From Watersipora subatra (Eukaryota; Bryozoa; Gymnolaemata; Cheilostomatida; Watersiporidae): a stretch of DNA of 64,000 bases. This document shows positions 1 to 64,000 of the stretch, piece by piece (within the stretch, counting starts at the first letter, position 1; every line of letters starts with the position of its first letter). The notes beneath the pieces were generated by a model. The model saw nothing but the letters and a program-made list of their open reading frames with translations. It was not told the DNA's origin and ran no database searches. Made by a program: the position numbers and the translations under genes. Where the stretch lies: NCBI RefSeq assembly GCF_963576615.1, contig NC_088711.1, forward strand, positions 57,082,248 to 57,146,247. Reading direction: 5' to 3'.

Positions 1-595
1 AATAGCGAGTCTCTCGGCCTATAGAAACCTCCCTTTCATTCAGTTTGAAGACCTCATAAAAAGCAAAGCTTGAGTAACCACACCTTTTTAGCTTAACTGA
101 GATTTTATCACTCGCCACTTCAACACTTCCATCACAATGCAACAATCTCCCAATAAACTTGCATGAAATTTCAACACATAGTAGCTTTAAAAGAGATATC
201 GAAAGCTGCTTATTAAACTTAAATCAATCAAGACCGGCCTACTTGTCAAATTTTGGTGAAACAGTGAATATTATCTTCATCGCTTAGTTATGCCAACTTC
301 TGCCCTGCGCCTCGACTAGCTGCAGTGCTACTGCGCATGTGGGCCTCATTATATTCTATTATGAAGGAATTGGGCTTTCATTTATCTTTTTGAATTAATC
401 AGTATTGTAACTATATTTATTTTTTGCTCAATGTTATATTTTTACCAAGTGATGAAATAAAACACACACGCATACTTTCTAGCTCGAGATCTAACAAGAC
501 AATTACTTCAGGTATATCGCCATTGTTGTTCAATTTTGGTTATTTTTGGTCAATCAATCTGTTTGCTGTGATGTTCTCTCACTAGTTTTTAACAG
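1..595. other. Left-edge intron/flank, no coding seen
   Basis: AT-rich, no exon with acceptable splice sites in the needed phase, no repeat recognised. Probably an intron of the zinc-finger/SR gene. Confidence 0.4.
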
Positions 596-692
596 GCTTC
601 AACCAGTGCTGCTTCAACATCCTCAGTAACATACAGGCCCACTGTGACCTCCTCTCGCACTACATGCTGCTCAGCAGCGGCTGACGGATCTG
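596..692 (+). CDS. Exon 1 of the zinc-finger/SR gene (first in window)
   Basis: A pyrimidine-containing acceptor ending in aacag at 595 is followed by 32 open codons rich in Ser, Thr and Ala, with a CC pair near the end. The donor GTAAAT leaves phase 1, which the next exon needs. No start codon fits, so an earlier exon outside the window is expected. Low complexity makes this one of the less certain exons. Confidence 0.5.
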
Positions 693-3600
693 GTAAATCT
701 CTTTCTACGATATTTAAGCTACGAGTCTTGTCAGCTTAGTTTATGTTGTGATACTAAATCAGAGCATACATACAGCATTTAATTCTGTGACCAAGCGGGT
801 TGTTCTATTTTGATTGCTTTTAATAATAATCAAAGTTAATTATTATTGCTATTAATAGCTTATTGATAAACGCTCTTTCCTCTCATGTGTCTGTCCATTA
901 CGCAAATGACCAAAAATTCTGTGTGCAAGTCCATGTCGATGAAAATTTAAAAAATGCAGATAAATGTTCTAAACTAATTGTATTGTGCTGAAAGAGTATT
1001 GTTGTGGTCGGTTTTCCAGAAGATATTGTCAAGAACTGTATTATTATTTTTTATGTTCGTATAAGTAAAGTAGCAATACCGACTGCTTGGTATAATCAAT
1101 CCAATTTCAGCTTTATTCTAAAGGAATAGATATTTCATCTTGCCTCATTGTGAGGCTAGTGACTGTTTGAAAACTCACAACTCAGTTTGGAGATGCTACT
1201 CTTACGCTTTAAGCAATCCGAGAGGATGTCTTAAATTACATTCCTTGTGGAGCTCTGGTTAATTAATTTTATCTGTTATATGTTATCGGTGGTAATGATA
1301 TGATAACAAAAACTAGATCAGACCAATCTGAATTGAGTAGATCTAGCCAACCAAAATGCGTTACCAAGCTGGCTACGACCTTTGATTGGTTACTTTTGTT
1401 TATCGGATAATTGGCTTTTATTAATTCCTTACGCTATGTTATCCACAGTGAAATTTCCTCCAAATTTTTGTCTTTCGCCGCCCTCTGACCTGAAGCAAGG
1501 TTTTAAGTGATAGTACAACTACTAAACTATCTATTTAGAAAAAAATATCACAAAGTCAATGACTGATAAAACAATCAGAGTAATAATGTATTATGTAATA
1601 TAAATGTACTATATATATAATATAAAATGTAATATATATTGCACACATATATGGCCAGCATTCATGATATGGTTTTTATACTTCTAGTTCTGACCACAAA
1701 TGTGACAATTTGCACATTCAAATTCAATTCAAATTAAAAGTCTTCAAGCTTATTATAATATTTTATTAATTAAATTGAAAAAATGCTGGTATGTTTATGC
1801 ATGCTCGAAAGACTAATCTGAGAATTATATTTTAATGTAACAGGATCTTCACTGACAGGATGTTGAAAACAAATTAAGTTTTATAAATTCCTTAAGCCTG
1901 AAAATGTTGCCCGATAACATCCTATCGGACAAGCGAATGCTGCAAAGTTTAAACAATCTTATTGAGTGTTATTGAGTATTATTGTTTGGATAAAAACATG
2001 GTTTGTATGTTGTAGCTTCTATAGTTTGTTGTCTGCGGTGTGTCGCCAACATCTATGGTCGATGTCGTGACTGGCGACCCCCTCCCAAATCCACTGATGA
2101 TATTGTGCTCATCACAAAGGGTTCGTTCTTTTTAATATTTAATCTGGAAATAGTACATCGCTTTTCACTGGAGCTGTGTCAGGCACTAAATCCTTACTAG
2201 TATTCAGTACTAGGTCGGTGTTCGGTTGCTGGAGCCAGAGAGCAGCCATGATAGGGAGTTCATAGACTTGTCTTCTCTAGAGCGAATGTACCTTCATGAA
2301 TAATGTTGCCTTTTTCTAGCTAATTTTGTAGTCTAAAGCACTCCATGATATAGTGTTTAGTTAGATATTGTTATTAAGAAGTAAACATAATTTCATCTCA
2401 CAGTTTGTGATAAAGCTAAATTAGGATTTGTTCCCTTGTCTTACAGTTTGTGAGATGAGATAGCACATTTAATTATGATCAATAATATATTAATTTATAT
2501 TATATGTAAATATATATAATATAAATTAGTATATTATATATATTATATATAATATATAGTATATATATTATATATATACATGTATATTGATATTAATATA
2601 TATTGTAAACTAATATCAATATATTAATTTATTATGATCAAGCAACTTAGTGCAATGATTAGCGCAAACAACCATATGCATTTGAAGGAAGAATTACTCA
2701 CTCAGACTGGTAGAAAGTAGTTTTTAATCAGCTGAAACTTGACTCACCAAAATATAGTCTGATATAGGTACATATACAGTGTATATAACAGTAGCAGGTA
2801 AAATATCCAGATAAACCAATAAATCCAATTCCAATACACAAGATAGCAACAAAAGGTGTATACAGCAATACACGTTTATTGCTGTATATGTGCTTATCAG
2901 CTTAAAACAAAAAGTATCACATTTTGGTTCTAGTTAAAAGTAGTTACACGTCATCTTTAATATTTACTATTGTCATGGAATGTGGTATACAACCTTTGAC
3001 ACCATCAAACATAGTGTTTTGATCAGCTTAATAAGGTCAAGGCCAATTCTTCTCATGCAGATAATTATAGGAAGAGCTTCGACATTCTCTCTCTCTCTGT
3101 TCGGTCAGACAAAGACAGTACGATATCTCATTTTTACATTTGCACCAGTATCGATTGTGTAGTTGTTTTTGTAGCGTTTTGTGTAGTTTAAATAAATTAA
3201 GAGGAAAAATAAAAACAACTGTGAAGGTTTTCAAACTTTCTCAAACAACTGTAATTTTCAAACTTCATATCATGAGGAAAAATTTTTGTGCAAGTCAAAT
3301 GAATAACAAAAAATAAAACAACTATAAAAAGGTTTAGATTAGCCTGTCTTGACAAACTGTTGTTTTTACGGAGCTGTCCCGAGTAGAGCGAGCAATACAA
3401 CAGCTTATCACAATACGCACTGTACCTGATGCATCAGCTGCACTGAAGGGGAGTTGTTCTTTTCCGTCTATGCGGCTTGGCTGCGATGTTATGTCAGTCG
3501 CTCCAATGGTAATCATAACGGATTTTGCGCAAAAATTTATGTAGAAAAAATAAGATAGCGCCGTTTAACCAGAGACCAGTCTCTGTCGTGAACTTTAGTA

Positions 3601-6600
3601 GAACTTAATATTTGTATTAATATTGATATTAATATTTGTATTTAAAACTTATCTGTTCAATTATAGCTTTCAAGTAATTTTCTTGCCAATCATCTGGCTG
3701 GAAGATTCTTATGACATCCTGTGCCACCTCATATCCAATCGTTAAGTAAATAACCTACTTCATGTTACATGACTGCTTGTATCAAGTGTGTCTGCTTGTA
3801 TCGGTCAGAGATTCACCATGTTATTTTTGAGTATCAAGTCATTTATTCTTTGTCAGATACTGTATAAAACTTATCACGTATATGGCATCGTTAATTGCCT
3901 ATCCAAGTTATCAGTTATACACCGTTATTAGTTATATTATCAGTTAACACCGATATTTAGCTGATTCAATTTTATACAATATCTTTTCACTTTTTACCAA
4001 CTTTTTCTTATGTTCTACTAACTCAACCATTTCTTCTGCCTCATTTTCACTCAACCAATAATAATTCTTATGTTTTTACTAGTTTATGTCTGTAATTAGC
4101 ATTAAGTTTATTAAGTGCCACTGCGAGTTTGTTGTTGTACTATAAAAGCAAATTAAAATTGTTCGTCGTCTGAAACAAGACCGTAAACTTATAAAAATCA
4201 ACTTTTTGCGCTTGATTATGTTTGCAACACATGCAAAATGTTAAGAAGAAAAGTTATTACCTCATATATGCATATGATCGTACACTCTGTCTCATCAGAT
4301 GCCCATATCAATATGCAAAGTTATGGATCTACGTTGATTTACTCCAAAAACACTTTGTCAGCGAAACACGAAGATAACATTTCCATTTTTCTGTTCTTAT
4401 CATACCGCTTTATTGGGAAACCAAAATGAACTGCTTGGATCAAGTTTGCTTGTATTTCATATTGTGTATTGTTGTTGATCGTGACACTACTGTGTTAGCA
4501 TCTGTCTTATGTTGTTGTTCGTTCTGGTAGTTCTATATTCAGTGTAATTTACCACACAAGTAAATTGTCATAACAGTTGAAACTGTTTATTCATTTATTT
4601 TTATGGTTTATTTTAGCGAGTGAAGTCGCAAAGCTTACATTTAGTAATGGAAGCCGTACTTCTGTGAGCAGCCCAAAAGTGAGCACCGTTACAACGGCCT
4701 TGCAGGACAAACTGACTGTCAGCTCAATTCCTCTTCCGTCAATTCAGTCTGAAGTGAACCGATCGCTTTCAGCTGTTTCGACGACACCATCCATTACACA
4801 AGCGCGTTCTTCCATCACCAAGCCAAAGTTAAAAATGCGAAATGGCCACAAGCCTGTGAAGGCTACATCTCATGATAAACCTAGCGATAAAGTGAAATTC
4901 AAAATGGTTCCTGAAAGTATTTCTGGTTCCAATGCAAGCATCAAATCTAAAGCAAACATCGATTTTAAAACTAATTTTAGTGTCGATACAAGCAGCAAAT
5001 CCAAACCAAGCATCGATTCTAAATCTAGCCTCAATTCACATGCAATACTCAAATCCAAAGCAAGTATTGATTCTGAACCTAGCATAAGTTCCGATGCCAG
5101 CCTGAATTCAACAGCTATCATCAAAGCCAAACGTACTTCCAAATCTAAAGCCACCACCGACTTTAATACAAGCCCACATTCCAAAGTTAGCTATGAACCT
5201 AAAGTTGGCTTTAATTCCGAAACTAGCCTCGATTCCAATGTTAGCTTTAAATACAAAACTAGTCTTGAATCCGATGTTAGTCCTGATTCAACGTTAAAGG
5301 CTGGCTCTACAGTTAGCATCAACTCAAAAGTTGAGAATGCTACGGAATCTACAGACAACACAAACAACAACGCTCGCCTTAGCAAACATCAAGACACTCA
5401 TGGTACCGCAACGTCTTTGGCCATGACCTCAATCGAAAACACTCATTCGGCTAATGAGAAGAAAGAGTTGAAGCAGACAGGCAAGAGGAAGCACCAGAAA
5501 GAAAGATATCTGATAAATGAGTTACTAGCAGAAGAGCCAGAGCAATCTCCTTCTACAACATTTCAGCTGCTTATTTGGGAAATCTACTATAACTACTTTG
5601 CTGAGGTAAAGTTTATGATATAGTCAGCATTATTTACGTTTATGAGGACGGAACTCGTATCCTTACATTTAGCCACGAGTGAATGAGTAGTTTCTATACT
5701 TTTTTGATCACGTAATTACGTTCCAGGTTAGATATAAAAGCTGATGTTATAGATAATCTTTGAAGATACTTTCATCTGCAATAGTTTGTACTTGTTAAAA
5801 ACAGAATGGGCCCCCTGCCATTTTATATATATCTTATATCTATCTATATATCTGTGTTTGTCACTCGTCTGTTGGTCTGTCGTTTGTGTGTCCAGTTATA
5901 GCGATAAAGTTTTATGAACGAAAAATCAGCTATGCACTGGATTTGAACTCGGAACCTCTGGTCTGCATACAGGCGAGCTAGTCGACTAAGCCACAAGGCT
6001 TATTTGCTATACAATGGAATAATTGTGCACATACTCATTACATTGCTTAAAATACTCACACTTGAAGCACTTGGCGAGATACTATTGGTTATTACTAGCA
6101 TGCTTGATCATTGCGTATCAGAGATAATTACGTATAACGTAAAAACTATTAACTTGGCTTCAGACAAGCCTCGAATTATAGTAAAGATGTAGCCTAGCTT
6201 AAGTTACTAGCTTACCAGGTAAGTTACTCAAATTCACTGTTTATTTATGTTATTATCCGTGCAACGCCGAGCATTCAACTAGTTTATATATATTTGAATG
6301 TATATATAAGCCTACATCATACTTACCGCCCTGTTTTTTAAAAATGGTTATTTGAAATTGAACTTGTTAAAGTAATAATTTTGGAAACTATTTATCATGT
6401 TGCAAATTATTCTGATTACTATTATTATATATATATAGATTGTTAGTATTATTATACTGTTGGATTTAAAATGCCATTCAAACACTTTGAGCTCATTGTG
6501 AGTCTGTAAAAATCACAGCAAATAATGTGATGTATCTGTTTGTCTGCCTGTCAGAGACCAGTGTTAGAAATGTCTCACTTCCTCATGGTGCAACTATACA

Positions 6601-9600
6601 GGATCTTAACCCACCAACTCAGCATATCTTCTCACTTCATTTGCAAGGTGAGTCACTTGCATGCTATAGTATGAGTTACTGACGTTCTCATGTGTGACTA
6701 ACATATGAGCTACTTTATTGGCAGTTTTTTATTGCAAGGCAAATCTCTTACTATAGTGAGTAGCCGGGTGAATCCAGTGTGTACTGTAGTGTCAAGTGTG
6801 TACTGTAGTGTCAAGTGTGTACTGTAGTGTCAAGTGTCTACTGTGGTGTCAAGTGTCTACTGTAGTATCAAGTGTGTACTGTAGTGTCAAGTGTGTACTG
6901 TTGTGTCAAGTGTCTACTGTAGTGTCAAGTGTCTACTGTGGTGTCAAGTGTCTACTGTAGTGTCAAGTGTGTACTGCTGTGTCAAGTGTGTACTGTAATG
7001 TCAAGTGTGTACTGTAGTGTCAAGTGTCTACTGTAGTGTCAAGTGTCTACTGTAGTGTCAAGTGTCTACTGTTGTGTCAAGTGTGTACTGTGGTGTCAAG
7101 TGGGTACTGTGGTGTCAAGTGTCTACTGTAGTGTCAAGTGTGTACTGTAGTGTCAAGTGTGTTTACATTACTGACCGAAGTGAAACATGTTAAAATGGTT
7201 TGTGACATCAGCCATAAGGGTTTGTGACATCAGACAAACAGAGATGTGAAGATTTGAAGTGACAATTGCTTTTGCTAATCATAAATTGTTCAATCAAATT
7301 CTAAGCTTGGTTGTATATAATTGAGCAAGATTGATTATGGTGTGTACCAGTTGTTTCCAACCATGTATGATTTTGCTGCAGCGGGTTGCCATCGAGTCCA
7401 CGTCGAACACTTGGTTCTTGCTGTCTTTTGTGGCAGCAAAAATGTGTTGTAAAAATGCAATTAAAATAGTGGCCACCACTTTAGTTGCTGACATACTATA
7501 ATCTCACCTCAACGTGTCAAATTGGTCCATTCTTACAATTGCTTCGTATTTTAAAATTTCTGTATGTTTAACCAATCATTTTTATGAGAATATATTGGAT
7601 TTCATATAAATCGCTTCGCAATATGTCAAAAAGTTCATATGTAGAAGTGATCACTTAACTCGTGCTACTAAGTTTACTTTTGTATTGCGATACAACTGAG
7701 TCACTGGTTTAACTATCGATGTTTTGTTGTTAGTTGTGCAAGGTGAAGGAGCAGTATAGTTTTGTCGATTATGTGACTCACACCCAGTCGATGACACATG
7801 CTCAGGTAAGTCTTGAACATCACTTCTGCGAGTGATCTTTGCAAATATGCCGCTTTTTCTTTTCGTTAAGTTTTTTCTATCAGGCTCTCGGACTGACCCA
7901 ATACAAATGGGAGAGTTCATGCAATGTTGTTGGCGCACAAGCTATTGTTCTGTTTTTGCGAATATTAAGTCTTTTTCGCCATCGCATTTGCTGAAAGTGG
8001 TCATTTTGTGGCGATTAATTCTTTTAAAATTGAGTTACCAGATCAAAGAGAGGACAACTAACAATGCCGTGTATTAGCTATCAAACTGAAGTTAGCTAGG
8101 CTGAGTTTTTTATGATGACAACTCAGGCATAAAGCTAATCACTAAACTAACCTATGAATAGAATTCAAATATGCAGCCAGTTGTCATATTTTCATACTGG
8201 AGAAGAAAAACATTTCAGGATAAAGACTGTTCATTAACTATTTGCGTTTAAAATTGCAAAGACTATGCTGATTTATAGCACAGGCAGGATGCATTGAGAT
8301 GTATGAAACATATTACCTATAGAGGGAGTCACGGTTTATTACTTTTGTAGGTTGACTGTGATTTTGAATCAATGCATGAAAAGTTGTTATAAGTAAAACC
8401 TAATACAGTATACCTATTGAAGGTCATCAGGAAAGAGCGTTACTTTTATAGGCAATGCCTATAAGTTAAATGCAAATCTTAATAACTGACCAGCACTATA
8501 CTACATGTATGTACATTGGAACGCTGTAATATGAACATTTACACTTCAGTTTATAACTATTTAAGGCCATTTTATGTTATACAGTCTTATATACTTACAT
8601 GTATTTGCTTAGTCATACCTCGACATACTAGTGTGCCAACATATGACATACCAGTGTGCCAACATACGACATACCAGCGTGCCAACATATGACATACCAG
8701 TGTGCCAACATATGACATACCAGTTTACCACCATATGACATACCAGTGTGCCAACATATGACATACCAGTATGCCAACAAATGACATCAGTGTGCCAACA
8801 TATGACATACCAGTGTGCCAACAAATGACATATCAGTGTGCCAACATATGACATACCAGTGTACCAACATACGACATACCAGTGTGCCAACATACGACAT
8901 ACCAGTGTGCCACCATACGACATACCAGTGTGCCACCATATGACATACCAGTGTGCCAACATACGACATACCAGTGTACCAACATATGACATACCAGTGT
9001 GCCAACAAATGACATATCAGTGTGCCAACAAATGACATGTCAGTGTGCCAACATATGACATACCAGTGTACCAACATATGACATACCAGTGTGCCAACAT
9101 ACGACATACCAGTGTGCCAACATATGACATACCAGTGTGCCACCATATGACATACCAGTGTGCCAACATATCACATACCAGTGTGCCAACATACGACATA
9201 CCAGTGTGCTAACATATGACATATCAGTGTGCCAACATATCACATACCAGTGTGCCAACATATGACATACCAGTGTGCCAACATACGACATACCAGTGTG
9301 CCAACATATGACATACCAGTGTGCCAACATATGACATACCAGTGTGCCACCATACGACATACCAGTGTGCCAACATACGACATACCAGTGTACCAACATA
9401 TGACATACCAGTGTGCCACCATATGACATACCAGTGTGCCAACATACGACATACCAGTGTGCCAACATATGACATACCAGTGTACCAACATATGACATAC
9501 CAGTGTGCCAACATACGACATGCCAGTGTGCCAACATATGACATACCAGTGTGCCAACATACGACATACCAGTGTGCCAACATATGACATACCAGTGTTC

Positions 9601-12600
9601 CAACATACGAGAAATGTGAGAAATGAGGAAACCTCTGAGCAAATTTTTGTCTCGAATTATGAGAGAAGTTTGAGATACAAGCAAACGAGATGGCAATGGG
9701 GCTCTAGGCCGCATACGATATGGTTCTCGATGAGGCTGCTATCGTTGCTTATGAGGATGCTGTCTCGCCGAATGTCGAAACTCCTGCTTGAGAGGCTGCT
9801 TATGAGAGGCCGCTTACGGGAACAGCATTGCTTGATTTTTCCTATCAGATCAAAAATTTTAAAGAGTTGAAAAAAGATTTATTTTTTAAAGATTTTTTAA
9901 TGATTTATAAACGCTGGCTAAAGGTGAAGATGAACATGATCCCAAATGCATGGCAAAAAGAGCCAAACCGGAAGAAATTAAGACAAATGAACGTGACAAC
10001 AAGATTAAAATTAAGATTAGGGTTAGATTAAACTCATTTTCAAGTGTGTTAAATTAATTTTAATTTACCGTTTATGTTATGTAACGTCACAAAAGTGTGG
10101 TGTACTGAACATGTCATCATGTCTCTCTCACACCGCTATTAGCCACTACCGTCTGTATCGAAGGTAAGAACTCGATACAGTACTGTACACGATAGTGTTA
10201 CAATTTATTGCAGGTCATAATCACCAGATACATGTTTGTTTCTTTGTGAGCATAGATAGTAAATTAGAACAATTAAAACACATTTTTTAGTGTAATACCA
10301 GGTTGTTTGGTAGTTTTTCAGAGAGTGAAAATTGATCAATTTGTATTTAATTATTTTATATAGAAATATTTGATTTGAGACATGAACAGAATTGACATGC
10401 GAGCTCAGTTTACGAATGCTTTGAGCTTGTATGTCGAGGTATGACTGTACTAGTCGTGCAGAGTCGTTAATTGATTCTTTGCTTGATCATCATCATATGT
10501 AGTTGTTATTTGGTTGTTTCTTGTTCTTTGTCCAACCCGCTCTATGTGGTTATGGGTTGCCATTTCTTACTAGCTGTGGGTGGTTGTTAGTCGCTAGTTT
10601 TTCTACTAGCCATAAGTGACTGATATTTTTTCACCAACTGTACATCGTTGTTAATTGGTCTTTTTGCCACTAAACATAGACTATCTCTATCATTGTGATT
10701 TACTATGTTTTAGTGTCTGACACGCCATATTGATAAGAAGGACGAGTATGGCTACCAGGTATGTTGTCAGCGCTTGTTTATTGCAATCAATTTGAATTTT
10801 AAAGTGTTGAAAAACAACTGTGTTATTTTTAACAATGGTTCTGTCTTCAAATAATTACGGTATATCAAATAATTTTATGTAATATTGACACAGCAGAGAA
10901 TATTACACCTGCACTGATCGGTGAGTACAGCACTTGTTATACCCGTTAAAAATGTGGGTTATGAACACCTGACTTGCATTAGTCACAATGGCAGCTTTGC
11001 ACACTTTGTTCAGATACCGTAATTACATATATTCTATATACACGATAATATTACATACTTATATTATTATATATAACATATATATTCAGTGTTCACATAT
11101 AGGAAGTACATCAACGATTGGACTAGTCAACAAATGGCCCGTCAGATAATTCTGTTTTTTGACTGAGATACAGTAAAGAACTGAGCTGGAGGAGGTATCA
11201 CCGCTACCCTTCATGTTTGATACCATTATGCTCCATTATAGCACAAAAATGACATGGAAAATATTTGGGCTGTCAGCTTTGTTTGTTCTCTTGTATGTTG
11301 GAATGAGCTTTTCAACTCAATGTTTTGCCTATACTTCAAATAATCATGAGTTATTCCCGTAGATTGACCTTCTGCAAAAAGAAGTATACTTCAATGGGTC
11401 CAGCGAACTTGTAAACTGGTTTTTTATTACACAACCAAGTCGCTTTCATGAATTTTTTTCAAACACAGTTATTTTTAATAAGTAAGTTCGCATTGCGTAC
11501 TAATCTATTTATATAAATATAATTCTCAAAATTCGTGTGTATGTAGCTCAGTTTGTCCAGCTATAGCTATTAAAATATTGGAATGAAAAATCCGTATCAC
11601 AGAAGATTTGATCTCGGAACCTACCTTTCGCCAGGCAAATGCCTTATCATTCTTTACTTTCTGTGGGCGATATATGTCGCTAAGTGGGTGAAAATACTCT
11701 ACCGTTCTCAGCAAGTAGTTAGCTCTTAAGGCGCGGTCACACTATCGCTCATCGACGATTAGCTGTGGGAGTGACCGTAACGATGAACTGCGATGTCATT
11801 TTGCGATGAGCTGCCAACATAATCGTTGCTAGCAATGATGCGATAGACTTTCAACATGTTGAACGTTGACACCGGTGATGGTGACTATTAGCATCTTGAT
11901 TGGCTGTTTTTTGACTGCATCGGATCCAATTTCAACAGTTATGAAGATTATGGTTAGTTCGTATTCGCAAGCATGGGCGAAGAACTACACTCGTGATGAA
12001 TTGCATAATCAGATAATTAAAAGATAACAAAAGGACCCTCAATGCCACCAATGCAAGGTCGTAATTTTTAATTGGCTGTTGGTTAGCGATCACTGGTTAG
12101 CGATCACGTACAGTACAGCTAATCGCTCATAGTGTGCACACCTTATCATTGGTGATGACGTAAAAATAGCTAGTTGTAGTCCATCGCATAGCTAAACGTT
12201 GATTTGAGTGATAGTGTGTACGGGCCTTTATTAGTAAGCTTACTCAAATTAGCCATTGGCAGTGTGCCAAGCTAATGGCAAGTGGCAAGTAACTACATTA
12301 CCTCTTATTGTTTATAAGCTGATTTTTAATACCTGTGCAACGCCGGACATTCCACTAGTATATATATAAATCTCAGCGTTAATCATCAACCATTCGTGTG
12401 TCCAATTATAGCGATTAAAATTTTGGGACGAAAAATCCGCTTTTCAACTGGAATTGAACTCGTAACCACTAGTTCCGCAGACAGGCGAGCTAATCACTAT
12501 GTTGTTCTTGCCATACTAAGGGATAATTGTGCCATACTTATGCTTGTGAAAATAGTATTGGTTACTACTAGCACATTAGAAGATGATGGTAGCATGAGAG

Positions 12601-15600
12601 ATCATGACGCGTAATGTAGCGATTATAAGCACAATTATAAGCATGGATTTTATTATAGTAAAAATTTAGACCAGTTTAAGTTACTAGCTTAAGTTACTCA
12701 AATTCATTGGGTAAAGAAACTTAGCTAATAGCAACAACATTACCTGTTTCTGTTTATAAGCCAGGCATTCAACTAGTACAATACTATAGCTGATCAGGTT
12801 ACTCAGGCATTTTACTGGTAACTAGCGAGGTCTAGTAATAAGAATCAATTTTTAACAACTAAATACCAATCAGCTGGCGGAGGGATCAGTGTAAAACAAG
12901 TCGCTCTGTGTGTGCAAGTTTTAATTGCTGTTGAGGGCAGTGGGATGTGCTTTTACTCACAATCACTTGGCACCAATTCAGTTGCTAGTCAACTCTGAAA
13001 CCCTACATAACAAGCCAATACACAAATCGTTGTGGATGCAGCTGATTGTCACGTCACAAAATCTAGCTGAAAGCAAAAATATGGTAGATTAATAAGCCAA
13101 ATGTTATAAAAACAGCCAATATGATGGAAAAATCATTAGTGTTTATCCAGATTCATTCCAAACAAACGCATTCAGCCTGAAGCAAGTTCTAATATTGAAA
13201 CATTATAACTGTTGTACGCATAACTTATACAATCTTATTTATCCTACACCACAGCTATAAGCATGTTTGTTGTATGTTGCTGTCCACATCTTACTAGAGA
13301 ATATATGAATCATAGATTTATACACGCTTGTATATGTGCTTTATCTTATCGTAAAGATTATTGAAAGACGGTTTGTCGAAAAGCTACACCGGCAAAATCA
13401 TTTCCAAGTAGATTGGTGTTGGGTGTTGTAGCACAGCTGTAACGATTCCATTAGTACTGGTGTTGTCCTACATATGCATGTATCCTTTACCCCAGTCAAC
13501 CTGTTGAGGTCAATTTTAAGAGTTAGTATACACTCTAACTGATTTGCACTCATCTCTACATTTAAGTTTTGCAACATAGGATGGAAATTTGAGCAAATAT
13601 TTGTCTCGATATGTGGAGTAATTTTTGATATACTTCTAAATTTTTTGAAACAGCATTTTTATAGTAGATGTAAATAAGTGGATAAAAGTTTGGCATAAAA
13701 TTTACAAATAACGGAAAATATATAAATTAATTTAATTTAAACTGCATCTAATGTAGAAGTGAATTACAAAACCCATTTCTATCACTTCACCACTGAACCT
13801 ACGCATTCTTAAGCCTACAGCCCTACACTTCTGTTCATGTTTCTGTAAGAAACAAAAACCTTTTATTAGATGTTACTTGATTAGTTTACTTTTTATGTAT
13901 AATTTAGTTTGTCAGGTTTAGTTTTTATATAGCTTTATGCTATGCATTTATTTATTGTGTTATGTAATTACTCGAAGTATTTATAATCGCTTTTCAGTTC
14001 GTAAAAAGTCTGGAAACAAAATTCAGCATACTCTTTGAAGAGTGTTTCTACGTACGGAACAGATTAGTTTCACTTGTTGAGGTTTGACTCTAGTTCAGAC
14101 TACTGTGTATGGTGTTCAACAAGTCTCACTCACAATTAACACTTGATAATAATGAACATTTGTTATTATTGTTGATGTGAAAAATATATTGGTAAATTAC
14201 ACATTTTACAATCTTGAGTTGAAAATCATCTGCTTCCAGTGATGTCTAGTTGCTGTAGTTCGTCAATGTATACGAATACAAGAAGAGCAGCTAATCAAAT
14301 GATAGTTTAGTATACTTGTATAGCTTTGTATAGTTGTAGAGCTTTGTATAGTTGTATAGCTTGGTATAGTTGTATGGCTTTGTATAGTTGTAGAGCTTTG
14401 TATAGTTGTATAGCTTGGTATAGTTGTATGGCTTTGTATAATTGTATAGCTTTGTATAGTTGTATAGCTTTGTATAGTTGTAGAGCTTTGTATAGTTGTA
14501 TGGCTTTGTATAGTTGTATAGCATTGTATAGCTTTGTATAGTTGTATAGCTTTGTATAGTTGTATAGCAATTAGTCAATTACCTAAATTACTTCAGCTCA
14601 ATGCGATGTATCTATCTCAGTCTATTGCAGAGATTTTTGACAGAGCTTACAGCTTAAGCAAGGCAAGCATTTTTAGCCACCAGTGTAAGTGTAGCTTTAA
14701 TTTAAACATATAAATGCCGACGAACATTAAACCTTATCCTCGTAAGTGTGTCATCTTCATTTCCTTTTCTTTGGCAGGCTCTAAAGCGCGCTGTAGGGAG
14801 CAGGAGCTGGTTTTGTGATGTAAGTTTGTGTCCTGTCAATATTTTCTAATCATCTCTGCTTACAAACTTGTGAATCTATTTATCTTGCTTGTCTATGGTT
14901 TGTTAATGAGAACCACAGTATTACTTGCAATTTATGGCTATTCTCGTCTTCACAATGAGCTCTGTAAAAATCACTATTTCTTTTAACAAATGAACAAGAT
15001 TTCAAAAAGTTACAGCTGAAATAACTATAGTAGTGGTATTTAGTATTGTTTTTGAGGTGTTGATAGCGCATTAGACATTGATTCGGGATGCCATAAGTGC
15101 TCATGCAGTGTATTATACTGTGATAAATGTTCATATACCATGTTTTAGAAACAAATGTTGTTACAGATATGTCCTGATGTAGACTGGGAGGTGCAGAATC
15201 CCAAATGCTACGGCATATCACAACATTGTTCCACCTCAGTGGAGCATCAGCGAAGGCTTAAGGTAAGCCATGACTCGTTAGGGTCTTTTCTATCGGTTAG
15301 ATTTTTACTTATGTTACGTTTATACTGAATATATTCTTTATACTACTAGTACCCTGGCAGTCTAATGTGCCTTGAGAGATCGTCTTGTGTAATAACTATC
15401 CACAGATTTTTCCAGAATGTGAGAGGGTGGTTTATTCATGTGGGTGTTAGAGTGTCGGTCTACCATGCTGGATGTCACGATTTTGAATCCCGTACGATGC
15501 AATCTTTTTCCCAACATCCAACAGTGGCTCCGGACAATGGACACGGCTCTTATTATAGTAAAAATTACCTTTTAAAGTACAATATGTTTTTAATGAATGA

Positions 15601-18600
15601 CAATGAAAATTCAGACAATCGCTGGTCTGTACTTTTTTGTTGGCCTGCTTCATTATCTGGAGTGTAGGCTGCTTCACTTGCAGTTTGTTAAAAACCAGCT
15701 TTCTCTGACCGAAGACATATAGGTATATGTAAGCTCTTGCTTGACTTATTCTTGGTGCCGGCAGCATATCTACATTGGAGATCAATTTTTTTAACCCATC
15801 TTTTAAATTTTTCCATTATTCCACTTGATTTATCACTACATGAGTAGGTTCGTGATTCACCATTACATGAGCAGGTCCTTGATTTATCATTACACGAGTA
15901 GGTCCTTGATTTATCACTACTTGATCAGGTCCTTGATTTATCACTACACGAGCAGGTCCTTGATTTATCACTACATGAGTAGGCTTGTTACTTAATTTTG
16001 TATCACAAAGTTATATTATTAAACATATTAAAAACAACCATTTTTTCAAGGTGGGGTATTGAGAAGTTAGCTGTATGGCAGTTGGTTAAAGATTTGAAGC
16101 TTATGGCTAAATAAAATGGTTCATTGAAAAGAGGAAGTTTTCAGCTGAATGCTGATAGTAAATACTTGGCTTATTGGCCACGTACTAGAAAAAACTGAAA
16201 AAATCTATAATCATGTTTTGGCCTTGGTACAGCGTTGATTGTGTTAGTTAAACTATAATCTTACTGATTGGTTTTATATTTTTTTCTCTCCCTTTTTCAT
16301 TTGTCTTTTCTTTTTTCCTCTCAATGTTACTTTTCCTCTTTCTTCTCTTTCCTTCTATCCTCTTTTTTGCCCGTTCTCTCCCTCTTTTTCCTACCTTATT
16401 ACTCCTTTTGTTTCTTTCCCCTACCTCCTTTGCTCCCATCTTCCCTCCTTTTCTCTTTTTCTTTCTACCCCTCTCCAATCTATTTTTCTCTCTCCTAATA
16501 TGTTAGAGTCTGTTTCCTGTTTTCTCCTCTGTTTCTTTTCTCTGCTCACTTCCACCCTTCCTCATTCACCTGCCCGCTCTTTTTTTCTCTCTCTCTCTCT
16601 TACCCCTACTATTTTTCTTTTCTTCTCACTTTGACCGTCTCTCTCTTTCGTTTGCTTCATATGAAAACCTTCTCTCCATAATCTCCAAAGACTTGTGTAA
16701 CTTTGTAGTACCTTCTAATATAGCTAACCATTCAATTGGAGTTGTAGGTGAGGGTTAAATAGAGCACCTATGAACGTCCTTTTTTATTGAAGAAATGACG
16801 TGTGCTTGTTTCACCCTAGGTTTCTAATGCATTTGATTGGGTGTACTACTTAAGACCGGCTAATCTACATGTATACATAAATGTTAGATGTGCTATAATA
16901 TGACAAGTCTGGTTTTAAATGACTCCTGTGGCTTTCTGGCATCTCTATCAGCACTACAATTTTGCATGACTTTCCTGTTCACATTCAGTGCTTCTCACTT
17001 AGTATCGCATTCTTTTTACTTACAGTGTATACAAGAATTCATCAAGGATGCAAAATCCCTTCAAGATGGTAAGTATACCAATTAGAGTTCTTTACTGTTT
17101 GGTAGGTACCACTACACAGTAAAACCTCTATATGTTCAGTTAACACCTGCTGAGATCTGCTTTGTATGTTGAAGCAGTCATATGTAAGAGCAAATACTCA
17201 TATAGGAGTATACTGTTATTTATTTAATTGTTCCACACACCCAACGTCTACCATAACATCTTAATAAATACTGCAGACAATTATACCTAGAGTTAAAACA
17301 AATACATTATGTAAAACTAGGTAAAAAGATGCATGTGAAAGACCAAATTATGTGTAATCAGTCAAGTAATGAAGTAATAAACAAAGGTATTATTTTTTGT
17401 TGTACTTTGGAAACACACAAATAGAAGAGTAGGCTTGGCACTCCGTCGGCTCAACGCTGCTTAGGCTCGATGTTATGTAGATTCGACACTGCACACACTC
17501 GACGCTGCATAGACTTGACTCCGCATAAGCTCAGAGGTAGAAGTGGTAATTGTTTAACTCTTTGGCTACCGTAAGCCGATGTATTGGCTATTCCGGTAAT
17601 AGAAGCGCAGACCGTCAGCCGATGTATCAGCTATCAATAGGGTTTCACTTTTCTTTTCATTACGAAGCCTACACATTAGCTAGACTAATCAAATTTGGTT
17701 TCCAACGAAAAAACCTTGTTGCCAATCACGTGCAACCAATCGAAAATATTTTTGTTAAGCAATTCCATTTCTAATTATTTTTCAAAACCGGACAACCAGA
17801 TCGCTATCGTCATGTTGAAAAGAACCCCACCTCGTTCGATCAATGCAAAGAAAGCGTCAGAAATTTGCGAGAGTGATTAGATTTACTAAACAGTTTTATA
17901 CTTATCTTGTAGCGAATTTTATTCTGAATAAGATGCATTTTACAGTAAAACAATATCTGCATTGATTCTCGAGATACTGCATAAATACTAGCGGTATATC
18001 GATTTTTCGAAAATCCGTTTGAAGTAATTTGGTTACAATATAGATTTTAGCGCAGTAGGGAAAGAGTTAATTTAGCTTAGGTGTCATTAATACTAACTTC
18101 GCTTATATTTTGTTGAATTTTAAATTTCTTTTCGTTTCATTTTCAATTGTCGCCAACCACATTAACGGGTTTAAACTTCATCGTTTCAAAAATGAAATAT
18201 TTTAGGTTGGCAATTATTTCAGTTGCAGCGTCAAATATTTGCTCAAATCTTTTGCGTGTCGGAAACTCCGTGTGCCAAGATGATCGTCAGCAGAGATGCA
18301 GTTGTTTTTTGGATGTTTTTAAATGCTGGGATAGCGAGTCACCGGGTGCTGAAATATAAAGCACAGAACCGTAAAGTTTGGCACATCGAATTCATTTACC
18401 AGCTCATCGCAATAATATGATTAGGTTTGGTGAACTAAGGAGTTTAGTTAAAACCACCCTCCCACATTCTGGAGAAGTGTGTGGATAGTTATTATACATG
18501 ACGATCTCTCAAGGCACACCAGACTGCCAGGGTACTAGTAGTATAAAGAATATATTCAGTATAAATGTAACATAACACTAACGAGTCATGGCTTACCTTA

Positions 18601-21600
18601 ATCCTTCGCTGATGCTCCACTGAGGTGGAACAATGTTGTGATATGCCGTAGCATTTGGGATTCTGCACCTCCCAGTCTACATCAGGACATATCTGTAACA
18701 ACAACATTTGTTTCTAAAACATGGTATATGAACACGTATGACAGTATAATACACTGCATGAGCACTTATGACATTCCAAATCATTGTCTAATGCTTAGAG
18801 TGTTTACGTTGTCGTTACGAACGCTGTGCAATATTTTATTTGCTGTGTCAAAAATTCTTTGCCAAAAGTGTTATGAAAGCAGGACGAGTTCACGCGTTGG
18901 TGTGAAAAAGGAGATAACCTCAAAATTAGTAGTCTAACAACAATATATATCCGCTTGTTGAGTAGGTGATTTTATATGGATTATATGAATAAATTGTCTG
19001 ATTGCATTTGTTGTGATTGATGCTGTAAAAGAATATTTGATTGCTGCCGATTGTTATAGAGTTTAGCGGTTTTCTTATCGTGTGGTTTCAGTCGCTCTAG
19101 CCAGTGCTGCCTCACAGACCCCATTGTTTAGCTTCCAGAGTAAGAGGTTACTAGGGCCTGAATTAAACTTCTGCAACTTTTACAATATTCATTTGTATTT
19201 TAGCTGTTCAAGTTTGTGCGTTTGTATTGTATTGCTGCCTGTACTTGATCGGTATATAGCTGCCTGTACTTGATCGGTATATAGCTGCCTGTATATATAT
19301 ATCGGTATATTACTGCTTGTATATATATCGGTATATAGCATCAAAATTTTGCATTCTTTTCTGTATGGACTGCATGCATTATTACATCTTCTTTGCTGCA
19401 TGCAACTATGCTTTTGTTGAAGCATTTGTGGACGTTCCGGAGTGGTCTGTCACTTGTAAAATTGTTTATGTGTTGGCTATATAAATCGTGTTCTAATTCA
19501 AGGTTGCAAAGCCAAAGATGGTAAATATAAATGATTTTCTTGTGGCTGTAGATGATGTTAGTGGCTGTCGCGTGATCACCTGCTCCTAATCGTCCTACAT
19601 TTAATGCCTTGCACTAGTTTTTTACTTTCTGCGCGCTTTTATTCAACGCTTTCTTGCTGGGGAAGTGCCTCACCATCTATAGATGGGTGGAACATGATCA
19701 AAAATAAATTTCTCGCATCTTGTATGACAAAGATTATTTGTTTGATTTGGTTGCTTTTGTCATTCGCTAAATAACAGTAAAATAATCCTGCTAATGGAGG
19801 CTAGCGGTAGCTAGCCTCCATTACCAGCTAGCCTACATTAGCAGCTAGCCTCCATATTCTTTTATATTAGCTAGCCTCCAAGCGGTCTGCTTCGGTCCGA
19901 TTCAAAACAATTTCTTTTTCTATTTACAGAATTTACAGTTTCTATTCACCATGAATTTTTTATTGAATTTAGCAAATTTCTTATGATTAGTGTTACCGAA
20001 CTACTTGGGGGGTAAACAGCAACAAGGCAGCAACAAGGCAGCAACAAGGCAGCAACAAGGCAGCGTGTACGCATCTCCTATTCTCCTCTTCCGATTCCTG
20101 CATACGATGTGCTGCAGGTCCTTGCTAATGTGTTTTAACAGTATGCATTGGCTTATTGACTTTCATTCTTGGACTAAATTTGCCAAACACTTTCCTTTCA
20201 GTTCAAAGAATCATTGCGCCTATTCCAGCCAAAGTGAAAGTTGCAGAGGTAATTTGCTATTATTAACATTTTAACATTATTAAATTAAGATGCCATTTTC
20301 TTAAAAACCTTAATGTTACAACAACTATCAAAGTTACCAACGAAATTGCTTGGATTCAGAGTAAGGGGGGGGGGGTGTATTTATCCTTCCCATCTTTATT
20401 TTCAAGCAGATCAATAAGGTTAAAGGTTTAAAGCCATCTTTAGTTTTTTTTAGCCGCCTTGTAAGATTTAGGGCTGATGTAAAGTTGTCTGCACATGAAT
20501 AGACTGAGATTACAGCTTAAATGTTTGTGAGGATTCTGCACTAATGATTTGGATCCAGGTTACTTCATTCCATGAAACTTGGCAATCCCAATAAGTTACT
20601 GCGGTCTGGCATAATTTGGCCTCCACTAGAATATGGCAAGAGTGAACATATTAATTGTATTTCTGTAAGTTATCTTATATTATATTAGTTATTTTTTTAT
20701 TTTACAGAAGAAATTTGATGCAATGGTTAGGTTCCAGGTAGAAGCTAAAATATTGAACACAAGCACATCTCGCAAGTTTCTCTGCTCCATGGATTCAGTG
20801 AGTTTTATAATTGTGATATATGACATCGTATGTATTGCAATACTTAACTAGTATATGTTGGAAACATTTTTGTTCAGGTTTTTAAAAAGTTAAAAGTTAT
20901 TACAGTAAATTTGAAATACAAATAGAGAACATTTGTCTTATTTCAAGGATTATTTCACCTTTATTTGAAGTTGATTTCGTATAATTGTTGACTTCAAACA
21001 GGAAGGTTGTACTATTAGTAGGTAGGTAAACTTATTTTCTTGATTCTTTCTATAACCTGGAATCGCTATTATAATTATCACCTTATTATTATTATTATCA
21101 AAACTATTAATTTTTAATATTTCTTCATTTTTAATGTTTCGATGTTTGATTGTTTTAACAGAGATTGTCTTTGCATTCTGCCTTGCTAACCAAATATTCA
21201 GATTTCTGACTGACATGCATGAAAATTAGTAATAAGCTAGCTCAAAATACAAGGCCTGATAGAGATATGGATACAATCCACTGATTCTCACCAAAATCTA
21301 AATTAACCTGTGACTGATCCAGTTCTCTCGTGCTGCGTGGTTGATTGTTTCTCAATTACAAACAATTAACATAAATTACCCATTTATTAGGTTTAAAAAA
21401 ACCATATTATAATTTAATTTTATAATTCTAGTAAATGGAAGTACCACATTGTATTCCTATTCTAAAATTAGTGGGAATACCAGATTCAGGGCATTTCTAA
21501 TGAAAGTATACATTAACCCTAATATTAGTTTTGATATCAACACCGTGAGCAGTATATTTCTAATGAAAACAAACATAAAAATTAAAAATATACTATTTTT

Positions 21601-24600
21601 TGCTTGACGGTTTTACATTAGTTAATAATAATACATTGATACACTTTTTTGTTGGTTCTCCAATTTATGACGTTCAATAAAATGTTTGTAATCAATTTTG
21701 GAGAAACACATTTTTTTATTACTATTGATAAGACATCATCTTGTTTGTGGTATAAACTTTGCTGATTCGCTATTCCAATCTTTCTGTTACTTATTATTTT
21801 GCAAAAAAGCTTTAAAAATAAATAATTTTCGTCAGTTATTTTCAAATTGTTCTTAACTGGTTATTATTGTTGTTATTACTGGTAAACATGATGTCATCAG
21901 ATCTTATGAAGACACAAATACATCCATGTCAACAATAGATGCTATTCTCCCTGTATTTTAGTGCAAGAATTGCAAGTATAACCCTGATCTCGATGGCTAT
22001 ATCCGGCACTGCGAGAGCCTCGGACATATGATGGCAAGTTAACCCATTAGCTTTTTGTAATTTGATACATTAGTCATACTGTCCTTCGTAGAAAGTTCAG
22101 TTAAGGCGATGTGTCAAATCTCCTGAGAAACTCCTTTGTAGCTCTAACCTTTTAGATGGGGGCGCTAGTCCATACCTTCTTTAGGCTTGCCTTCACCAAT
22201 CTAAAATATTATCAAATTTACAAGGCTGCGGGTCATACTAACAGGTATGAAGGTCATTCTAACAGGGATGTGGATATTGGGATGGCAAGCATATTTTGTA
22301 TCAAACAGAAGCTACTCTGTAAGTAGCGAGTGTGGGGGGAGTCTGCTCTTCAGGAAATAAATAATTCCACAGGTTAAAGGTGATTGCGGCAGATAAACCT
22401 CTAAATACTATACTAAATTATTCTTTTATTTGTTTTGCAGAACTTGTACACGAAGCTCGAAACTTTTGGACCTAAAAACTTATTCTTGGAGTTTGTAAGT
22501 ATTGTTTTGCTTTTGTATTGGTATTCGACATCGGTTTTAGTTTTTCCTGCAGCCTTGCCCTTCCGCTACAGCCATAACTAACTTATATGATCATCGGATT
22601 TATTATTTCTTAATAACTTTATCACTACATATAAAATACCTTTGTGGTAGTCTTGACAACTTTTTAATCAGTAGATATGTTCTCATTCTACTGATTATTA
22701 GTTCAGTCATTAACAATCTCATTGTTGATGAATAATTTTCGGGAGTTGTGTGCACATGTGGATTTATCATAAATCTCCCAACCAATCGCTTCGCTCTGTT
22801 TGGTCGTGAGATTCAGTCAGTTCAGTCATTAACTGCTTTGTCTAGTTTAATTGTACTTTAATTGTTCTCCATGCAGTTAGAAATCGACATAATCTAAAAT
22901 CTCTATTGCCTGTTGTGTAGAACTGGCCAGTTACAGTTTAACATTGAAGCAGCAAACCTCAACACACTGGTAGTGGCTGAGAGTTGTCTTAACAGTGTCA
23001 AAATGACATCACGGTTATCATGACAGTGAGGCCAGTCACAATCAAAATAACTAGAAATTCCCCTGTCATACAGCCCACGATCAAAGTGATATTGGAAAAA
23101 ACAAAGGGTACTGCTGGTTGAGAAATTCAATATTAGAAGTCAAATGGCACTGCTGTGCAATAGAATAACTGCAATGGTAGCTGCAATGGTAGCTGCAATG
23201 GTAGCTGTAATGTACTGGGTGTTATGTACAACAAACAGCAATAATGAAAGGAAAAGACTATATGTTTATATCTCTTCCCTGCAATAGGAGAAATGCAATA
23301 TTAGAAGTAAAATGGCAAGCTGCTGTATAATATACACAGTTTGAAAGTTGGTTGGGTTGAATGTAGAATGGTTTTGACAGCGATCTGTAACCAAAGTGAA
23401 GAAATAGAAAAGAAACCATGGTTAAGTTGGGAGTGTGAGATTTAGAGTTATCTACACTGGCAGAAGGAGAAAATTCTCAGTTTGCAAAAAAACTTTGATT
23501 CCAGCTTAATTACAGCAGATTTTATGGTCAATAAACTGAATGCATGTTTACCATTAGTGCGAAAACATAGTTATGAGAAAACTGGTGTTAAAGTTTGAGA
23601 AACGAAAACCAATGCACTATTTGGTTTACATTGCAAAATGTCATAGCAACCAACACCGAGAAGTTGTCAAATTTATCTAGATTTCTGTATTTATATGCAA
23701 AAGATTATGCTGAATTTAAAATTCTAAACAGATTTTAGTTGGTTGTCATAGAAATAGCTGTATATCTATAAGAAAATGTAGGCCTATAACTTAATTTTGC
23801 AGATATTAAAAACGGCTTGGCAGTACCGCGATATTGGGCACAGCCATAGTATCATCAACAGATTCTTTAGAAAATTAGTGACAGTAACATATTGCACACC
23901 ATAGGTCACTATATACTTCAATCTTGTAAATTCGAATAATTATTCTTATAATTAAATGTTGTAATAACCTTATAAGAATCGTTAGAAAATATCATCGTCA
24001 TTTCCTTTACTTTTACTGCTTTGGACATCAGTTGGAATACCAAAGTACTCGCAAGTGTCCAAGTGTCAGTTATCTTTAAAATCGGCAAAAAAGAAATGAT
24101 TACTTTTCAGTACTTCTGCGTTAATTACAGAAACCTTCGGCAATTGGACAATGCCATAGACTGGTGAAATGTGCATGTTTATCTCGTGAAATGTGCACGA
24201 CTTAATGGTTCTACTCTCTGTCGCATGGCTTTATCGGCGTTTCGTTGGCCGGTCTTAATTTTGATTAAAAAAGGCTTGTCAGGTTTTAATGGCGATTTTA
24301 GGCTAAATTAATCTGTCTAGTTATGCCATAGATATATAAACCTAGATTGGCCAATAGGGAAAAAGCCTGAATAAACCAAACCACAAATATAATGATTGGT
24401 GTGATAATGGGTTCTTTTATCTTAGGTTATTGATGTCACAACATTAGGCTGTAATAGAACTACCTCTTAACCTTAAATGAATAAAAAAATTGCGCATGCT
24501 GACCCGATCCACCTCGATCTTCGCCTTCATTGCTGACCCTGAGTCTGGCCCGACCCTGCATTCCTTGGTCTCATTCCAGCTCTAGCTAAGAAAGCCACTG

Positions 24601-27600
24601 ATTCCACTTCCCTGATCAGATCAAAACTTCACAGGCTCATCATATTTAGTCATGTTTAGTTCAGCATGATATTAGTCTTTTACCTAGCTAGGGTCTGGCT
24701 CTTTGGGTGGGTGGGCTATTTGCCCACCCACCCAAAGATCCTTTCTTCTCTTTCTCTTCTTGGGAGAAGAGGGAAGGCGAAAAGAGAGAAGGGGGGATAG
24801 GAGAGGGGGTGGCAAATAAAGCCCTGATGGCTTATGATTTGTGTGCAACATTTCATAACTTTTATAGTTTTAATCTATGGTGGTTATCAGATATTATCAC
24901 AGAATCGCTTTGGTTCACTGGATTATGTGTCCAAGAAAGTTTTTATGTGAAAATAAATGTGATTTTGTCACCTTCTCCTCATTAGCTCCATTGTAAACAA
25001 CAGTGCAGTCAAGTGTTAGGTACAATACAATGACGTAACGCCATGCTATTTAAGTCTGACAAGGCAACCAATGGGAATAGCTATTATTGGCCAATCTAGG
25101 TTTATATATCTATGAGTTATGCATAATTCGATCAGATAGGTAAGTTTTAGGATATTGTCGAAAATTTTCAAAGACTTGGTAACATATTTAAATAGGTCAA
25201 TACGTGTTTTGTATCGTTATTATCACAGGTGTCCTTTAGTGGGATATTGCCGAGGCCGGGCCGTAGTCTGAACACAAAAAAAACAACAAAGGTGCACGTA
25301 GTTATGAGCAAAAACAAAAGTATCCATCCAAATATCTCACCAATCCGATGAGCAGCACACACAAAAACTAAACCAATCGACAGCACCACCCGTCATGTCA
25401 AAATATTCCAAGTTTCAAGTCATGCCTTGTACAACTCACCTTATGGTTTCTCAAAACTTGTCTCCAAGTCCATATTAATTTGAGACTGTCCGATTACTGT
25501 TTTCTAAATGGTCGCTGCTAGTCTAGCCTAGCGTCCTGCTTCAACGCCTTGCTAACTATCGGGGAAACGTTCGGGAGCACTCAACGATGCCCCGATAGTT
25601 ACTGAGGTGTAGAAGCAGGACGCCAGGCTAGGCTAGCAGCGACCATTTAGAAAACAGTAATCAGACAGTCTCAAATTAATAGGGGTTTGGAGACAATTTT
25701 TGAGAAACCATAAGGTGAGTTGTACAGGGCATGACTTGAAACTTGGAATATTTTGACATGATGGGTGGTGCTGGCGATTGGTCTGTGTGTGTGCTGCTCA
25801 TCGGATTGGTGGGATATTTAGATGGATACTTTTGTTTTTGCTCATAACTACGTAGACCTATGTTGTTTTTTTGTGTGTGTAGACTACAGCCCGGCTTCGG
25901 CAATATCCCACTGAAGGACACCTGTGGTTATTATACTTAAACGACTCCATAGAAAAATAGTTAAATTTGTTGATGAGATTTCGGTACAAGGGTTTGCGTT
26001 TGGCCATTCGCGGATACTTTTCAGGAGTTGTGTGCACATATGCATTCATCATAAAGCTCTCAAACACTCGCTTCGCTCGTGTTTGGTCAAGGGAATATTG
26101 TATATAACTTAGCAGTAGTATTGTTTGTATTGTGTCTTGTACTTTGCTAGTCTGGGAGTTTGGCAGGTCTGATGTCTACAAGCCCAGAAGGTTGGCAGGC
26201 TTTATACTCTGCTAGCTAATTAGCGTGGCAGGTTTGAGGTTTGCCGGCCTAGGAGACTAATATTTTATCTCCTTCAGCCTAGTAACATATGTACCTAACT
26301 ATGACTTACTTTTTGGAGAAATACATACGGACAGGAAATGTTTGAAAGAATAACTATGAAAGCAATTGTGAAACAATATTTGATAGAATTTTTTGAGTAC
26401 CCAGCAATTTTGGCTGGCACATCTTTCAACTCCCAACTCCAAGCTTGTTATTTGCTATTGCAAAGAAGCGTGTATTTTGATATATGTATATACTGTATAT
26501 AGTGTATATAATTTATATACTGTATATACTATGCATTGGGAACTGCGATATTGTTTTTGAAAATAAACCAGACGAAAATCTTTCAATATCGTCATCTGTT
26601 ATTGCACTTCCTGTATGTTATACTTGGGCTTGTTTTTATAGCATGTTTGTGGGCTTTGATAACATACTTAAAATACATGTTTACTTTTTTTGGTATGAGA
26701 AACATTAAGGACTCAAAGGACTCTGTGGAAAGTTGCATTATGGTTTGTTTCATATATGTAAAGCTGTGAATGTTGACCTCCATTTTGATATTGGCCACTA
26801 TTGGCCACTATTCAGAACAGCTGCCTCTAGCATCCTTTTTACTCTGACTACTGATGAACGCTGTCACAAATGAAGTTGAGCAGCTACAATAATAAAAGGC
26901 TGGTTATTGATTTTAACTTGAGAGAAGGCATACATATGAAATGGCACTTCAGTAACTTAATTTGGTTAAGCGTGTGCTAGCAACTCAATCCATATCATGG
27001 AAATTAGGTAATTTAGCCAGGAGCTCTTTTATGTACAGTTAGTGGAACTTGTTTCTCTCAAGCTACTGTACCTTCCTAGTGCCTAACTTCATCGAACCGG
27101 CCTCCATAGCACCTAATCTCTCTGAACCTGCCTCTATAGTACCTAACCTTTCTGAACCTGCCTCCATAGTACCTAACCTTTCTGAACCTGCCTCCATTGT
27201 ATCTAACCTTTCTGAACCTGCCTCCATAGTACCTAACCTCTCTGAACCTGCCTCCATAGTACCTAACCTTTCTGAACCTGCCTCCATTGTATCTAACCTT
27301 TCTGAACCTGCCTCCATAGTACCTAACCTCTCTTAACATGCCTCCATAGTACCTAACCTCTCTTAACTTGCCTCCATAGTACCTAACCTCTCTTCACATG
27401 CCTCCATAGTACCTAACCTCTCTTACCATGCCTCCATAGTACCTAACCTCTCTTACCATGCCTCCATAGTACCTAACCTCTCTTCACATACCTCCATAGT
27501 ACCTAACCTCTCTGAACATGCCTCCATAGTACCTAACCTCTCTTAACATGCCTCCATAGTACCTAACCTCTCTGAACCTGCCTCCATAGTACCTAACCTT

Positions 27601-30600
27601 TCTGAACCTGCCTCCATTGTATCTAACCTTTCTGAACCTGCCTCCATAGTACCTAACCTCTCTTAACATGCCTCCATAGTACCTAACCTCTCTTAACTTG
27701 CCTCCATAGTACCTAACCTCTCTTCACATGCCTCCATAGTACCTAACCTCTCTTACCATGCCTCCATAGTACCTAACCTCTCTTACCATGCCTCCATAGT
27801 ACCTAACCTCTCTTCACATACCTCCATAGTACCTAACCTCTCTTAACATGCCTCTATAGTACCTAACCTCTCTTACCATGTCTCCATAGTACCTAACCTC
27901 TCTTACCATGCCTCCATAGTACCTAACCTTTCTTACCATACCTCCATAGTACCTAACCTCTCTGAACATGCCTCCATAGTACCTAACCTCTCTTACCATA
28001 CCTCCATAGTACCTAACTTCTCTGAACATGCCTCCATAGTACCTAACCTCTCTTACCATACCTCCATAGTACCTAACCTCTCTTAACATGCCTCCATAGT
28101 ACCTAACCTCTCTGAACATGCCTCCATAGTACCTAACCTCTCTTAACATGCCTCCATAGTACCTAACCTCTCTTACCATACCTCCATAGTACCTAACCTC
28201 TCTGAACATGCCTCCATAGTACCTAACCTCTCTTAACATGCCTCCATAGTACCTAACCTCTCTTACCATACCTCCATAGTACCTAACCTCTCTGAACATG
28301 CCTCCATAGTACCTAACCTCTCTTAACATGCCTCCATAGTACCTAACCTCTCTTACCATGCCTCCATAGTACCTAACCTCTCTTACCATGCCTCCATAGT
28401 ACCTAACCTCTCTTCACATACCTCCATAGTACCTAACCTCTCTTAACATGCCTCTATAGTACCTAACCTCTCTTACCATGTCTCCATAGTACCTAACCTC
28501 TCTTACCATGCCTCCATAGTACCTAACCTTTCTTACCATACCTCCATAGTACCTAACCTCTCTGAACATGCCTCCATAGTACCTAACCTCTCTTACCATA
28601 CCTCCATAGTACCTAACTTCTCTGAACATGCCTCCATAGTACCTAACCTCTCTTACCATACCTCCATAGTACCTAACCTCTCTTAACATGCCTCCATAGT
28701 ACCTAACCTCTCTGAACATGCCTCCATAGTACCTAACCTCTCTTAACATGCCTCCATAGTACCTAACCTCTCTTACCATACCTCCATAGTACCTAACCTC
28801 TCTGAACATGCCTCCATAGTACCTAACCTCTCTTAACATGCCTCCATAGTACCTAACCTCTCTTACCATACCTCCATAGTACCTAACCTCTCTTAACATG
28901 CCTCCATAGTACCTAACCTCTCTGAACATGCCTCCATAGTACCTAACCTCTCTTAACATGCCTCCATAGTACCTAACCTCTCTTACCATACCTCCATAGT
29001 ACCTAACCTCTCTTAACATGCCTCCATAGTACCTAACCTCTCTTAACATGCCTCCATAGTACCTAACCTCTCTGAACATGCCTCCATAGTACCTAACCTC
29101 TCTTAACATGCCTCCATAGTACCTAACCTCTCTTACCATACCTCCATAGTACCTAACCTCTTTTAACATGCCTCCATAGTACCTAACCTCTCTTACCATA
29201 CCTCCATAGTACCTATCCTCTCTTAACATGCCTCCATAGTACCTAACCTCTCTTAACATGCCTCCATAGTACCTAACCTCTCTTACCATGCCTCCATAGT
29301 ACCTAACCTCTCTTAACATGCCTCCATAGTACCTAACCTCTCTTACCATGCCTCCATAGTACCTAACCTCTCTTACCATGCCTCCATAGTACCTAACCTC
29401 TCTTAACATGCCTCCATAGCACCTAACCTCTCTTAACATGCCTCCATAGTACCTAACCTCTCTTACCATGCCTCCATAGTACCTAACCTCTCTTAACATG
29501 CCTCCATAGTACCTAACCTCTCTTACCATGCCTCCATAGTACCTAACCTCTCTTACCATGCCTCCATAGTACCTAACCTCTCTTACCATGCCTCCATAGT
29601 ACCTAACCTCTCTTAACATGCCTCCATAGTACCTAACCTCTCTTAACATGCCTCCATAGTACCTAACCTCTCTGAACATGCCTCCATAGTACCTAACCTC
29701 TCTTAACATGCCTCCATAGTACCTAACCTCTCTTAACATGCCTCCATAGTACCTAACCTCTCTTAACATGCCTCCATAGTACCTAACCTCTCTGAACATG
29801 CCTCCATAGTACCTAACCTCTCTTAACATGCCTCCATAGTACCTAACCTCTCTTACCATACCTCCATAGTACCTAACCTCTCTTAACATGCCTCCATAGT
29901 ACCTAACCTCTCTTACCATACCTCCATAGTACCTATCCTCTCTTAACATGCCTCCATAGTACCTAACCTCTCTTAACATGCCTCCATAGTACCTAACCTC
30001 TCTTACCATGCCTCCATAGTACCTAACCTCTCTTAACATGCCTCCATAGTACCTAACCTCTCTTAACATGCCTCCATAGTACCGAAGTTCTTACATGACT
30101 TGTACAGCTACATACATGTAGTTAGGTGTGGAAGTTCAACAAGAATCTACTCAAGTGATTACAACTGGACGGAGGGTATAATTGGAACTGCTTATTTCTG
30201 TATAAAATCCCACAGTCCAAATTCACTCTTCAGTAAGCTCGTGACGTACTACTCTGTTAGTCCATTTGCTGGCTTGTCATTATTTGCCTTGGCAGCCAAC
30301 CTGCTTGTTTTTGTTGATGCATTCTGCATTCGCTCAAGCAGGCAATGAATTAAATATATGTTATTATATTACACATTATTACATATTATATTACTATAAC
30401 AATAGCTTTACTCCCGAGGGATCCTACCTCTGTTGGTATTTGCGCCGCTCATCAGGGACGGCATCACGTAGACCACTGTGACTTGCTTATTCTTCTTTAG
30501 TGGAAACACAGCTTCTATTCTCAAATCTAGGTCTGTAGGCTTTTCCGTGTCGTTAATTCACTTCATCTGTCGTTGACTTCGTTTCGTAAGTTGTCTTGAC

Positions 30601-33600
30601 TTTTTCTGGCTGTATGAATTGCAGTATTGTCTACCTCTTTAATTAAACTGGTGTCAGTGCTAGGAATTTGAGCTGCTATCACGATGCTGCAACTGACTGC
30701 CGTGATAAATTCCTTTTGACAAAGTGAGTCCTTATTTACTTCATCAGCAGCCAAACCCTGTATCTAATTCATTGATGCGTGTCTCGTGCAAGGTAGTTGG
30801 TAGTGTGATAGCAGCTAAAGCATGACTGACATAGCTGATATTTTTCGTGCTCCTTTGGCTGTTTGAGCTGTGAGGTAGCAAGCATTAGAGGACAGTGGTT
30901 CCTTGTATGGTTCAATGTCGGTTTTTGAATGTCTCGGATCTCAAACTAAATATTTAAGGTTTTTTACTTCGAATGTTAAACAAAAATTTGAAACTCAAAA
31001 CACTTTTGAGAAAAGCCGATTGCTTGTGTAAATGTTTGCGATTTACAGGCATTTGCACTAGTTGCATTTGTATCTGGTATGGTGCAAGGAAATTATGTAA
31101 CGAGCTGCATGCATTATGCTACTGTTCGCTGCAGATCTGTTCATGGTCTGCCTGATTGGCTTAGTGCTTCTCTGGTTATTGTCACATCATGGGTGTGTGT
31201 TTGGATACGATTGGGCTCTTGGGGCAGGTTTTGTTGACCAATGGGAAGTGACAATCTGGTGTACTGACACATTTTAAGCTCCTGCCGCCTTGAACCATGC
31301 GCTCAGAGTGCTCAATCAGTTTTGACTATTCAGTTAGGCTGCAAGCATTTTGCTGTCTATTAAAAGTGTATTCGATTAAATATTTTAGCTTATAGGGCGA
31401 TCCATTTTATGGTCATTTTGAGAGTCAAGATTTAATAGTAAAGGAGGCAAAGGTTAGTAGTGCGTATGTCTCTTTACATTTTATTATCATTTAAATACAT
31501 ACACTTGTTTACATTTTTGCTTGTTTTGCATGTTATTTGGAAAGTTTTACGTGTGTGATTTTACATTAGTGTGATTTTTGCTATGTAATTTTAGACCTCA
31601 CGATGACGTTGGTGTGGCGTTAGTGTCAGTAAAATTGTGAAATGAAGTACCACACACTCATCAGTAAAGATCTAAGCCTTCCTAATTGTGAACAGTTGAA
31701 CAGTTATTTAAAGTCTAGCAAATACCAAATCGCTAGACTTGGCTACTGACTAGCACTCTCATTCTCTTTCGTTGTCATCAGCATTCAAGTGTTGGCTCGT
31801 CATTAATATGTTAATGTTTTTGATGTTACAATTAGTATAGGTAAGAATGTGTTTTAATGGGTTCTTTTTTAAACAATTGTTAATGAAATATTTCTAGTGA
31901 AATATATTGCACAAACTACTTCTACACTCTTTTATCTTGCTGAAAAACTTTAGGAAACGAGGCTGTGATGTGAATTACAATATACATGACTGCAGACGCG
32001 ACTGCAGACGCGACTACAGACGCGACTACAGACGCGACTACAGACGCGACTACAGACGCGACTACAGACGCGACTACAGACGCGACTACAGACATGGCAA
32101 TACAGACTAGCCTACTCTTTTAATAGAAAATTTATTAAAATGTTGGTGTATTTATATTATCTGCTTTCAAAATATACAGTTCATGGTTTAAAATAATGTG
32201 AAAATACACTTTAAATGTTTTTTCTCTAACTTTGGAACGTATCAAAATTATCTACACTATTTGTAATGATAAAATCGTTTCCAAGTTTGAACAAATCATG
32301 CTTTGAACGGCCAACATTTATCAGCGTTTTTGAACACCGAAAATTTTTTTAGCTCGTTTAATGTTTTTGTTAAATTATTTTATCTGTTTAAAATTTTGTT
32401 TAGTTTGTACATTTCCAAGCACGTCACACTAAAAAAATCCATAACGATTTAGGAAGAATGAAATACTATCTTCATCAGAAATTTTACAAAAGGTTTTGTC
32501 ATAACAAAGCATACCATTTTGATGCAATAAAAACATTTGACCATGCACCAAAACACAATTCCTATTTGTAATAGTACATAACAAGCTTTAATTTAAACTT
32601 AACAGATCTGTCCTTCAAAATTACTATTGTAGCTATCTATGAAGTTTTATCTTACAGCTGCATCTATTATAGTTGTTCTATTGTCTGCATATAAGATTTT
32701 CTGTCAGCAAATTTGATTTTGTTCTGACATTATTTTGAAAATACTATATGGGCTTATATCTTATGGCTCTCTATATTTTCTCACAGATGTTTGTTTGAAA
32801 CCAGCATTTGTGCGTCAAAATAAGTCAAAATAAGTTGATAACATTAAAACAAAAATGTAAACACATTTAGTAAAAGTTGAATACTTCTGTTTGATATATA
32901 CATCTTTGTTGTTACATCTCTGAAATGATTGTTACATCTCTGAAATGCTCGCTGTCTGAAATCATTTGATGGGAAAAGGTTGTTTTGTAGCCTAAGTTCC
33001 GGTGAGCGAAATGAGACCAATTAGTTTCTTAGCTGGTATTGATATTTTCTCATAACCAGCTTTTTCATTTGATGTTTACTTTATCAACTCTCAGCGCTTC
33101 ATTTTGATTGATTGATGCTTGTTAGTTGCCCATGCGATACTAGCTAAAGCATGACTGACGCTGCTATGGCTAACATTTAATCTGCAGCCTATAAAATTGA
33201 CTTCGTGCACATTGCGATCAGCTAGGCAGTAGGGTGTGTTATTGTCATTAGTCGTATCAGACACTATTTAGGGAACTGATGATTTATTTGCTGTAGAAGC
33301 TCATTTCTAGTCACCACCGACTCCGCTAGTCAATCCTGTTAATGTTGTTAGTTTTCTCTGACTAGCAGGTTAGAATTACTGTACATGTACCTTGTAGGTG
33401 AAGTTTACGGGGTATTACACAAAGACAAAGAAGCATTTTTGTGGGGTAAGTCTTAGCTTCATTTATTCATTTATTTATTCATTTTCTTTTCCTGAGCTGG
33501 AGCTCCGCTACATTGAGAGTCATGCTTGATTTTACTGCTGCACACAATTACTAGAGACACAATTACTAGATTTCCATGCTTTGAATAGATGCAGTGTTTC

Positions 33601-36600
33601 TTCCACTCCGAATCATAAAAATGGAACAGTCCGAATGTATTTGATGCCATTTTGCTTCGCAAATTTTGTGTGAAGGTATTTACAGTGAGACTACTGTCCG
33701 ACCTCGCAGAAACTGCGAACACACTCACTGCGAATCTATTCGAGTCAATAATACCCAGTTAAGCTCTCCCGATGGAGGTAAAAAAATTCCGCGCATTTCA
33801 TCACACTACCAGGCGGGTATATTATAACTACTATTGCCAACGATGGTTGCTCATACGATGAGATGATGAGATAACTAACTTCCTGTTTATTTATTTTACT
33901 TCCGAATTCATTAAATAACTGAAACTACCGATTGTACAGATTCCTGCTGCACTGGTGCCGACCTCCTCCTAGACTTAACTCTTCTAGCGTAGAAAATTTT
34001 TTTTACTAAAAGCGATTGTTGTTCATGCGACCTTTGAAGTAATGACTGTATAGCAAGTGGTAAATTATGTTGCTGTTTTGTAATATAGAGAAATATTAAT
34101 ATTATTAATAAAGAAAATTCTGATGTGGTATCCTGGCTGAGTTAGTGCAACAAACTTACAAAGCGTGAATTGAAAAATGACTGATTCGAAAGCGAGTCTA
34201 CTTTAACAAGTTCTGTTTTTAAGAGTACATTGCTAGTTTTGGAAAGATCGATAAAGTTCAACTCTGAATCGTTGAAACGGCAACGTGCGAATTTGTCTGC
34301 AGAGTTCAACTCCGCATACATTTCAAGCGTGGAAACCCAGTGAATATCAACTAATTTACATTTGCATCTTTTCAGCTATTACTTAATAGCTGTTTGAAGA
34401 TTGTTACAGCTTTCACTAATACTTTGGAGTAGTATGACTAGCTTGTAGGTATCTAGCTACATGGTTAGTACCGGCAGGAAATTGTATAATCCAAGTAATT
34501 TTTACATCATGGAAACAGGTCAGTTAAGTCGTTGTACATCATTGAGTTAGGTTAATATCTGTCACAAGAATAGATTTTTTATGGAGTATTTCTCTAGCAA
34601 TTGTCTTGTTAGCGAAAGATACTCAACTATACTTGACACTTGGTAGAATTTAAATAGACCAAACACGTCTAACAGATATTACTCTTGCTGTTACCGTAAC
34701 CTTATCATATTACAGATATGTCCAATAAGAAGGCCAGCAGACCATTTTGACCCTGGTTCTTTCCAAACCCACATCTCTTCTACGGAACATACTAGAAATG
34801 TGCAGGTACGTTTAGTAGTCTTTAATATTGCAAAACTCTGCATAAACAAAGACGTGTTTTTGGAGTGACTAAAGAGGAACTGTTTTTGCAAAAGCTATTT
34901 GCTTTGATTATTGGCGTAATCTGCATAAATCAACAGCAGATATCTGTTTCATACACTTTGTGTGCATCTATTGAAAGCTCTTATTTTAATGAATATATAG
35001 ATTCTTATGAGAAGATGACTATCTGGCGTTCTCTCAATATGCTCGGGTGTGCTGCAGGCAAGATTTTCACATCACTTTTGTTAGTTAAGGACTGAATAAC
35101 CTTTCAACTAGTCCTAGCCAGCTCCTATAAGTATCTCGATTTTTATAATACTTGAGGTGGATTCGATATAAGAATTCATATATGTTGATTCTTGATGCAA
35201 AGAGTTATAAGATTTGCAAAACATAAAAACAGATTCTCCATTTGGGATGGCAGACAGCCATAGAGCACGTTGATTGAATGATGATATGAGATGTTGGCAC
35301 ATATTGTGAATCATGCCAACCATATACCACTCTTGGATGTTTAGACAAGACATTTTTGTACCTCAAATGAGCTTTGGCAACCCGAGGCTTGACCTCTATC
35401 AGTCAGCAAGACGGACCAAGGCTAGAATGTCTTGTGGTGCATTGAGTATAAACTGACTGGTTCTTGTAGGTTATAAAGCAACTATACGACAGATCTGTTC
35501 GTGGCTGTATTTATATGTGTGCCAAGGATTGTATTATTAACCACGAGCTTTTATCTCAAAAGCCGCTTTCGCATCCTGCTGTCAGCTTAGCCAGCTCTCG
35601 CAGCATTAGTGAGACCTCCAAGTCATCTATTGCTTCGCAAGGTTAGTCTCATCAAAAGTATATCTTTAGCTGAAATTTCATGGAATTGATGGCTCCCGAT
35701 TGCCATTTCTGTAAACGATGATGATGTTATAAGAATGAATTTGAGAATCTGAAGGCCAAAACTAATATCACTAACTGTAATATCACTAATACCACTAATA
35801 GCGCAACTGAAGCTTGTATTTGATTGTACCATGTATTGGTAGTGATTTAAATACAGGCGCAACTGAAGCTTGTATTTGATTGTACCATGTATTGGTAGTG
35901 ATTTAAATACAGGCGCAACTGAAGCTTGTATTTGATTGTACCATGTATTGGTAGTGATTAAATACTCTATTTTCTCACAAATGATTCGGTTGTGAGTCAT
36001 TACGCCACAACCAGTGGAATTACACAACCGTGAGACAGGAAGTAGCCAGAAAGACTTTGTTTTTTTTAATGTAGTTTTGGCGACATTGACAAACTCGCTT
36101 AGGAAGGCTTTATATCAGATATAGTGTGGCCACAATTTTAGAATACTGTCCCTACTTGTCTCTCTACTTGGCTGCACAACACCCTATATTTAGCCACCTT
36201 TCATAATATCACTTAACCACAAAAGTTTGTTCATGGAAACTACTGTTTCCTGTCATAGGCAATAAAGAGGTTACACTCAAATCATTAGACCATTTATACA
36301 AAGCACTGATTTAAAGACGCAGTCACTTGTTCCATCATTCTGGTTCTCGAGTGATATGATTGGCTGACTTTGTTACTTGCAGATGCCTGCAACGAATAAG
36401 GCTGTCATGTTTGTCTCCTTTAAACGTTATTATAGTTTACAATCTGCTCACATGTCAATGAGACCTGGCTATGTTAAAATCACCATAAAGAAAGCATTGC
36501 AGAGGCTGATTATTCGGTGTAATGATCCTGGCAGATGGGTTAGCTGGTGCTTATAGTTAGGGTTTAATCATGAATAATCGGAATAATTTAATCAGCTGTC

Positions 36601-39600
36601 AATCCATCAACCCTTAGTCTGTTCTACCAGTTTTCTTGTTTTAGGATGATAATCTTTGCCAACTCCCGTTCCATTCAAGCTTATCTTTTGTGCCTCTTTA
36701 AACTTATCCTGTGGTAATGTGTAAAATTATATTTACTAGCACTTGGTAAATTACAGCGCTTTGGTAAATTTTAACAATGTGCATGTTGCAGGGACTTGAT
36801 AAAAATAATGATGTATATATAATAGAGATTTGGTAAATCTAATAATGTACATATTATAGAGCTTTGGTGAATACGTGCACTATAACATATATATTATAGA
36901 GATTTGGTAAAATTTTAATAATGTACATATTATAGATAATTGGTATTTATATTGAAGCGCATAATATAGAGATGTGGTACTTTTAGAGGAGCGTATCCTT
37001 TCGTTTAGGCACCGACAGCATGACTACCAGCTGCAGCAAGTTGTCAGCTGGTAGTCAAGTTGTTATGTCAGTTAAAAGTTTAGCCTTGTCAACCTACATT
37101 GCGCAAATGTTCATACCCTAGGACACTTTGGTATTCGCCTCATCTAACTTTCGCGTTTTCGCAGAGTCATCCTCTCGCGAAAATTTCATGAGCGAAACTA
37201 AACTATCATAACGAACAAGCGAAAACGCGGAATTAAATAGCATTTTTCATTGATAGTCCAAGAAACAAATGGCAGCAAGCGATCAAATTGCATTATCGAT
37301 CTCGTCCACACAATTCTACCTGCGGTTCACAATTACAAACTAGTCCCAGATGGAAAAAAATTTTCTTACCGGTGAACCGAACCTGAAGAATCTAATTATG
37401 TTTGTTCCACTGCATTTATTTTCACATCACTATATTTTCGCACTCATCAGAGCTGCGAAATTAAATTGCATCGAAATTTTACTCTGTATGCTACTCACGA
37501 AACTAAATACTAGTGAAATATAAGTGTCCTAGGGTATTCACATACCTCCTGATAGACCTAAGGTTTGCAATTGATAGGTCTTGTTTTAGTAGAGGCTAGT
37601 TTATCATCGTATCATTCGCAACTGTTATTCCTCATAGCACTATCGGTGGCTTGTTGGTATAGTTGACATTTTAAATAGTTGATATTAGGAACTTAGAAAA
37701 GAAAGTGATATGTAAATAAGCACTGATATACTGTTATCATACTGCATAGCGGTACTTTTACAATCGTGATTACTACCCTGTTGTCATTTCTTTACTAAAT
37801 CTTTCTAAACATGTGGTTAACATTTCAACCTGCCCATTGGTTAGATAGGCATCAAATTTTTTAAATCATAGCTCTACAAAGCATCTGACTATACCTAATG
37901 AGTGTGTACATAGGTTTTTATTACTGTTTGCAAGCAAATGTCCACGCAAGCGATTATAAACATCTTAGTGGCCTTTTCAGTGTCTAAATCAAGCAAAACT
38001 GACCAGACGGGTTCATCAGATGCGGTTTCTGGACAAATAAAAGCTACAGCTCCGAGAAGATTGAGTCTGAACAGCGTCCAGGTTAATATATATATACTAG
38101 GTGAATGCCCGGCGTTGCACGGGTAATAAAAAAAGCTTTTCTCCAGAAGATTTATTTTTAATCAACATATACAACATCTATCATTCTAACTTTTAAATGA
38201 AGGTGTTTATTTCTGTGTACTGTGCTATTTCTGTGTAATTCATACTGTACCAGCTGCAGTGCCTACTACAGATCTATAATAGTGATTGCAAGCCTTGTTA
38301 GCTATATGAGTTTACGCATTTTTCTTCAGTTATAGGCATGCATTTTTCTTCTGGTATGGTTTTACTCAACGCTAGCTGCAGTGTTTAACATGAAGCCATG
38401 AAAGATTGGCATGTATTCCAAGTACATGTATGTGCCAAATTTATTTCATGGTATAGCCAGTTGGACAGTGTAGTGTATTGGATAAATGGATGTCTACAGA
38501 ACCGGAGGTTGCGAGTTCAAATCCAGTTTGCAGCGGGTATCTCATTCTTAGAACTTTATTGCTATAGCTGAACAAACAAGCGGACAAACATTGAGATTTA
38601 CAGTAGTGATACAAATTATGGAACCGCCTCTAATTCTCGTTACATAGCAATGAATTCTGAGTTGTGTTTGTTTTTTCTACAATCAAAATTTTACATAACT
38701 ATAAAAAGTTATATATCATTTGAATCGTCACAATGTTGGCTTTTTGATAAACTTTAATTAAAACCACATCGTATTTTCTATAAAAATATTATTAGAGGTT
38801 TACTGAAAGCTGTCAGAGAGTTACTGTACAGTTGTCATTTCTATTAAATAGTGTCTGACCAAAAGTCATAAAATAACATATTTCTTTTCTTTGAAATGGC
38901 TTTTATTGTGAATTAACTTAAAGACAAGCTTTATCGTAGGTAAAATACATTCTGGTTTAAACTTTTCACCAGGTTTCCTTCTTACATAATTGTTGCCAGA
39001 GTGATTTTGCACAGTAAATGTGCCCTCATCGCTGAATAATACTGCTCTCCAGTCTTCTGGTGACCAATTCACATGATCTTTTGCCCATTGTAGACGAGCC
39101 TTTTTTGCTGAGATGATAACAAAGGTTTTCTACGAGCTTTACAGCCTCGTAAGCCATGATCTCTCAATGATTTGCAAACAGTTGATGGTGCTAACTCTGT
39201 ACCTGTTGATTCTTTTAACTCACTGGCTAGCAGAGGACTGGTTAGATGTCTATCAACCAAAGAATGCCTCACTAGGCGTCTGGTCACTCGATCTGTTGCT
39301 AGCTTTTTCTTTCCCCTACCAGCCCTTTCTTCAACTTGACCAGTTTCCTTCCATCTGCAGATTGTTGTAAATACACCTTTCTTAGAGCAACCTACATCCC
39401 TTGCAATTTTCCTCTGCGATTTCCCTTGCTAATGAAGGTGAATTATTACAGCACGCTTTTCTTTCGTGAGATGTTGAGGCATGATGATGAAGTTATTAGA
39501 ATGACTTTTACTGAGAGCAGAAGGACTTTTCAATACTACTTGGGTTACGTTGCATAATGAACAACATCTCACTCAATGCAATTGTTGTCTTAGATGATTG

Positions 39601-42600
39601 TTAAACTGAGCAGATCAAAGAATTTGGAAATTCTAGACATCATTCACCAGACTACTGTTTTTGAAAAAAGTGACTTGTTATGAGACACCCTGACTAGTTG
39701 CACTTTTAACTGCACTAGCGATGGAATTATGTTTGGATGCAGAAAAAAACTAAACAATGCGACAGCTGATAAAATTCCCTTTCTAATGATATATAACTTT
39801 TCATATCTGGACTGAATATAACTAATATGAGAGCCATTATAGCGCATTAGTTACTCAAACTCAAAGGTGGTTCCATAATTTGTATCACCACTGTATATAT
39901 ATAGATTATATAAAGTTCAGGAACATATTACATATGGTAGTAGATGCAACAGTCTGAGATTTTCCGGCCATTTTTTTACTTGGGCTTTCTTGGAGTAGAT
40001 TCATGCATTTCTTTTGTATATGCAGGGTATTTTCCAAAGTGTCAAGTCAGCCATGGTTTACAATGACAGCAATAACACTCTGGCACCATCCACTGTCAAA
40101 GCCACAAGTCAACTGGTAAGTCAGTCGTCAGCAGGCAAGATAACATCTTCAAATGTTGAAAGCAAGATTATAGCCCAGTCTGTGGACAACGCAAAAAATA
40201 CACATGTGGAAGATGCAAAAAAATCAAGTCTTCTATCATCTGCACTTACAAGCTCTACACATTGTGAGAAAAAAAGTCAAAAAACGAAAGAAAGGAAGCC
40301 ACTTTCAGAAAAGAAAAGAAAGGATGTGGCAAACACTGCAGAGTCTGATGAGGCTGCTAAAAAGTCTAGCAAATGCAGTCCAAGGGAAAAAACACTGTCG
40401 CCAAGCGATTCTGATCGAAGGACTACTAGTTCATCTTCTGCCAGGTATTCGCAGACCTCACATCGATCTGTATATGGTCAACCCTATCGTAGTTACAAAT
40501 ATGACTCTAGTACATCGTTCAGACACAGAAACTATAAAAATTCCTTTCAGCAGAATCGAAAGTCCTATAGCAGGCGTGACTCTTCAAGTCGCAGGTCTAA
40601 CTCTCGAAGTAGAAAGCGCAGCTACAGGAGCCGGTCGAGGTCGAGCAGCTCTGAAAGAATTTCTAAATCTAAGCATCAGCGGTCAAAAGAAAGTTCTAAA
40701 AGGCATCGTTATAGGTCAATCTCTAAATCAGGGGACAGTCGAGACAGCAGCCAAGAGCGAGCTTCACACAAAAAGGCTAGAACAAGGGTTAAAGCGGGTC
40801 ATCATTATAGTTATAAATCACCAGGCAACAGCAAAAGGAGACGGAGTAGAAGATCGAGGTCGGAAACGAGTAGCAGCTCATCTGATCGGACCCAACACTC
40901 ATCCAGATCATCACGCAGTAGTAAGATACGCAGTCGTAGGTCAAAGTCATTTGCTAGCAGTTCTGACAGTTCTTCAACTGAGAGCACTTGCTCTAGTTCT
41001 ACTATTTCAAGACGCAGGCAATGCAGTAGTAGCCGTTCACTTTCTACTTGCTCTCCGCGTGGTCAAAGACGTGGGAAAAGAAGCAGGTCTCCTTCGAAGT
41101 CATCGCCTCTAGCGTCTAAGAGAGTGGATGTGCATCGCCAATTTCGCTACATCTCTCCCCCTCCCTTTCCCCTTGGGAACTCTAGCATATATTGTATTAA
41201 TCCTGATTTTGAAAAGCTCAATGTGCGATCACTTTCACCTGTCTCCGCCGATGTTGTTTCGCGCACTGTGGAGAATGCGTGGAAGTTTTATCACAGCAGA
41301 TATTACAGCCAGTCTGAGCTAAGTACAGATATCGTTTATGATGCTCAAGTACTTTTTCTAAAATCGTATTCTGGGTTTTTTATGCAAGCTCCCAATTTTG
41401 AAAACTGTTACAACTCTCTATATAAACCGGAAGATCTAAAGGCTGCGTTACGCATGAGACTAGATCGTCTTTCTCCAGGGCCTGCAAAAGACCCCAATGT
41501 CACCATAAGTAAGCGAGAGTCTCCAGAATACCAGAATAATATGGTCACTTCAAGTCAACCTGCCTTGAAATCAGATGCTGCCCATCAGCATTCCAACAAC
41601 ATTCCTAATACAGCAGAAAGTATGAAAACACTTATAAAAACGGGGGCTGTTCCTGGCTTATCTTTGATGGATGATTCTGAGACATGTGCCTATAATATGT
41701 CTGCTTCATCTACAGTTTCTGCTGATCCGGCAAATGATGGTATTAGGAATGCTATTGAATCGCTTAGGCAGTCATATTCTGGAGCCTCCGCCAAGGAAGA
41801 AACATTTGACCATGGAGATCTTGATTCACTAACCTTGGCTGAACGAAAAACTTCCGAATCTTTTATTCCATTCTTAAATGATGGTACATTGGATGAGGTA
41901 AGAAATCTTCCAGATAACCAAGAATCAAAGAAGATATCTAATTCAGATATGGAGTTACCGTGGCACTATAAGCAGCATAGTGCATCTCGTAGCCCTGAAG
42001 ATATCTGTGAAACTGTGCTCTCCAAAGAAGATGCATATACGACTAACAATCTCTCTACCAATATGTTGTCAATGAATAACAACCATCAGAATGCTTGCAA
42101 AAAGTACAGCCAAAATGTGATCAGTGAACAGAAACAAGAAGTAGACAAGAAAGAAAAAAGTAAGAAGGAAGAAGACAAGCTTCAATCTGTTGTAAGTAGC
42201 ACATCTGTATAATCCAGATCTTTGGCATGATATACTGTCGTAGCACATTTATGGGCAGTTAAATATATGTTTGTATTTCAGGGAGGTGTTGTCATGTCTG
42301 CATTCATTGCTGATGTAGTTAAAGGCATAATACGTCTTTCTACTCTGGTAAGTACTACGTACTTGCACTCAATTTACAATATCATTTGTTAACTTGTACA
42401 ATATAGTTATGAAATGTGCTCTACCATTGTACTTCATGGATTTTCAGCAGCTTTATTTCATTGGTTTTATTATTCCACCTAAGCAAAGGCATGCCCAAGG
42501 ATGCTGAGAGGTAGGACTATAAATATTTACTGTATACTAGCTGTGCTACCCGGCGTTGCCCGGGTAATAAATGTCTTCGCACAGAAAATTGGTTTGTGTT

Positions 42601-45600
42601 TATTATATAACAACATTTGCCGTTCTAACTTTCAAACTACATATCATGAGAAAAGTGTTTCGTGTAATTGAAATCAATTAAGAGAGAAAATAAAAGCAAC
42701 TAAAGGTTTTTAAACTTTGTCTAACAACTGTAACATCAAAGCTTCATATCACTAGGGAAATGTTTCGTGCAGGTCAAATAAATTAAGAAAATAATAAAAC
42801 GACTATAAAAGGGTTCAGATGTAAATGTGAAATAATTAGCAAGTAATAGCTAAATTAAGGCGGTTTTGCTACGATTACAATAATAGATTATTTGGTAATG
42901 ACACAAATATACGAACTGAGAAAACAAAATAAAGATTCTGAATATGTTGAATTATTAATAACAGTTCATTGCATTGAAGTGTTTGTATAAAGAAAGAATA
43001 CTGTTACAGCAGAACCCATCTATCAAACCCTAGCCTGTCTTGACAAGCTGTTGTTATTGCGTAGTTGTCCCCGCGGCGAGCAACAACAGCTTGTCACAAG
43101 ACGTACTGCACCTGATGCATCAGCTGCACTTATAAGGAGTTGTTCTCTTCCGTCTACGCGGCTGGGCCGCGATGTTATGTCGGTCGCTCCATTGGTAATC
43201 ATAACGGATTTCACGCAAAAATTTCTGTAGAAAAAAACAAGATTACAACGTTTAACCAAAGACCAGTTTCTGTGATAAACTTTAGTAGAACTTAAGAATA
43301 AAATAAACTCAAAATAAAATCCATAAGAACAAATAAAACTGACTGATACAAAAATAGAAATAAAACTGACTGAGCGCACAAATAACGACATGTTTAGTAG
43401 CTGTTGCTGCCTAAGTTCTCAAATTCTAATAAAGTTTACTGGAGAAAGGGGTCGCCAGTTAAACGTTCTTATTTTAATTTTTCTACATAAATTTTTGCGT
43501 GAAATCCGTTATGATTACCAATGGAGCGACCTGAATAATATCGCAGCCAAGCCGCGTAGACGGAAGAGAACAACTCCCTATAAGTGCAGCTGATGCATCA
43601 GGTGCAGTACGTCTTGTGACAAGCTGTTGTTGCTCGCCGCTCGACGGTGGGACAACTACGCAAAAACAACAGCTTGTCAAGACAGGCTAATCAAACCCTT
43701 GATGCTGGTACCATTCGATACTGATACAAATGTAAAAATGAGACATCGGACTGTCTTTGTCTGACCGAATGGAGATATAATGTCGAGGCTATTCCTACTA
43801 GACAATATAATTGTCTCCGCGAGAAAAATTAGCCTTGACCCTAAATATAGTAATCGAACCTCATGAAAAATATTACTTAAAGATTGACTTACAAGTTTCA
43901 CATTACAGTTATTTGGTACCAAAAGATTCACCATGTCTCACTCTGCTGTGTTGTAGGTGCAAAACATGTGGAAATGTGATTACATGTTCTTAAAAGCTCC
44001 AAAACGAGCAGTTAATCGTAAAAATCACGAAAACGCCGTAGATCGGAAAGAGATTCTAAACTACGGCGGTCTCGTGATGGCTGCGATTAACTGTTCATTT
44101 TGAGCTTTGAAGAGCTTGTAATCACATTTCCACATATTTGGCACCTATACCACAGCAGAGTAGGACATGGTGAATCTTTTGATACCAAATAACTATAATG
44201 TGAATTTTGTTGCAAGTAAACCTTTAACAGGGGCGTTGTAACGCGTGGCCGCAACGATAAAATAATCAGTGTGCACTATAGTTGGAATGACAGATACACA
44301 GACTGAGAAATATATATACAGTACATGTATATAAATAGATCACTGAAAGTTATGTGCCACTCTATTATCCTAATTGCTACACTTAATACACTCTTTCATT
44401 CAACAATGCTGAAAGCGGGACAGTAAGCTATGTATATGTACATGTTTAGTTTTTATCTCTTTAGTTTTGCTTCGAATTAATAAACATTCTTTGCAATTGA
44501 TGCAAATCATATTTGCAACAATTGCAAAGAAATTGCACAGGATCGTAGAAATACACAGTTTTATAGTCAGTTATCTAATCGGGCAGAATCTAAGTTATAC
44601 AGCCTTAATTATACAGATTCATACAGTCACACACTAAGTCTAAGTTACATTGAATAATATGGCTGGTAGTACTGTATAATAATATAATAATACATCGCTG
44701 GCCCGAAGCACAAATGTTTTATTTTGACAAATTTTAAAAATGAGATATAAGCAATCAAAGTTTTGCCAGCACGTATTAGCAAAGCTATTCGAAGGATTTT
44801 CATGAAACTTTGGTGTTGTTCTTGTCAAATCTAGGATTATCACCAGCAGTCGAGACATTTTTTTGGACACAGTCAATTTTCAGATATAACGCCCACAAAA
44901 GCCAGATAAACCATTTGTTCCTCACTGTAATGAGCATTTGTGGCATAAATGGTATAACTGGCAATATGTTTCAATGTTACAATGGTAAAAGTGAGGTTAT
45001 CAATACAAATTTTTTGCTTTTGATTTATTTTATTACAATAAGGATAAAATAGTATTCTTTTTTGGATATTACATTTACTCTAAACACAGTTTTGATAATG
45101 GAGCGAGACACTGTAATACCCTTACTCAACTGTATAGGGAAGTTTTATCTAGCAATATTAGCATTTGCATTTTAGTTTTTCTTCTTTGGTTTTGCAACCA
45201 CACAACTAGTTGAGGGTTCATTCATGGCAGCTTTTCTTATTTTAAGTCCACCCATATAGGTCAGGTCTTCACTTGTCATGAACCTGAGCATTGACTGAAA
45301 TGCCAGATAAACCATTGTGCACTGACTTAATTATCAATGCTCTTCCAGATACAACTCGCGTCTTTTTGATAACAGAAAACTGTTGTGAATAGAGAAAAAC
45401 AGACAACGCCATCAGATTCCCCACCCTTGAAAACCCCAAAAGACAAAATATCTCTGATTTTGTTGGATAAGCCAGATAAACAATCTGTGCCTCGAATCAG
45501 CGACATGTAATTATGCAGAGTCATAGAGTTACATAGTTATATACATATAGTCATACAAAAGTAGACCGTCTCATAGTTACACAAAGTCTTGAAATCACAT

Positions 45601-46818
45601 ACCAAGTCGTACACCTACCCAGAGTCATATAGTCACACAGGGTCATATGCAGTAACTAAGAGCTAATACATGCATAAAAATTAATTTACTCATATATTCA
45701 TATAATAGTGTCGTTATACACTGCAGTTGCACAAGCTTAAGGTGTATCGGAGTGATATTGTACTTCTTGTAGAAGCATTTCGTTGAATATGTAGACTGGA
45801 AAATGGTCATTCTGTTAACCCTATTTTAGTAGTTGGGTAGGATATGAACTAGCCAAAATGGGAGCTTTAGACTAGTTACAGAGAGTAGTGTTTGCTAGTA
45901 GTAGACTAGTTACAGAGTAGTGCTTGCTAGTAATAGAGTAGTTACACAAAGTAGTGTTTGCTAGTAGTAGACTATTCACAGTAGAGTTTGCTAGTAGTAG
46001 ACTAGTTACACAGAGTAGTGTTTGCCAGTAGTAGACTAGTTACACAGAGTAGTGTTTGCTAGTAGTAGACTAGTTACACAGAGTAATGTTTCCTAGTAGT
46101 AGACTAGTTCACAGAGTAGTGTTTGCTAGTAGTAGACTAGTTACACAGTGTATGTTTGCTATTAGTAGACTAGTTACACAGTGTATGTTTGCTAGTAGTA
46201 GACTAGTTACACAGAGTAATGTTTCCTAGTAGTAGACTAGTTACAGAAAGTAGTGTTTGCTTTAAACAGACTTATCACCATTTCTGTAAAAAAACAAGTT
46301 TTCATACGATTTGTAACGTATTTTCAATGCGTAATTGTTTTGAAACGTTTTGCATAAATTTTATTACAATGTAGATAGTGGCAGTTTGTTAAATGTGGAC
46401 CATAAAAGCTGTCAATTTGAAACCAAAACTACATGAGACTTTAGCCAGACGCTGTTCAGGTGTCTTTTCATCTACCAATAGTTCTCAAGTTTAAGACTTA
46501 TTAAAAGTTAACCGTTGATAAACCGGTGCACATCAAGTATATTAGTACATTTGTGCATTGCAGCAAACTGATACAGAGTTGTCCCCCACAGAAATGCTCA
46601 ATGAAATGGAGCATGAGCAGGAGAAGATGCACTCAAGGATGATAACTCCTGCAGGGCACTACATGATAAACATGGCAAAGCGCATTCTCTCGCCCGAGTC
46701 AGGGCAGAGCTTGCAGCTAGAATTTGACAAAGCTGATCCAGAAGCTGTTGAACTCATGAAGACATTGGACGTACGAGTCGTAGAACTCATTGCGAGCACG
46801 CCTTTCCTTAGCGAGTAG
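596..46818 (+). CDS. Large spliced gene: multi U1/matrin-type zinc-finger, SR-rich protein (5' end outside window)
   Basis: Twenty-three exons with consensus splice sites and matching phases join into one frame of 4,866 nt (about 1,621 aa plus stop): 596-692, 2016-2120, 4617-5605, 6555-6647, 7734-7805, 10714-10758, 14778-14819, 15167-15262, 17026-17068, 19092-19139, 19503-19520 (optional), 20202-20248, 20708-20797, 21962-22033, 22441-22494, 31396-31452, 33398-33445, 34716-34805, 35470-35641, 37981-38081, 40026-42191, 42282-42347, 46564-46818. Model domains in order: Ser/Thr/Lys-rich region (1-390), four C2H2 fingers with long His-His spacing (Cys/His 427/430/444/450; 480/483/501/508; 596/599/611/617; 671/674/691/697), SR-rich block (about 975-1160), C-terminal exon. 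U1/matrin fingers and RS domains are typical of nuclear RNA- or DNA-binding and splicing-related proteins, so such a role is inferred. Exact orthology is not recognised. The first methionine lies upstream of the window. The weakest exons are 1, 10, 11 and 16. Confidence 0.8.
2016..2120 (+). CDS. Exon 2 of the zinc-finger/SR gene, Cys-rich segment
   Basis: Acceptor ttgtag, donor GTTCGT, phase 1 in and phase 1 out. It encodes a compact, non-repetitive segment with CCLRC, GRCRDW and PPPKSTDDIV motifs. This looks like a genuine conserved block, possibly a metal-binding or protein-binding motif. I do not recognise the family. Confidence 0.55.
2480..2630. repeat. AT-rich palindromic microsatellite
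   Basis: Long TA/TAATAT tract with internal dyads, able to fold on itself, in the intron between exons 2 and 3. Confidence 0.6.
3335..3610. repeat. Dispersed repeat, relative of the 43026 arm
   Basis: TAGCCTGTCTTGACAAACTG to CTTTAGTAGAACTTAA matches 43020-43300 over its whole length with many substitutions. The stretch 3040-3150 matches the reverse of 43700-43800 and 48660-48780, so this is part of the same composite family. Confidence 0.7.
4617..5605 (+). CDS. Exon 3 of the zinc-finger/SR gene: Ser/Lys/Asp low-complexity repeats
   Basis: 989 nt, open throughout, from a ttttag acceptor (phase 1) to donor GTAAAG (phase 0). An in-frame ATG at 4577 followed by a hydrophobic stretch could suggest a separate secreted protein. 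However, the ATG lies in the polypyrimidine/acceptor region and the phase fits exon 2, so I treat it as intronic. The body consists of degenerate repeats of the type SK-S-x-x-S built from Ser, Lys, Asp and Asn. The end changes to a basic stretch, then an acidic and an aromatic segment (IYYNYFAE) that leads into the exon 4 helix. Confidence 0.7.
5851..6283 (+). mobile_element. Helitron-like/tRNA-containing repeat, copy A
   Basis: Starts TCTGTGTTTGTC and ends with a GC-rich block (CCGTGCAACGCCGAGCATTC) followed by ACTAG and T, at AT-rich flanks. A 5' TC and a 3' CTAG before T are Helitron hallmarks, but the hairpin is weak. On the minus strand, 5935-5997 resembles a tRNA, with B box GGTTCCGAGTTCAAATCC, so a tRNA-derived SINE is the alternative. 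Confidence 0.5.
6555..6647 (+). CDS. Exon 4 of the zinc-finger/SR gene, ends in first Cys of finger 1
   Basis: 31 codons, phase 0 at both ends, acceptor tgtcag and donor GTGAGT. It encodes a helical, Leu-rich segment ending HFICK. The Cys is the first zinc ligand of finger 1, and the intron falls between the two Cys ligands. Confidence 0.75.
6776..7161. repeat. 19-bp minisatellite, about 20 copies
   Basis: Unit TGTACTGTAGTGTCAAGTG with T/C-type variants (gtgtcta, gttgtg, gtggtg). Lies in the intron between exons 4 and 5 of the zinc-finger/SR gene. Confidence 0.9.
7734..7805 (+). CDS. Exon 5 of the zinc-finger/SR gene, finger 1
   Basis: 24 codons, phase 0, acceptor gttag and donor GTAAGT. 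Together with HFICK of exon 4 it gives C-x2-C-x13-H-x5-H. The ligands are the Cys of ICK, the Cys of LCK, the His of VTH and the His of MTH. The H-x5-H spacing is characteristic of U1/matrin fingers rather than classical Kruppel fingers (H-x3-4-H). Confidence 0.8.
8611..10447. mobile_element. Tigger-like element containing a 23-bp minisatellite
   Basis: The left end AGTCATACCTCGACATAC (8611-8628) is complementary to the right end GTATGTCGAGGTATGACTG (to 10447, followed by TA). About 100 bases inside the right end match the Tigger element at 54385-55634, including the block with GCGAGCTCAGT. The minisatellite begins directly after the left end. The region 9610-10330 is decayed interior without a usable transposase. 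Confidence 0.6.
8625..9606. repeat. 23-bp minisatellite, about 42 copies
   Basis: Unit approximately TGTGCCAACATAYGACATACCAG, with point variants (accatacg, aacaaatg, gtaccaac). Because 23 is not a multiple of 3, all frames cycle every 69 bp, and several long stop-free but meaningless frames result on both strands. The unit contains CGACATACcAGtGTG, which resembles the adjacent transposon end, so it probably arose from it. Confidence 0.9.
10714..10758 (+). CDS. Exon 6 of the zinc-finger/SR gene, linker
   Basis: A 45-nt exon, phase 0 at both ends, acceptor tttag and donor GTATGT. It encodes a charged linker with the motif HIDKKDEYGY directly after finger 1. Confidence 0.65.
11524..12357 (+). 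mobile_element. Helitron-like repeat, copy C, split by a MITE
   Basis: TCTCAAAATTCGTG start, AGCTATAGCTATTAAAAT core, tRNA-like stretch (about 11600-11640), then the TTA-flanked MITE, then the usual end GTGCAACGCCGGACATTCCA plus CTAG. Directly followed by copy B after a short TA run. Confidence 0.5.
11729..12227. mobile_element. PIF/Harbinger-like MITE with TTA target duplication
   Basis: Ends AGGCGCGGTCACACTATCGC and the complement of AGGCCCGTACACACTATCAC, flanked by TTA on both sides (11726-11728, 12228-12230). 499 bp, no transposase. It interrupts a Helitron-like repeat. Confidence 0.65.
12371..12776 (+). mobile_element. Helitron-like repeat, copy B
   Basis: TCTCAGCGTTAATC start, GATTAAAATTTTGGGACG core, tRNA-like part on the minus strand (B box around 12450), and an end CCAGGCATTCAACTAG that has lost the GTGCAACGC part. 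Confidence 0.5.
14312..14568. repeat. 18-bp minisatellite, about 14 copies
   Basis: Unit TATAGTTGTATAGCTTTG with single-base variants. It lies 210 bp before exon 7. A unit length divisible by 3 makes several open but repetitive frames. Confidence 0.9.
14778..14819 (+). CDS. Exon 7 of the zinc-finger/SR gene, ends in first Cys of finger 2
   Basis: A 42-nt exon, phase 0, acceptor ggcag and donor GTAAGT. It ends in SWFCD. The Cys is the first ligand of finger 2, with the same exon/ligand arrangement as exons 4 and 17. Confidence 0.7.
15061..15432. repeat. Left arm of an inverted duplication containing exon 8
   Basis: About 370 bp, including exon 8 and both flanking intron parts, matches the reverse complement of 18450-18797. 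The best preserved region is the exon (1 mismatch in 96). Small indels occur in the intron parts. Confidence 0.85.
15167..15262 (+). CDS. Exon 8 of the zinc-finger/SR gene, finger 2
   Basis: 32 codons, phase 0, acceptor ttacag and donor GTAAGC. With exon 7 it gives C-x2-C-x17-H-x6-H starting FCD-ICP. An almost identical copy of this exon (95 of 96 bases) lies in reverse orientation at 18597-18692. Confidence 0.8.
15826..15985. repeat. 27-bp minisatellite, about 5-6 copies
   Basis: Unit TGATTTATCACTACAYGAGYAGGTCCT, in the intron between exons 8 and 9. Confidence 0.8.
16262..16660. repeat. 400-bp polypyrimidine tract
   Basis: The plus strand is almost only C and T for about 400 bases, in irregular CTTTT/CCTCTT/CTCTCT mixtures. 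It lies in the intron between exons 8 and 9. Homopurine-homopyrimidine tracts can form triplex DNA. The open frames over it (Lys/Arg/Glu or Phe/Leu/Ser only) are compositional. Confidence 0.85.
17026..17068 (+). CDS. Exon 9 of the zinc-finger/SR gene
   Basis: A 43-nt exon, phase 0 in and phase 1 out, acceptor ttacag and donor GTAAGT. It encodes a helical stretch, EFIKDAKSLQD. It sits between the two arms of the inverted exon-8 duplication. Confidence 0.7.
17440..17545. repeat. Degenerate 19-22 bp repeat
   Basis: Four or five variants of GGCTCGACGCTGCATAGACT in a row directly left of the TTAA-flanked MITE. Confidence 0.5.
17558..18066. mobile_element. piggyBac-like MITE flanked by TTAA
   Basis: Ends CTCTTTGGCTAC and, at the right, the complement of CTCTTTCCCTAC, each bordered by TTAA (17554-17557, 18067-18070). 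TTAA is the piggyBac target. It contains two copies of GCCGATGTATYGGCTAT near the left end. 509 bp, no transposase; lies between exon 9 and the inverted exon-8 copy. Confidence 0.55.
18450..18797. repeat. Right arm of the inverted duplication
   Basis: Reverse complement of 15061-15432, situated in the intron after exon 9. The spacer between the arms is about 3.0 kb and contains exon 9, the polypyrimidine tract and the TTAA-flanked MITE. Confidence 0.85.
18597..18692 (-). pseudogene. Inverted copy of finger exon 8 (antisense to host gene)
   Basis: Read on the minus strand, these 96 bases equal exon 8 except for one base (Leu to Ile before the last Lys). The copy also keeps the ttacag acceptor and GTAAGC donor plus more than 100 bases of flanking intron on both sides. 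It cannot be spliced into the plus-strand transcript. It is either a recent inverted segmental duplication or, less likely, an assembly artefact. Confidence 0.85.
19092..19139 (+). CDS. Exon 10 of the zinc-finger/SR gene (candidate)
   Basis: A 48-nt exon with phase 1 on both sides, acceptor tttcag, donor GTAAGA. It encodes an Ala/Ser-rich segment with PLFSFQ. Placed here because the phases fit exon 9 and exon 12. It is short and low in complexity, so only moderately certain. Confidence 0.5.
19503..19520 (+). CDS. Candidate 18-nt micro-exon (exon 11)
   Basis: An 18-base open segment between an attcaag acceptor and a GTAAAT donor. It keeps phase 1 on both sides and would insert six residues (SCKAKD). 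Omitting it leaves the frame intact, so it may be alternative or spurious. Confidence 0.25.
20021..20065. repeat. 11-bp repeat, 4 copies
   Basis: CAACAAGGCAG repeated four times just upstream of exon 12, within its intron. Confidence 0.8.
20202..20248 (+). CDS. Exon 12 of the zinc-finger/SR gene
   Basis: A 47-nt exon, phase 1 in and phase 0 out, acceptor tttcag and donor GTAATT. It encodes QRIIAPIPAKVKVAE, a compact basic/hydrophobic segment that precedes the finger 3 exons. Confidence 0.6.
20708..20797 (+). CDS. Exon 13 of the zinc-finger/SR gene, ahead of finger 3
   Basis: 30 codons, phase 0, acceptor ttacag and donor GTGAGT. It encodes a helix (KKFDAMVRFQVEAK) and ends KFLCSMDS. The FLC is placed like the FC at the ends of exons 4, 7 and 17. 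Confidence 0.75.
21962..22033 (+). CDS. Exon 14 of the zinc-finger/SR gene, finger 3, GC donor
   Basis: 24 codons, phase 0, beginning CKNC and ending in H-x5-H: C-x2-C-x11-H-x5-H. The acceptor is ttttag. The donor reads GCAAGT, a GC-AG intron that otherwise fits the consensus. No GT donor nearby keeps the frame. Confidence 0.75.
22441..22494 (+). CDS. Exon 15 of the zinc-finger/SR gene
   Basis: 18 codons, phase 0, acceptor tttgcag and donor GTAAGT. It encodes NLYTKLETFGPKNLFLEF, which continues finger 3. The following intron is 8.9 kb and contains a P-type MITE, a large palindrome and the 30-bp minisatellite. Confidence 0.75.
22733..22810. repeat. Dispersed repeat shared with 26019-26094
   Basis: GGGAGTTGTGTGCACATGTG and AATCGCTTCGCTCTGTTTGG recur with small changes at 26019-26094. 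Origin unknown. Confidence 0.55.
24327..25114. mobile_element. P-type MITE with 8-bp target duplication
   Basis: Ends CATAGATATATAAACCTAGA and its complement to 25114. Both sides are flanked by the exact 8 bp AGTTATGC (24319-24326 and 25115-25122). The ends match the P-type element at 54182-56980. Contains a perfect 16-bp GC-rich hairpin at 24701-24737 (CTTTGGGTGGGTGGGC) and purine-rich inner repeats; no transposase. Confidence 0.8.
25224..25926. mobile_element. 703-bp palindromic foldback element, 8-bp target duplication
   Basis: Left arm from CACAGGTGTCCTT; right arm ends AAGGACACCTGTG. The arms (about 320 bp each) are almost perfect complements around a small centre near 25555-25600 that itself folds (AACTATCGGG with CCCGATAGTT). 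Flanked on both sides by the exact duplication GTTATTAT (25216-25223 and 25927-25934), which fits the hAT target pattern nTnnnnAn. Short open frames are mirrored between the two arms and are not genes. Confidence 0.85.
27071..30083. repeat. 30-bp minisatellite, about 100 copies, with higher-order repeats
   Basis: Unit CCTCCATAGTACCTAACCTC followed by TCTTAACATG or variants (TCTGAACCTG at the left end, TCTTACCATA, TCTTCACATA). The 30-bp register is kept without indels for 3 kb. Higher-order duplications are visible: 27241-27510 repeats at +330 bp, about 27721-28280 repeats at +600 bp, and 29191-29340 repeats at +720 bp. It lies in the 8.9-kb intron between exons 15 and 16. Reverse-strand open frames of up to 551 codons are by-products. 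Confidence 0.95.
30084..31395. other. Intronic sequence, nothing clear
   Basis: Unique-looking intron between the 30-bp minisatellite and exon 16. A phrase around 30820 (AGCTAAAGCATGACTGAC) recurs at 33140, indicating old dispersed repeats. Short open frames lack support. Confidence 0.4.
31396..31452 (+). CDS. Exon 16 of the zinc-finger/SR gene
   Basis: 19 codons, phase 0, acceptor cttatag and donor GTTAGT. It encodes GDPFYGHFESQDLIVKEAK, a non-repetitive segment without stops, in the phase required by exons 15 and 17. Confidence 0.6.
31980..32095. repeat. 12-bp minisatellite, about 9 copies
   Basis: Unit GACTACAGACGC, in the intron between exons 16 and 17. It translates as RRDY repeats in one frame, but without splice sites around it. 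Confidence 0.85.
32100..33397. other. Intronic AT-rich sequence
   Basis: No exon, RNA or complete mobile element seen between the 12-bp array and exon 17, apart from the short phrase shared with 30820. Confidence 0.4.
33398..33445 (+). CDS. Exon 17 of the zinc-finger/SR gene, ends in first Cys of finger 4
   Basis: 16 codons, phase 0, acceptor cttgtag and donor GTAAGT. It encodes a Lys/Tyr-rich stretch ending KKHFCG, which mirrors SWFCD (exon 7) and HFICK (exon 4). Confidence 0.7.
34716..34805 (+). CDS. Exon 18 of the zinc-finger/SR gene, finger 4
   Basis: 30 codons, phase 0, acceptor ttacag and donor GTACGT. It starts ICP like exon 8. Together with exon 17 it gives C-x2-C-x16-H-x5-H, ending THISSTEH. 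Confidence 0.75.
35470..35641 (+). CDS. Exon 19 of the zinc-finger/SR gene
   Basis: 172 nt, phase 0 in and phase 1 out, acceptor cttgtag and donor GTTAGT. The first part has three Cys and one His (GCIYMCAKDCIINH), possibly another metal-binding element. The second part is Ser-rich. Confidence 0.75.
35801..35962. repeat. 56-bp tandem repeat, three copies
   Basis: Copies start at 35801, 35857 and 35913 (GCGCAACTGAAGCTTGTATT onward) and are practically identical, so the amplification is recent. Intron between exons 19 and 20. Confidence 0.9.
36735..36985. repeat. Degenerate tandem repeat, about 40 bp unit, 6 copies
   Basis: Repeated core ATTATAGAGATTTGGTAAAT and AATAATGTACAT with substitutions and indels, in the intron between exons 19 and 20. 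Confidence 0.65.
37981..38081 (+). CDS. Exon 20 of the zinc-finger/SR gene
   Basis: 101 nt, phase 1 in and phase 0 out, acceptor ttttcag and donor GTTAAT. It encodes a Ser/Thr/Lys-rich stretch ending APRRLSLNSVQ. A Helitron-like repeat begins only 15 bp after the exon. Confidence 0.65.
38097..38596 (-). mobile_element. Helitron-like repeat, copy F
   Basis: Minus orientation: TCTCAATGTTTGTCCGC at the 38596 end; at the left CTAG followed by GTGAATGCCCGGCGTTGCAC. The plus strand at 38460-38535 is tRNA-like, with B box GGTTGCGAGTTCAAATCC. It begins 15 bp after exon 20. Confidence 0.5.
38601..39893. mobile_element. Tc1/mariner element, decayed
   Basis: Inverted ends CAGTAGTGATACAAATTATG and, at the right, CATAATTTGTATCACCACTG, flanked by TA on both sides (38599-38600 and 39894-39895). 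At 1,293 bp it is slightly shorter than an intact Tc1 element. It sits in the intron between exons 20 and 21, at the TC end of a Helitron-like repeat. Confidence 0.85.
38866..39482 (-). pseudogene. Broken Tc1 transposase
   Basis: Minus strand from ATG at 39482 (MPQHLTKEKRAVIIHLH). An in-frame TAG follows at about codon 18, then the paired helix-turn-helix region (RKIARDVGCSKKGVFTTICR, GRGKKK, SPLLASELKESTGTELAPST). A frameshift near 39100 leads into WSPEDWRAVLFSDEGTF, which holds the first catalytic Asp. After ECILPTIK the family sequence is lost, so the second Asp and the third acid are deleted. Not functional. Confidence 0.85.
40026..42191 (+). CDS. Exon 21 of the zinc-finger/SR gene: large SR-rich exon
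   Basis: A 2,166-nt open exon, acceptor tgcag and donor GTAAGT, phase 0. An initial Ser/Lys-rich stretch with basic KERKPLSEKKRKD is followed by about 190 residues dense in RS, SR, SS and RRS, typical of splicing-related RS domains. After that comes a non-repetitive block with aromatic motifs (ENAWKFYHSRYYSQSE and GFFMQAPNFENCYNSLY) that looks globular, then an acidic/Ser tail ending in a Lys/Glu coiled stretch. Tyr/Arg-rich elements just before the RS block may bind RNA. The alternative +1 frame stays open for 302 codons only because of the Arg/Ser codon bias. Confidence 0.9.
42282..42347 (+). CDS. Exon 22 of the zinc-finger/SR gene
   Basis: 22 codons, phase 0, acceptor atttcag and donor GTAAGT. 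It encodes a hydrophobic/helical segment (MSAFIADVVKGIIRLSTL). The downstream intron (4.2 kb) contains a Helitron-like repeat with internal palindromes and a 34-bp minisatellite. Confidence 0.75.
43026..43690. repeat. Inverted repeat pair, arms about 210 bp
   Basis: Left arm CCTGTCTTGACAAGCTGTTG to about 43235; right arm ends CAACAGCTTGTCAAGACAGG at 43686. The arms are well conserved, with a spacer of about 245 bp. The arm sequence recurs at 3340-3600. Confidence 0.75.
43877..44229. repeat. Palindrome of about 350 bp
   Basis: The arms pair from CTTAAAGATTGACTTACAAG inward (ACAGTTATTTGG, AGATTCACCATGTC, GTGGAAATGTGATTACA) around a short centre at about 44035-44060. Probably a foldback MITE inside copy G. 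Confidence 0.7.
45868..46262. repeat. 34-bp minisatellite, about 11 copies
   Basis: Unit GTAGACTAGTTACACAGAGT plus AGTGTTTGCTAGTA, with small deletions in several copies. Intron between exons 22 and 23. Confidence 0.85.
46564..46818 (+). CDS. Exon 23 of the zinc-finger/SR gene, C terminus and stop
   Basis: 84 codons plus TAG, acceptor ttgcag, phase 0. The protein end is charged and helical (EMLNEMEHEQEKMHSRM, then AGHYMINMAKRIL) and finishes ELIASTPFLSE. High complexity and normal codon use suggest a conserved C-terminal domain of unknown family. The first AATAAA downstream is at 47618-47623, so the 3'UTR may be about 0.8 kb. Confidence 0.8.
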   Translation, partial: QTDTELSPTEMLNEMEHEQEKMHSRMITPAGHYMINMAKRILSPESGQSLQLEFDKADPEAVELMKTLDVRVVELIASTPFLSE

Positions 46819-47617
46819 ACATCTATGTCAAGCTATGATTCATGTACATTCCTATTATACATTTACAGTGTTGTATAGTCGAGATTTTTTGAAACTGCTG
46901 TCATTTTTAAGCGTAATTTTTATGCACCTCTCGCTCAAATTTTATGGTGAAGACTCACAACTCTTCCTATTCAATCACACTCATTCCTTCCACTCACCGC
47001 ATCACTTGAGATGCTGTTGTGTTTGCAATGTTTCAATCGGTACACGTACTTTGTGCTAGATGTATCTAATGCAAAACAACTCGTTTGTGAGTATCAAAAC
47101 TGTGTTTTTGTTCGCTACAAGCTGGATATCGAGCAAGTAGATGGAAAGCATAACACTATGACATTATAGCACAATCGCAGCGATGACAAACCTAGAAAGG
47201 TCGTCAGAAATTTGAACAAAATACACTATATTTAGCATCCATTTTCACAAATTATACCATATACTTAACTTTATATTTATGAGAACAAACTTCAAAAGTT
47301 TGAATGAATGAGCAAAAGCTAGCCAACAGAAGTTCAAACGATCAGTCAGCTATCCTTGTCTACATCAGTAAATCAACAATAGTGTTTGAACTACCTGCAC
47401 GGTATTTACGCAACTCATACACTCATATGTAACTAGTTGTTCCAAATTTTGTACAGCTGATGAGGAAATACCCTGAATTTGAAAAAAGTAGTACCTTGAA
47501 CAATCTTCTCTTGTAGAGATTTGTGTAGAGCTAGAAAACTAGATTACACTTTTCAATCATCTCAATCGACTATGTGACAGGGTTTTAATAAGACGCATTC
47601 AAAACAGCAGCCAGAAA

Positions 47618-47623
47618 AATAAA
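47618..47623 (+). terminator. Candidate poly(A) signal of the zinc-finger/SR gene
   Basis: First AATAAA after the stop at 46818. No transcript evidence; a variant hexamer nearer the stop could be used instead. Confidence 0.3.
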
Positions 47624-48027
47624 CACAAAGTTATGTAACCACACAAGGCTCAACTCATTAATGTACCCAATGCCTGTACACACATGCCACACATGCTACA
47701 TGTACATTTATAAAGTTTCAGTCATTGAACATAAAGAAAGCCAAATTAGCCTCAATAATCTATATGCTATACCAATTTTTATAGCTGTTTAGCGGTTTGT
47801 GTTTTTTAATCAACATCTTTTTAATTTCAGTCGAATTTCTTGATTTTACTACTTACAGTACAACCAAAAACTAGAAGAGCTCATTTTAATTCACTGTCAA
47901 TAGTGACCAGTGTTGAGAAGTTTTTATTTATGTCATAAAACGCCATATCGCTAAAAGGGAATCTGCAATGTATTCCCTTGTTGAATACAAGTAGCTAGAG
48001 AGAGTCACTACTGAATTATATCACACA

Positions 48028-49290
48028 AGTAGATATACTCGGCTTTGCCTGGCTGGAAACTACAACTCAAATTTCTAATGTTTTTCTTGATTTTATTTTT
48101 GTACACCTATAAAAAGAAACCGGCATTACATGAAACTATTTAGGTGTAATACACTTTAATCAAATTGAACTTTTTCAGTTAATATACGTATCATTATATT
48201 TTTTGTCCATTCTCAGCAGCCATTACTATTATGAAATTGTATGTAACCTCATTTTCCTTTACAAAAATGTCCATGTTGGCCCTAACACCCGTTAGGGGTG
48301 GTGACTCCTAAAAACCTAGGGGAAGTATCTAAAATCCTCATTAAAAACTTCAGACCGTCCTGTTATCAGAAAGTTGGTTTCTAAGGGGAATATACACAAA
48401 CAAATGCATACATGAAATTTCGCTTATTTATTAGATAAATGTCCAAGTATTAAAATGGTTTTTGCACAAAAAACTTATTTTTTTAACATATACTACATTT
48501 ACCATTTTAACTTTTAAACTTCATATCTTGAGAAAAGTGTTTTGTGCAGCTCAAACAAATTAAGAGAAAAAAGAAACAATGAGTACATGGAAGTATGTGT
48601 ATAAAAAGGTTACTGTTGCAGCAGAAGCACGCTGTATTTAAAGTATTGATGGATAATACTGGTACCTCTCGATACTGGTACAACCGTAAAACTGAGATAT
48701 CTGACTATCTTTGTCAGATACTTGGTCTGACCAAAAGAGGAGATAATGTGTAGATAACTCCTACTCCAGATAATACAAAAACGGAAAATGTAGAGGCAAT
48801 TCCTACTCCAGATAATACAATTATTCACATGAAAAGTATTTAGCTTTTACAGATTCATCGAAACTGGAAATATGAGTGTAACATAACATTTGTAATTGAA
48901 ATGGAACATTTGAAAAATACAAATTAAAAAACATAGGTAATGGTAAAAAATTAGCTATTAAAACATAATTCAAAAAAGTAACAAAAGCGAAAGATAATAT
49001 TAATTAATAATGAAAGGCGCACATTTGGCATGTGCAATTGCAAAAGAGGTATACAGTATATGGTAAACACATAGAGAATAATAAGAAAAGCCTTGTGGTT
49101 ATGCGTGATTGTTATTAGACTTACGATTTGAATGCTGCAAGTATAAATCTACTACGAAGGTGATTTTTCGTTGCAAAAACTTTGTCGCAGACAGAGTTTT
49201 TGCAACGAAAAAACAGACAAACGACAGACAAACGGACAGACAAACGACAGACAAACGGACAGACAAACGACAGACACACAAACATTGAAA
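48028..49290 (-). mobile_element. Degenerate Helitron-like repeat, copy H
   Basis: CTCGGCTTTGCCTGGCTGG at the left takes the place of the usual GC-rich block. The segment 48480-48560 matches 42600-42690, 48655-48790 matches the 43700-43800 segment, and the right end gives TTTCAATGTTTGTGTGTCTG on the minus strand. Confidence 0.4.
49163..49290. repeat. Stem-loop followed by 18-bp repeats
   Basis: A strong inverted repeat, TTTTCGTTGCAAAAACT with AGTTTTTGCAACGAAAA, is followed by alternating GACAGACAAAC and GGACAGACAAAC units. It is near the end of a Helitron-like repeat. Confidence 0.65.
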
Positions 49291-51941
49291 TTTAAATATA
49301 TAGATTATACACTGTAGATATACATGGAAACTAACTTGTAAAAGCAAATATCTGATCTGAAAAGTCAAACACACTATTATGATTGACTAAAATTGTAAAC
49401 CGATTGAAGTTTAAGTTCTGATATGTTATTGCGCAAGTAGAAGACAGTCTATTGCTAAATGTGGGTCGTTTTCGGTGGAATGCATTTCTATGAATTGTTT
49501 TTCTTGGCGCACAGTGTTTTATGAATAAGCTGTAGTTATTGAAATATCTGCCATCAAACTATATATCTCAGATAACAAGCTTTATCTTACTTTTATCTTT
49601 ATATGCTAACAAAAGAAGCAATCTTACTGATTAAAATAGCTTTTCTTTAAGATATCAACGAACTTTTTAGACCTCTTTTAGATCACTGGAACCAACCTGA
49701 TTGAGCTACATGTAGCTCAGAAGAAATTTGTAAAATTATCGAAAACACAAATTTGTGCAGTCTTTTAATCAAATTAGCATGTAATGCATTCTGTAAATTA
49801 AGCTTTGTAAAAAGAGCCAAAAAAGAAAACTAAAAACATCAGAAAAATTAAAAAGAGAGGAGACTGATTCAAACTTATTTGTAGGTTGAAAAGATTTATG
49901 ATTACATACATGTGACTTACTTTTTATAAATGTACAATGTTCTGATCAACTTGTTACATACAATGATAAAATAGGCATTGTAAGACCAGCAGCTGTATAA
50001 AGAGCAAGAACAATGGCAGGTGTAGTTTGCTAGTTTGATGTACATTGTACATTACATGAACTTCAAAAACATTAATGACAGCTTCGTTAAATTTGAACAT
50101 AAATGCCTTAGAATAAAGGCTATACAGTTGATCCCCTACTTATGGTCAATATATGACGTTTCTAGCGCAGAAGAACAATTTTTCAAAGCTTTTTAAAGCA
50201 GTTTCATTAGTGAAGGTGAAGAAGCTAATAAATGAAAAGTAGAGTAAATGAAAAAAGCCGTTAAAATATAAGAATAATAAATATATAAGCTGTTAAGTTA
50301 AATTTTATCAAATCTGAATTGAAATAAATTAAGTCAAGTATTTCTTTTCAACCTTTGCTCGGCCAACTCTACACTCACTTGTTATTAAAATAAAAAAACA
50401 CAAATACCAGTTTTTGTGGTTCCAACTTTAGTAATTTAGATTTTCAAGTTAAGATTTAGATTTTACCATTATTTTTCTTTTTGTATAATGCCTTTGTTTG
50501 AATGTTATGTGTAATTCCTAGCAACATCCGTTAAATATCTATAGAAAATTTTTAGGTTGTGGAATAAACTTTGTCAAAAAAGCTGCTTCAGTGTATGTGT
50601 TTTGTGTGCTAAAGTACTACAGTTGAGTCAATTTTTATTAATTTTATTTTTTCCGTTATTGTGGCTAACAGTACTAGTATTTGGAAATCACTCATTATGG
50701 GTCACAGACTAAAAAGCTTTGCCATGCATTTTGTCAAATAAAAATTGTAGGTTAAATCTTTTTGATTGAATATACAACAAACCGTCGGGTCATCATCTTT
50801 TCATTTCCAGTTATTATAGATAAAAATTAATCAATGTTGTCACCCGAACATATTTCTGCAATACAGGTTTCAGAAAGTTTTTATTATTAGATTTCATGTA
50901 CATCCTGACAATATTTTGGGCAGTGATATTGATTCTGAATATTTCAAACTCTTTAAATGACTGAATCTTTATTTAATTTAAAAAAAAAACACTTATTCTT
51001 GCAAGTCTTTGTCAGTAATATTAGTTGCACTACTAATAGTAATGAAAACATACTTTTTACAAAAATTGCTACTAAAGTCAATAAACTGCCACCAATTCGT
51101 TATTTGAATTAACTATTACTAGAGAAAACTTACTAGATGTAATCTGACTCTAATGCTTGTATTAGCACTTGCTAATAGGCTACATTAGCACGAGTGAATG
51201 TGGGTTAACTCTCTCTCCCTCTGAGTTCCCTTTCCTGTAAGGACGTAAGCAATCATGGTTCTCCCCACTTCCTATAGGCTAACCATGACTATTTTTGGCA
51301 GATTCCAGTGGTAGTTTGCTATTCCCTTCTGTTGCAGATTGCATTTTATAATTATTATTTCAGCACCTTACTGTTTTGTATAGCAAGTTGCGCTTTCTAC
51401 TAATATATTAGCAGGCGCACGGCCTATATGCGCACGGCCTTCTTTGGATTGGCCATGCCCGAAAAACACACCCAAATAAATACCAAAGAGTAATGTTCAA
51501 CTTTACTCTGCATGCGCGGCCTAAAACACTCAATCTCATTCTTCATATCATAATTACTCACCTTCTGTTGAATGTTTTTATTGAGACACTATCTCAAGCT
51601 AGCTGGCCATTGGCTCACAGATGAGCTCCTTGCTTTAACAGATTTTGTTTTGAAACCTGCGTGGATGAGGAGGGTGGTTGCTGCCACCTTCTTTATTCAT
51701 GCTGGAGCGCAGATGGGGGAAATGGTCTGGTCACCCAACAACCTGACCAGTAGGGCAACTGCTAAGTGAATAAGAAATGTGCTCGTCAGTGCAACATCTT
51801 GATATGATTTAAGAGAACTTCAATATGTAGATGTAGGATAAAACTCTTGCTTTGTGAAAAAGAAAAAGCATTTGTTAAAAAAGATTTTGCAAGTAATAAT
51901 TTGGTCGAAACGAGCAAAGAATTTTCATAGCAAAAGAATTA

Positions 51942-53327
51942 CCGTAAAACCCTCTATTGAACACCACCTCTATTTAAACGCCATCTCCAATTGACCGCCA
52001 CTTTGAGAGATGAGGTTGAAAAATGGAGTGCCACTCTCTAATTGAGCGCCACCTCCATGTGACCACCACTTTGACATTATTTTATCTTTACGAGCCCATA
52101 ATACCAATTGATCGGTAGAAGTGTCTACAAAACCATATCAACAACGAATCGTTTACATTAATAACAATTAATTCTCTCGTTGGCCAATTCCAAAGCTTTT
52201 CGTTTTTTTTGGTTAAAACTTTAAAAGCAAAACCATAGAAATAATTAATAACAGTCTCAGGTTAACAGTAGTTCATAGTTTAATGTGGTCTTTCTACTTT
52301 GAAGTACATGTATATAAAGCCGTTTACATTTATGATGGTAGACGAGCGACTAGTTTTAGGGTCAAGGTTATGTTTAGCGAGCAAGACTTTTACTCATTGC
52401 ATTTGTGCTAAATGCAATGAGTGAAAGTATTGCTCTGCCAAAAACTTGTTTGGATGCTAATATTGACTAGTTCAGTAGTGCAGAAAAAGAGTTGCAGTCA
52501 GAGAACATCGTGGAAGGTATTGGACAGCCAGAAGAAGCTCGTTCCATCGGAAGCAACAATCAGAATGCAGCTATCCGAGCAAACGATGCAAATATTTTTG
52601 TTTTAAAAACGTTAATTATTGTTTTTGCATGTAACATAAGTATGGTTCGTTTATGTCACTTGATCACAAATATGTATTTGTAGCATTTGATGGATTATCA
52701 TTATATAACTTATAAATTTGCGGATTTATAGCATATTATTTAATAGCATCCTTGCGGTTATCTTAACATGGCTTGCAATGGCTCAATGCTCATAACTCCT
52801 CTTCTATTGGACATAAAAAGCTAGTTTTGGCTGCAAACTGTTGCAAACATATCAATGAGTGCAATGAGCTTTTATTCAACAATAATAAATATAGATATAA
52901 AATAAAAATATGTTTTCAAATTTAAAATGAAATAAAAAAATTTAAAGCTCCAACAAATTGCAAAGCAAGGTCCAGGCTATAATGTCATCGCAGATTGATT
53001 GCAAGCAACAGATAGCAACTACATGTAGTAGAGATATTTCTCGGTTTCCCAATGCATGTTTTATTTAAAGAACTGACAAGTTAGAGGTAAGTTATCAGAT
53101 TTATTGCATTCAAAAGGTTTAACGTCGCTCCACCGGAAAAGGAGGGCAACATATAGGCGACATTCGCTTCACCCGGAAAATGGCTAAATTTATCTCCCCA
53201 AAGTTCTGACGATCCGTTTGAAAAATACAACACCAGCCTCTATTTGACTGCCACCTTCAATTGACCGCCGCTATAGAGGATGGGTGGAAAAATAGAGCGC
53301 CATAGCATTAAATTAGAGGTTTTATGG
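51942..53327. mobile_element. Non-autonomous transposon with CCGTAAAACC ends (copy 1)
   Basis: Ends CCGTAAAACCCTCTA and, on the right, the complement of CCATAAAACCTCTAA, each bordered by TA, so a pogo/mariner-like TA target is likely. Subterminal parts repeat the theme ATTGACCGCCACTTTGA several times on both sides. A short frame around 52430-52560 (TCLDANID, FSSAEKELQS) is shared with copy 2 and may be the relic of a transposase end; the family is not recognised. Confidence 0.6.
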
Positions 53328-54384
53328 TAGATGAAATAGACCTGCATAAACTGAAGTTTATTACAATGAACAAATCACATTTTGAAGAGCTGCATACTAA
53401 ATTTATATTAATGAATAACTCTTTACCTACAATGGCAATGCTTCTTGTGTTATAATTTCTTGTGTTATTTGATTTCTTATTTAGTTGTAATTTGGTGATT
53501 TCTATAAAACCTCGTAACGGATAAACTATATGGATGGTAGAGAAACCCCATGGGTTAACAGTATAGCCCATGATCCATGAGGTATCAACCATCACACCAC
53601 AAATCGAAAAGCAAGTGAATGCAGAATAAATAAAACGGCATACTTCAATGATATGTAGCTGATAAATGATTAAAACAGTTGGGAATAGTTCATGCTTGTT
53701 GCTTGAAATCGGCATAGCACTCTGCATTACGCAGCAATTCAACTTGAATAAAGCTTGCTCTCACAGCTCACATTGGTAAGTTTAGCAATACTGACAGTAG
53801 CGTACTGAAATTGACCATTGGCAATAGTTAATTGCCAGGCTAATAGAAGGCAACTACATTGCATGTCACTGTTTATAAGCCGATTTTTAATCTCAGTTTG
53901 TGAGTCTGTGTTTCAGTGTCCAGCTCTAGCTATTAAAATCTTGAAAGGAAAAATCCATATCGCGGAAGATTTGATCTCGGAATCTCTCTTTCCCCAGGCG
54001 ATAAGCTAACCCATTGAACTATGCAAGATTGATGGATTCATTGGGGGATATGAGTTGTTGTGTCGGTTAAAATGCGCATAGCGACCCTGCATTACGGTAC
54101 AACGCAACATCAGTAATGCTTACTCAAATTAGCCATTGGCGATGTGCCAGACTAATGGCAAGCAACTACATTACCTGCAACCATAGATATAGTAAACCCT
54201 AGATATGCGAATGATCAAAACAAGTGAGGCCTATAATTAGCATGACGCAACGTCATGGTGATGTGCAAAGCAAATCAGCTGATCTATTAACTCCTATTGA
54301 CTTGGCACTAAAAACTGCTCAATTTTTCCATAGTTTGTGCATCTGAGACTGCATATTTTATTGAAAATATGTAAAACTTATATG

Positions 54385-55634
54385 CGGTAATACTTCAACT
54401 TACGAGTGCCCTAACGTAGGAGAAACTTGAGGTACGAGCCAGCTTTTAAGCAAGTTTTAGCACTAAAATACGAGCCATGTTTGAAATACGAGCACATGAG
54501 ACAGTTGCCAAGTATGTCGGAGGTGTTTTATGAGAACAGCATCACTCTGTATTTTTCAACTGCTCAGATTATACTTTTGTACCATGTTTTTTGTGCGCGA
54601 TTTTCAGTGCAGAATTATGTGAATTAAAAGTACCGTGCGTAGACCGAAAGTTTGCCAGTAAAAGGATAGATAATGCAAAGAAAAAGCGAATGATAAAAAT
54701 TGATATTAAATGGAAAATTATTGAAAAATATGCAAAAGATGTATGCGTGATTGAGCTTGCTCAACAATATGACAGAAATACATCCACAATTATCAAACAC
54801 AAGGATTATATTCAAGGCATTTAGTCTGCAAAAGGACTAACCATGGTTTCTAAACGATGCAGCGATCTTCACGACCACTGATGGAGAGACTGCTCAGGTT
54901 TTGGATAAAAGACAAACAATTGGCCGGTGACTGCGTAACTGAAACGATGCTACGTAAAATGGCCGGTGCTATCTGTCAAGACTATAAAAAATAGACATTC
55001 GGACAAGTTGGCTAGCGGTCGTGCATTAACCCTTGGTGACAACAACTGTGTTCGTCCTGATCGCAACACGTTGAAAGGGCGACAAAGGCAAACGTCCTTA
55101 GATAGGTTTCTCTTAAAACGGTCAGCTGGTCGTGAGAACGAAACAAAAAAAAATTAGCTAACCAGCGAGAAACTTAAAACTATGAACGCCGAAGAAACTT
55201 TAATTACGTTAAGTTAAAGATTAAAGTTTGCTTTTAGGTTTGCTTTTAATTTTGTCTTTTAAGACTTGGATAAAATCTAAATTTATCAAAGTCAACTGTT
55301 GTAATGGAGGATAACTTATCTCTCCCTCTCTGGCAAATGCTAGCGTTAGCCGCTATTGTATGTATTTAATTTTACATTTTAATTAATCACATTTCCTTGC
55401 ATTATTTTTATTTGTTGCTTTTTGAAAGCATGTGGTAAGTTAGGACAACAACCAACATGTTCTTTCTGTTACAATATATTGTTTTGAGTGTTTTATTTGC
55501 ATTTTTAGAGTATGAAAACTTATCAATATATATTTAATTGTTCTATATATAAATAAATTGCACCAACATGCGAGTAAATTGACCTACGAGCTCAGTCTCT
55601 GAACGCATTAAGCTCGTAAGTCGAAGTATGACTG
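54385..55634. mobile_element. Tigger/pogo-like element nested in the P-type element
   Basis: Inverted ends: right end, on the minus strand, CAGTCATACTTCGACTTACG; left end CGGTAATACTTCAACTTACG, with TA after the right end. Inside on the plus strand lie parts of a Tigger transposase: a CENP-B-type DNA-binding start (IKWKIIEKYAKDV, then IELAQQYDRNTSTI) and the typical end RQRQTSLDRFLLKR. The DDE catalytic region between them is missing. Confidence 0.7.
54591..55157 (+). pseudogene. Deleted Tigger transposase remnant
   Basis: Two open pieces (54591-54824 and 54966-55157) separated by stops. The first has the CENP-B N-terminal helix-turn-helix, with KWKIIEKYAKDVCVIELAQQ followed by YDRNTSTIIKHKD. 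The second carries the C-terminal TLKGRQRQTSLDRFLLKRSA motif. The core is deleted, so there is no transposase activity. Confidence 0.65.
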
Positions 55635-56329
55635 TAATGACTTTGGATGAGAAAGGCAAGAATCTTACACACATGGTAATGAATAATACCAATGATTTAG
55701 AAGCTTCTATATTATTGATAATACAAAGAGTGACCAAATAGAAATTAAACTAATAACAAACTAATGAATCAAATGAGGTTTAGAAGCAGTTACGCTGGAC
55801 CACTGTATTAAACACCCATTAGACATGACTGAAAATAACTAGACGAGATAGTTTTTGTCTAAGGTTGGTTGAACTAGATTCCTGCTTTGAAGTAGCATAG
55901 TGTTTTCTGATTTTAGTATAGCGATTTACTATAGTTTTGAGTAGACTGTTGGCATGCACTGTACATGTAAAACCTTGATGGAGGTTATGTAATAAGACAT
56001 ATATGTTACTGTCTGTGATGTTACTTGTTTAAAAGCTTTCTGTGTGATACCACAGCTCTCCATGTGTGAACGTAGGCACTTTTCTGCAGCAATTCATATT
56101 CGGCCTATCAATCTGGTCACCAATCCTCCTCTGTTTTTAACTGAGATTAGGGTTGTCATCACTATTTCTACTTCCCACTACTTCGACATCGGTCAAGAAC
56201 TTGATACGCTCATCACATTTGAGTTAGAAAAAAATCCTCATCACCGAACTCCTCATCTTCACCTTCCTCAGCTTTTGTCTCTTCTTTCTTTTTCTTTCTA
56301 GCCAGAGAATGTAGCAGGAGTTGGCCAGT

Positions 56330-56780
56330 TTTTTCAGCCCTGCTCACATCCAGATCAATACAGTTAACATTGGTGTGATATCTGCTTTTATGAACGGCGC
56401 TCGAAGTGCAGATCTAAAGCACTGCACATCCGGGTTATTGTTATAGCCACCCTTAGATCGTATTGTGGAAAACAGAATCTCAATGTGATCCTGGTTGATC
56501 TTAAAGGTTAGGAAGTAGTTGATGTAAGGGTAGTTGCTGAAAAGATATTGAGTAATGTCATGTACAGATTTGGCTGCTGACTCAAAACCAATGACGAAAT
56601 GATGATCATTTTCCTATTATTTTCCACTAGCAGCTTTCAGCTTGGTGTCCTTAATCGGCATAGATAGCTTATGATATTGTTGAGAACTTCTTGTTTTGAG
56701 TTGAAGTTCTGTTATGGGCAATTCAGGATATACCTGGGGTGTTGTGGTCTCTTCTGATGACATTTCACTAAGAATTTGGT
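56330..56780 (-). pseudogene. P/THAP9-type transposase C-terminal fragment
   Basis: The minus-strand translation from about 56763 starts MSSEETTTP and then shows stops. Further on it carries HFVIGFESAAKSVHDITQYL, YINYFLTFKINQDHIEILFS and RSKGGYNNNPDV. The FxFSQDHxExxF and GGxNNNP signatures are hallmarks of the P-element transposase family. No THAP domain is visible in the element, so it is a deleted copy. Confidence 0.7.
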
Positions 56781-57140
56781 CTTATTGTTATGTTTATGAC
56801 TTAAAAACTAGCATACCAAGCGTGCTTCCACTACTAAACTTATTGCTCAATTGAAGGCTTTGACGCTGTGATGCACATCACTACGACGTAACGTCGTGAA
56901 AACAACAGCCAATTATAGGCCTCACTTTTGCTCCATTGTATTGATAGCTATTCGTCAATCTAGGGTTTACTATATCCATGCCTGCAACTATTCATAAGCG
57001 GTTTTCTAACACCCGTGCAACATCGAGCATTCGTGTCGTGCATCTATATAGGCCTATTGTATTTTCATCAGCTATCAATTGAGAAGACAATTCCTAAAAC
57101 GAGGTCAGCTTGAGATTCATGGTCAAATTTATTACAGATG

Positions 57141-57509
57141 CCCAGGGTTGATACTCTGAACGAAACACCCACCTGGCTAGGCCCAGACTTGGATTTTGTA
57201 CCCCCAATCACCTGGTTGGTTAATTTGAAATACACCCCCTAAACACTGGGAGCTCGCAAGGGGGGCCCAGGTTCCACACCCCGCTAATCATCCAATATGA
57301 TTCAGAAGCTTTAAAAATAATTTCCACTGGACCTATAACATATGTATCCCCAGTGTGAAGAAAGCTATGAGAAACATGGGCCCTTTCACTGGCTTGACCG
57401 TGGAAACCCCCTAGAGTAGCAAACTCACTGACAGTGCCCCATGGTATGAAAACCCCACCTAACACGTGATTTTGGGCCGAGGTTAATGTTAGGGGGTATC
57501 AACCCTAGG
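57141..57509. mobile_element. Candidate short MITE with CCCAGGGTTGATAC ends
   Basis: CCCAGGGTTGATACTC at the left and the complement of CCTAGGGTTGATACCC at the right, 369 bp. No clear target duplication. The minus-strand open frame inside looks non-coding. Confidence 0.4.
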
Positions 57510-58316
57510 AATAGATGTCGCATATACACATTGAAATGAGGGTATTCCATTTAGTTAGAACCTAAGACACAATAATAGTGTAGTCATACATTACATTCGA
57601 GATACTTCTTTACAGCATGAACCATTACACAAGGCGGTTACAGGCTTGCTTCTGATGAACAGATGGCAATTAAAATTCTCACACCGTTTGTTTTACAATC
57701 GGCAAGTCTTGATATTATTCTCTTAAAACCTGCATGTAATCGATGACTGACCACCACACACTTTTTGTACTATCCTACAAGATGAAAATGTAAGAAATCT
57801 TGGCAAGTATTTACACCATTACCGCTCTAGTCTTCATGAGCATGCGACTCAAGGCAAACTAGGTAGTTGATCCTACTTTGTATGCTTTATTCGACTAAGG
57901 AGCAGAACGGACTTCTTAAATGAAGTATATGCAGCTTATTCTGCCATGGCTAGTATTTAGCAATTCTGTACCGTACAAGTTAATGAGCATCTACCACCCA
58001 ATAACTAAGGGTACAATAATTGAGCTTGAAGATCGGATTAAGTATGTAGCAGCATGCAAATAATATAGCTTTCGATCTTACAATTACAGACTAGACCAAA
58101 ATTTTCAGTACCAAGACTAGCCAGCAATATATTGTGCGGATTGCATTTGTCAAATGCATCAAGATTGACAACCAAGCCTAGGCATGACTAGTCACAAGAG
58201 ACTCTAAAGCAGCCCACGTATTAATGAACCAGATATGTTTTGTTTCTGATGCATACCTTAGCAAACTTTGAACTTGATCTGACTGAGAGACAGGATGGCG
58301 AGCTAGATTTTCAAAA
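57510..58316. other. Intergenic sequence downstream of RPSA
   Basis: No gene or repeat identified. Short plus-strand frames near 58240 overlap the RPSA 3' end in antisense and are not supported. Confidence 0.4.
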
Positions 58317-58322
58317 TTTATT
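58317..58322 (-). terminator. RPSA poly(A) signal
   Basis: AATAAA on the minus strand 62 bases after the stop codon, giving a short 3'UTR typical for ribosomal protein genes. Confidence 0.7.
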
Positions 58323-58384
58323 AAAAACCTGTCTACACATAGTAGAATTACAAACAGAGCAATACATCACAAGAGCTGTCTCTT

Positions 58385-60039
58385 CTAACTCCAATTCTCG
58401 CCAGCTGCACCTCCCCATTGATCACTACCAGGAGCGGGTGTAGCTGACCAGTCCTCTGTTGCAGGTGGTGCTGTCCATTCTTCAAAATTGGCTGCAGGAG
58501 CAGCACCTGGTGCGGTCACAGGGGCACCAACAGACGCTCCAGACAAGGATGTAGGCTGAGGCTCAGCAGCCCAGTCTTGCTGTGGCTCTGCCATTTCTCC
58601 AGCCCAGGTATCTGCAGCGGGGAGGGCATCTTGAGCTGCATACTGAGCACTTTCCTTTGCAGCCTGTTCTTCCTTTTCAATCTAAGACAAAGAAAACAAT
58701 CTAGTAATAATTGTTTACAGTTTACAAAGATTGTGTCAGAGTGACAAAAATGTCTCAGTAGTGACTGGCATCATTTACTGACAGCAGAGAAGGTGACCAG
58801 GCAGACCACCACAACTGTTAGATAAGTCGCAAATTACCACACATCATTGACAAATTAACTAACCCAACAGAACGCAAACACTAATAATCTTTTGCTATAT
58901 TAAATAAATACAAACACGTTTACAATATTGGAGAGCTGCAACAAAACAACAAACCTCCTCAGGATCTCTATAGAAGTACAGATCAACCATAACTTCCCAT
59001 GGAACTTCTCGAGAAATGGTGCCTCGGAGTCGCAGCACTTCTCGAGCCAAGAACCACCAAGCGAGACCAATTGAATGGAAAGTCTTGTTGTTAGTTGGTA
59101 TAGCAATGTCCACAAATCGGAGAGGGGTATCTGAATTGCACAGGGCAATCACGGGGATGTTAACATAAGATGCCTCACGTACAGCTTGATGGTCGGATCT
59201 TGGGTCAGTAATGACCAACAGACGGGGCTCCCGGAAGTTTTTCTACAAAATCCAAGCATAATATAAATTTACATTCTCTTAAGCGTTGCCAAAGCAATTA
59301 CAATGTCAGCAATGTTCAGCACACTGTTCGCAGCACAGATAATCAGTTGACAGACAGAATATCATCATAACATTGCACAATAATTCTGGTGGGATATCAG
59401 GTCATCAAGCCTCAGTCTCACCAGAAGGCATTTATAATAAGGAAACCCATTTTAAGAGATGTAGTTGTCAATCAACATCAACATTTGTTTCTCTTATTAG
59501 GTGCTAAAATTTGTATAACCAACCTGAATGTAGTTAGTAAACGTGCCAGGAGTGAATCTTCCAGCAATAGCTACTGCCCCAGTAGCGGCAGCGTACTTGA
59601 GAATAGCACGCTGTCCGTAAGGACGCGATGACACGACGAACACATCAGCTGGGTTTTCAATGGCAGCGATGGCTCGAGCAGCCAAGACAAATTTTTCCCA
59701 CATCTTTCGCATGTTGAACACATACACACCTAAAAACAGACATGTCACTCATTAGAAAACTAACCAAAAATTTTCAAGTTGAATAGAATATGTACAACAA
59801 GGTTTGCTCAGCACTAGTTTGCAGCATTATTACTAAGATGCAAATTACCAAAACATCATAGCATGGATAACGAGACTAAGGTTATACCCCAAAATGTAAC
59901 GCGTACCATCTGGTCGTCTCTTGTATACATATTGCTCCATTTGAAAATCTACTTGCGATGTTCCAATGTGAGATCCGCAAGCAAGGATCTTCTTGACATC
60001 ATCCTCCTTTAAGGAGAGCGCCTCACACGTTCCCGACAT
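58385..60039 (-). CDS. RPSA: 40S ribosomal protein SA (uS2, laminin receptor homologue)
   Basis: Four coding exons on the minus strand, 59907-60039, 59524-59729, 58955-59242 and 58385-58681, join in phase (1, 0, 0) to 307 aa plus stop; the human protein is 295. Visible uS2 signatures are [63 protein letters not shown] and [12 protein letters not shown]. The animal-specific tail holds [13 protein letters not shown] and ends in WS. The protein is a component of the small ribosomal subunit, needed for 40S assembly, and binds near the mRNA exit. The ATG at 60039 begins [14 protein letters not shown], the normal N terminus. The peptide corresponding to the vertebrate laminin-binding region reads [18 protein letters not shown], so LMWWML is not conserved. 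Complete and apparently functional. Confidence 0.97.
58751..58852 (-). ncRNA. Candidate box C/D snoRNA A (18S guide) in last RPSA intron
   Basis: Minus strand: C-like box ATGATGT (58841-58847), C'-like ATGATGC (58768-58774) and D box CTGA (58755-58758), with a 4-bp terminal stem TGTC/GACA. Between C and a D'-like CTTA lies GGTAATTTGCG, complementary to the highly conserved 18S rRNA block CGCAAATTACC. The same guide is found in the candidate at 59805-59863. The last base of box C deviates from consensus. Confidence 0.45.
59310..59375 (-). ncRNA. Box C/D snoRNA in an RPSA intron
   Basis: In the intron 59243-59523, minus strand: a perfect C box ATGATGA (59362-59368), D' box CTGA (59343-59346) and D box CTGA (59316-59319). 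A 7-bp terminal stem, CAATGTT with AACATTG, encloses boxes C and D. Length 66 nt is normal for C/D snoRNAs. Such RNAs are released from introns and guide 2'-O-methylation of rRNA. I could not assign the guide targets. Confidence 0.6.
59805..59863 (-). ncRNA. Candidate box C/D snoRNA B (18S guide) in first coding RPSA intron
   Basis: Minus strand: C-like ATGATGT (59853-59859), D box CTGA (59808-59811) and a short TGCT/AGCA end stem. TGGTAATTTGC followed by CTTA is shared with the candidate at 58751-58852, while the rest of the intron is unrelated. That points to duplicated snoRNAs with the guide under selection. Confidence 0.45.
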
Positions 60040-60319
60040 CTTGAACAGTCAGTAATTAGGCAGTTACGGCAACTAACCTGCAAAGTAAAAACCCTACTTC
60101 AATAGCTTGACAATTAACCTACAACAACCATAACGGGTGCTTAAGAACGCCCATCATAGACTTCACAAACATTTGTAAAATCGTCTCGTTAGCACAAATA
60201 ATAGGTCGAGTTTTATATAATAATAATATGAAACAAACATAAGATAAAAAAACCACTATACCATCGTATAACAACAACAGCTTCAATATATACTAGAGAA
60301 AATTACGAGAATTACTTAC

Positions 60320-60368
60320 TGGACACCTAATGCCACTAGGAATATGACGCTAAAAGGAAGAGAAAGGG
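60320..60368 (-). promoter_or_regulatory. RPSA 5'UTR exon with TOP tract
   Basis: On the minus strand a 17-base pyrimidine run (60368 down to 60352) precedes TAGCG and a donor GTAAGT right after 60320. The next acceptor (ttgcag) leads into 60077-60040, the UTR part of the ATG exon. A pyrimidine start is the 5'TOP signature by which ribosomal protein mRNAs are regulated translationally through mTOR/LARP1. The start is likely at one of the C residues 60366-60368. Confidence 0.7.
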
Positions 60369-62562
60369 TTTGCAAAGAAAGAAAATTTGTTAGCAGCGTA
60401 GATACTTAGTAATAAAGGGGGCGAGTACTGTAAATAAAAAAATATTTGTTAGGATATGCAACTAAGGTCATTCAAACTATCTTCTGTAGCCTTTGATCTT
60501 TAATATTTATTCCTTTTCCTCCGAAAGTGCGGCAGCCTATCGTTGAACTTTCTGGTTTTGCGGAAGCTCATGCCTAAAACGTGTTATAAACCCACGGCGA
60601 AAGATATGTACATTATATGTACAACATTATATGTACATGTATAAGCCATCCATTCCAGGCGAACTAAAGCATTAGCCAAATGCATGTAATACGGTAGCAA
60701 TCGCAAGTTTTTGTCCTAAGCTACACATTTTTATTAGCACAATCGCAAATTCATTTAGTCCAAGTCTCTACCTAGTTGTAGAATGTAAAATTCATACAAC
60801 AGCGTAAGTTAAAGTTTTACCCTACAATTGCGGTTATTAAATGAAAGACCTTTTTTCTTCGGATATTCGTAGAAAGGGAGGCAGTCATTCAAAGTACGTA
60901 GTTTTATTAAAAATCATCTAATGTTATTAAGTATCAAATACGCTTCACTTGATTATTCTGGTGTGGTTGCATCTCCCCCTAGTTTCTTGAGTTTGTACAT
61001 TGGTTTGCAACCCAAGTTCCAGAACGTAACTTTTTTAAACGATTTAGGCGTGTTTGTACGATAGTTTAGTGAAAAACTGAGCTGAATAGAAAGTGATACT
61101 TATCAAATATATATTTAGCCATGAATGCATATGAGAAATAACGCACTTGCACTTTTTGCACTTTGCCCTCCAACGTCTATGATATGAAAATATCCACATG
61201 AAAATCTTTCATCATTTTTTTAAAGTGGCCAAGCGCCCATTTTTAGGTGTTTTAACTGCAACAGCTAATTTTATGTTTTAAATGCAACACTGATATTAAG
61301 CTACTGTCTGTTGTAACAAGCTTATTGAGCTGGCATATTTGTTGAAAGACATTACTTGAAAACTACTATCATGTTGTTATTAACATCCTTTAGCATCTAA
61401 ATTCTAGTCTACTGTGGTTGGCTGTTAAAACTTTTTCAAGTTTTATTTTCACCAACAGCATACTATAATTTACATTAAGATTAAGAAGTAAACAGCAAAA
61501 AAGAAAATACACTAAAGGTGAAATTTCAATCAAAGGGACATTTGAGTTTTCACATTATAAACCTTTTTATAAGCCTTTGTGAAACACTAGGGTTTTAAAT
61601 GCACGCTTTATAATAATCACTTTACTGACAATTAGTGTTTGCTAGAGAGTATTGTTGTTCAAAGATAAATGACGAAAATTAGCAACATCCAAAAAGTAAA
61701 TTTTTGTGTTAATTGCATCATTAACTTGCATTCTTAAAAGTATTAAACCATCGCTTGTTTCCACAATTTGTAGCATTTGATACAATATATTGAATATTTG
61801 CATCGACGACTTTTCTCTTTTTTATGATCAATCTCACTGGTTTTTCACAAACCATGATTGCGGTAATTTTACAACAAGTGGATGGGGACTGCACATTTTC
61901 AACGTTCATTTACAATGATTTGCGTATTTTTTCTAAGCAGCGAAGTCTATTCTGCAAAGTAAAACTATTAACAAATATTTTGTACATCTACAATAAGGCA
62001 AAACAACAACATAGTTTTACTTTAAAAAGCGGATCTACCTGGTCGTCGTCTATCCTGTACGTAGGGGTCAAGGTTAGGATAAAAGATAACTTCTGACGGT
62101 ACTCCAACTCGTGATATTTAGATTGGTAGACCGACACTGTAACACCTGCACCAATCCATTGCTTTTGTTTTTATGAACAATTGCGCAGCTATCCCACTTT
62201 CCATTTTGTTGATACATCTAACGATCTATTACAACAAACTATAATGTCGCGAAAGTTATATATATATAACACTATACAGAAGGCGTTTTTCTTATGCTGA
62301 TGACCATGACTAATGCTACTGATCAATATTGGGCAGACTTGATGCTAAAAGTATATAGGCCTATATATCCTGTCAAATCAAAGGGTTTCAAGCTTTCTCA
62401 AAATTTGGTTCCTGCAGTAAAAAGATAATGGCATGTTTGTGCTTGTGAGAATGTCTATGGCTAAAATATTGTTGTAATGTTACACGCTGTAGCAGCTAAT
62501 TGAAAGTACTGTATTTGTCTTACAGAGAGCGATAGTGAATTGTTTTCATTTGGTAAACATCA
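60369..62562. promoter_or_regulatory. Divergent intergenic region between RPSA and the right-edge gene
   Basis: About 2.2 kb of AT-rich sequence between the RPSA TOP start and the ATG at 62563. It must contain the RPSA promoter and probably that of the neighbour. I see no TATA box at a convincing position for RPSA, as is usual for TOP genes. Confidence 0.4.
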
Positions 62563-63527
62563 ATGCCTCGTAAGAGCAAGTCAAAAGAGCACCAATTAAC
62601 GAAAACTGCTAAAAAAAACCAAGGTGAGTAGCATTTACTTCAGCAACGATGAGAATGCTGGAATATGTGAGAAATGCTTTCTCCACCAACTTGCACCTGT
62701 TCCATAATTACGTCTAATTGAACGCCATGGCTTCAATTCTTCTTCTGCACTGCTGAACCAGTCGATATTAGCATCCAAACAATTTTTCTGTGGAGCAAAA
62801 CTTTCACGTGCTGCATTTAGCACTAATGCAACGCGTAAAAGTTTTGCTCACAATAAACGTAACCTTTGGTCCAGAACTTGCGAACCGGTTTTTATATGCA
62901 TGTCCCTGGAAGTATTAAGACCGCGTTAAACAAGCACCTACTATTAGCCTGAGATAGTAGTTATTGCTATGGCGTTCCTTTCCAATTTCCATCTACCATC
63001 GTAAATTTAAGCTGTTTTTTCATATATATGTAGGCTAATTCGAAGTAGAAAGACCGCGTTAAACAGAGAGCTACAACTAGCCTGAGACCGTTATTTATTA
63101 TTTATTATTGGTGTTGCTTTCAAAGTTTTAACGAAAAAAATTGAAAGCTTTTGAGTTGGACAATGAGAGAATTAAGTTCATTAAATTAACTGTTATTGAT
63201 ATAAACGATTCATTATTAATACGATTTTGTGTACACTTTTCTACTGATCAGTTGATAATATGGGTTTGGAAAGATCAAATAATGTCAAAGTGGCAGTCAA
63301 TTGGAAGTGGCGTTCAATTGGAGAATGGCGGTCTATTTTTCAACCCTTCTCTCATGGTGGTGGTGAATTGGAGGTGGCGTTCAATTAGAGGTTTTACGGT
63401 ATGTATTTAGTCTAGTTGATTCAAGCTGTGATACTTTTTTTTACTTTGGTGTGCAGGTACCAAAAGCACAGATGGTAATAATGTAAAGGGTGACTCAAAG
63501 TTCACAGTAGAAGATGTCCTTAAAAAG
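62563..63527 (+). CDS. 5' part of a gene, possibly an Acl4-like TPR protein (runs off right edge)
   Basis: Two exons: 62563-62623 (ATG, phase 1 out, donor GTGAGT) and 63457-63527 (acceptor gtgcag, phase 0 out, donor GTAAGG). They encode a very basic N terminus (MPRKSKSKEHQ, then a Lys-rich stretch) followed by SKFTVEDVLKK. A Lys-rich start and an S-K-F-T-[VI]-E-x-[VL]-L-x-K motif resemble my memory of Acl4-type TPR proteins (RPL4 assembly chaperone in yeast), but only 43 residues are visible, so the function is tentative. An acceptor-like ttacag at 62520-62525 suggests a separate 5'UTR exon. The intron contains part of a CCGTAAAACC transposon. Confidence 0.55.
62640..63399. mobile_element. 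CCGTAAAACC-ended transposon, copy 2, truncated
   Basis: The right end at 63399, followed by TA, is the complement of CCGTAAAACCTCTAATTGA. Inward it matches copy 1 in opposite orientation, including the GCCACTTCCAATTGA subrepeats and the peptide NCLDANIDWFSSAEEELK (minus strand, about 62690-62820). The other terminus was not found. It lies in the intron of the gene starting at 62563. Confidence 0.55.
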
Positions 63528-64000
63528 GTAAGGCCGTTTATCAAACTATAGAGTTTACTGTTGCTTAATAAATAAACTAGGCTGCTCCAGCAAACAAATA
63601 TTCTCTTTGGCAGTCATACTTCTTTTTTCCCTCTTTGCTCTATCTGCCATGAAGTTAAAATATGACTGGAAACTTAAAACATTCATAGGAAAGCTCATTC
63701 AACCTCGTTTGTTTTTTAGTATTTAGCTGGACATTTGTGGACTAGTTAACTAGCTTTGGAAATGAACAGTGGTGAAGGCTAGCATTACCTTCATTCTTGA
63801 GGAAAAGTGTGGACATCTTAACTGGTTTCACTGTCTGTCCTAGCTAACCGATTCTCAATTTACAGATGATAACATAGCTTAATCTTTTTAGAAATGCTCT
63901 TTAGGATAGTAAGACTCCCTTTGACCCCTTTTTTATTTTTTGACATTATTTGTAAATCATTGTTGTGAATGTGAGGCCACTCACCTAAAATTGCGAAGGA

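Follow-up and report, generated by a model that had tools for sequence, protein, structure and literature searches.

A candidate bryozoan RS-domain gene with a duplicated two-finger module and two domains shared with two paralogues

Introduction

Matrin-3 is a large nuclear protein, mostly without characterised domains, that contains two zinc fingers, two RRMs and a motif of the form [S/G][IL]LGxxP (PMC4365034). The consensus used by Matrin-3 for PTB binding is given as [S/G][IL]LGx(hydrophobic)P, and the splicing activity that was tested requires the RRMs together with the PTB-binding motif and is left unimpaired by zinc finger deletion (PMC4365034). Two further proteins, ZNF318 and ZNF638 (NP220), are termed matrin-type zinc finger proteins and appear among the proximity partners of TASOR, a subunit of HUSH, in a second study (PMC7532188). 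The nearness of ZNF318 and ZNF638 to TASOR makes a chromatin-silencing role an alternative to a splicing role. ZNF638 joins a finger and an RS-rich stretch in one protein, as does the protein described here, and has RRMs and single fingers that lie far apart. ZNF318 has two adjacent fingers and an RS-rich stretch placed ahead of the fingers, and is not known to have RRMs, a second finger pair or the domains that we call A and B.

Bryozoan genomes are little studied, and large, low-complexity RS proteins are readily overlooked by annotation. The window, the whole stretch of 64,000 nt analysed here, belongs to chromosome 4 (57082248-57146247) of Watersipora subatra, a bryozoan whose published assembly is given as 783.70 Mb in 240 scaffolds, with 11 chromosomes, 67.13 Mb for chromosome 4 and a mitochondrial genome of 14.14 kb (PMC12902671). 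Our own-genome searches covered 783,720,542 bases in 239 contigs, contig 4 contributing 67,125,504 bases. Unlike Matrin-3, the protein encoded in the window has a four-finger block, an RS domain, domains A and B and no RRM match, and it differs from ZNF638 in its four-finger block and two new domains. With SR-related proteins it shares an RS domain (40 RS/SR dipeptides), but it has no Pfam match to an RRM or other RNA-binding domain. No RS protein with four matrin fingers is named in the titles and abstract openings surveyed in the open-access literature. We put at about 0.5 the probability that the locus is one bryozoan gene for an RS-domain, matrin-finger-like nuclear RNA-processing cofactor with a duplicated two-finger module and domains A and B.

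Gene model

On the plus strand, a chain of exons defined by splice sites and phases runs through the window to a stop codon at 46818. An earlier, sequence-only reading had joined 23 exons without a frame break, starting at 596. The chain is indeed phase-compatible, but the revised model has 19 exons within the window, and 596..692 is exon 4, the ATG exon lying at window -6561. The gene start is thus about 6.6 kb upstream of the window, where three further coding exons fall at -6561..-1116 and an in-frame stop precedes the ATG by 39 nt. The revised model comprises 22 exons in all (5406 nt, 1801 aa), and its phases agree at all junctions, an agreement that is no independent test, as the exons were chosen with phase in view. 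In assembly tzWatSuba1.1 (GCA_963576615.1) it spans OY755161.1:57075686-57129065. The first gene model had 1820 aa and included segment 31396-31452, which the revised model omits. By the sequence evidence a large gene is real, and the earlier exon model requires correction. The layout proposed in the earlier reading is supported by the spliced plus-strand model: a Ser/Lys-rich part comes first and is followed by four Cys/His fingers with H-x5/6-H, then by an SR/RS-rich part and finally by a new C-terminal part. The features are as follows:

-6561..-6528 (L015 3439-3472), plus strand: exon 1, with the ATG; sequence and phases
-2887..-2365 (L015 7113-7635), plus strand: exon 2; sequence and phases
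-1326..-1116 (L015 8674-8884), plus strand: exon 3; sequence and phases
596..692, plus strand: exon 4, Ser/Thr-rich; phase-compatible splice sites, coding score -6.0, the worst of three frames
4617..5605, plus strand: exon 5, Ser/Lys-rich repeats; open over 989 nt, coding +10.7 against -53.5/-93.8
6555..6647, plus strand: module 1 exon a, 93 nt, ending with the first Cys of finger 1; splice sites and phase, chaining, module alignment
7734..7805, plus strand: module 1 exon b, 72 nt, finger 1, C-x2-C-x13-H-x5-H; splice sites and phase, module alignment, chaining start 7743
10714..10758, plus strand: module 1 exon c, 45 nt; splice sites and phase, chaining, module alignment
14778..14819, plus strand: module 1 exon d, 42 nt, ending with the first Cys of finger 2; splice sites and phase, chaining, module alignment
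15167..15262, plus strand: module 1 exon e, 96 nt, finger 2, C-x2-C-x17-H-x6-H; splice sites and phase, module alignment, inverted copy
17026..17068, plus strand: inter-module linker exon; splice sites and phase, chaining
20202..20248, plus strand: inter-module linker exon; splice sites and phase, chaining exact at one of four penalties and otherwise with start 20209
20708..20797, plus strand: module 2 exon a, 90 nt; splice sites and phase, chaining, module alignment
21962..22033, plus strand: module 2 exon b, 72 nt, finger 3, C-x2-C-x11-H-x5-H, followed at 22034 by the one GC donor of the model; splice sites and phase, chaining, module alignment
22441..22494, plus strand: module 2 exon c, 54 nt; splice sites and phase, chaining, module alignment
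33398..33445, plus strand: module 2 exon d, 48 nt, ending with the first Cys of finger 4; splice sites and phase, module alignment, coding -1.6 with another frame at +0.6
34716..34805, plus strand: module 2 exon e, 90 nt, finger 4, C-x2-C-x16-H-x5-H; splice sites and phase, module alignment, coding -2.8 against -3.8/-6.2
35470..35641, plus strand: post-finger exon into a Ser-rich linker; splice sites and phase, coding -2.8 against -6.8/-13.1
37981..38081, plus strand: Ser/Lys-rich linker exon, joining fingers to RS region; splice sites and phase, coding -1.4 with another frame at +1.5
40026..42191, plus strand: RS exon, 722 aa, with domain A at about 41217-41483; splice sites and phase, paralogue match for domain A
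42282..42347, plus strand: small phase-0 exon; splice sites and phase, counterpart of an 81-nt exon in both paralogues
46564..46818, plus strand: last exon, domain B and stop codon; in-frame coding +17.0, common to both paralogous loci (L068 and L069)
31396..31452, plus strand: repeat-derived segment, open and spliceable, dropped from the model; dispersed-repeat copies

A candidate exon at 45375-45505 was left out, its phase, read from the sequence, being a misfit with the last exon; it is also without a clear paralogue counterpart (best local scores 16-23).

Coding evidence

Coding potential was scored with a model trained only on 30 stop-free kinase and RRM matches from the same genome. In frame, the finger-region exons total +21.6, and the two other frames give -65.8 and -51.5; the in-frame total still counts the later-dropped exon 31396-31452 (+3.5). 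Random open intron segments of the same gene average -41.2 (sd 12.4), with none of 2000 sets reaching +21.6. Negative in-frame scores were obtained at 14778 (-1.5), 33398 (-1.6), 34716 (-2.8), 35470 (-2.8), 37981 (-1.4) and 596 (-6.0), as well as for exons 2 and 3 (-2.1 and -2.2) and the RS exon (-39.8); among these, the in-frame value is the best of the three frames except at 596, 33398 and 37981. For the RS exon, the other frames score lower still (-64.6 and -181.2), and the amino-acid bias of the RS region is the likely cause of its low value under kinase-based training. This score by itself was insufficient to call the RS exon.

Exons were also chained blind to the fingers, on the finger region after cutting out the tandem repeats, at penalties 3-6. 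Exact recovery was seen for 10, 7, 7 and 7 of the 15 model exons, within chains of 25, 16, 16 and 9 exons, which thus include exons outside the accepted model. Forward scores at the four penalties (65.7, 46.0, 32.1 and 20.6) compare with 30.0, 16.6, 7.8 and 4.1 on the reverse strand, and the maxima in 20 Markov-3 simulations (48.4, 26.8, 15.0 and 8.3) lie below the forward score at each penalty. The exons at 34716, 35470 and 37981 were never given exactly at any of the four penalties, that at 7734 was found with a shifted start only, and those at 15167 and 33398 were exact at the lowest penalty only; the dropped exon at 31396 is among those recovered, at two penalties. Chaining of the whole region with repeats kept was not decisive, forward exceeding reverse marginally at one of five penalties and reverse being higher at the other four, and the repeat-free finger region was analysed in its place. 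The high reverse-strand scores of the whole region are probably due to tandem repeats with long open frames.

The exon at 31396-31452, first accepted, was dropped because it lies in a dispersed repeat. GDPFYGHFESQDLIVKEAK (31396-31452), with its surroundings, has 27 other genomic matches at E up to 1 in an own-genome protein search in which 47 candidates were scored, and 7 of the 8 copies that were read by eye are directly followed by the sequence that follows 31396-31452 in the window intron. The segment is 57 nt long and runs from phase 0 to phase 0, so that it can be skipped, and judged by these copies it is probably not a conserved exon. The dispersed repeat (window 31396-31452, L060-L067) holds a conserved open segment, DPFYGHFESQDLIVKEAK, and may be a source of new exons.

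The four fingers and the duplicated module

The four modelled fingers read C-x2-C, then x13, x17, x11 and x16 in turn, then H-x5/6-H. Ligand spacing of the form C-x2-C ... H-x5/6-H is that of U1/matrin-type fingers. The U1/matrin-type label given in the earlier reading therefore fits all four fingers by spacing, but none of the four has a profile match above the curated cut-off. In the Pfam search that the same reading had proposed, no finger matched zf-U1, zf-met or zf-C2H2_jaz at E up to 10, both controls matching; the test is blunt, since of the presumed sequences of six human matrin-type fingers two pass a cut-off of these profiles. The only Pfam match of finger 4 is to a KIN17 finger (E 1.1), and that of finger 1 is to a DUF (E 0.1). 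The AKAP95 Pfam domain is not matched by the finger region and is matched at 1.3e-57 by a presumed human AKAP8 stretch. Among PDB matches, those of the finger region to three chains of an archaeal TATA-binding protein (query residues 168-232; E 6.3e-4 to 7.5e-4) and to AcrIF14 (E 0.27-0.28) were set aside, as were two of the C-terminal part (E 0.61 and 0.89), because they are single-sequence matches in agreement with no other evidence.

The fingers are arranged as two five-exon, two-finger modules (residues about 619-882 of the 1801-aa model), with exons of 93-72-45-42-96 nt and 90-72-54-48-90 nt, and the introns inside both modules are all phase 0. An intron separates the two cysteines in fingers 1, 2 and 4; those of finger 3 are displaced as a pair with respect to the intron. 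The protein alignment of module 1 with module 2 scores 50 against a null of -12.4 (sd 11.1), with none of 3000 shuffles as good. When scored exon by exon with the Cys and His residues held fixed, the module score was reached by 1 of 3000 shuffles, and the true exon order ranks first of 120 by a narrow margin (68.5 against 67.5).

Some of the short exons were picked by eye, partly for completing fingers, and the fixed-Cys/His shuffle, the coding score and the chaining answer this selection bias in part only. It could be argued, then, that the fingers are an artefact of choosing short exons that give Cys/His pairs, and that the true gene consists of the large exons only. Finger 3 is the sole finger complete within one open frame, and the window has 12 instances of a bare C2H2-like pattern (5 on the plus strand, 7 on the minus strand). 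We nonetheless regard this explanation as very unlikely, given the independent coding score of the finger-region exons (0 of 2000 sets), the recovery of 7-10 of 15 exons by finger-blind chaining, and the module symmetry that persists with Cys and His fixed.

A further argument against an artefact comes from the finger-2 exon, which has an inverted copy 3.3 kb downstream. Window positions 15068-15433 and 18451-18794 form an inverted duplication in which the whole finger-2 exon with its splice sites recurs on the opposite strand, in the next intron. Between the copies, 1 of 96 exon sites differs, compared with 17 of 245 flanking sites (gaps excluded; Fisher one-sided p 0.019), a contrast that would follow from selection acting on the exon but not on its copy. 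At this duplication the transcript could fold back and pair with itself.

RS region, domains A and B, and the paralogues

The RS exon carries its 40 RS/SR dipeptides within 722 aa, which gives the RS domain of an SR or SR-related protein, and then domain A; the densest 100 residues include 63 that are R or S. The N-terminal RRM of a classical SR protein was not matched in Pfam searches with pieces jointly covering the protein.

Searching the genome with the C-terminal part retrieves two paralogous loci, one on chromosome 1 (L068) and one on chromosome 4 (L069), with both matches in order at each; the DNA upstream of their RS exons lies before 75,737,000 and before 1,733,200, respectively. At both loci an RS-rich open frame that includes domain A precedes a small exon and, after it, domain B, which is the order seen in the window; the open frames hold 35 and 59 RS/SR dipeptides. 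Domain A of L068 and L069 is 38 and 40% identical to that of the window, with 29 of 100 columns invariant, while for domain B the values are 30 and 38%, with 19 of 91 columns invariant. The small phase-0 exon is 81 nt in both loci, and the two versions score 68 with each other, where the best of 1000 shuffles reaches 39; its window counterpart at 42282-42347 is more distant, scoring 32 with L069 (27 of 1000 shuffles as high) and 18-21 with L068. In each paralogue the exons on either side of the small one offer phase-0 splice sites, and in L068 a donor of another phase is slightly stronger (0.4 against 0.1). A back-search with domains A and B of L069 returned only the window gene, L068 and L069 at E up to 1. 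The single new C-terminal domain of the earlier reading thus resolves into two: the RS exon encodes domain A, the last exon encodes domain B, and the small exon lies between them. Both domains are common to the two paralogues. Domains A and B have no Pfam match above cut-off, and their PDB profile searches gave E 0.1 or worse. No relative of domain A was found in the scanned bacterial and archaeal genomes or viral contigs, with domain A as the one query for each.

For the whole protein likewise, no Pfam match exceeds the cut-off and the PDB matches are weak and unconvincing, so that the architecture is possibly undescribed, as had been suggested, within the bounds of these two collections. Matches below the Pfam cut-off were set aside, the best being PhageMin_Tail in the C-terminal part (E 0.0032), and a DUF1388 match on the L068 RS repeats (3.8e-6, just above cut-off) is low-complexity.

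The paralogue signal is limited to the RS exon and the next two exons. The N-terminal part has no convincing match elsewhere in the genome, and a search of the own genome at E up to 10 gave no finger paralogue. Apart from the repeat-borne segment, the finger region has matches with E below 0.05 only inside this gene and in the inverted copy of a single exon; nor does zf-U1, jaz or zf-met occur near L068 or L069 among the matches listed. Because no finger paralogue was detected, the fingers may be outside the A/B family, and the locus could hold two adjacent genes, a finger gene that ends near 35641 or 38081 and an RS/A/B gene that begins near 40026 and is the true member of a three-gene family. 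In-frame ATGs near the start of the RS exon's open frame would permit a start there, and the bridging exons 35470-35641 and 37981-38081 are weakly coding and were never exact in finger-blind chaining. Against two genes, the phases join across the 35470-40026 bridge, and the RS exon opens at a good acceptor (score 4.1). We consider two genes unlikely. The weakly coding exons 33398, 34716, 35470 and 37981, which complete finger 4 and bridge the fingers to the RS region, count against the one-gene reading, and the model is least secure where the fingers join the RS exon.

The PTB-type motif and the relation to Matrin-3

The N-terminus contains GLLGYCP at residue 34, a single match to the PTB-binding consensus that was noticed post hoc, after the consensus, and in which Cys occupies the hydrophobic place. 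When the 1820-aa first model was shuffled 20000 times, a consensus match arose in 64 of the shuffles, and the RS frames of L068 and L069 contain none. Tandem RRMs, a mark of MATR3 and ZNF638, were not found, and the PTB-binding (PRI) motif known for Matrin-3 is present by sequence. No RRM matched in pieces that jointly cover the protein, some searched at E up to 10 and the others at E up to 1; the same genome gives 95 RRM matches elsewhere. In 36 comparisons with the presumed sequences of nine human fingers, made with Cys and His fixed and mostly not significant, the best partner of finger 1 is the second Matrin-3 finger (z 4.1) and that of finger 4 is the first (z 4.4); this resemblance is a lead and not a test.

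These likenesses, together with the RS-rich region, could mark the gene as a derived bryozoan member of the MATR3/ZNF638/ZNF318 group in which the RRMs were lost and the fingers doubled, and ZNF318 and ZNF638 are themselves called matrin-type zinc finger proteins (PMC7532188). Such descent strikes us as improbable, for no RRM match occurs anywhere in the window protein, its domain order differs, domains A and B match nothing above cut-off, and the human finger sequences behind the comparison were presumed ones, with most of the 36 values not significant.

Proposed role

Under the one-gene reading, a single host gene would produce a large, mostly low-complexity nuclear RS-domain protein, whose four fingers would have arisen by tandem duplication of a two-finger module. 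Their U1/matrin-type spacing makes binding to nucleic acid most likely, the candidates being DNA, structured RNA and double-stranded RNA. Through its RS region the protein is most likely recruited to splicing factors and speckles, and GLLGYCP may bind the splicing regulator PTB (cf. GILGPPP in Matrin-3). Domains A and B, which recur in two sister genes, probably serve for protein-protein contact or dimerisation. Overall, we infer a scaffold or co-regulator of pre-mRNA processing, in which the fingers would hold RNA or DNA while the RS and PTB contacts would hold splicing factors; a role as a nuclear RNA-processing co-regulator has about even odds. The sequence itself shows the gene structure, the module duplication, the paralogue family and the lack of catalogued domains, and from these we infer nuclear location, nucleic-acid binding and a part in splicing.

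A bolder proposal, possible but doubtful, is that three RS-domain nuclear proteins of this bryozoan form an undescribed family defined by domains A and B, and that the window member is a functional counterpart of Matrin-3, RRM-free, with a duplicated two-finger matrin-type block and a PTB-binding motif. If true, two unnamed conserved domains would be joined to RS regions, the locus would offer a clean example of finger-pair doubling in which each exon was copied and the introns were retained, and a PTB-binding matrin-type regulator operating without RRMs would become a testable idea.

Neighbouring elements and tandem arrays

Rfam gave no match within the window. On its minus strand, exons at 58385-59242 read as what we take to be 40S ribosomal protein SA, and a piece at 39069-39428 is presumably of a Tc1/mariner-like transposase. 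Another such piece lies at window coordinates 69318-70343 (L016). In L016 we also take candidate exons at about 66481-73835 on the plus strand to resemble a TPR-repeat gene, and about 12.6-18 kb upstream of the window (L014) lie open frames that are presumably retroelement-like, with an integrase-like stretch. Within the gene, the intron after finger 1 contains a 23-bp tandem array of 43 copies (window 8622-9607) with open frames on both strands. The 10.9-kb intron between fingers 3 and 4 contains a 30-bp tandem array of 99.5 copies (27100-30083), the minus strand of which is open over 558 codons.
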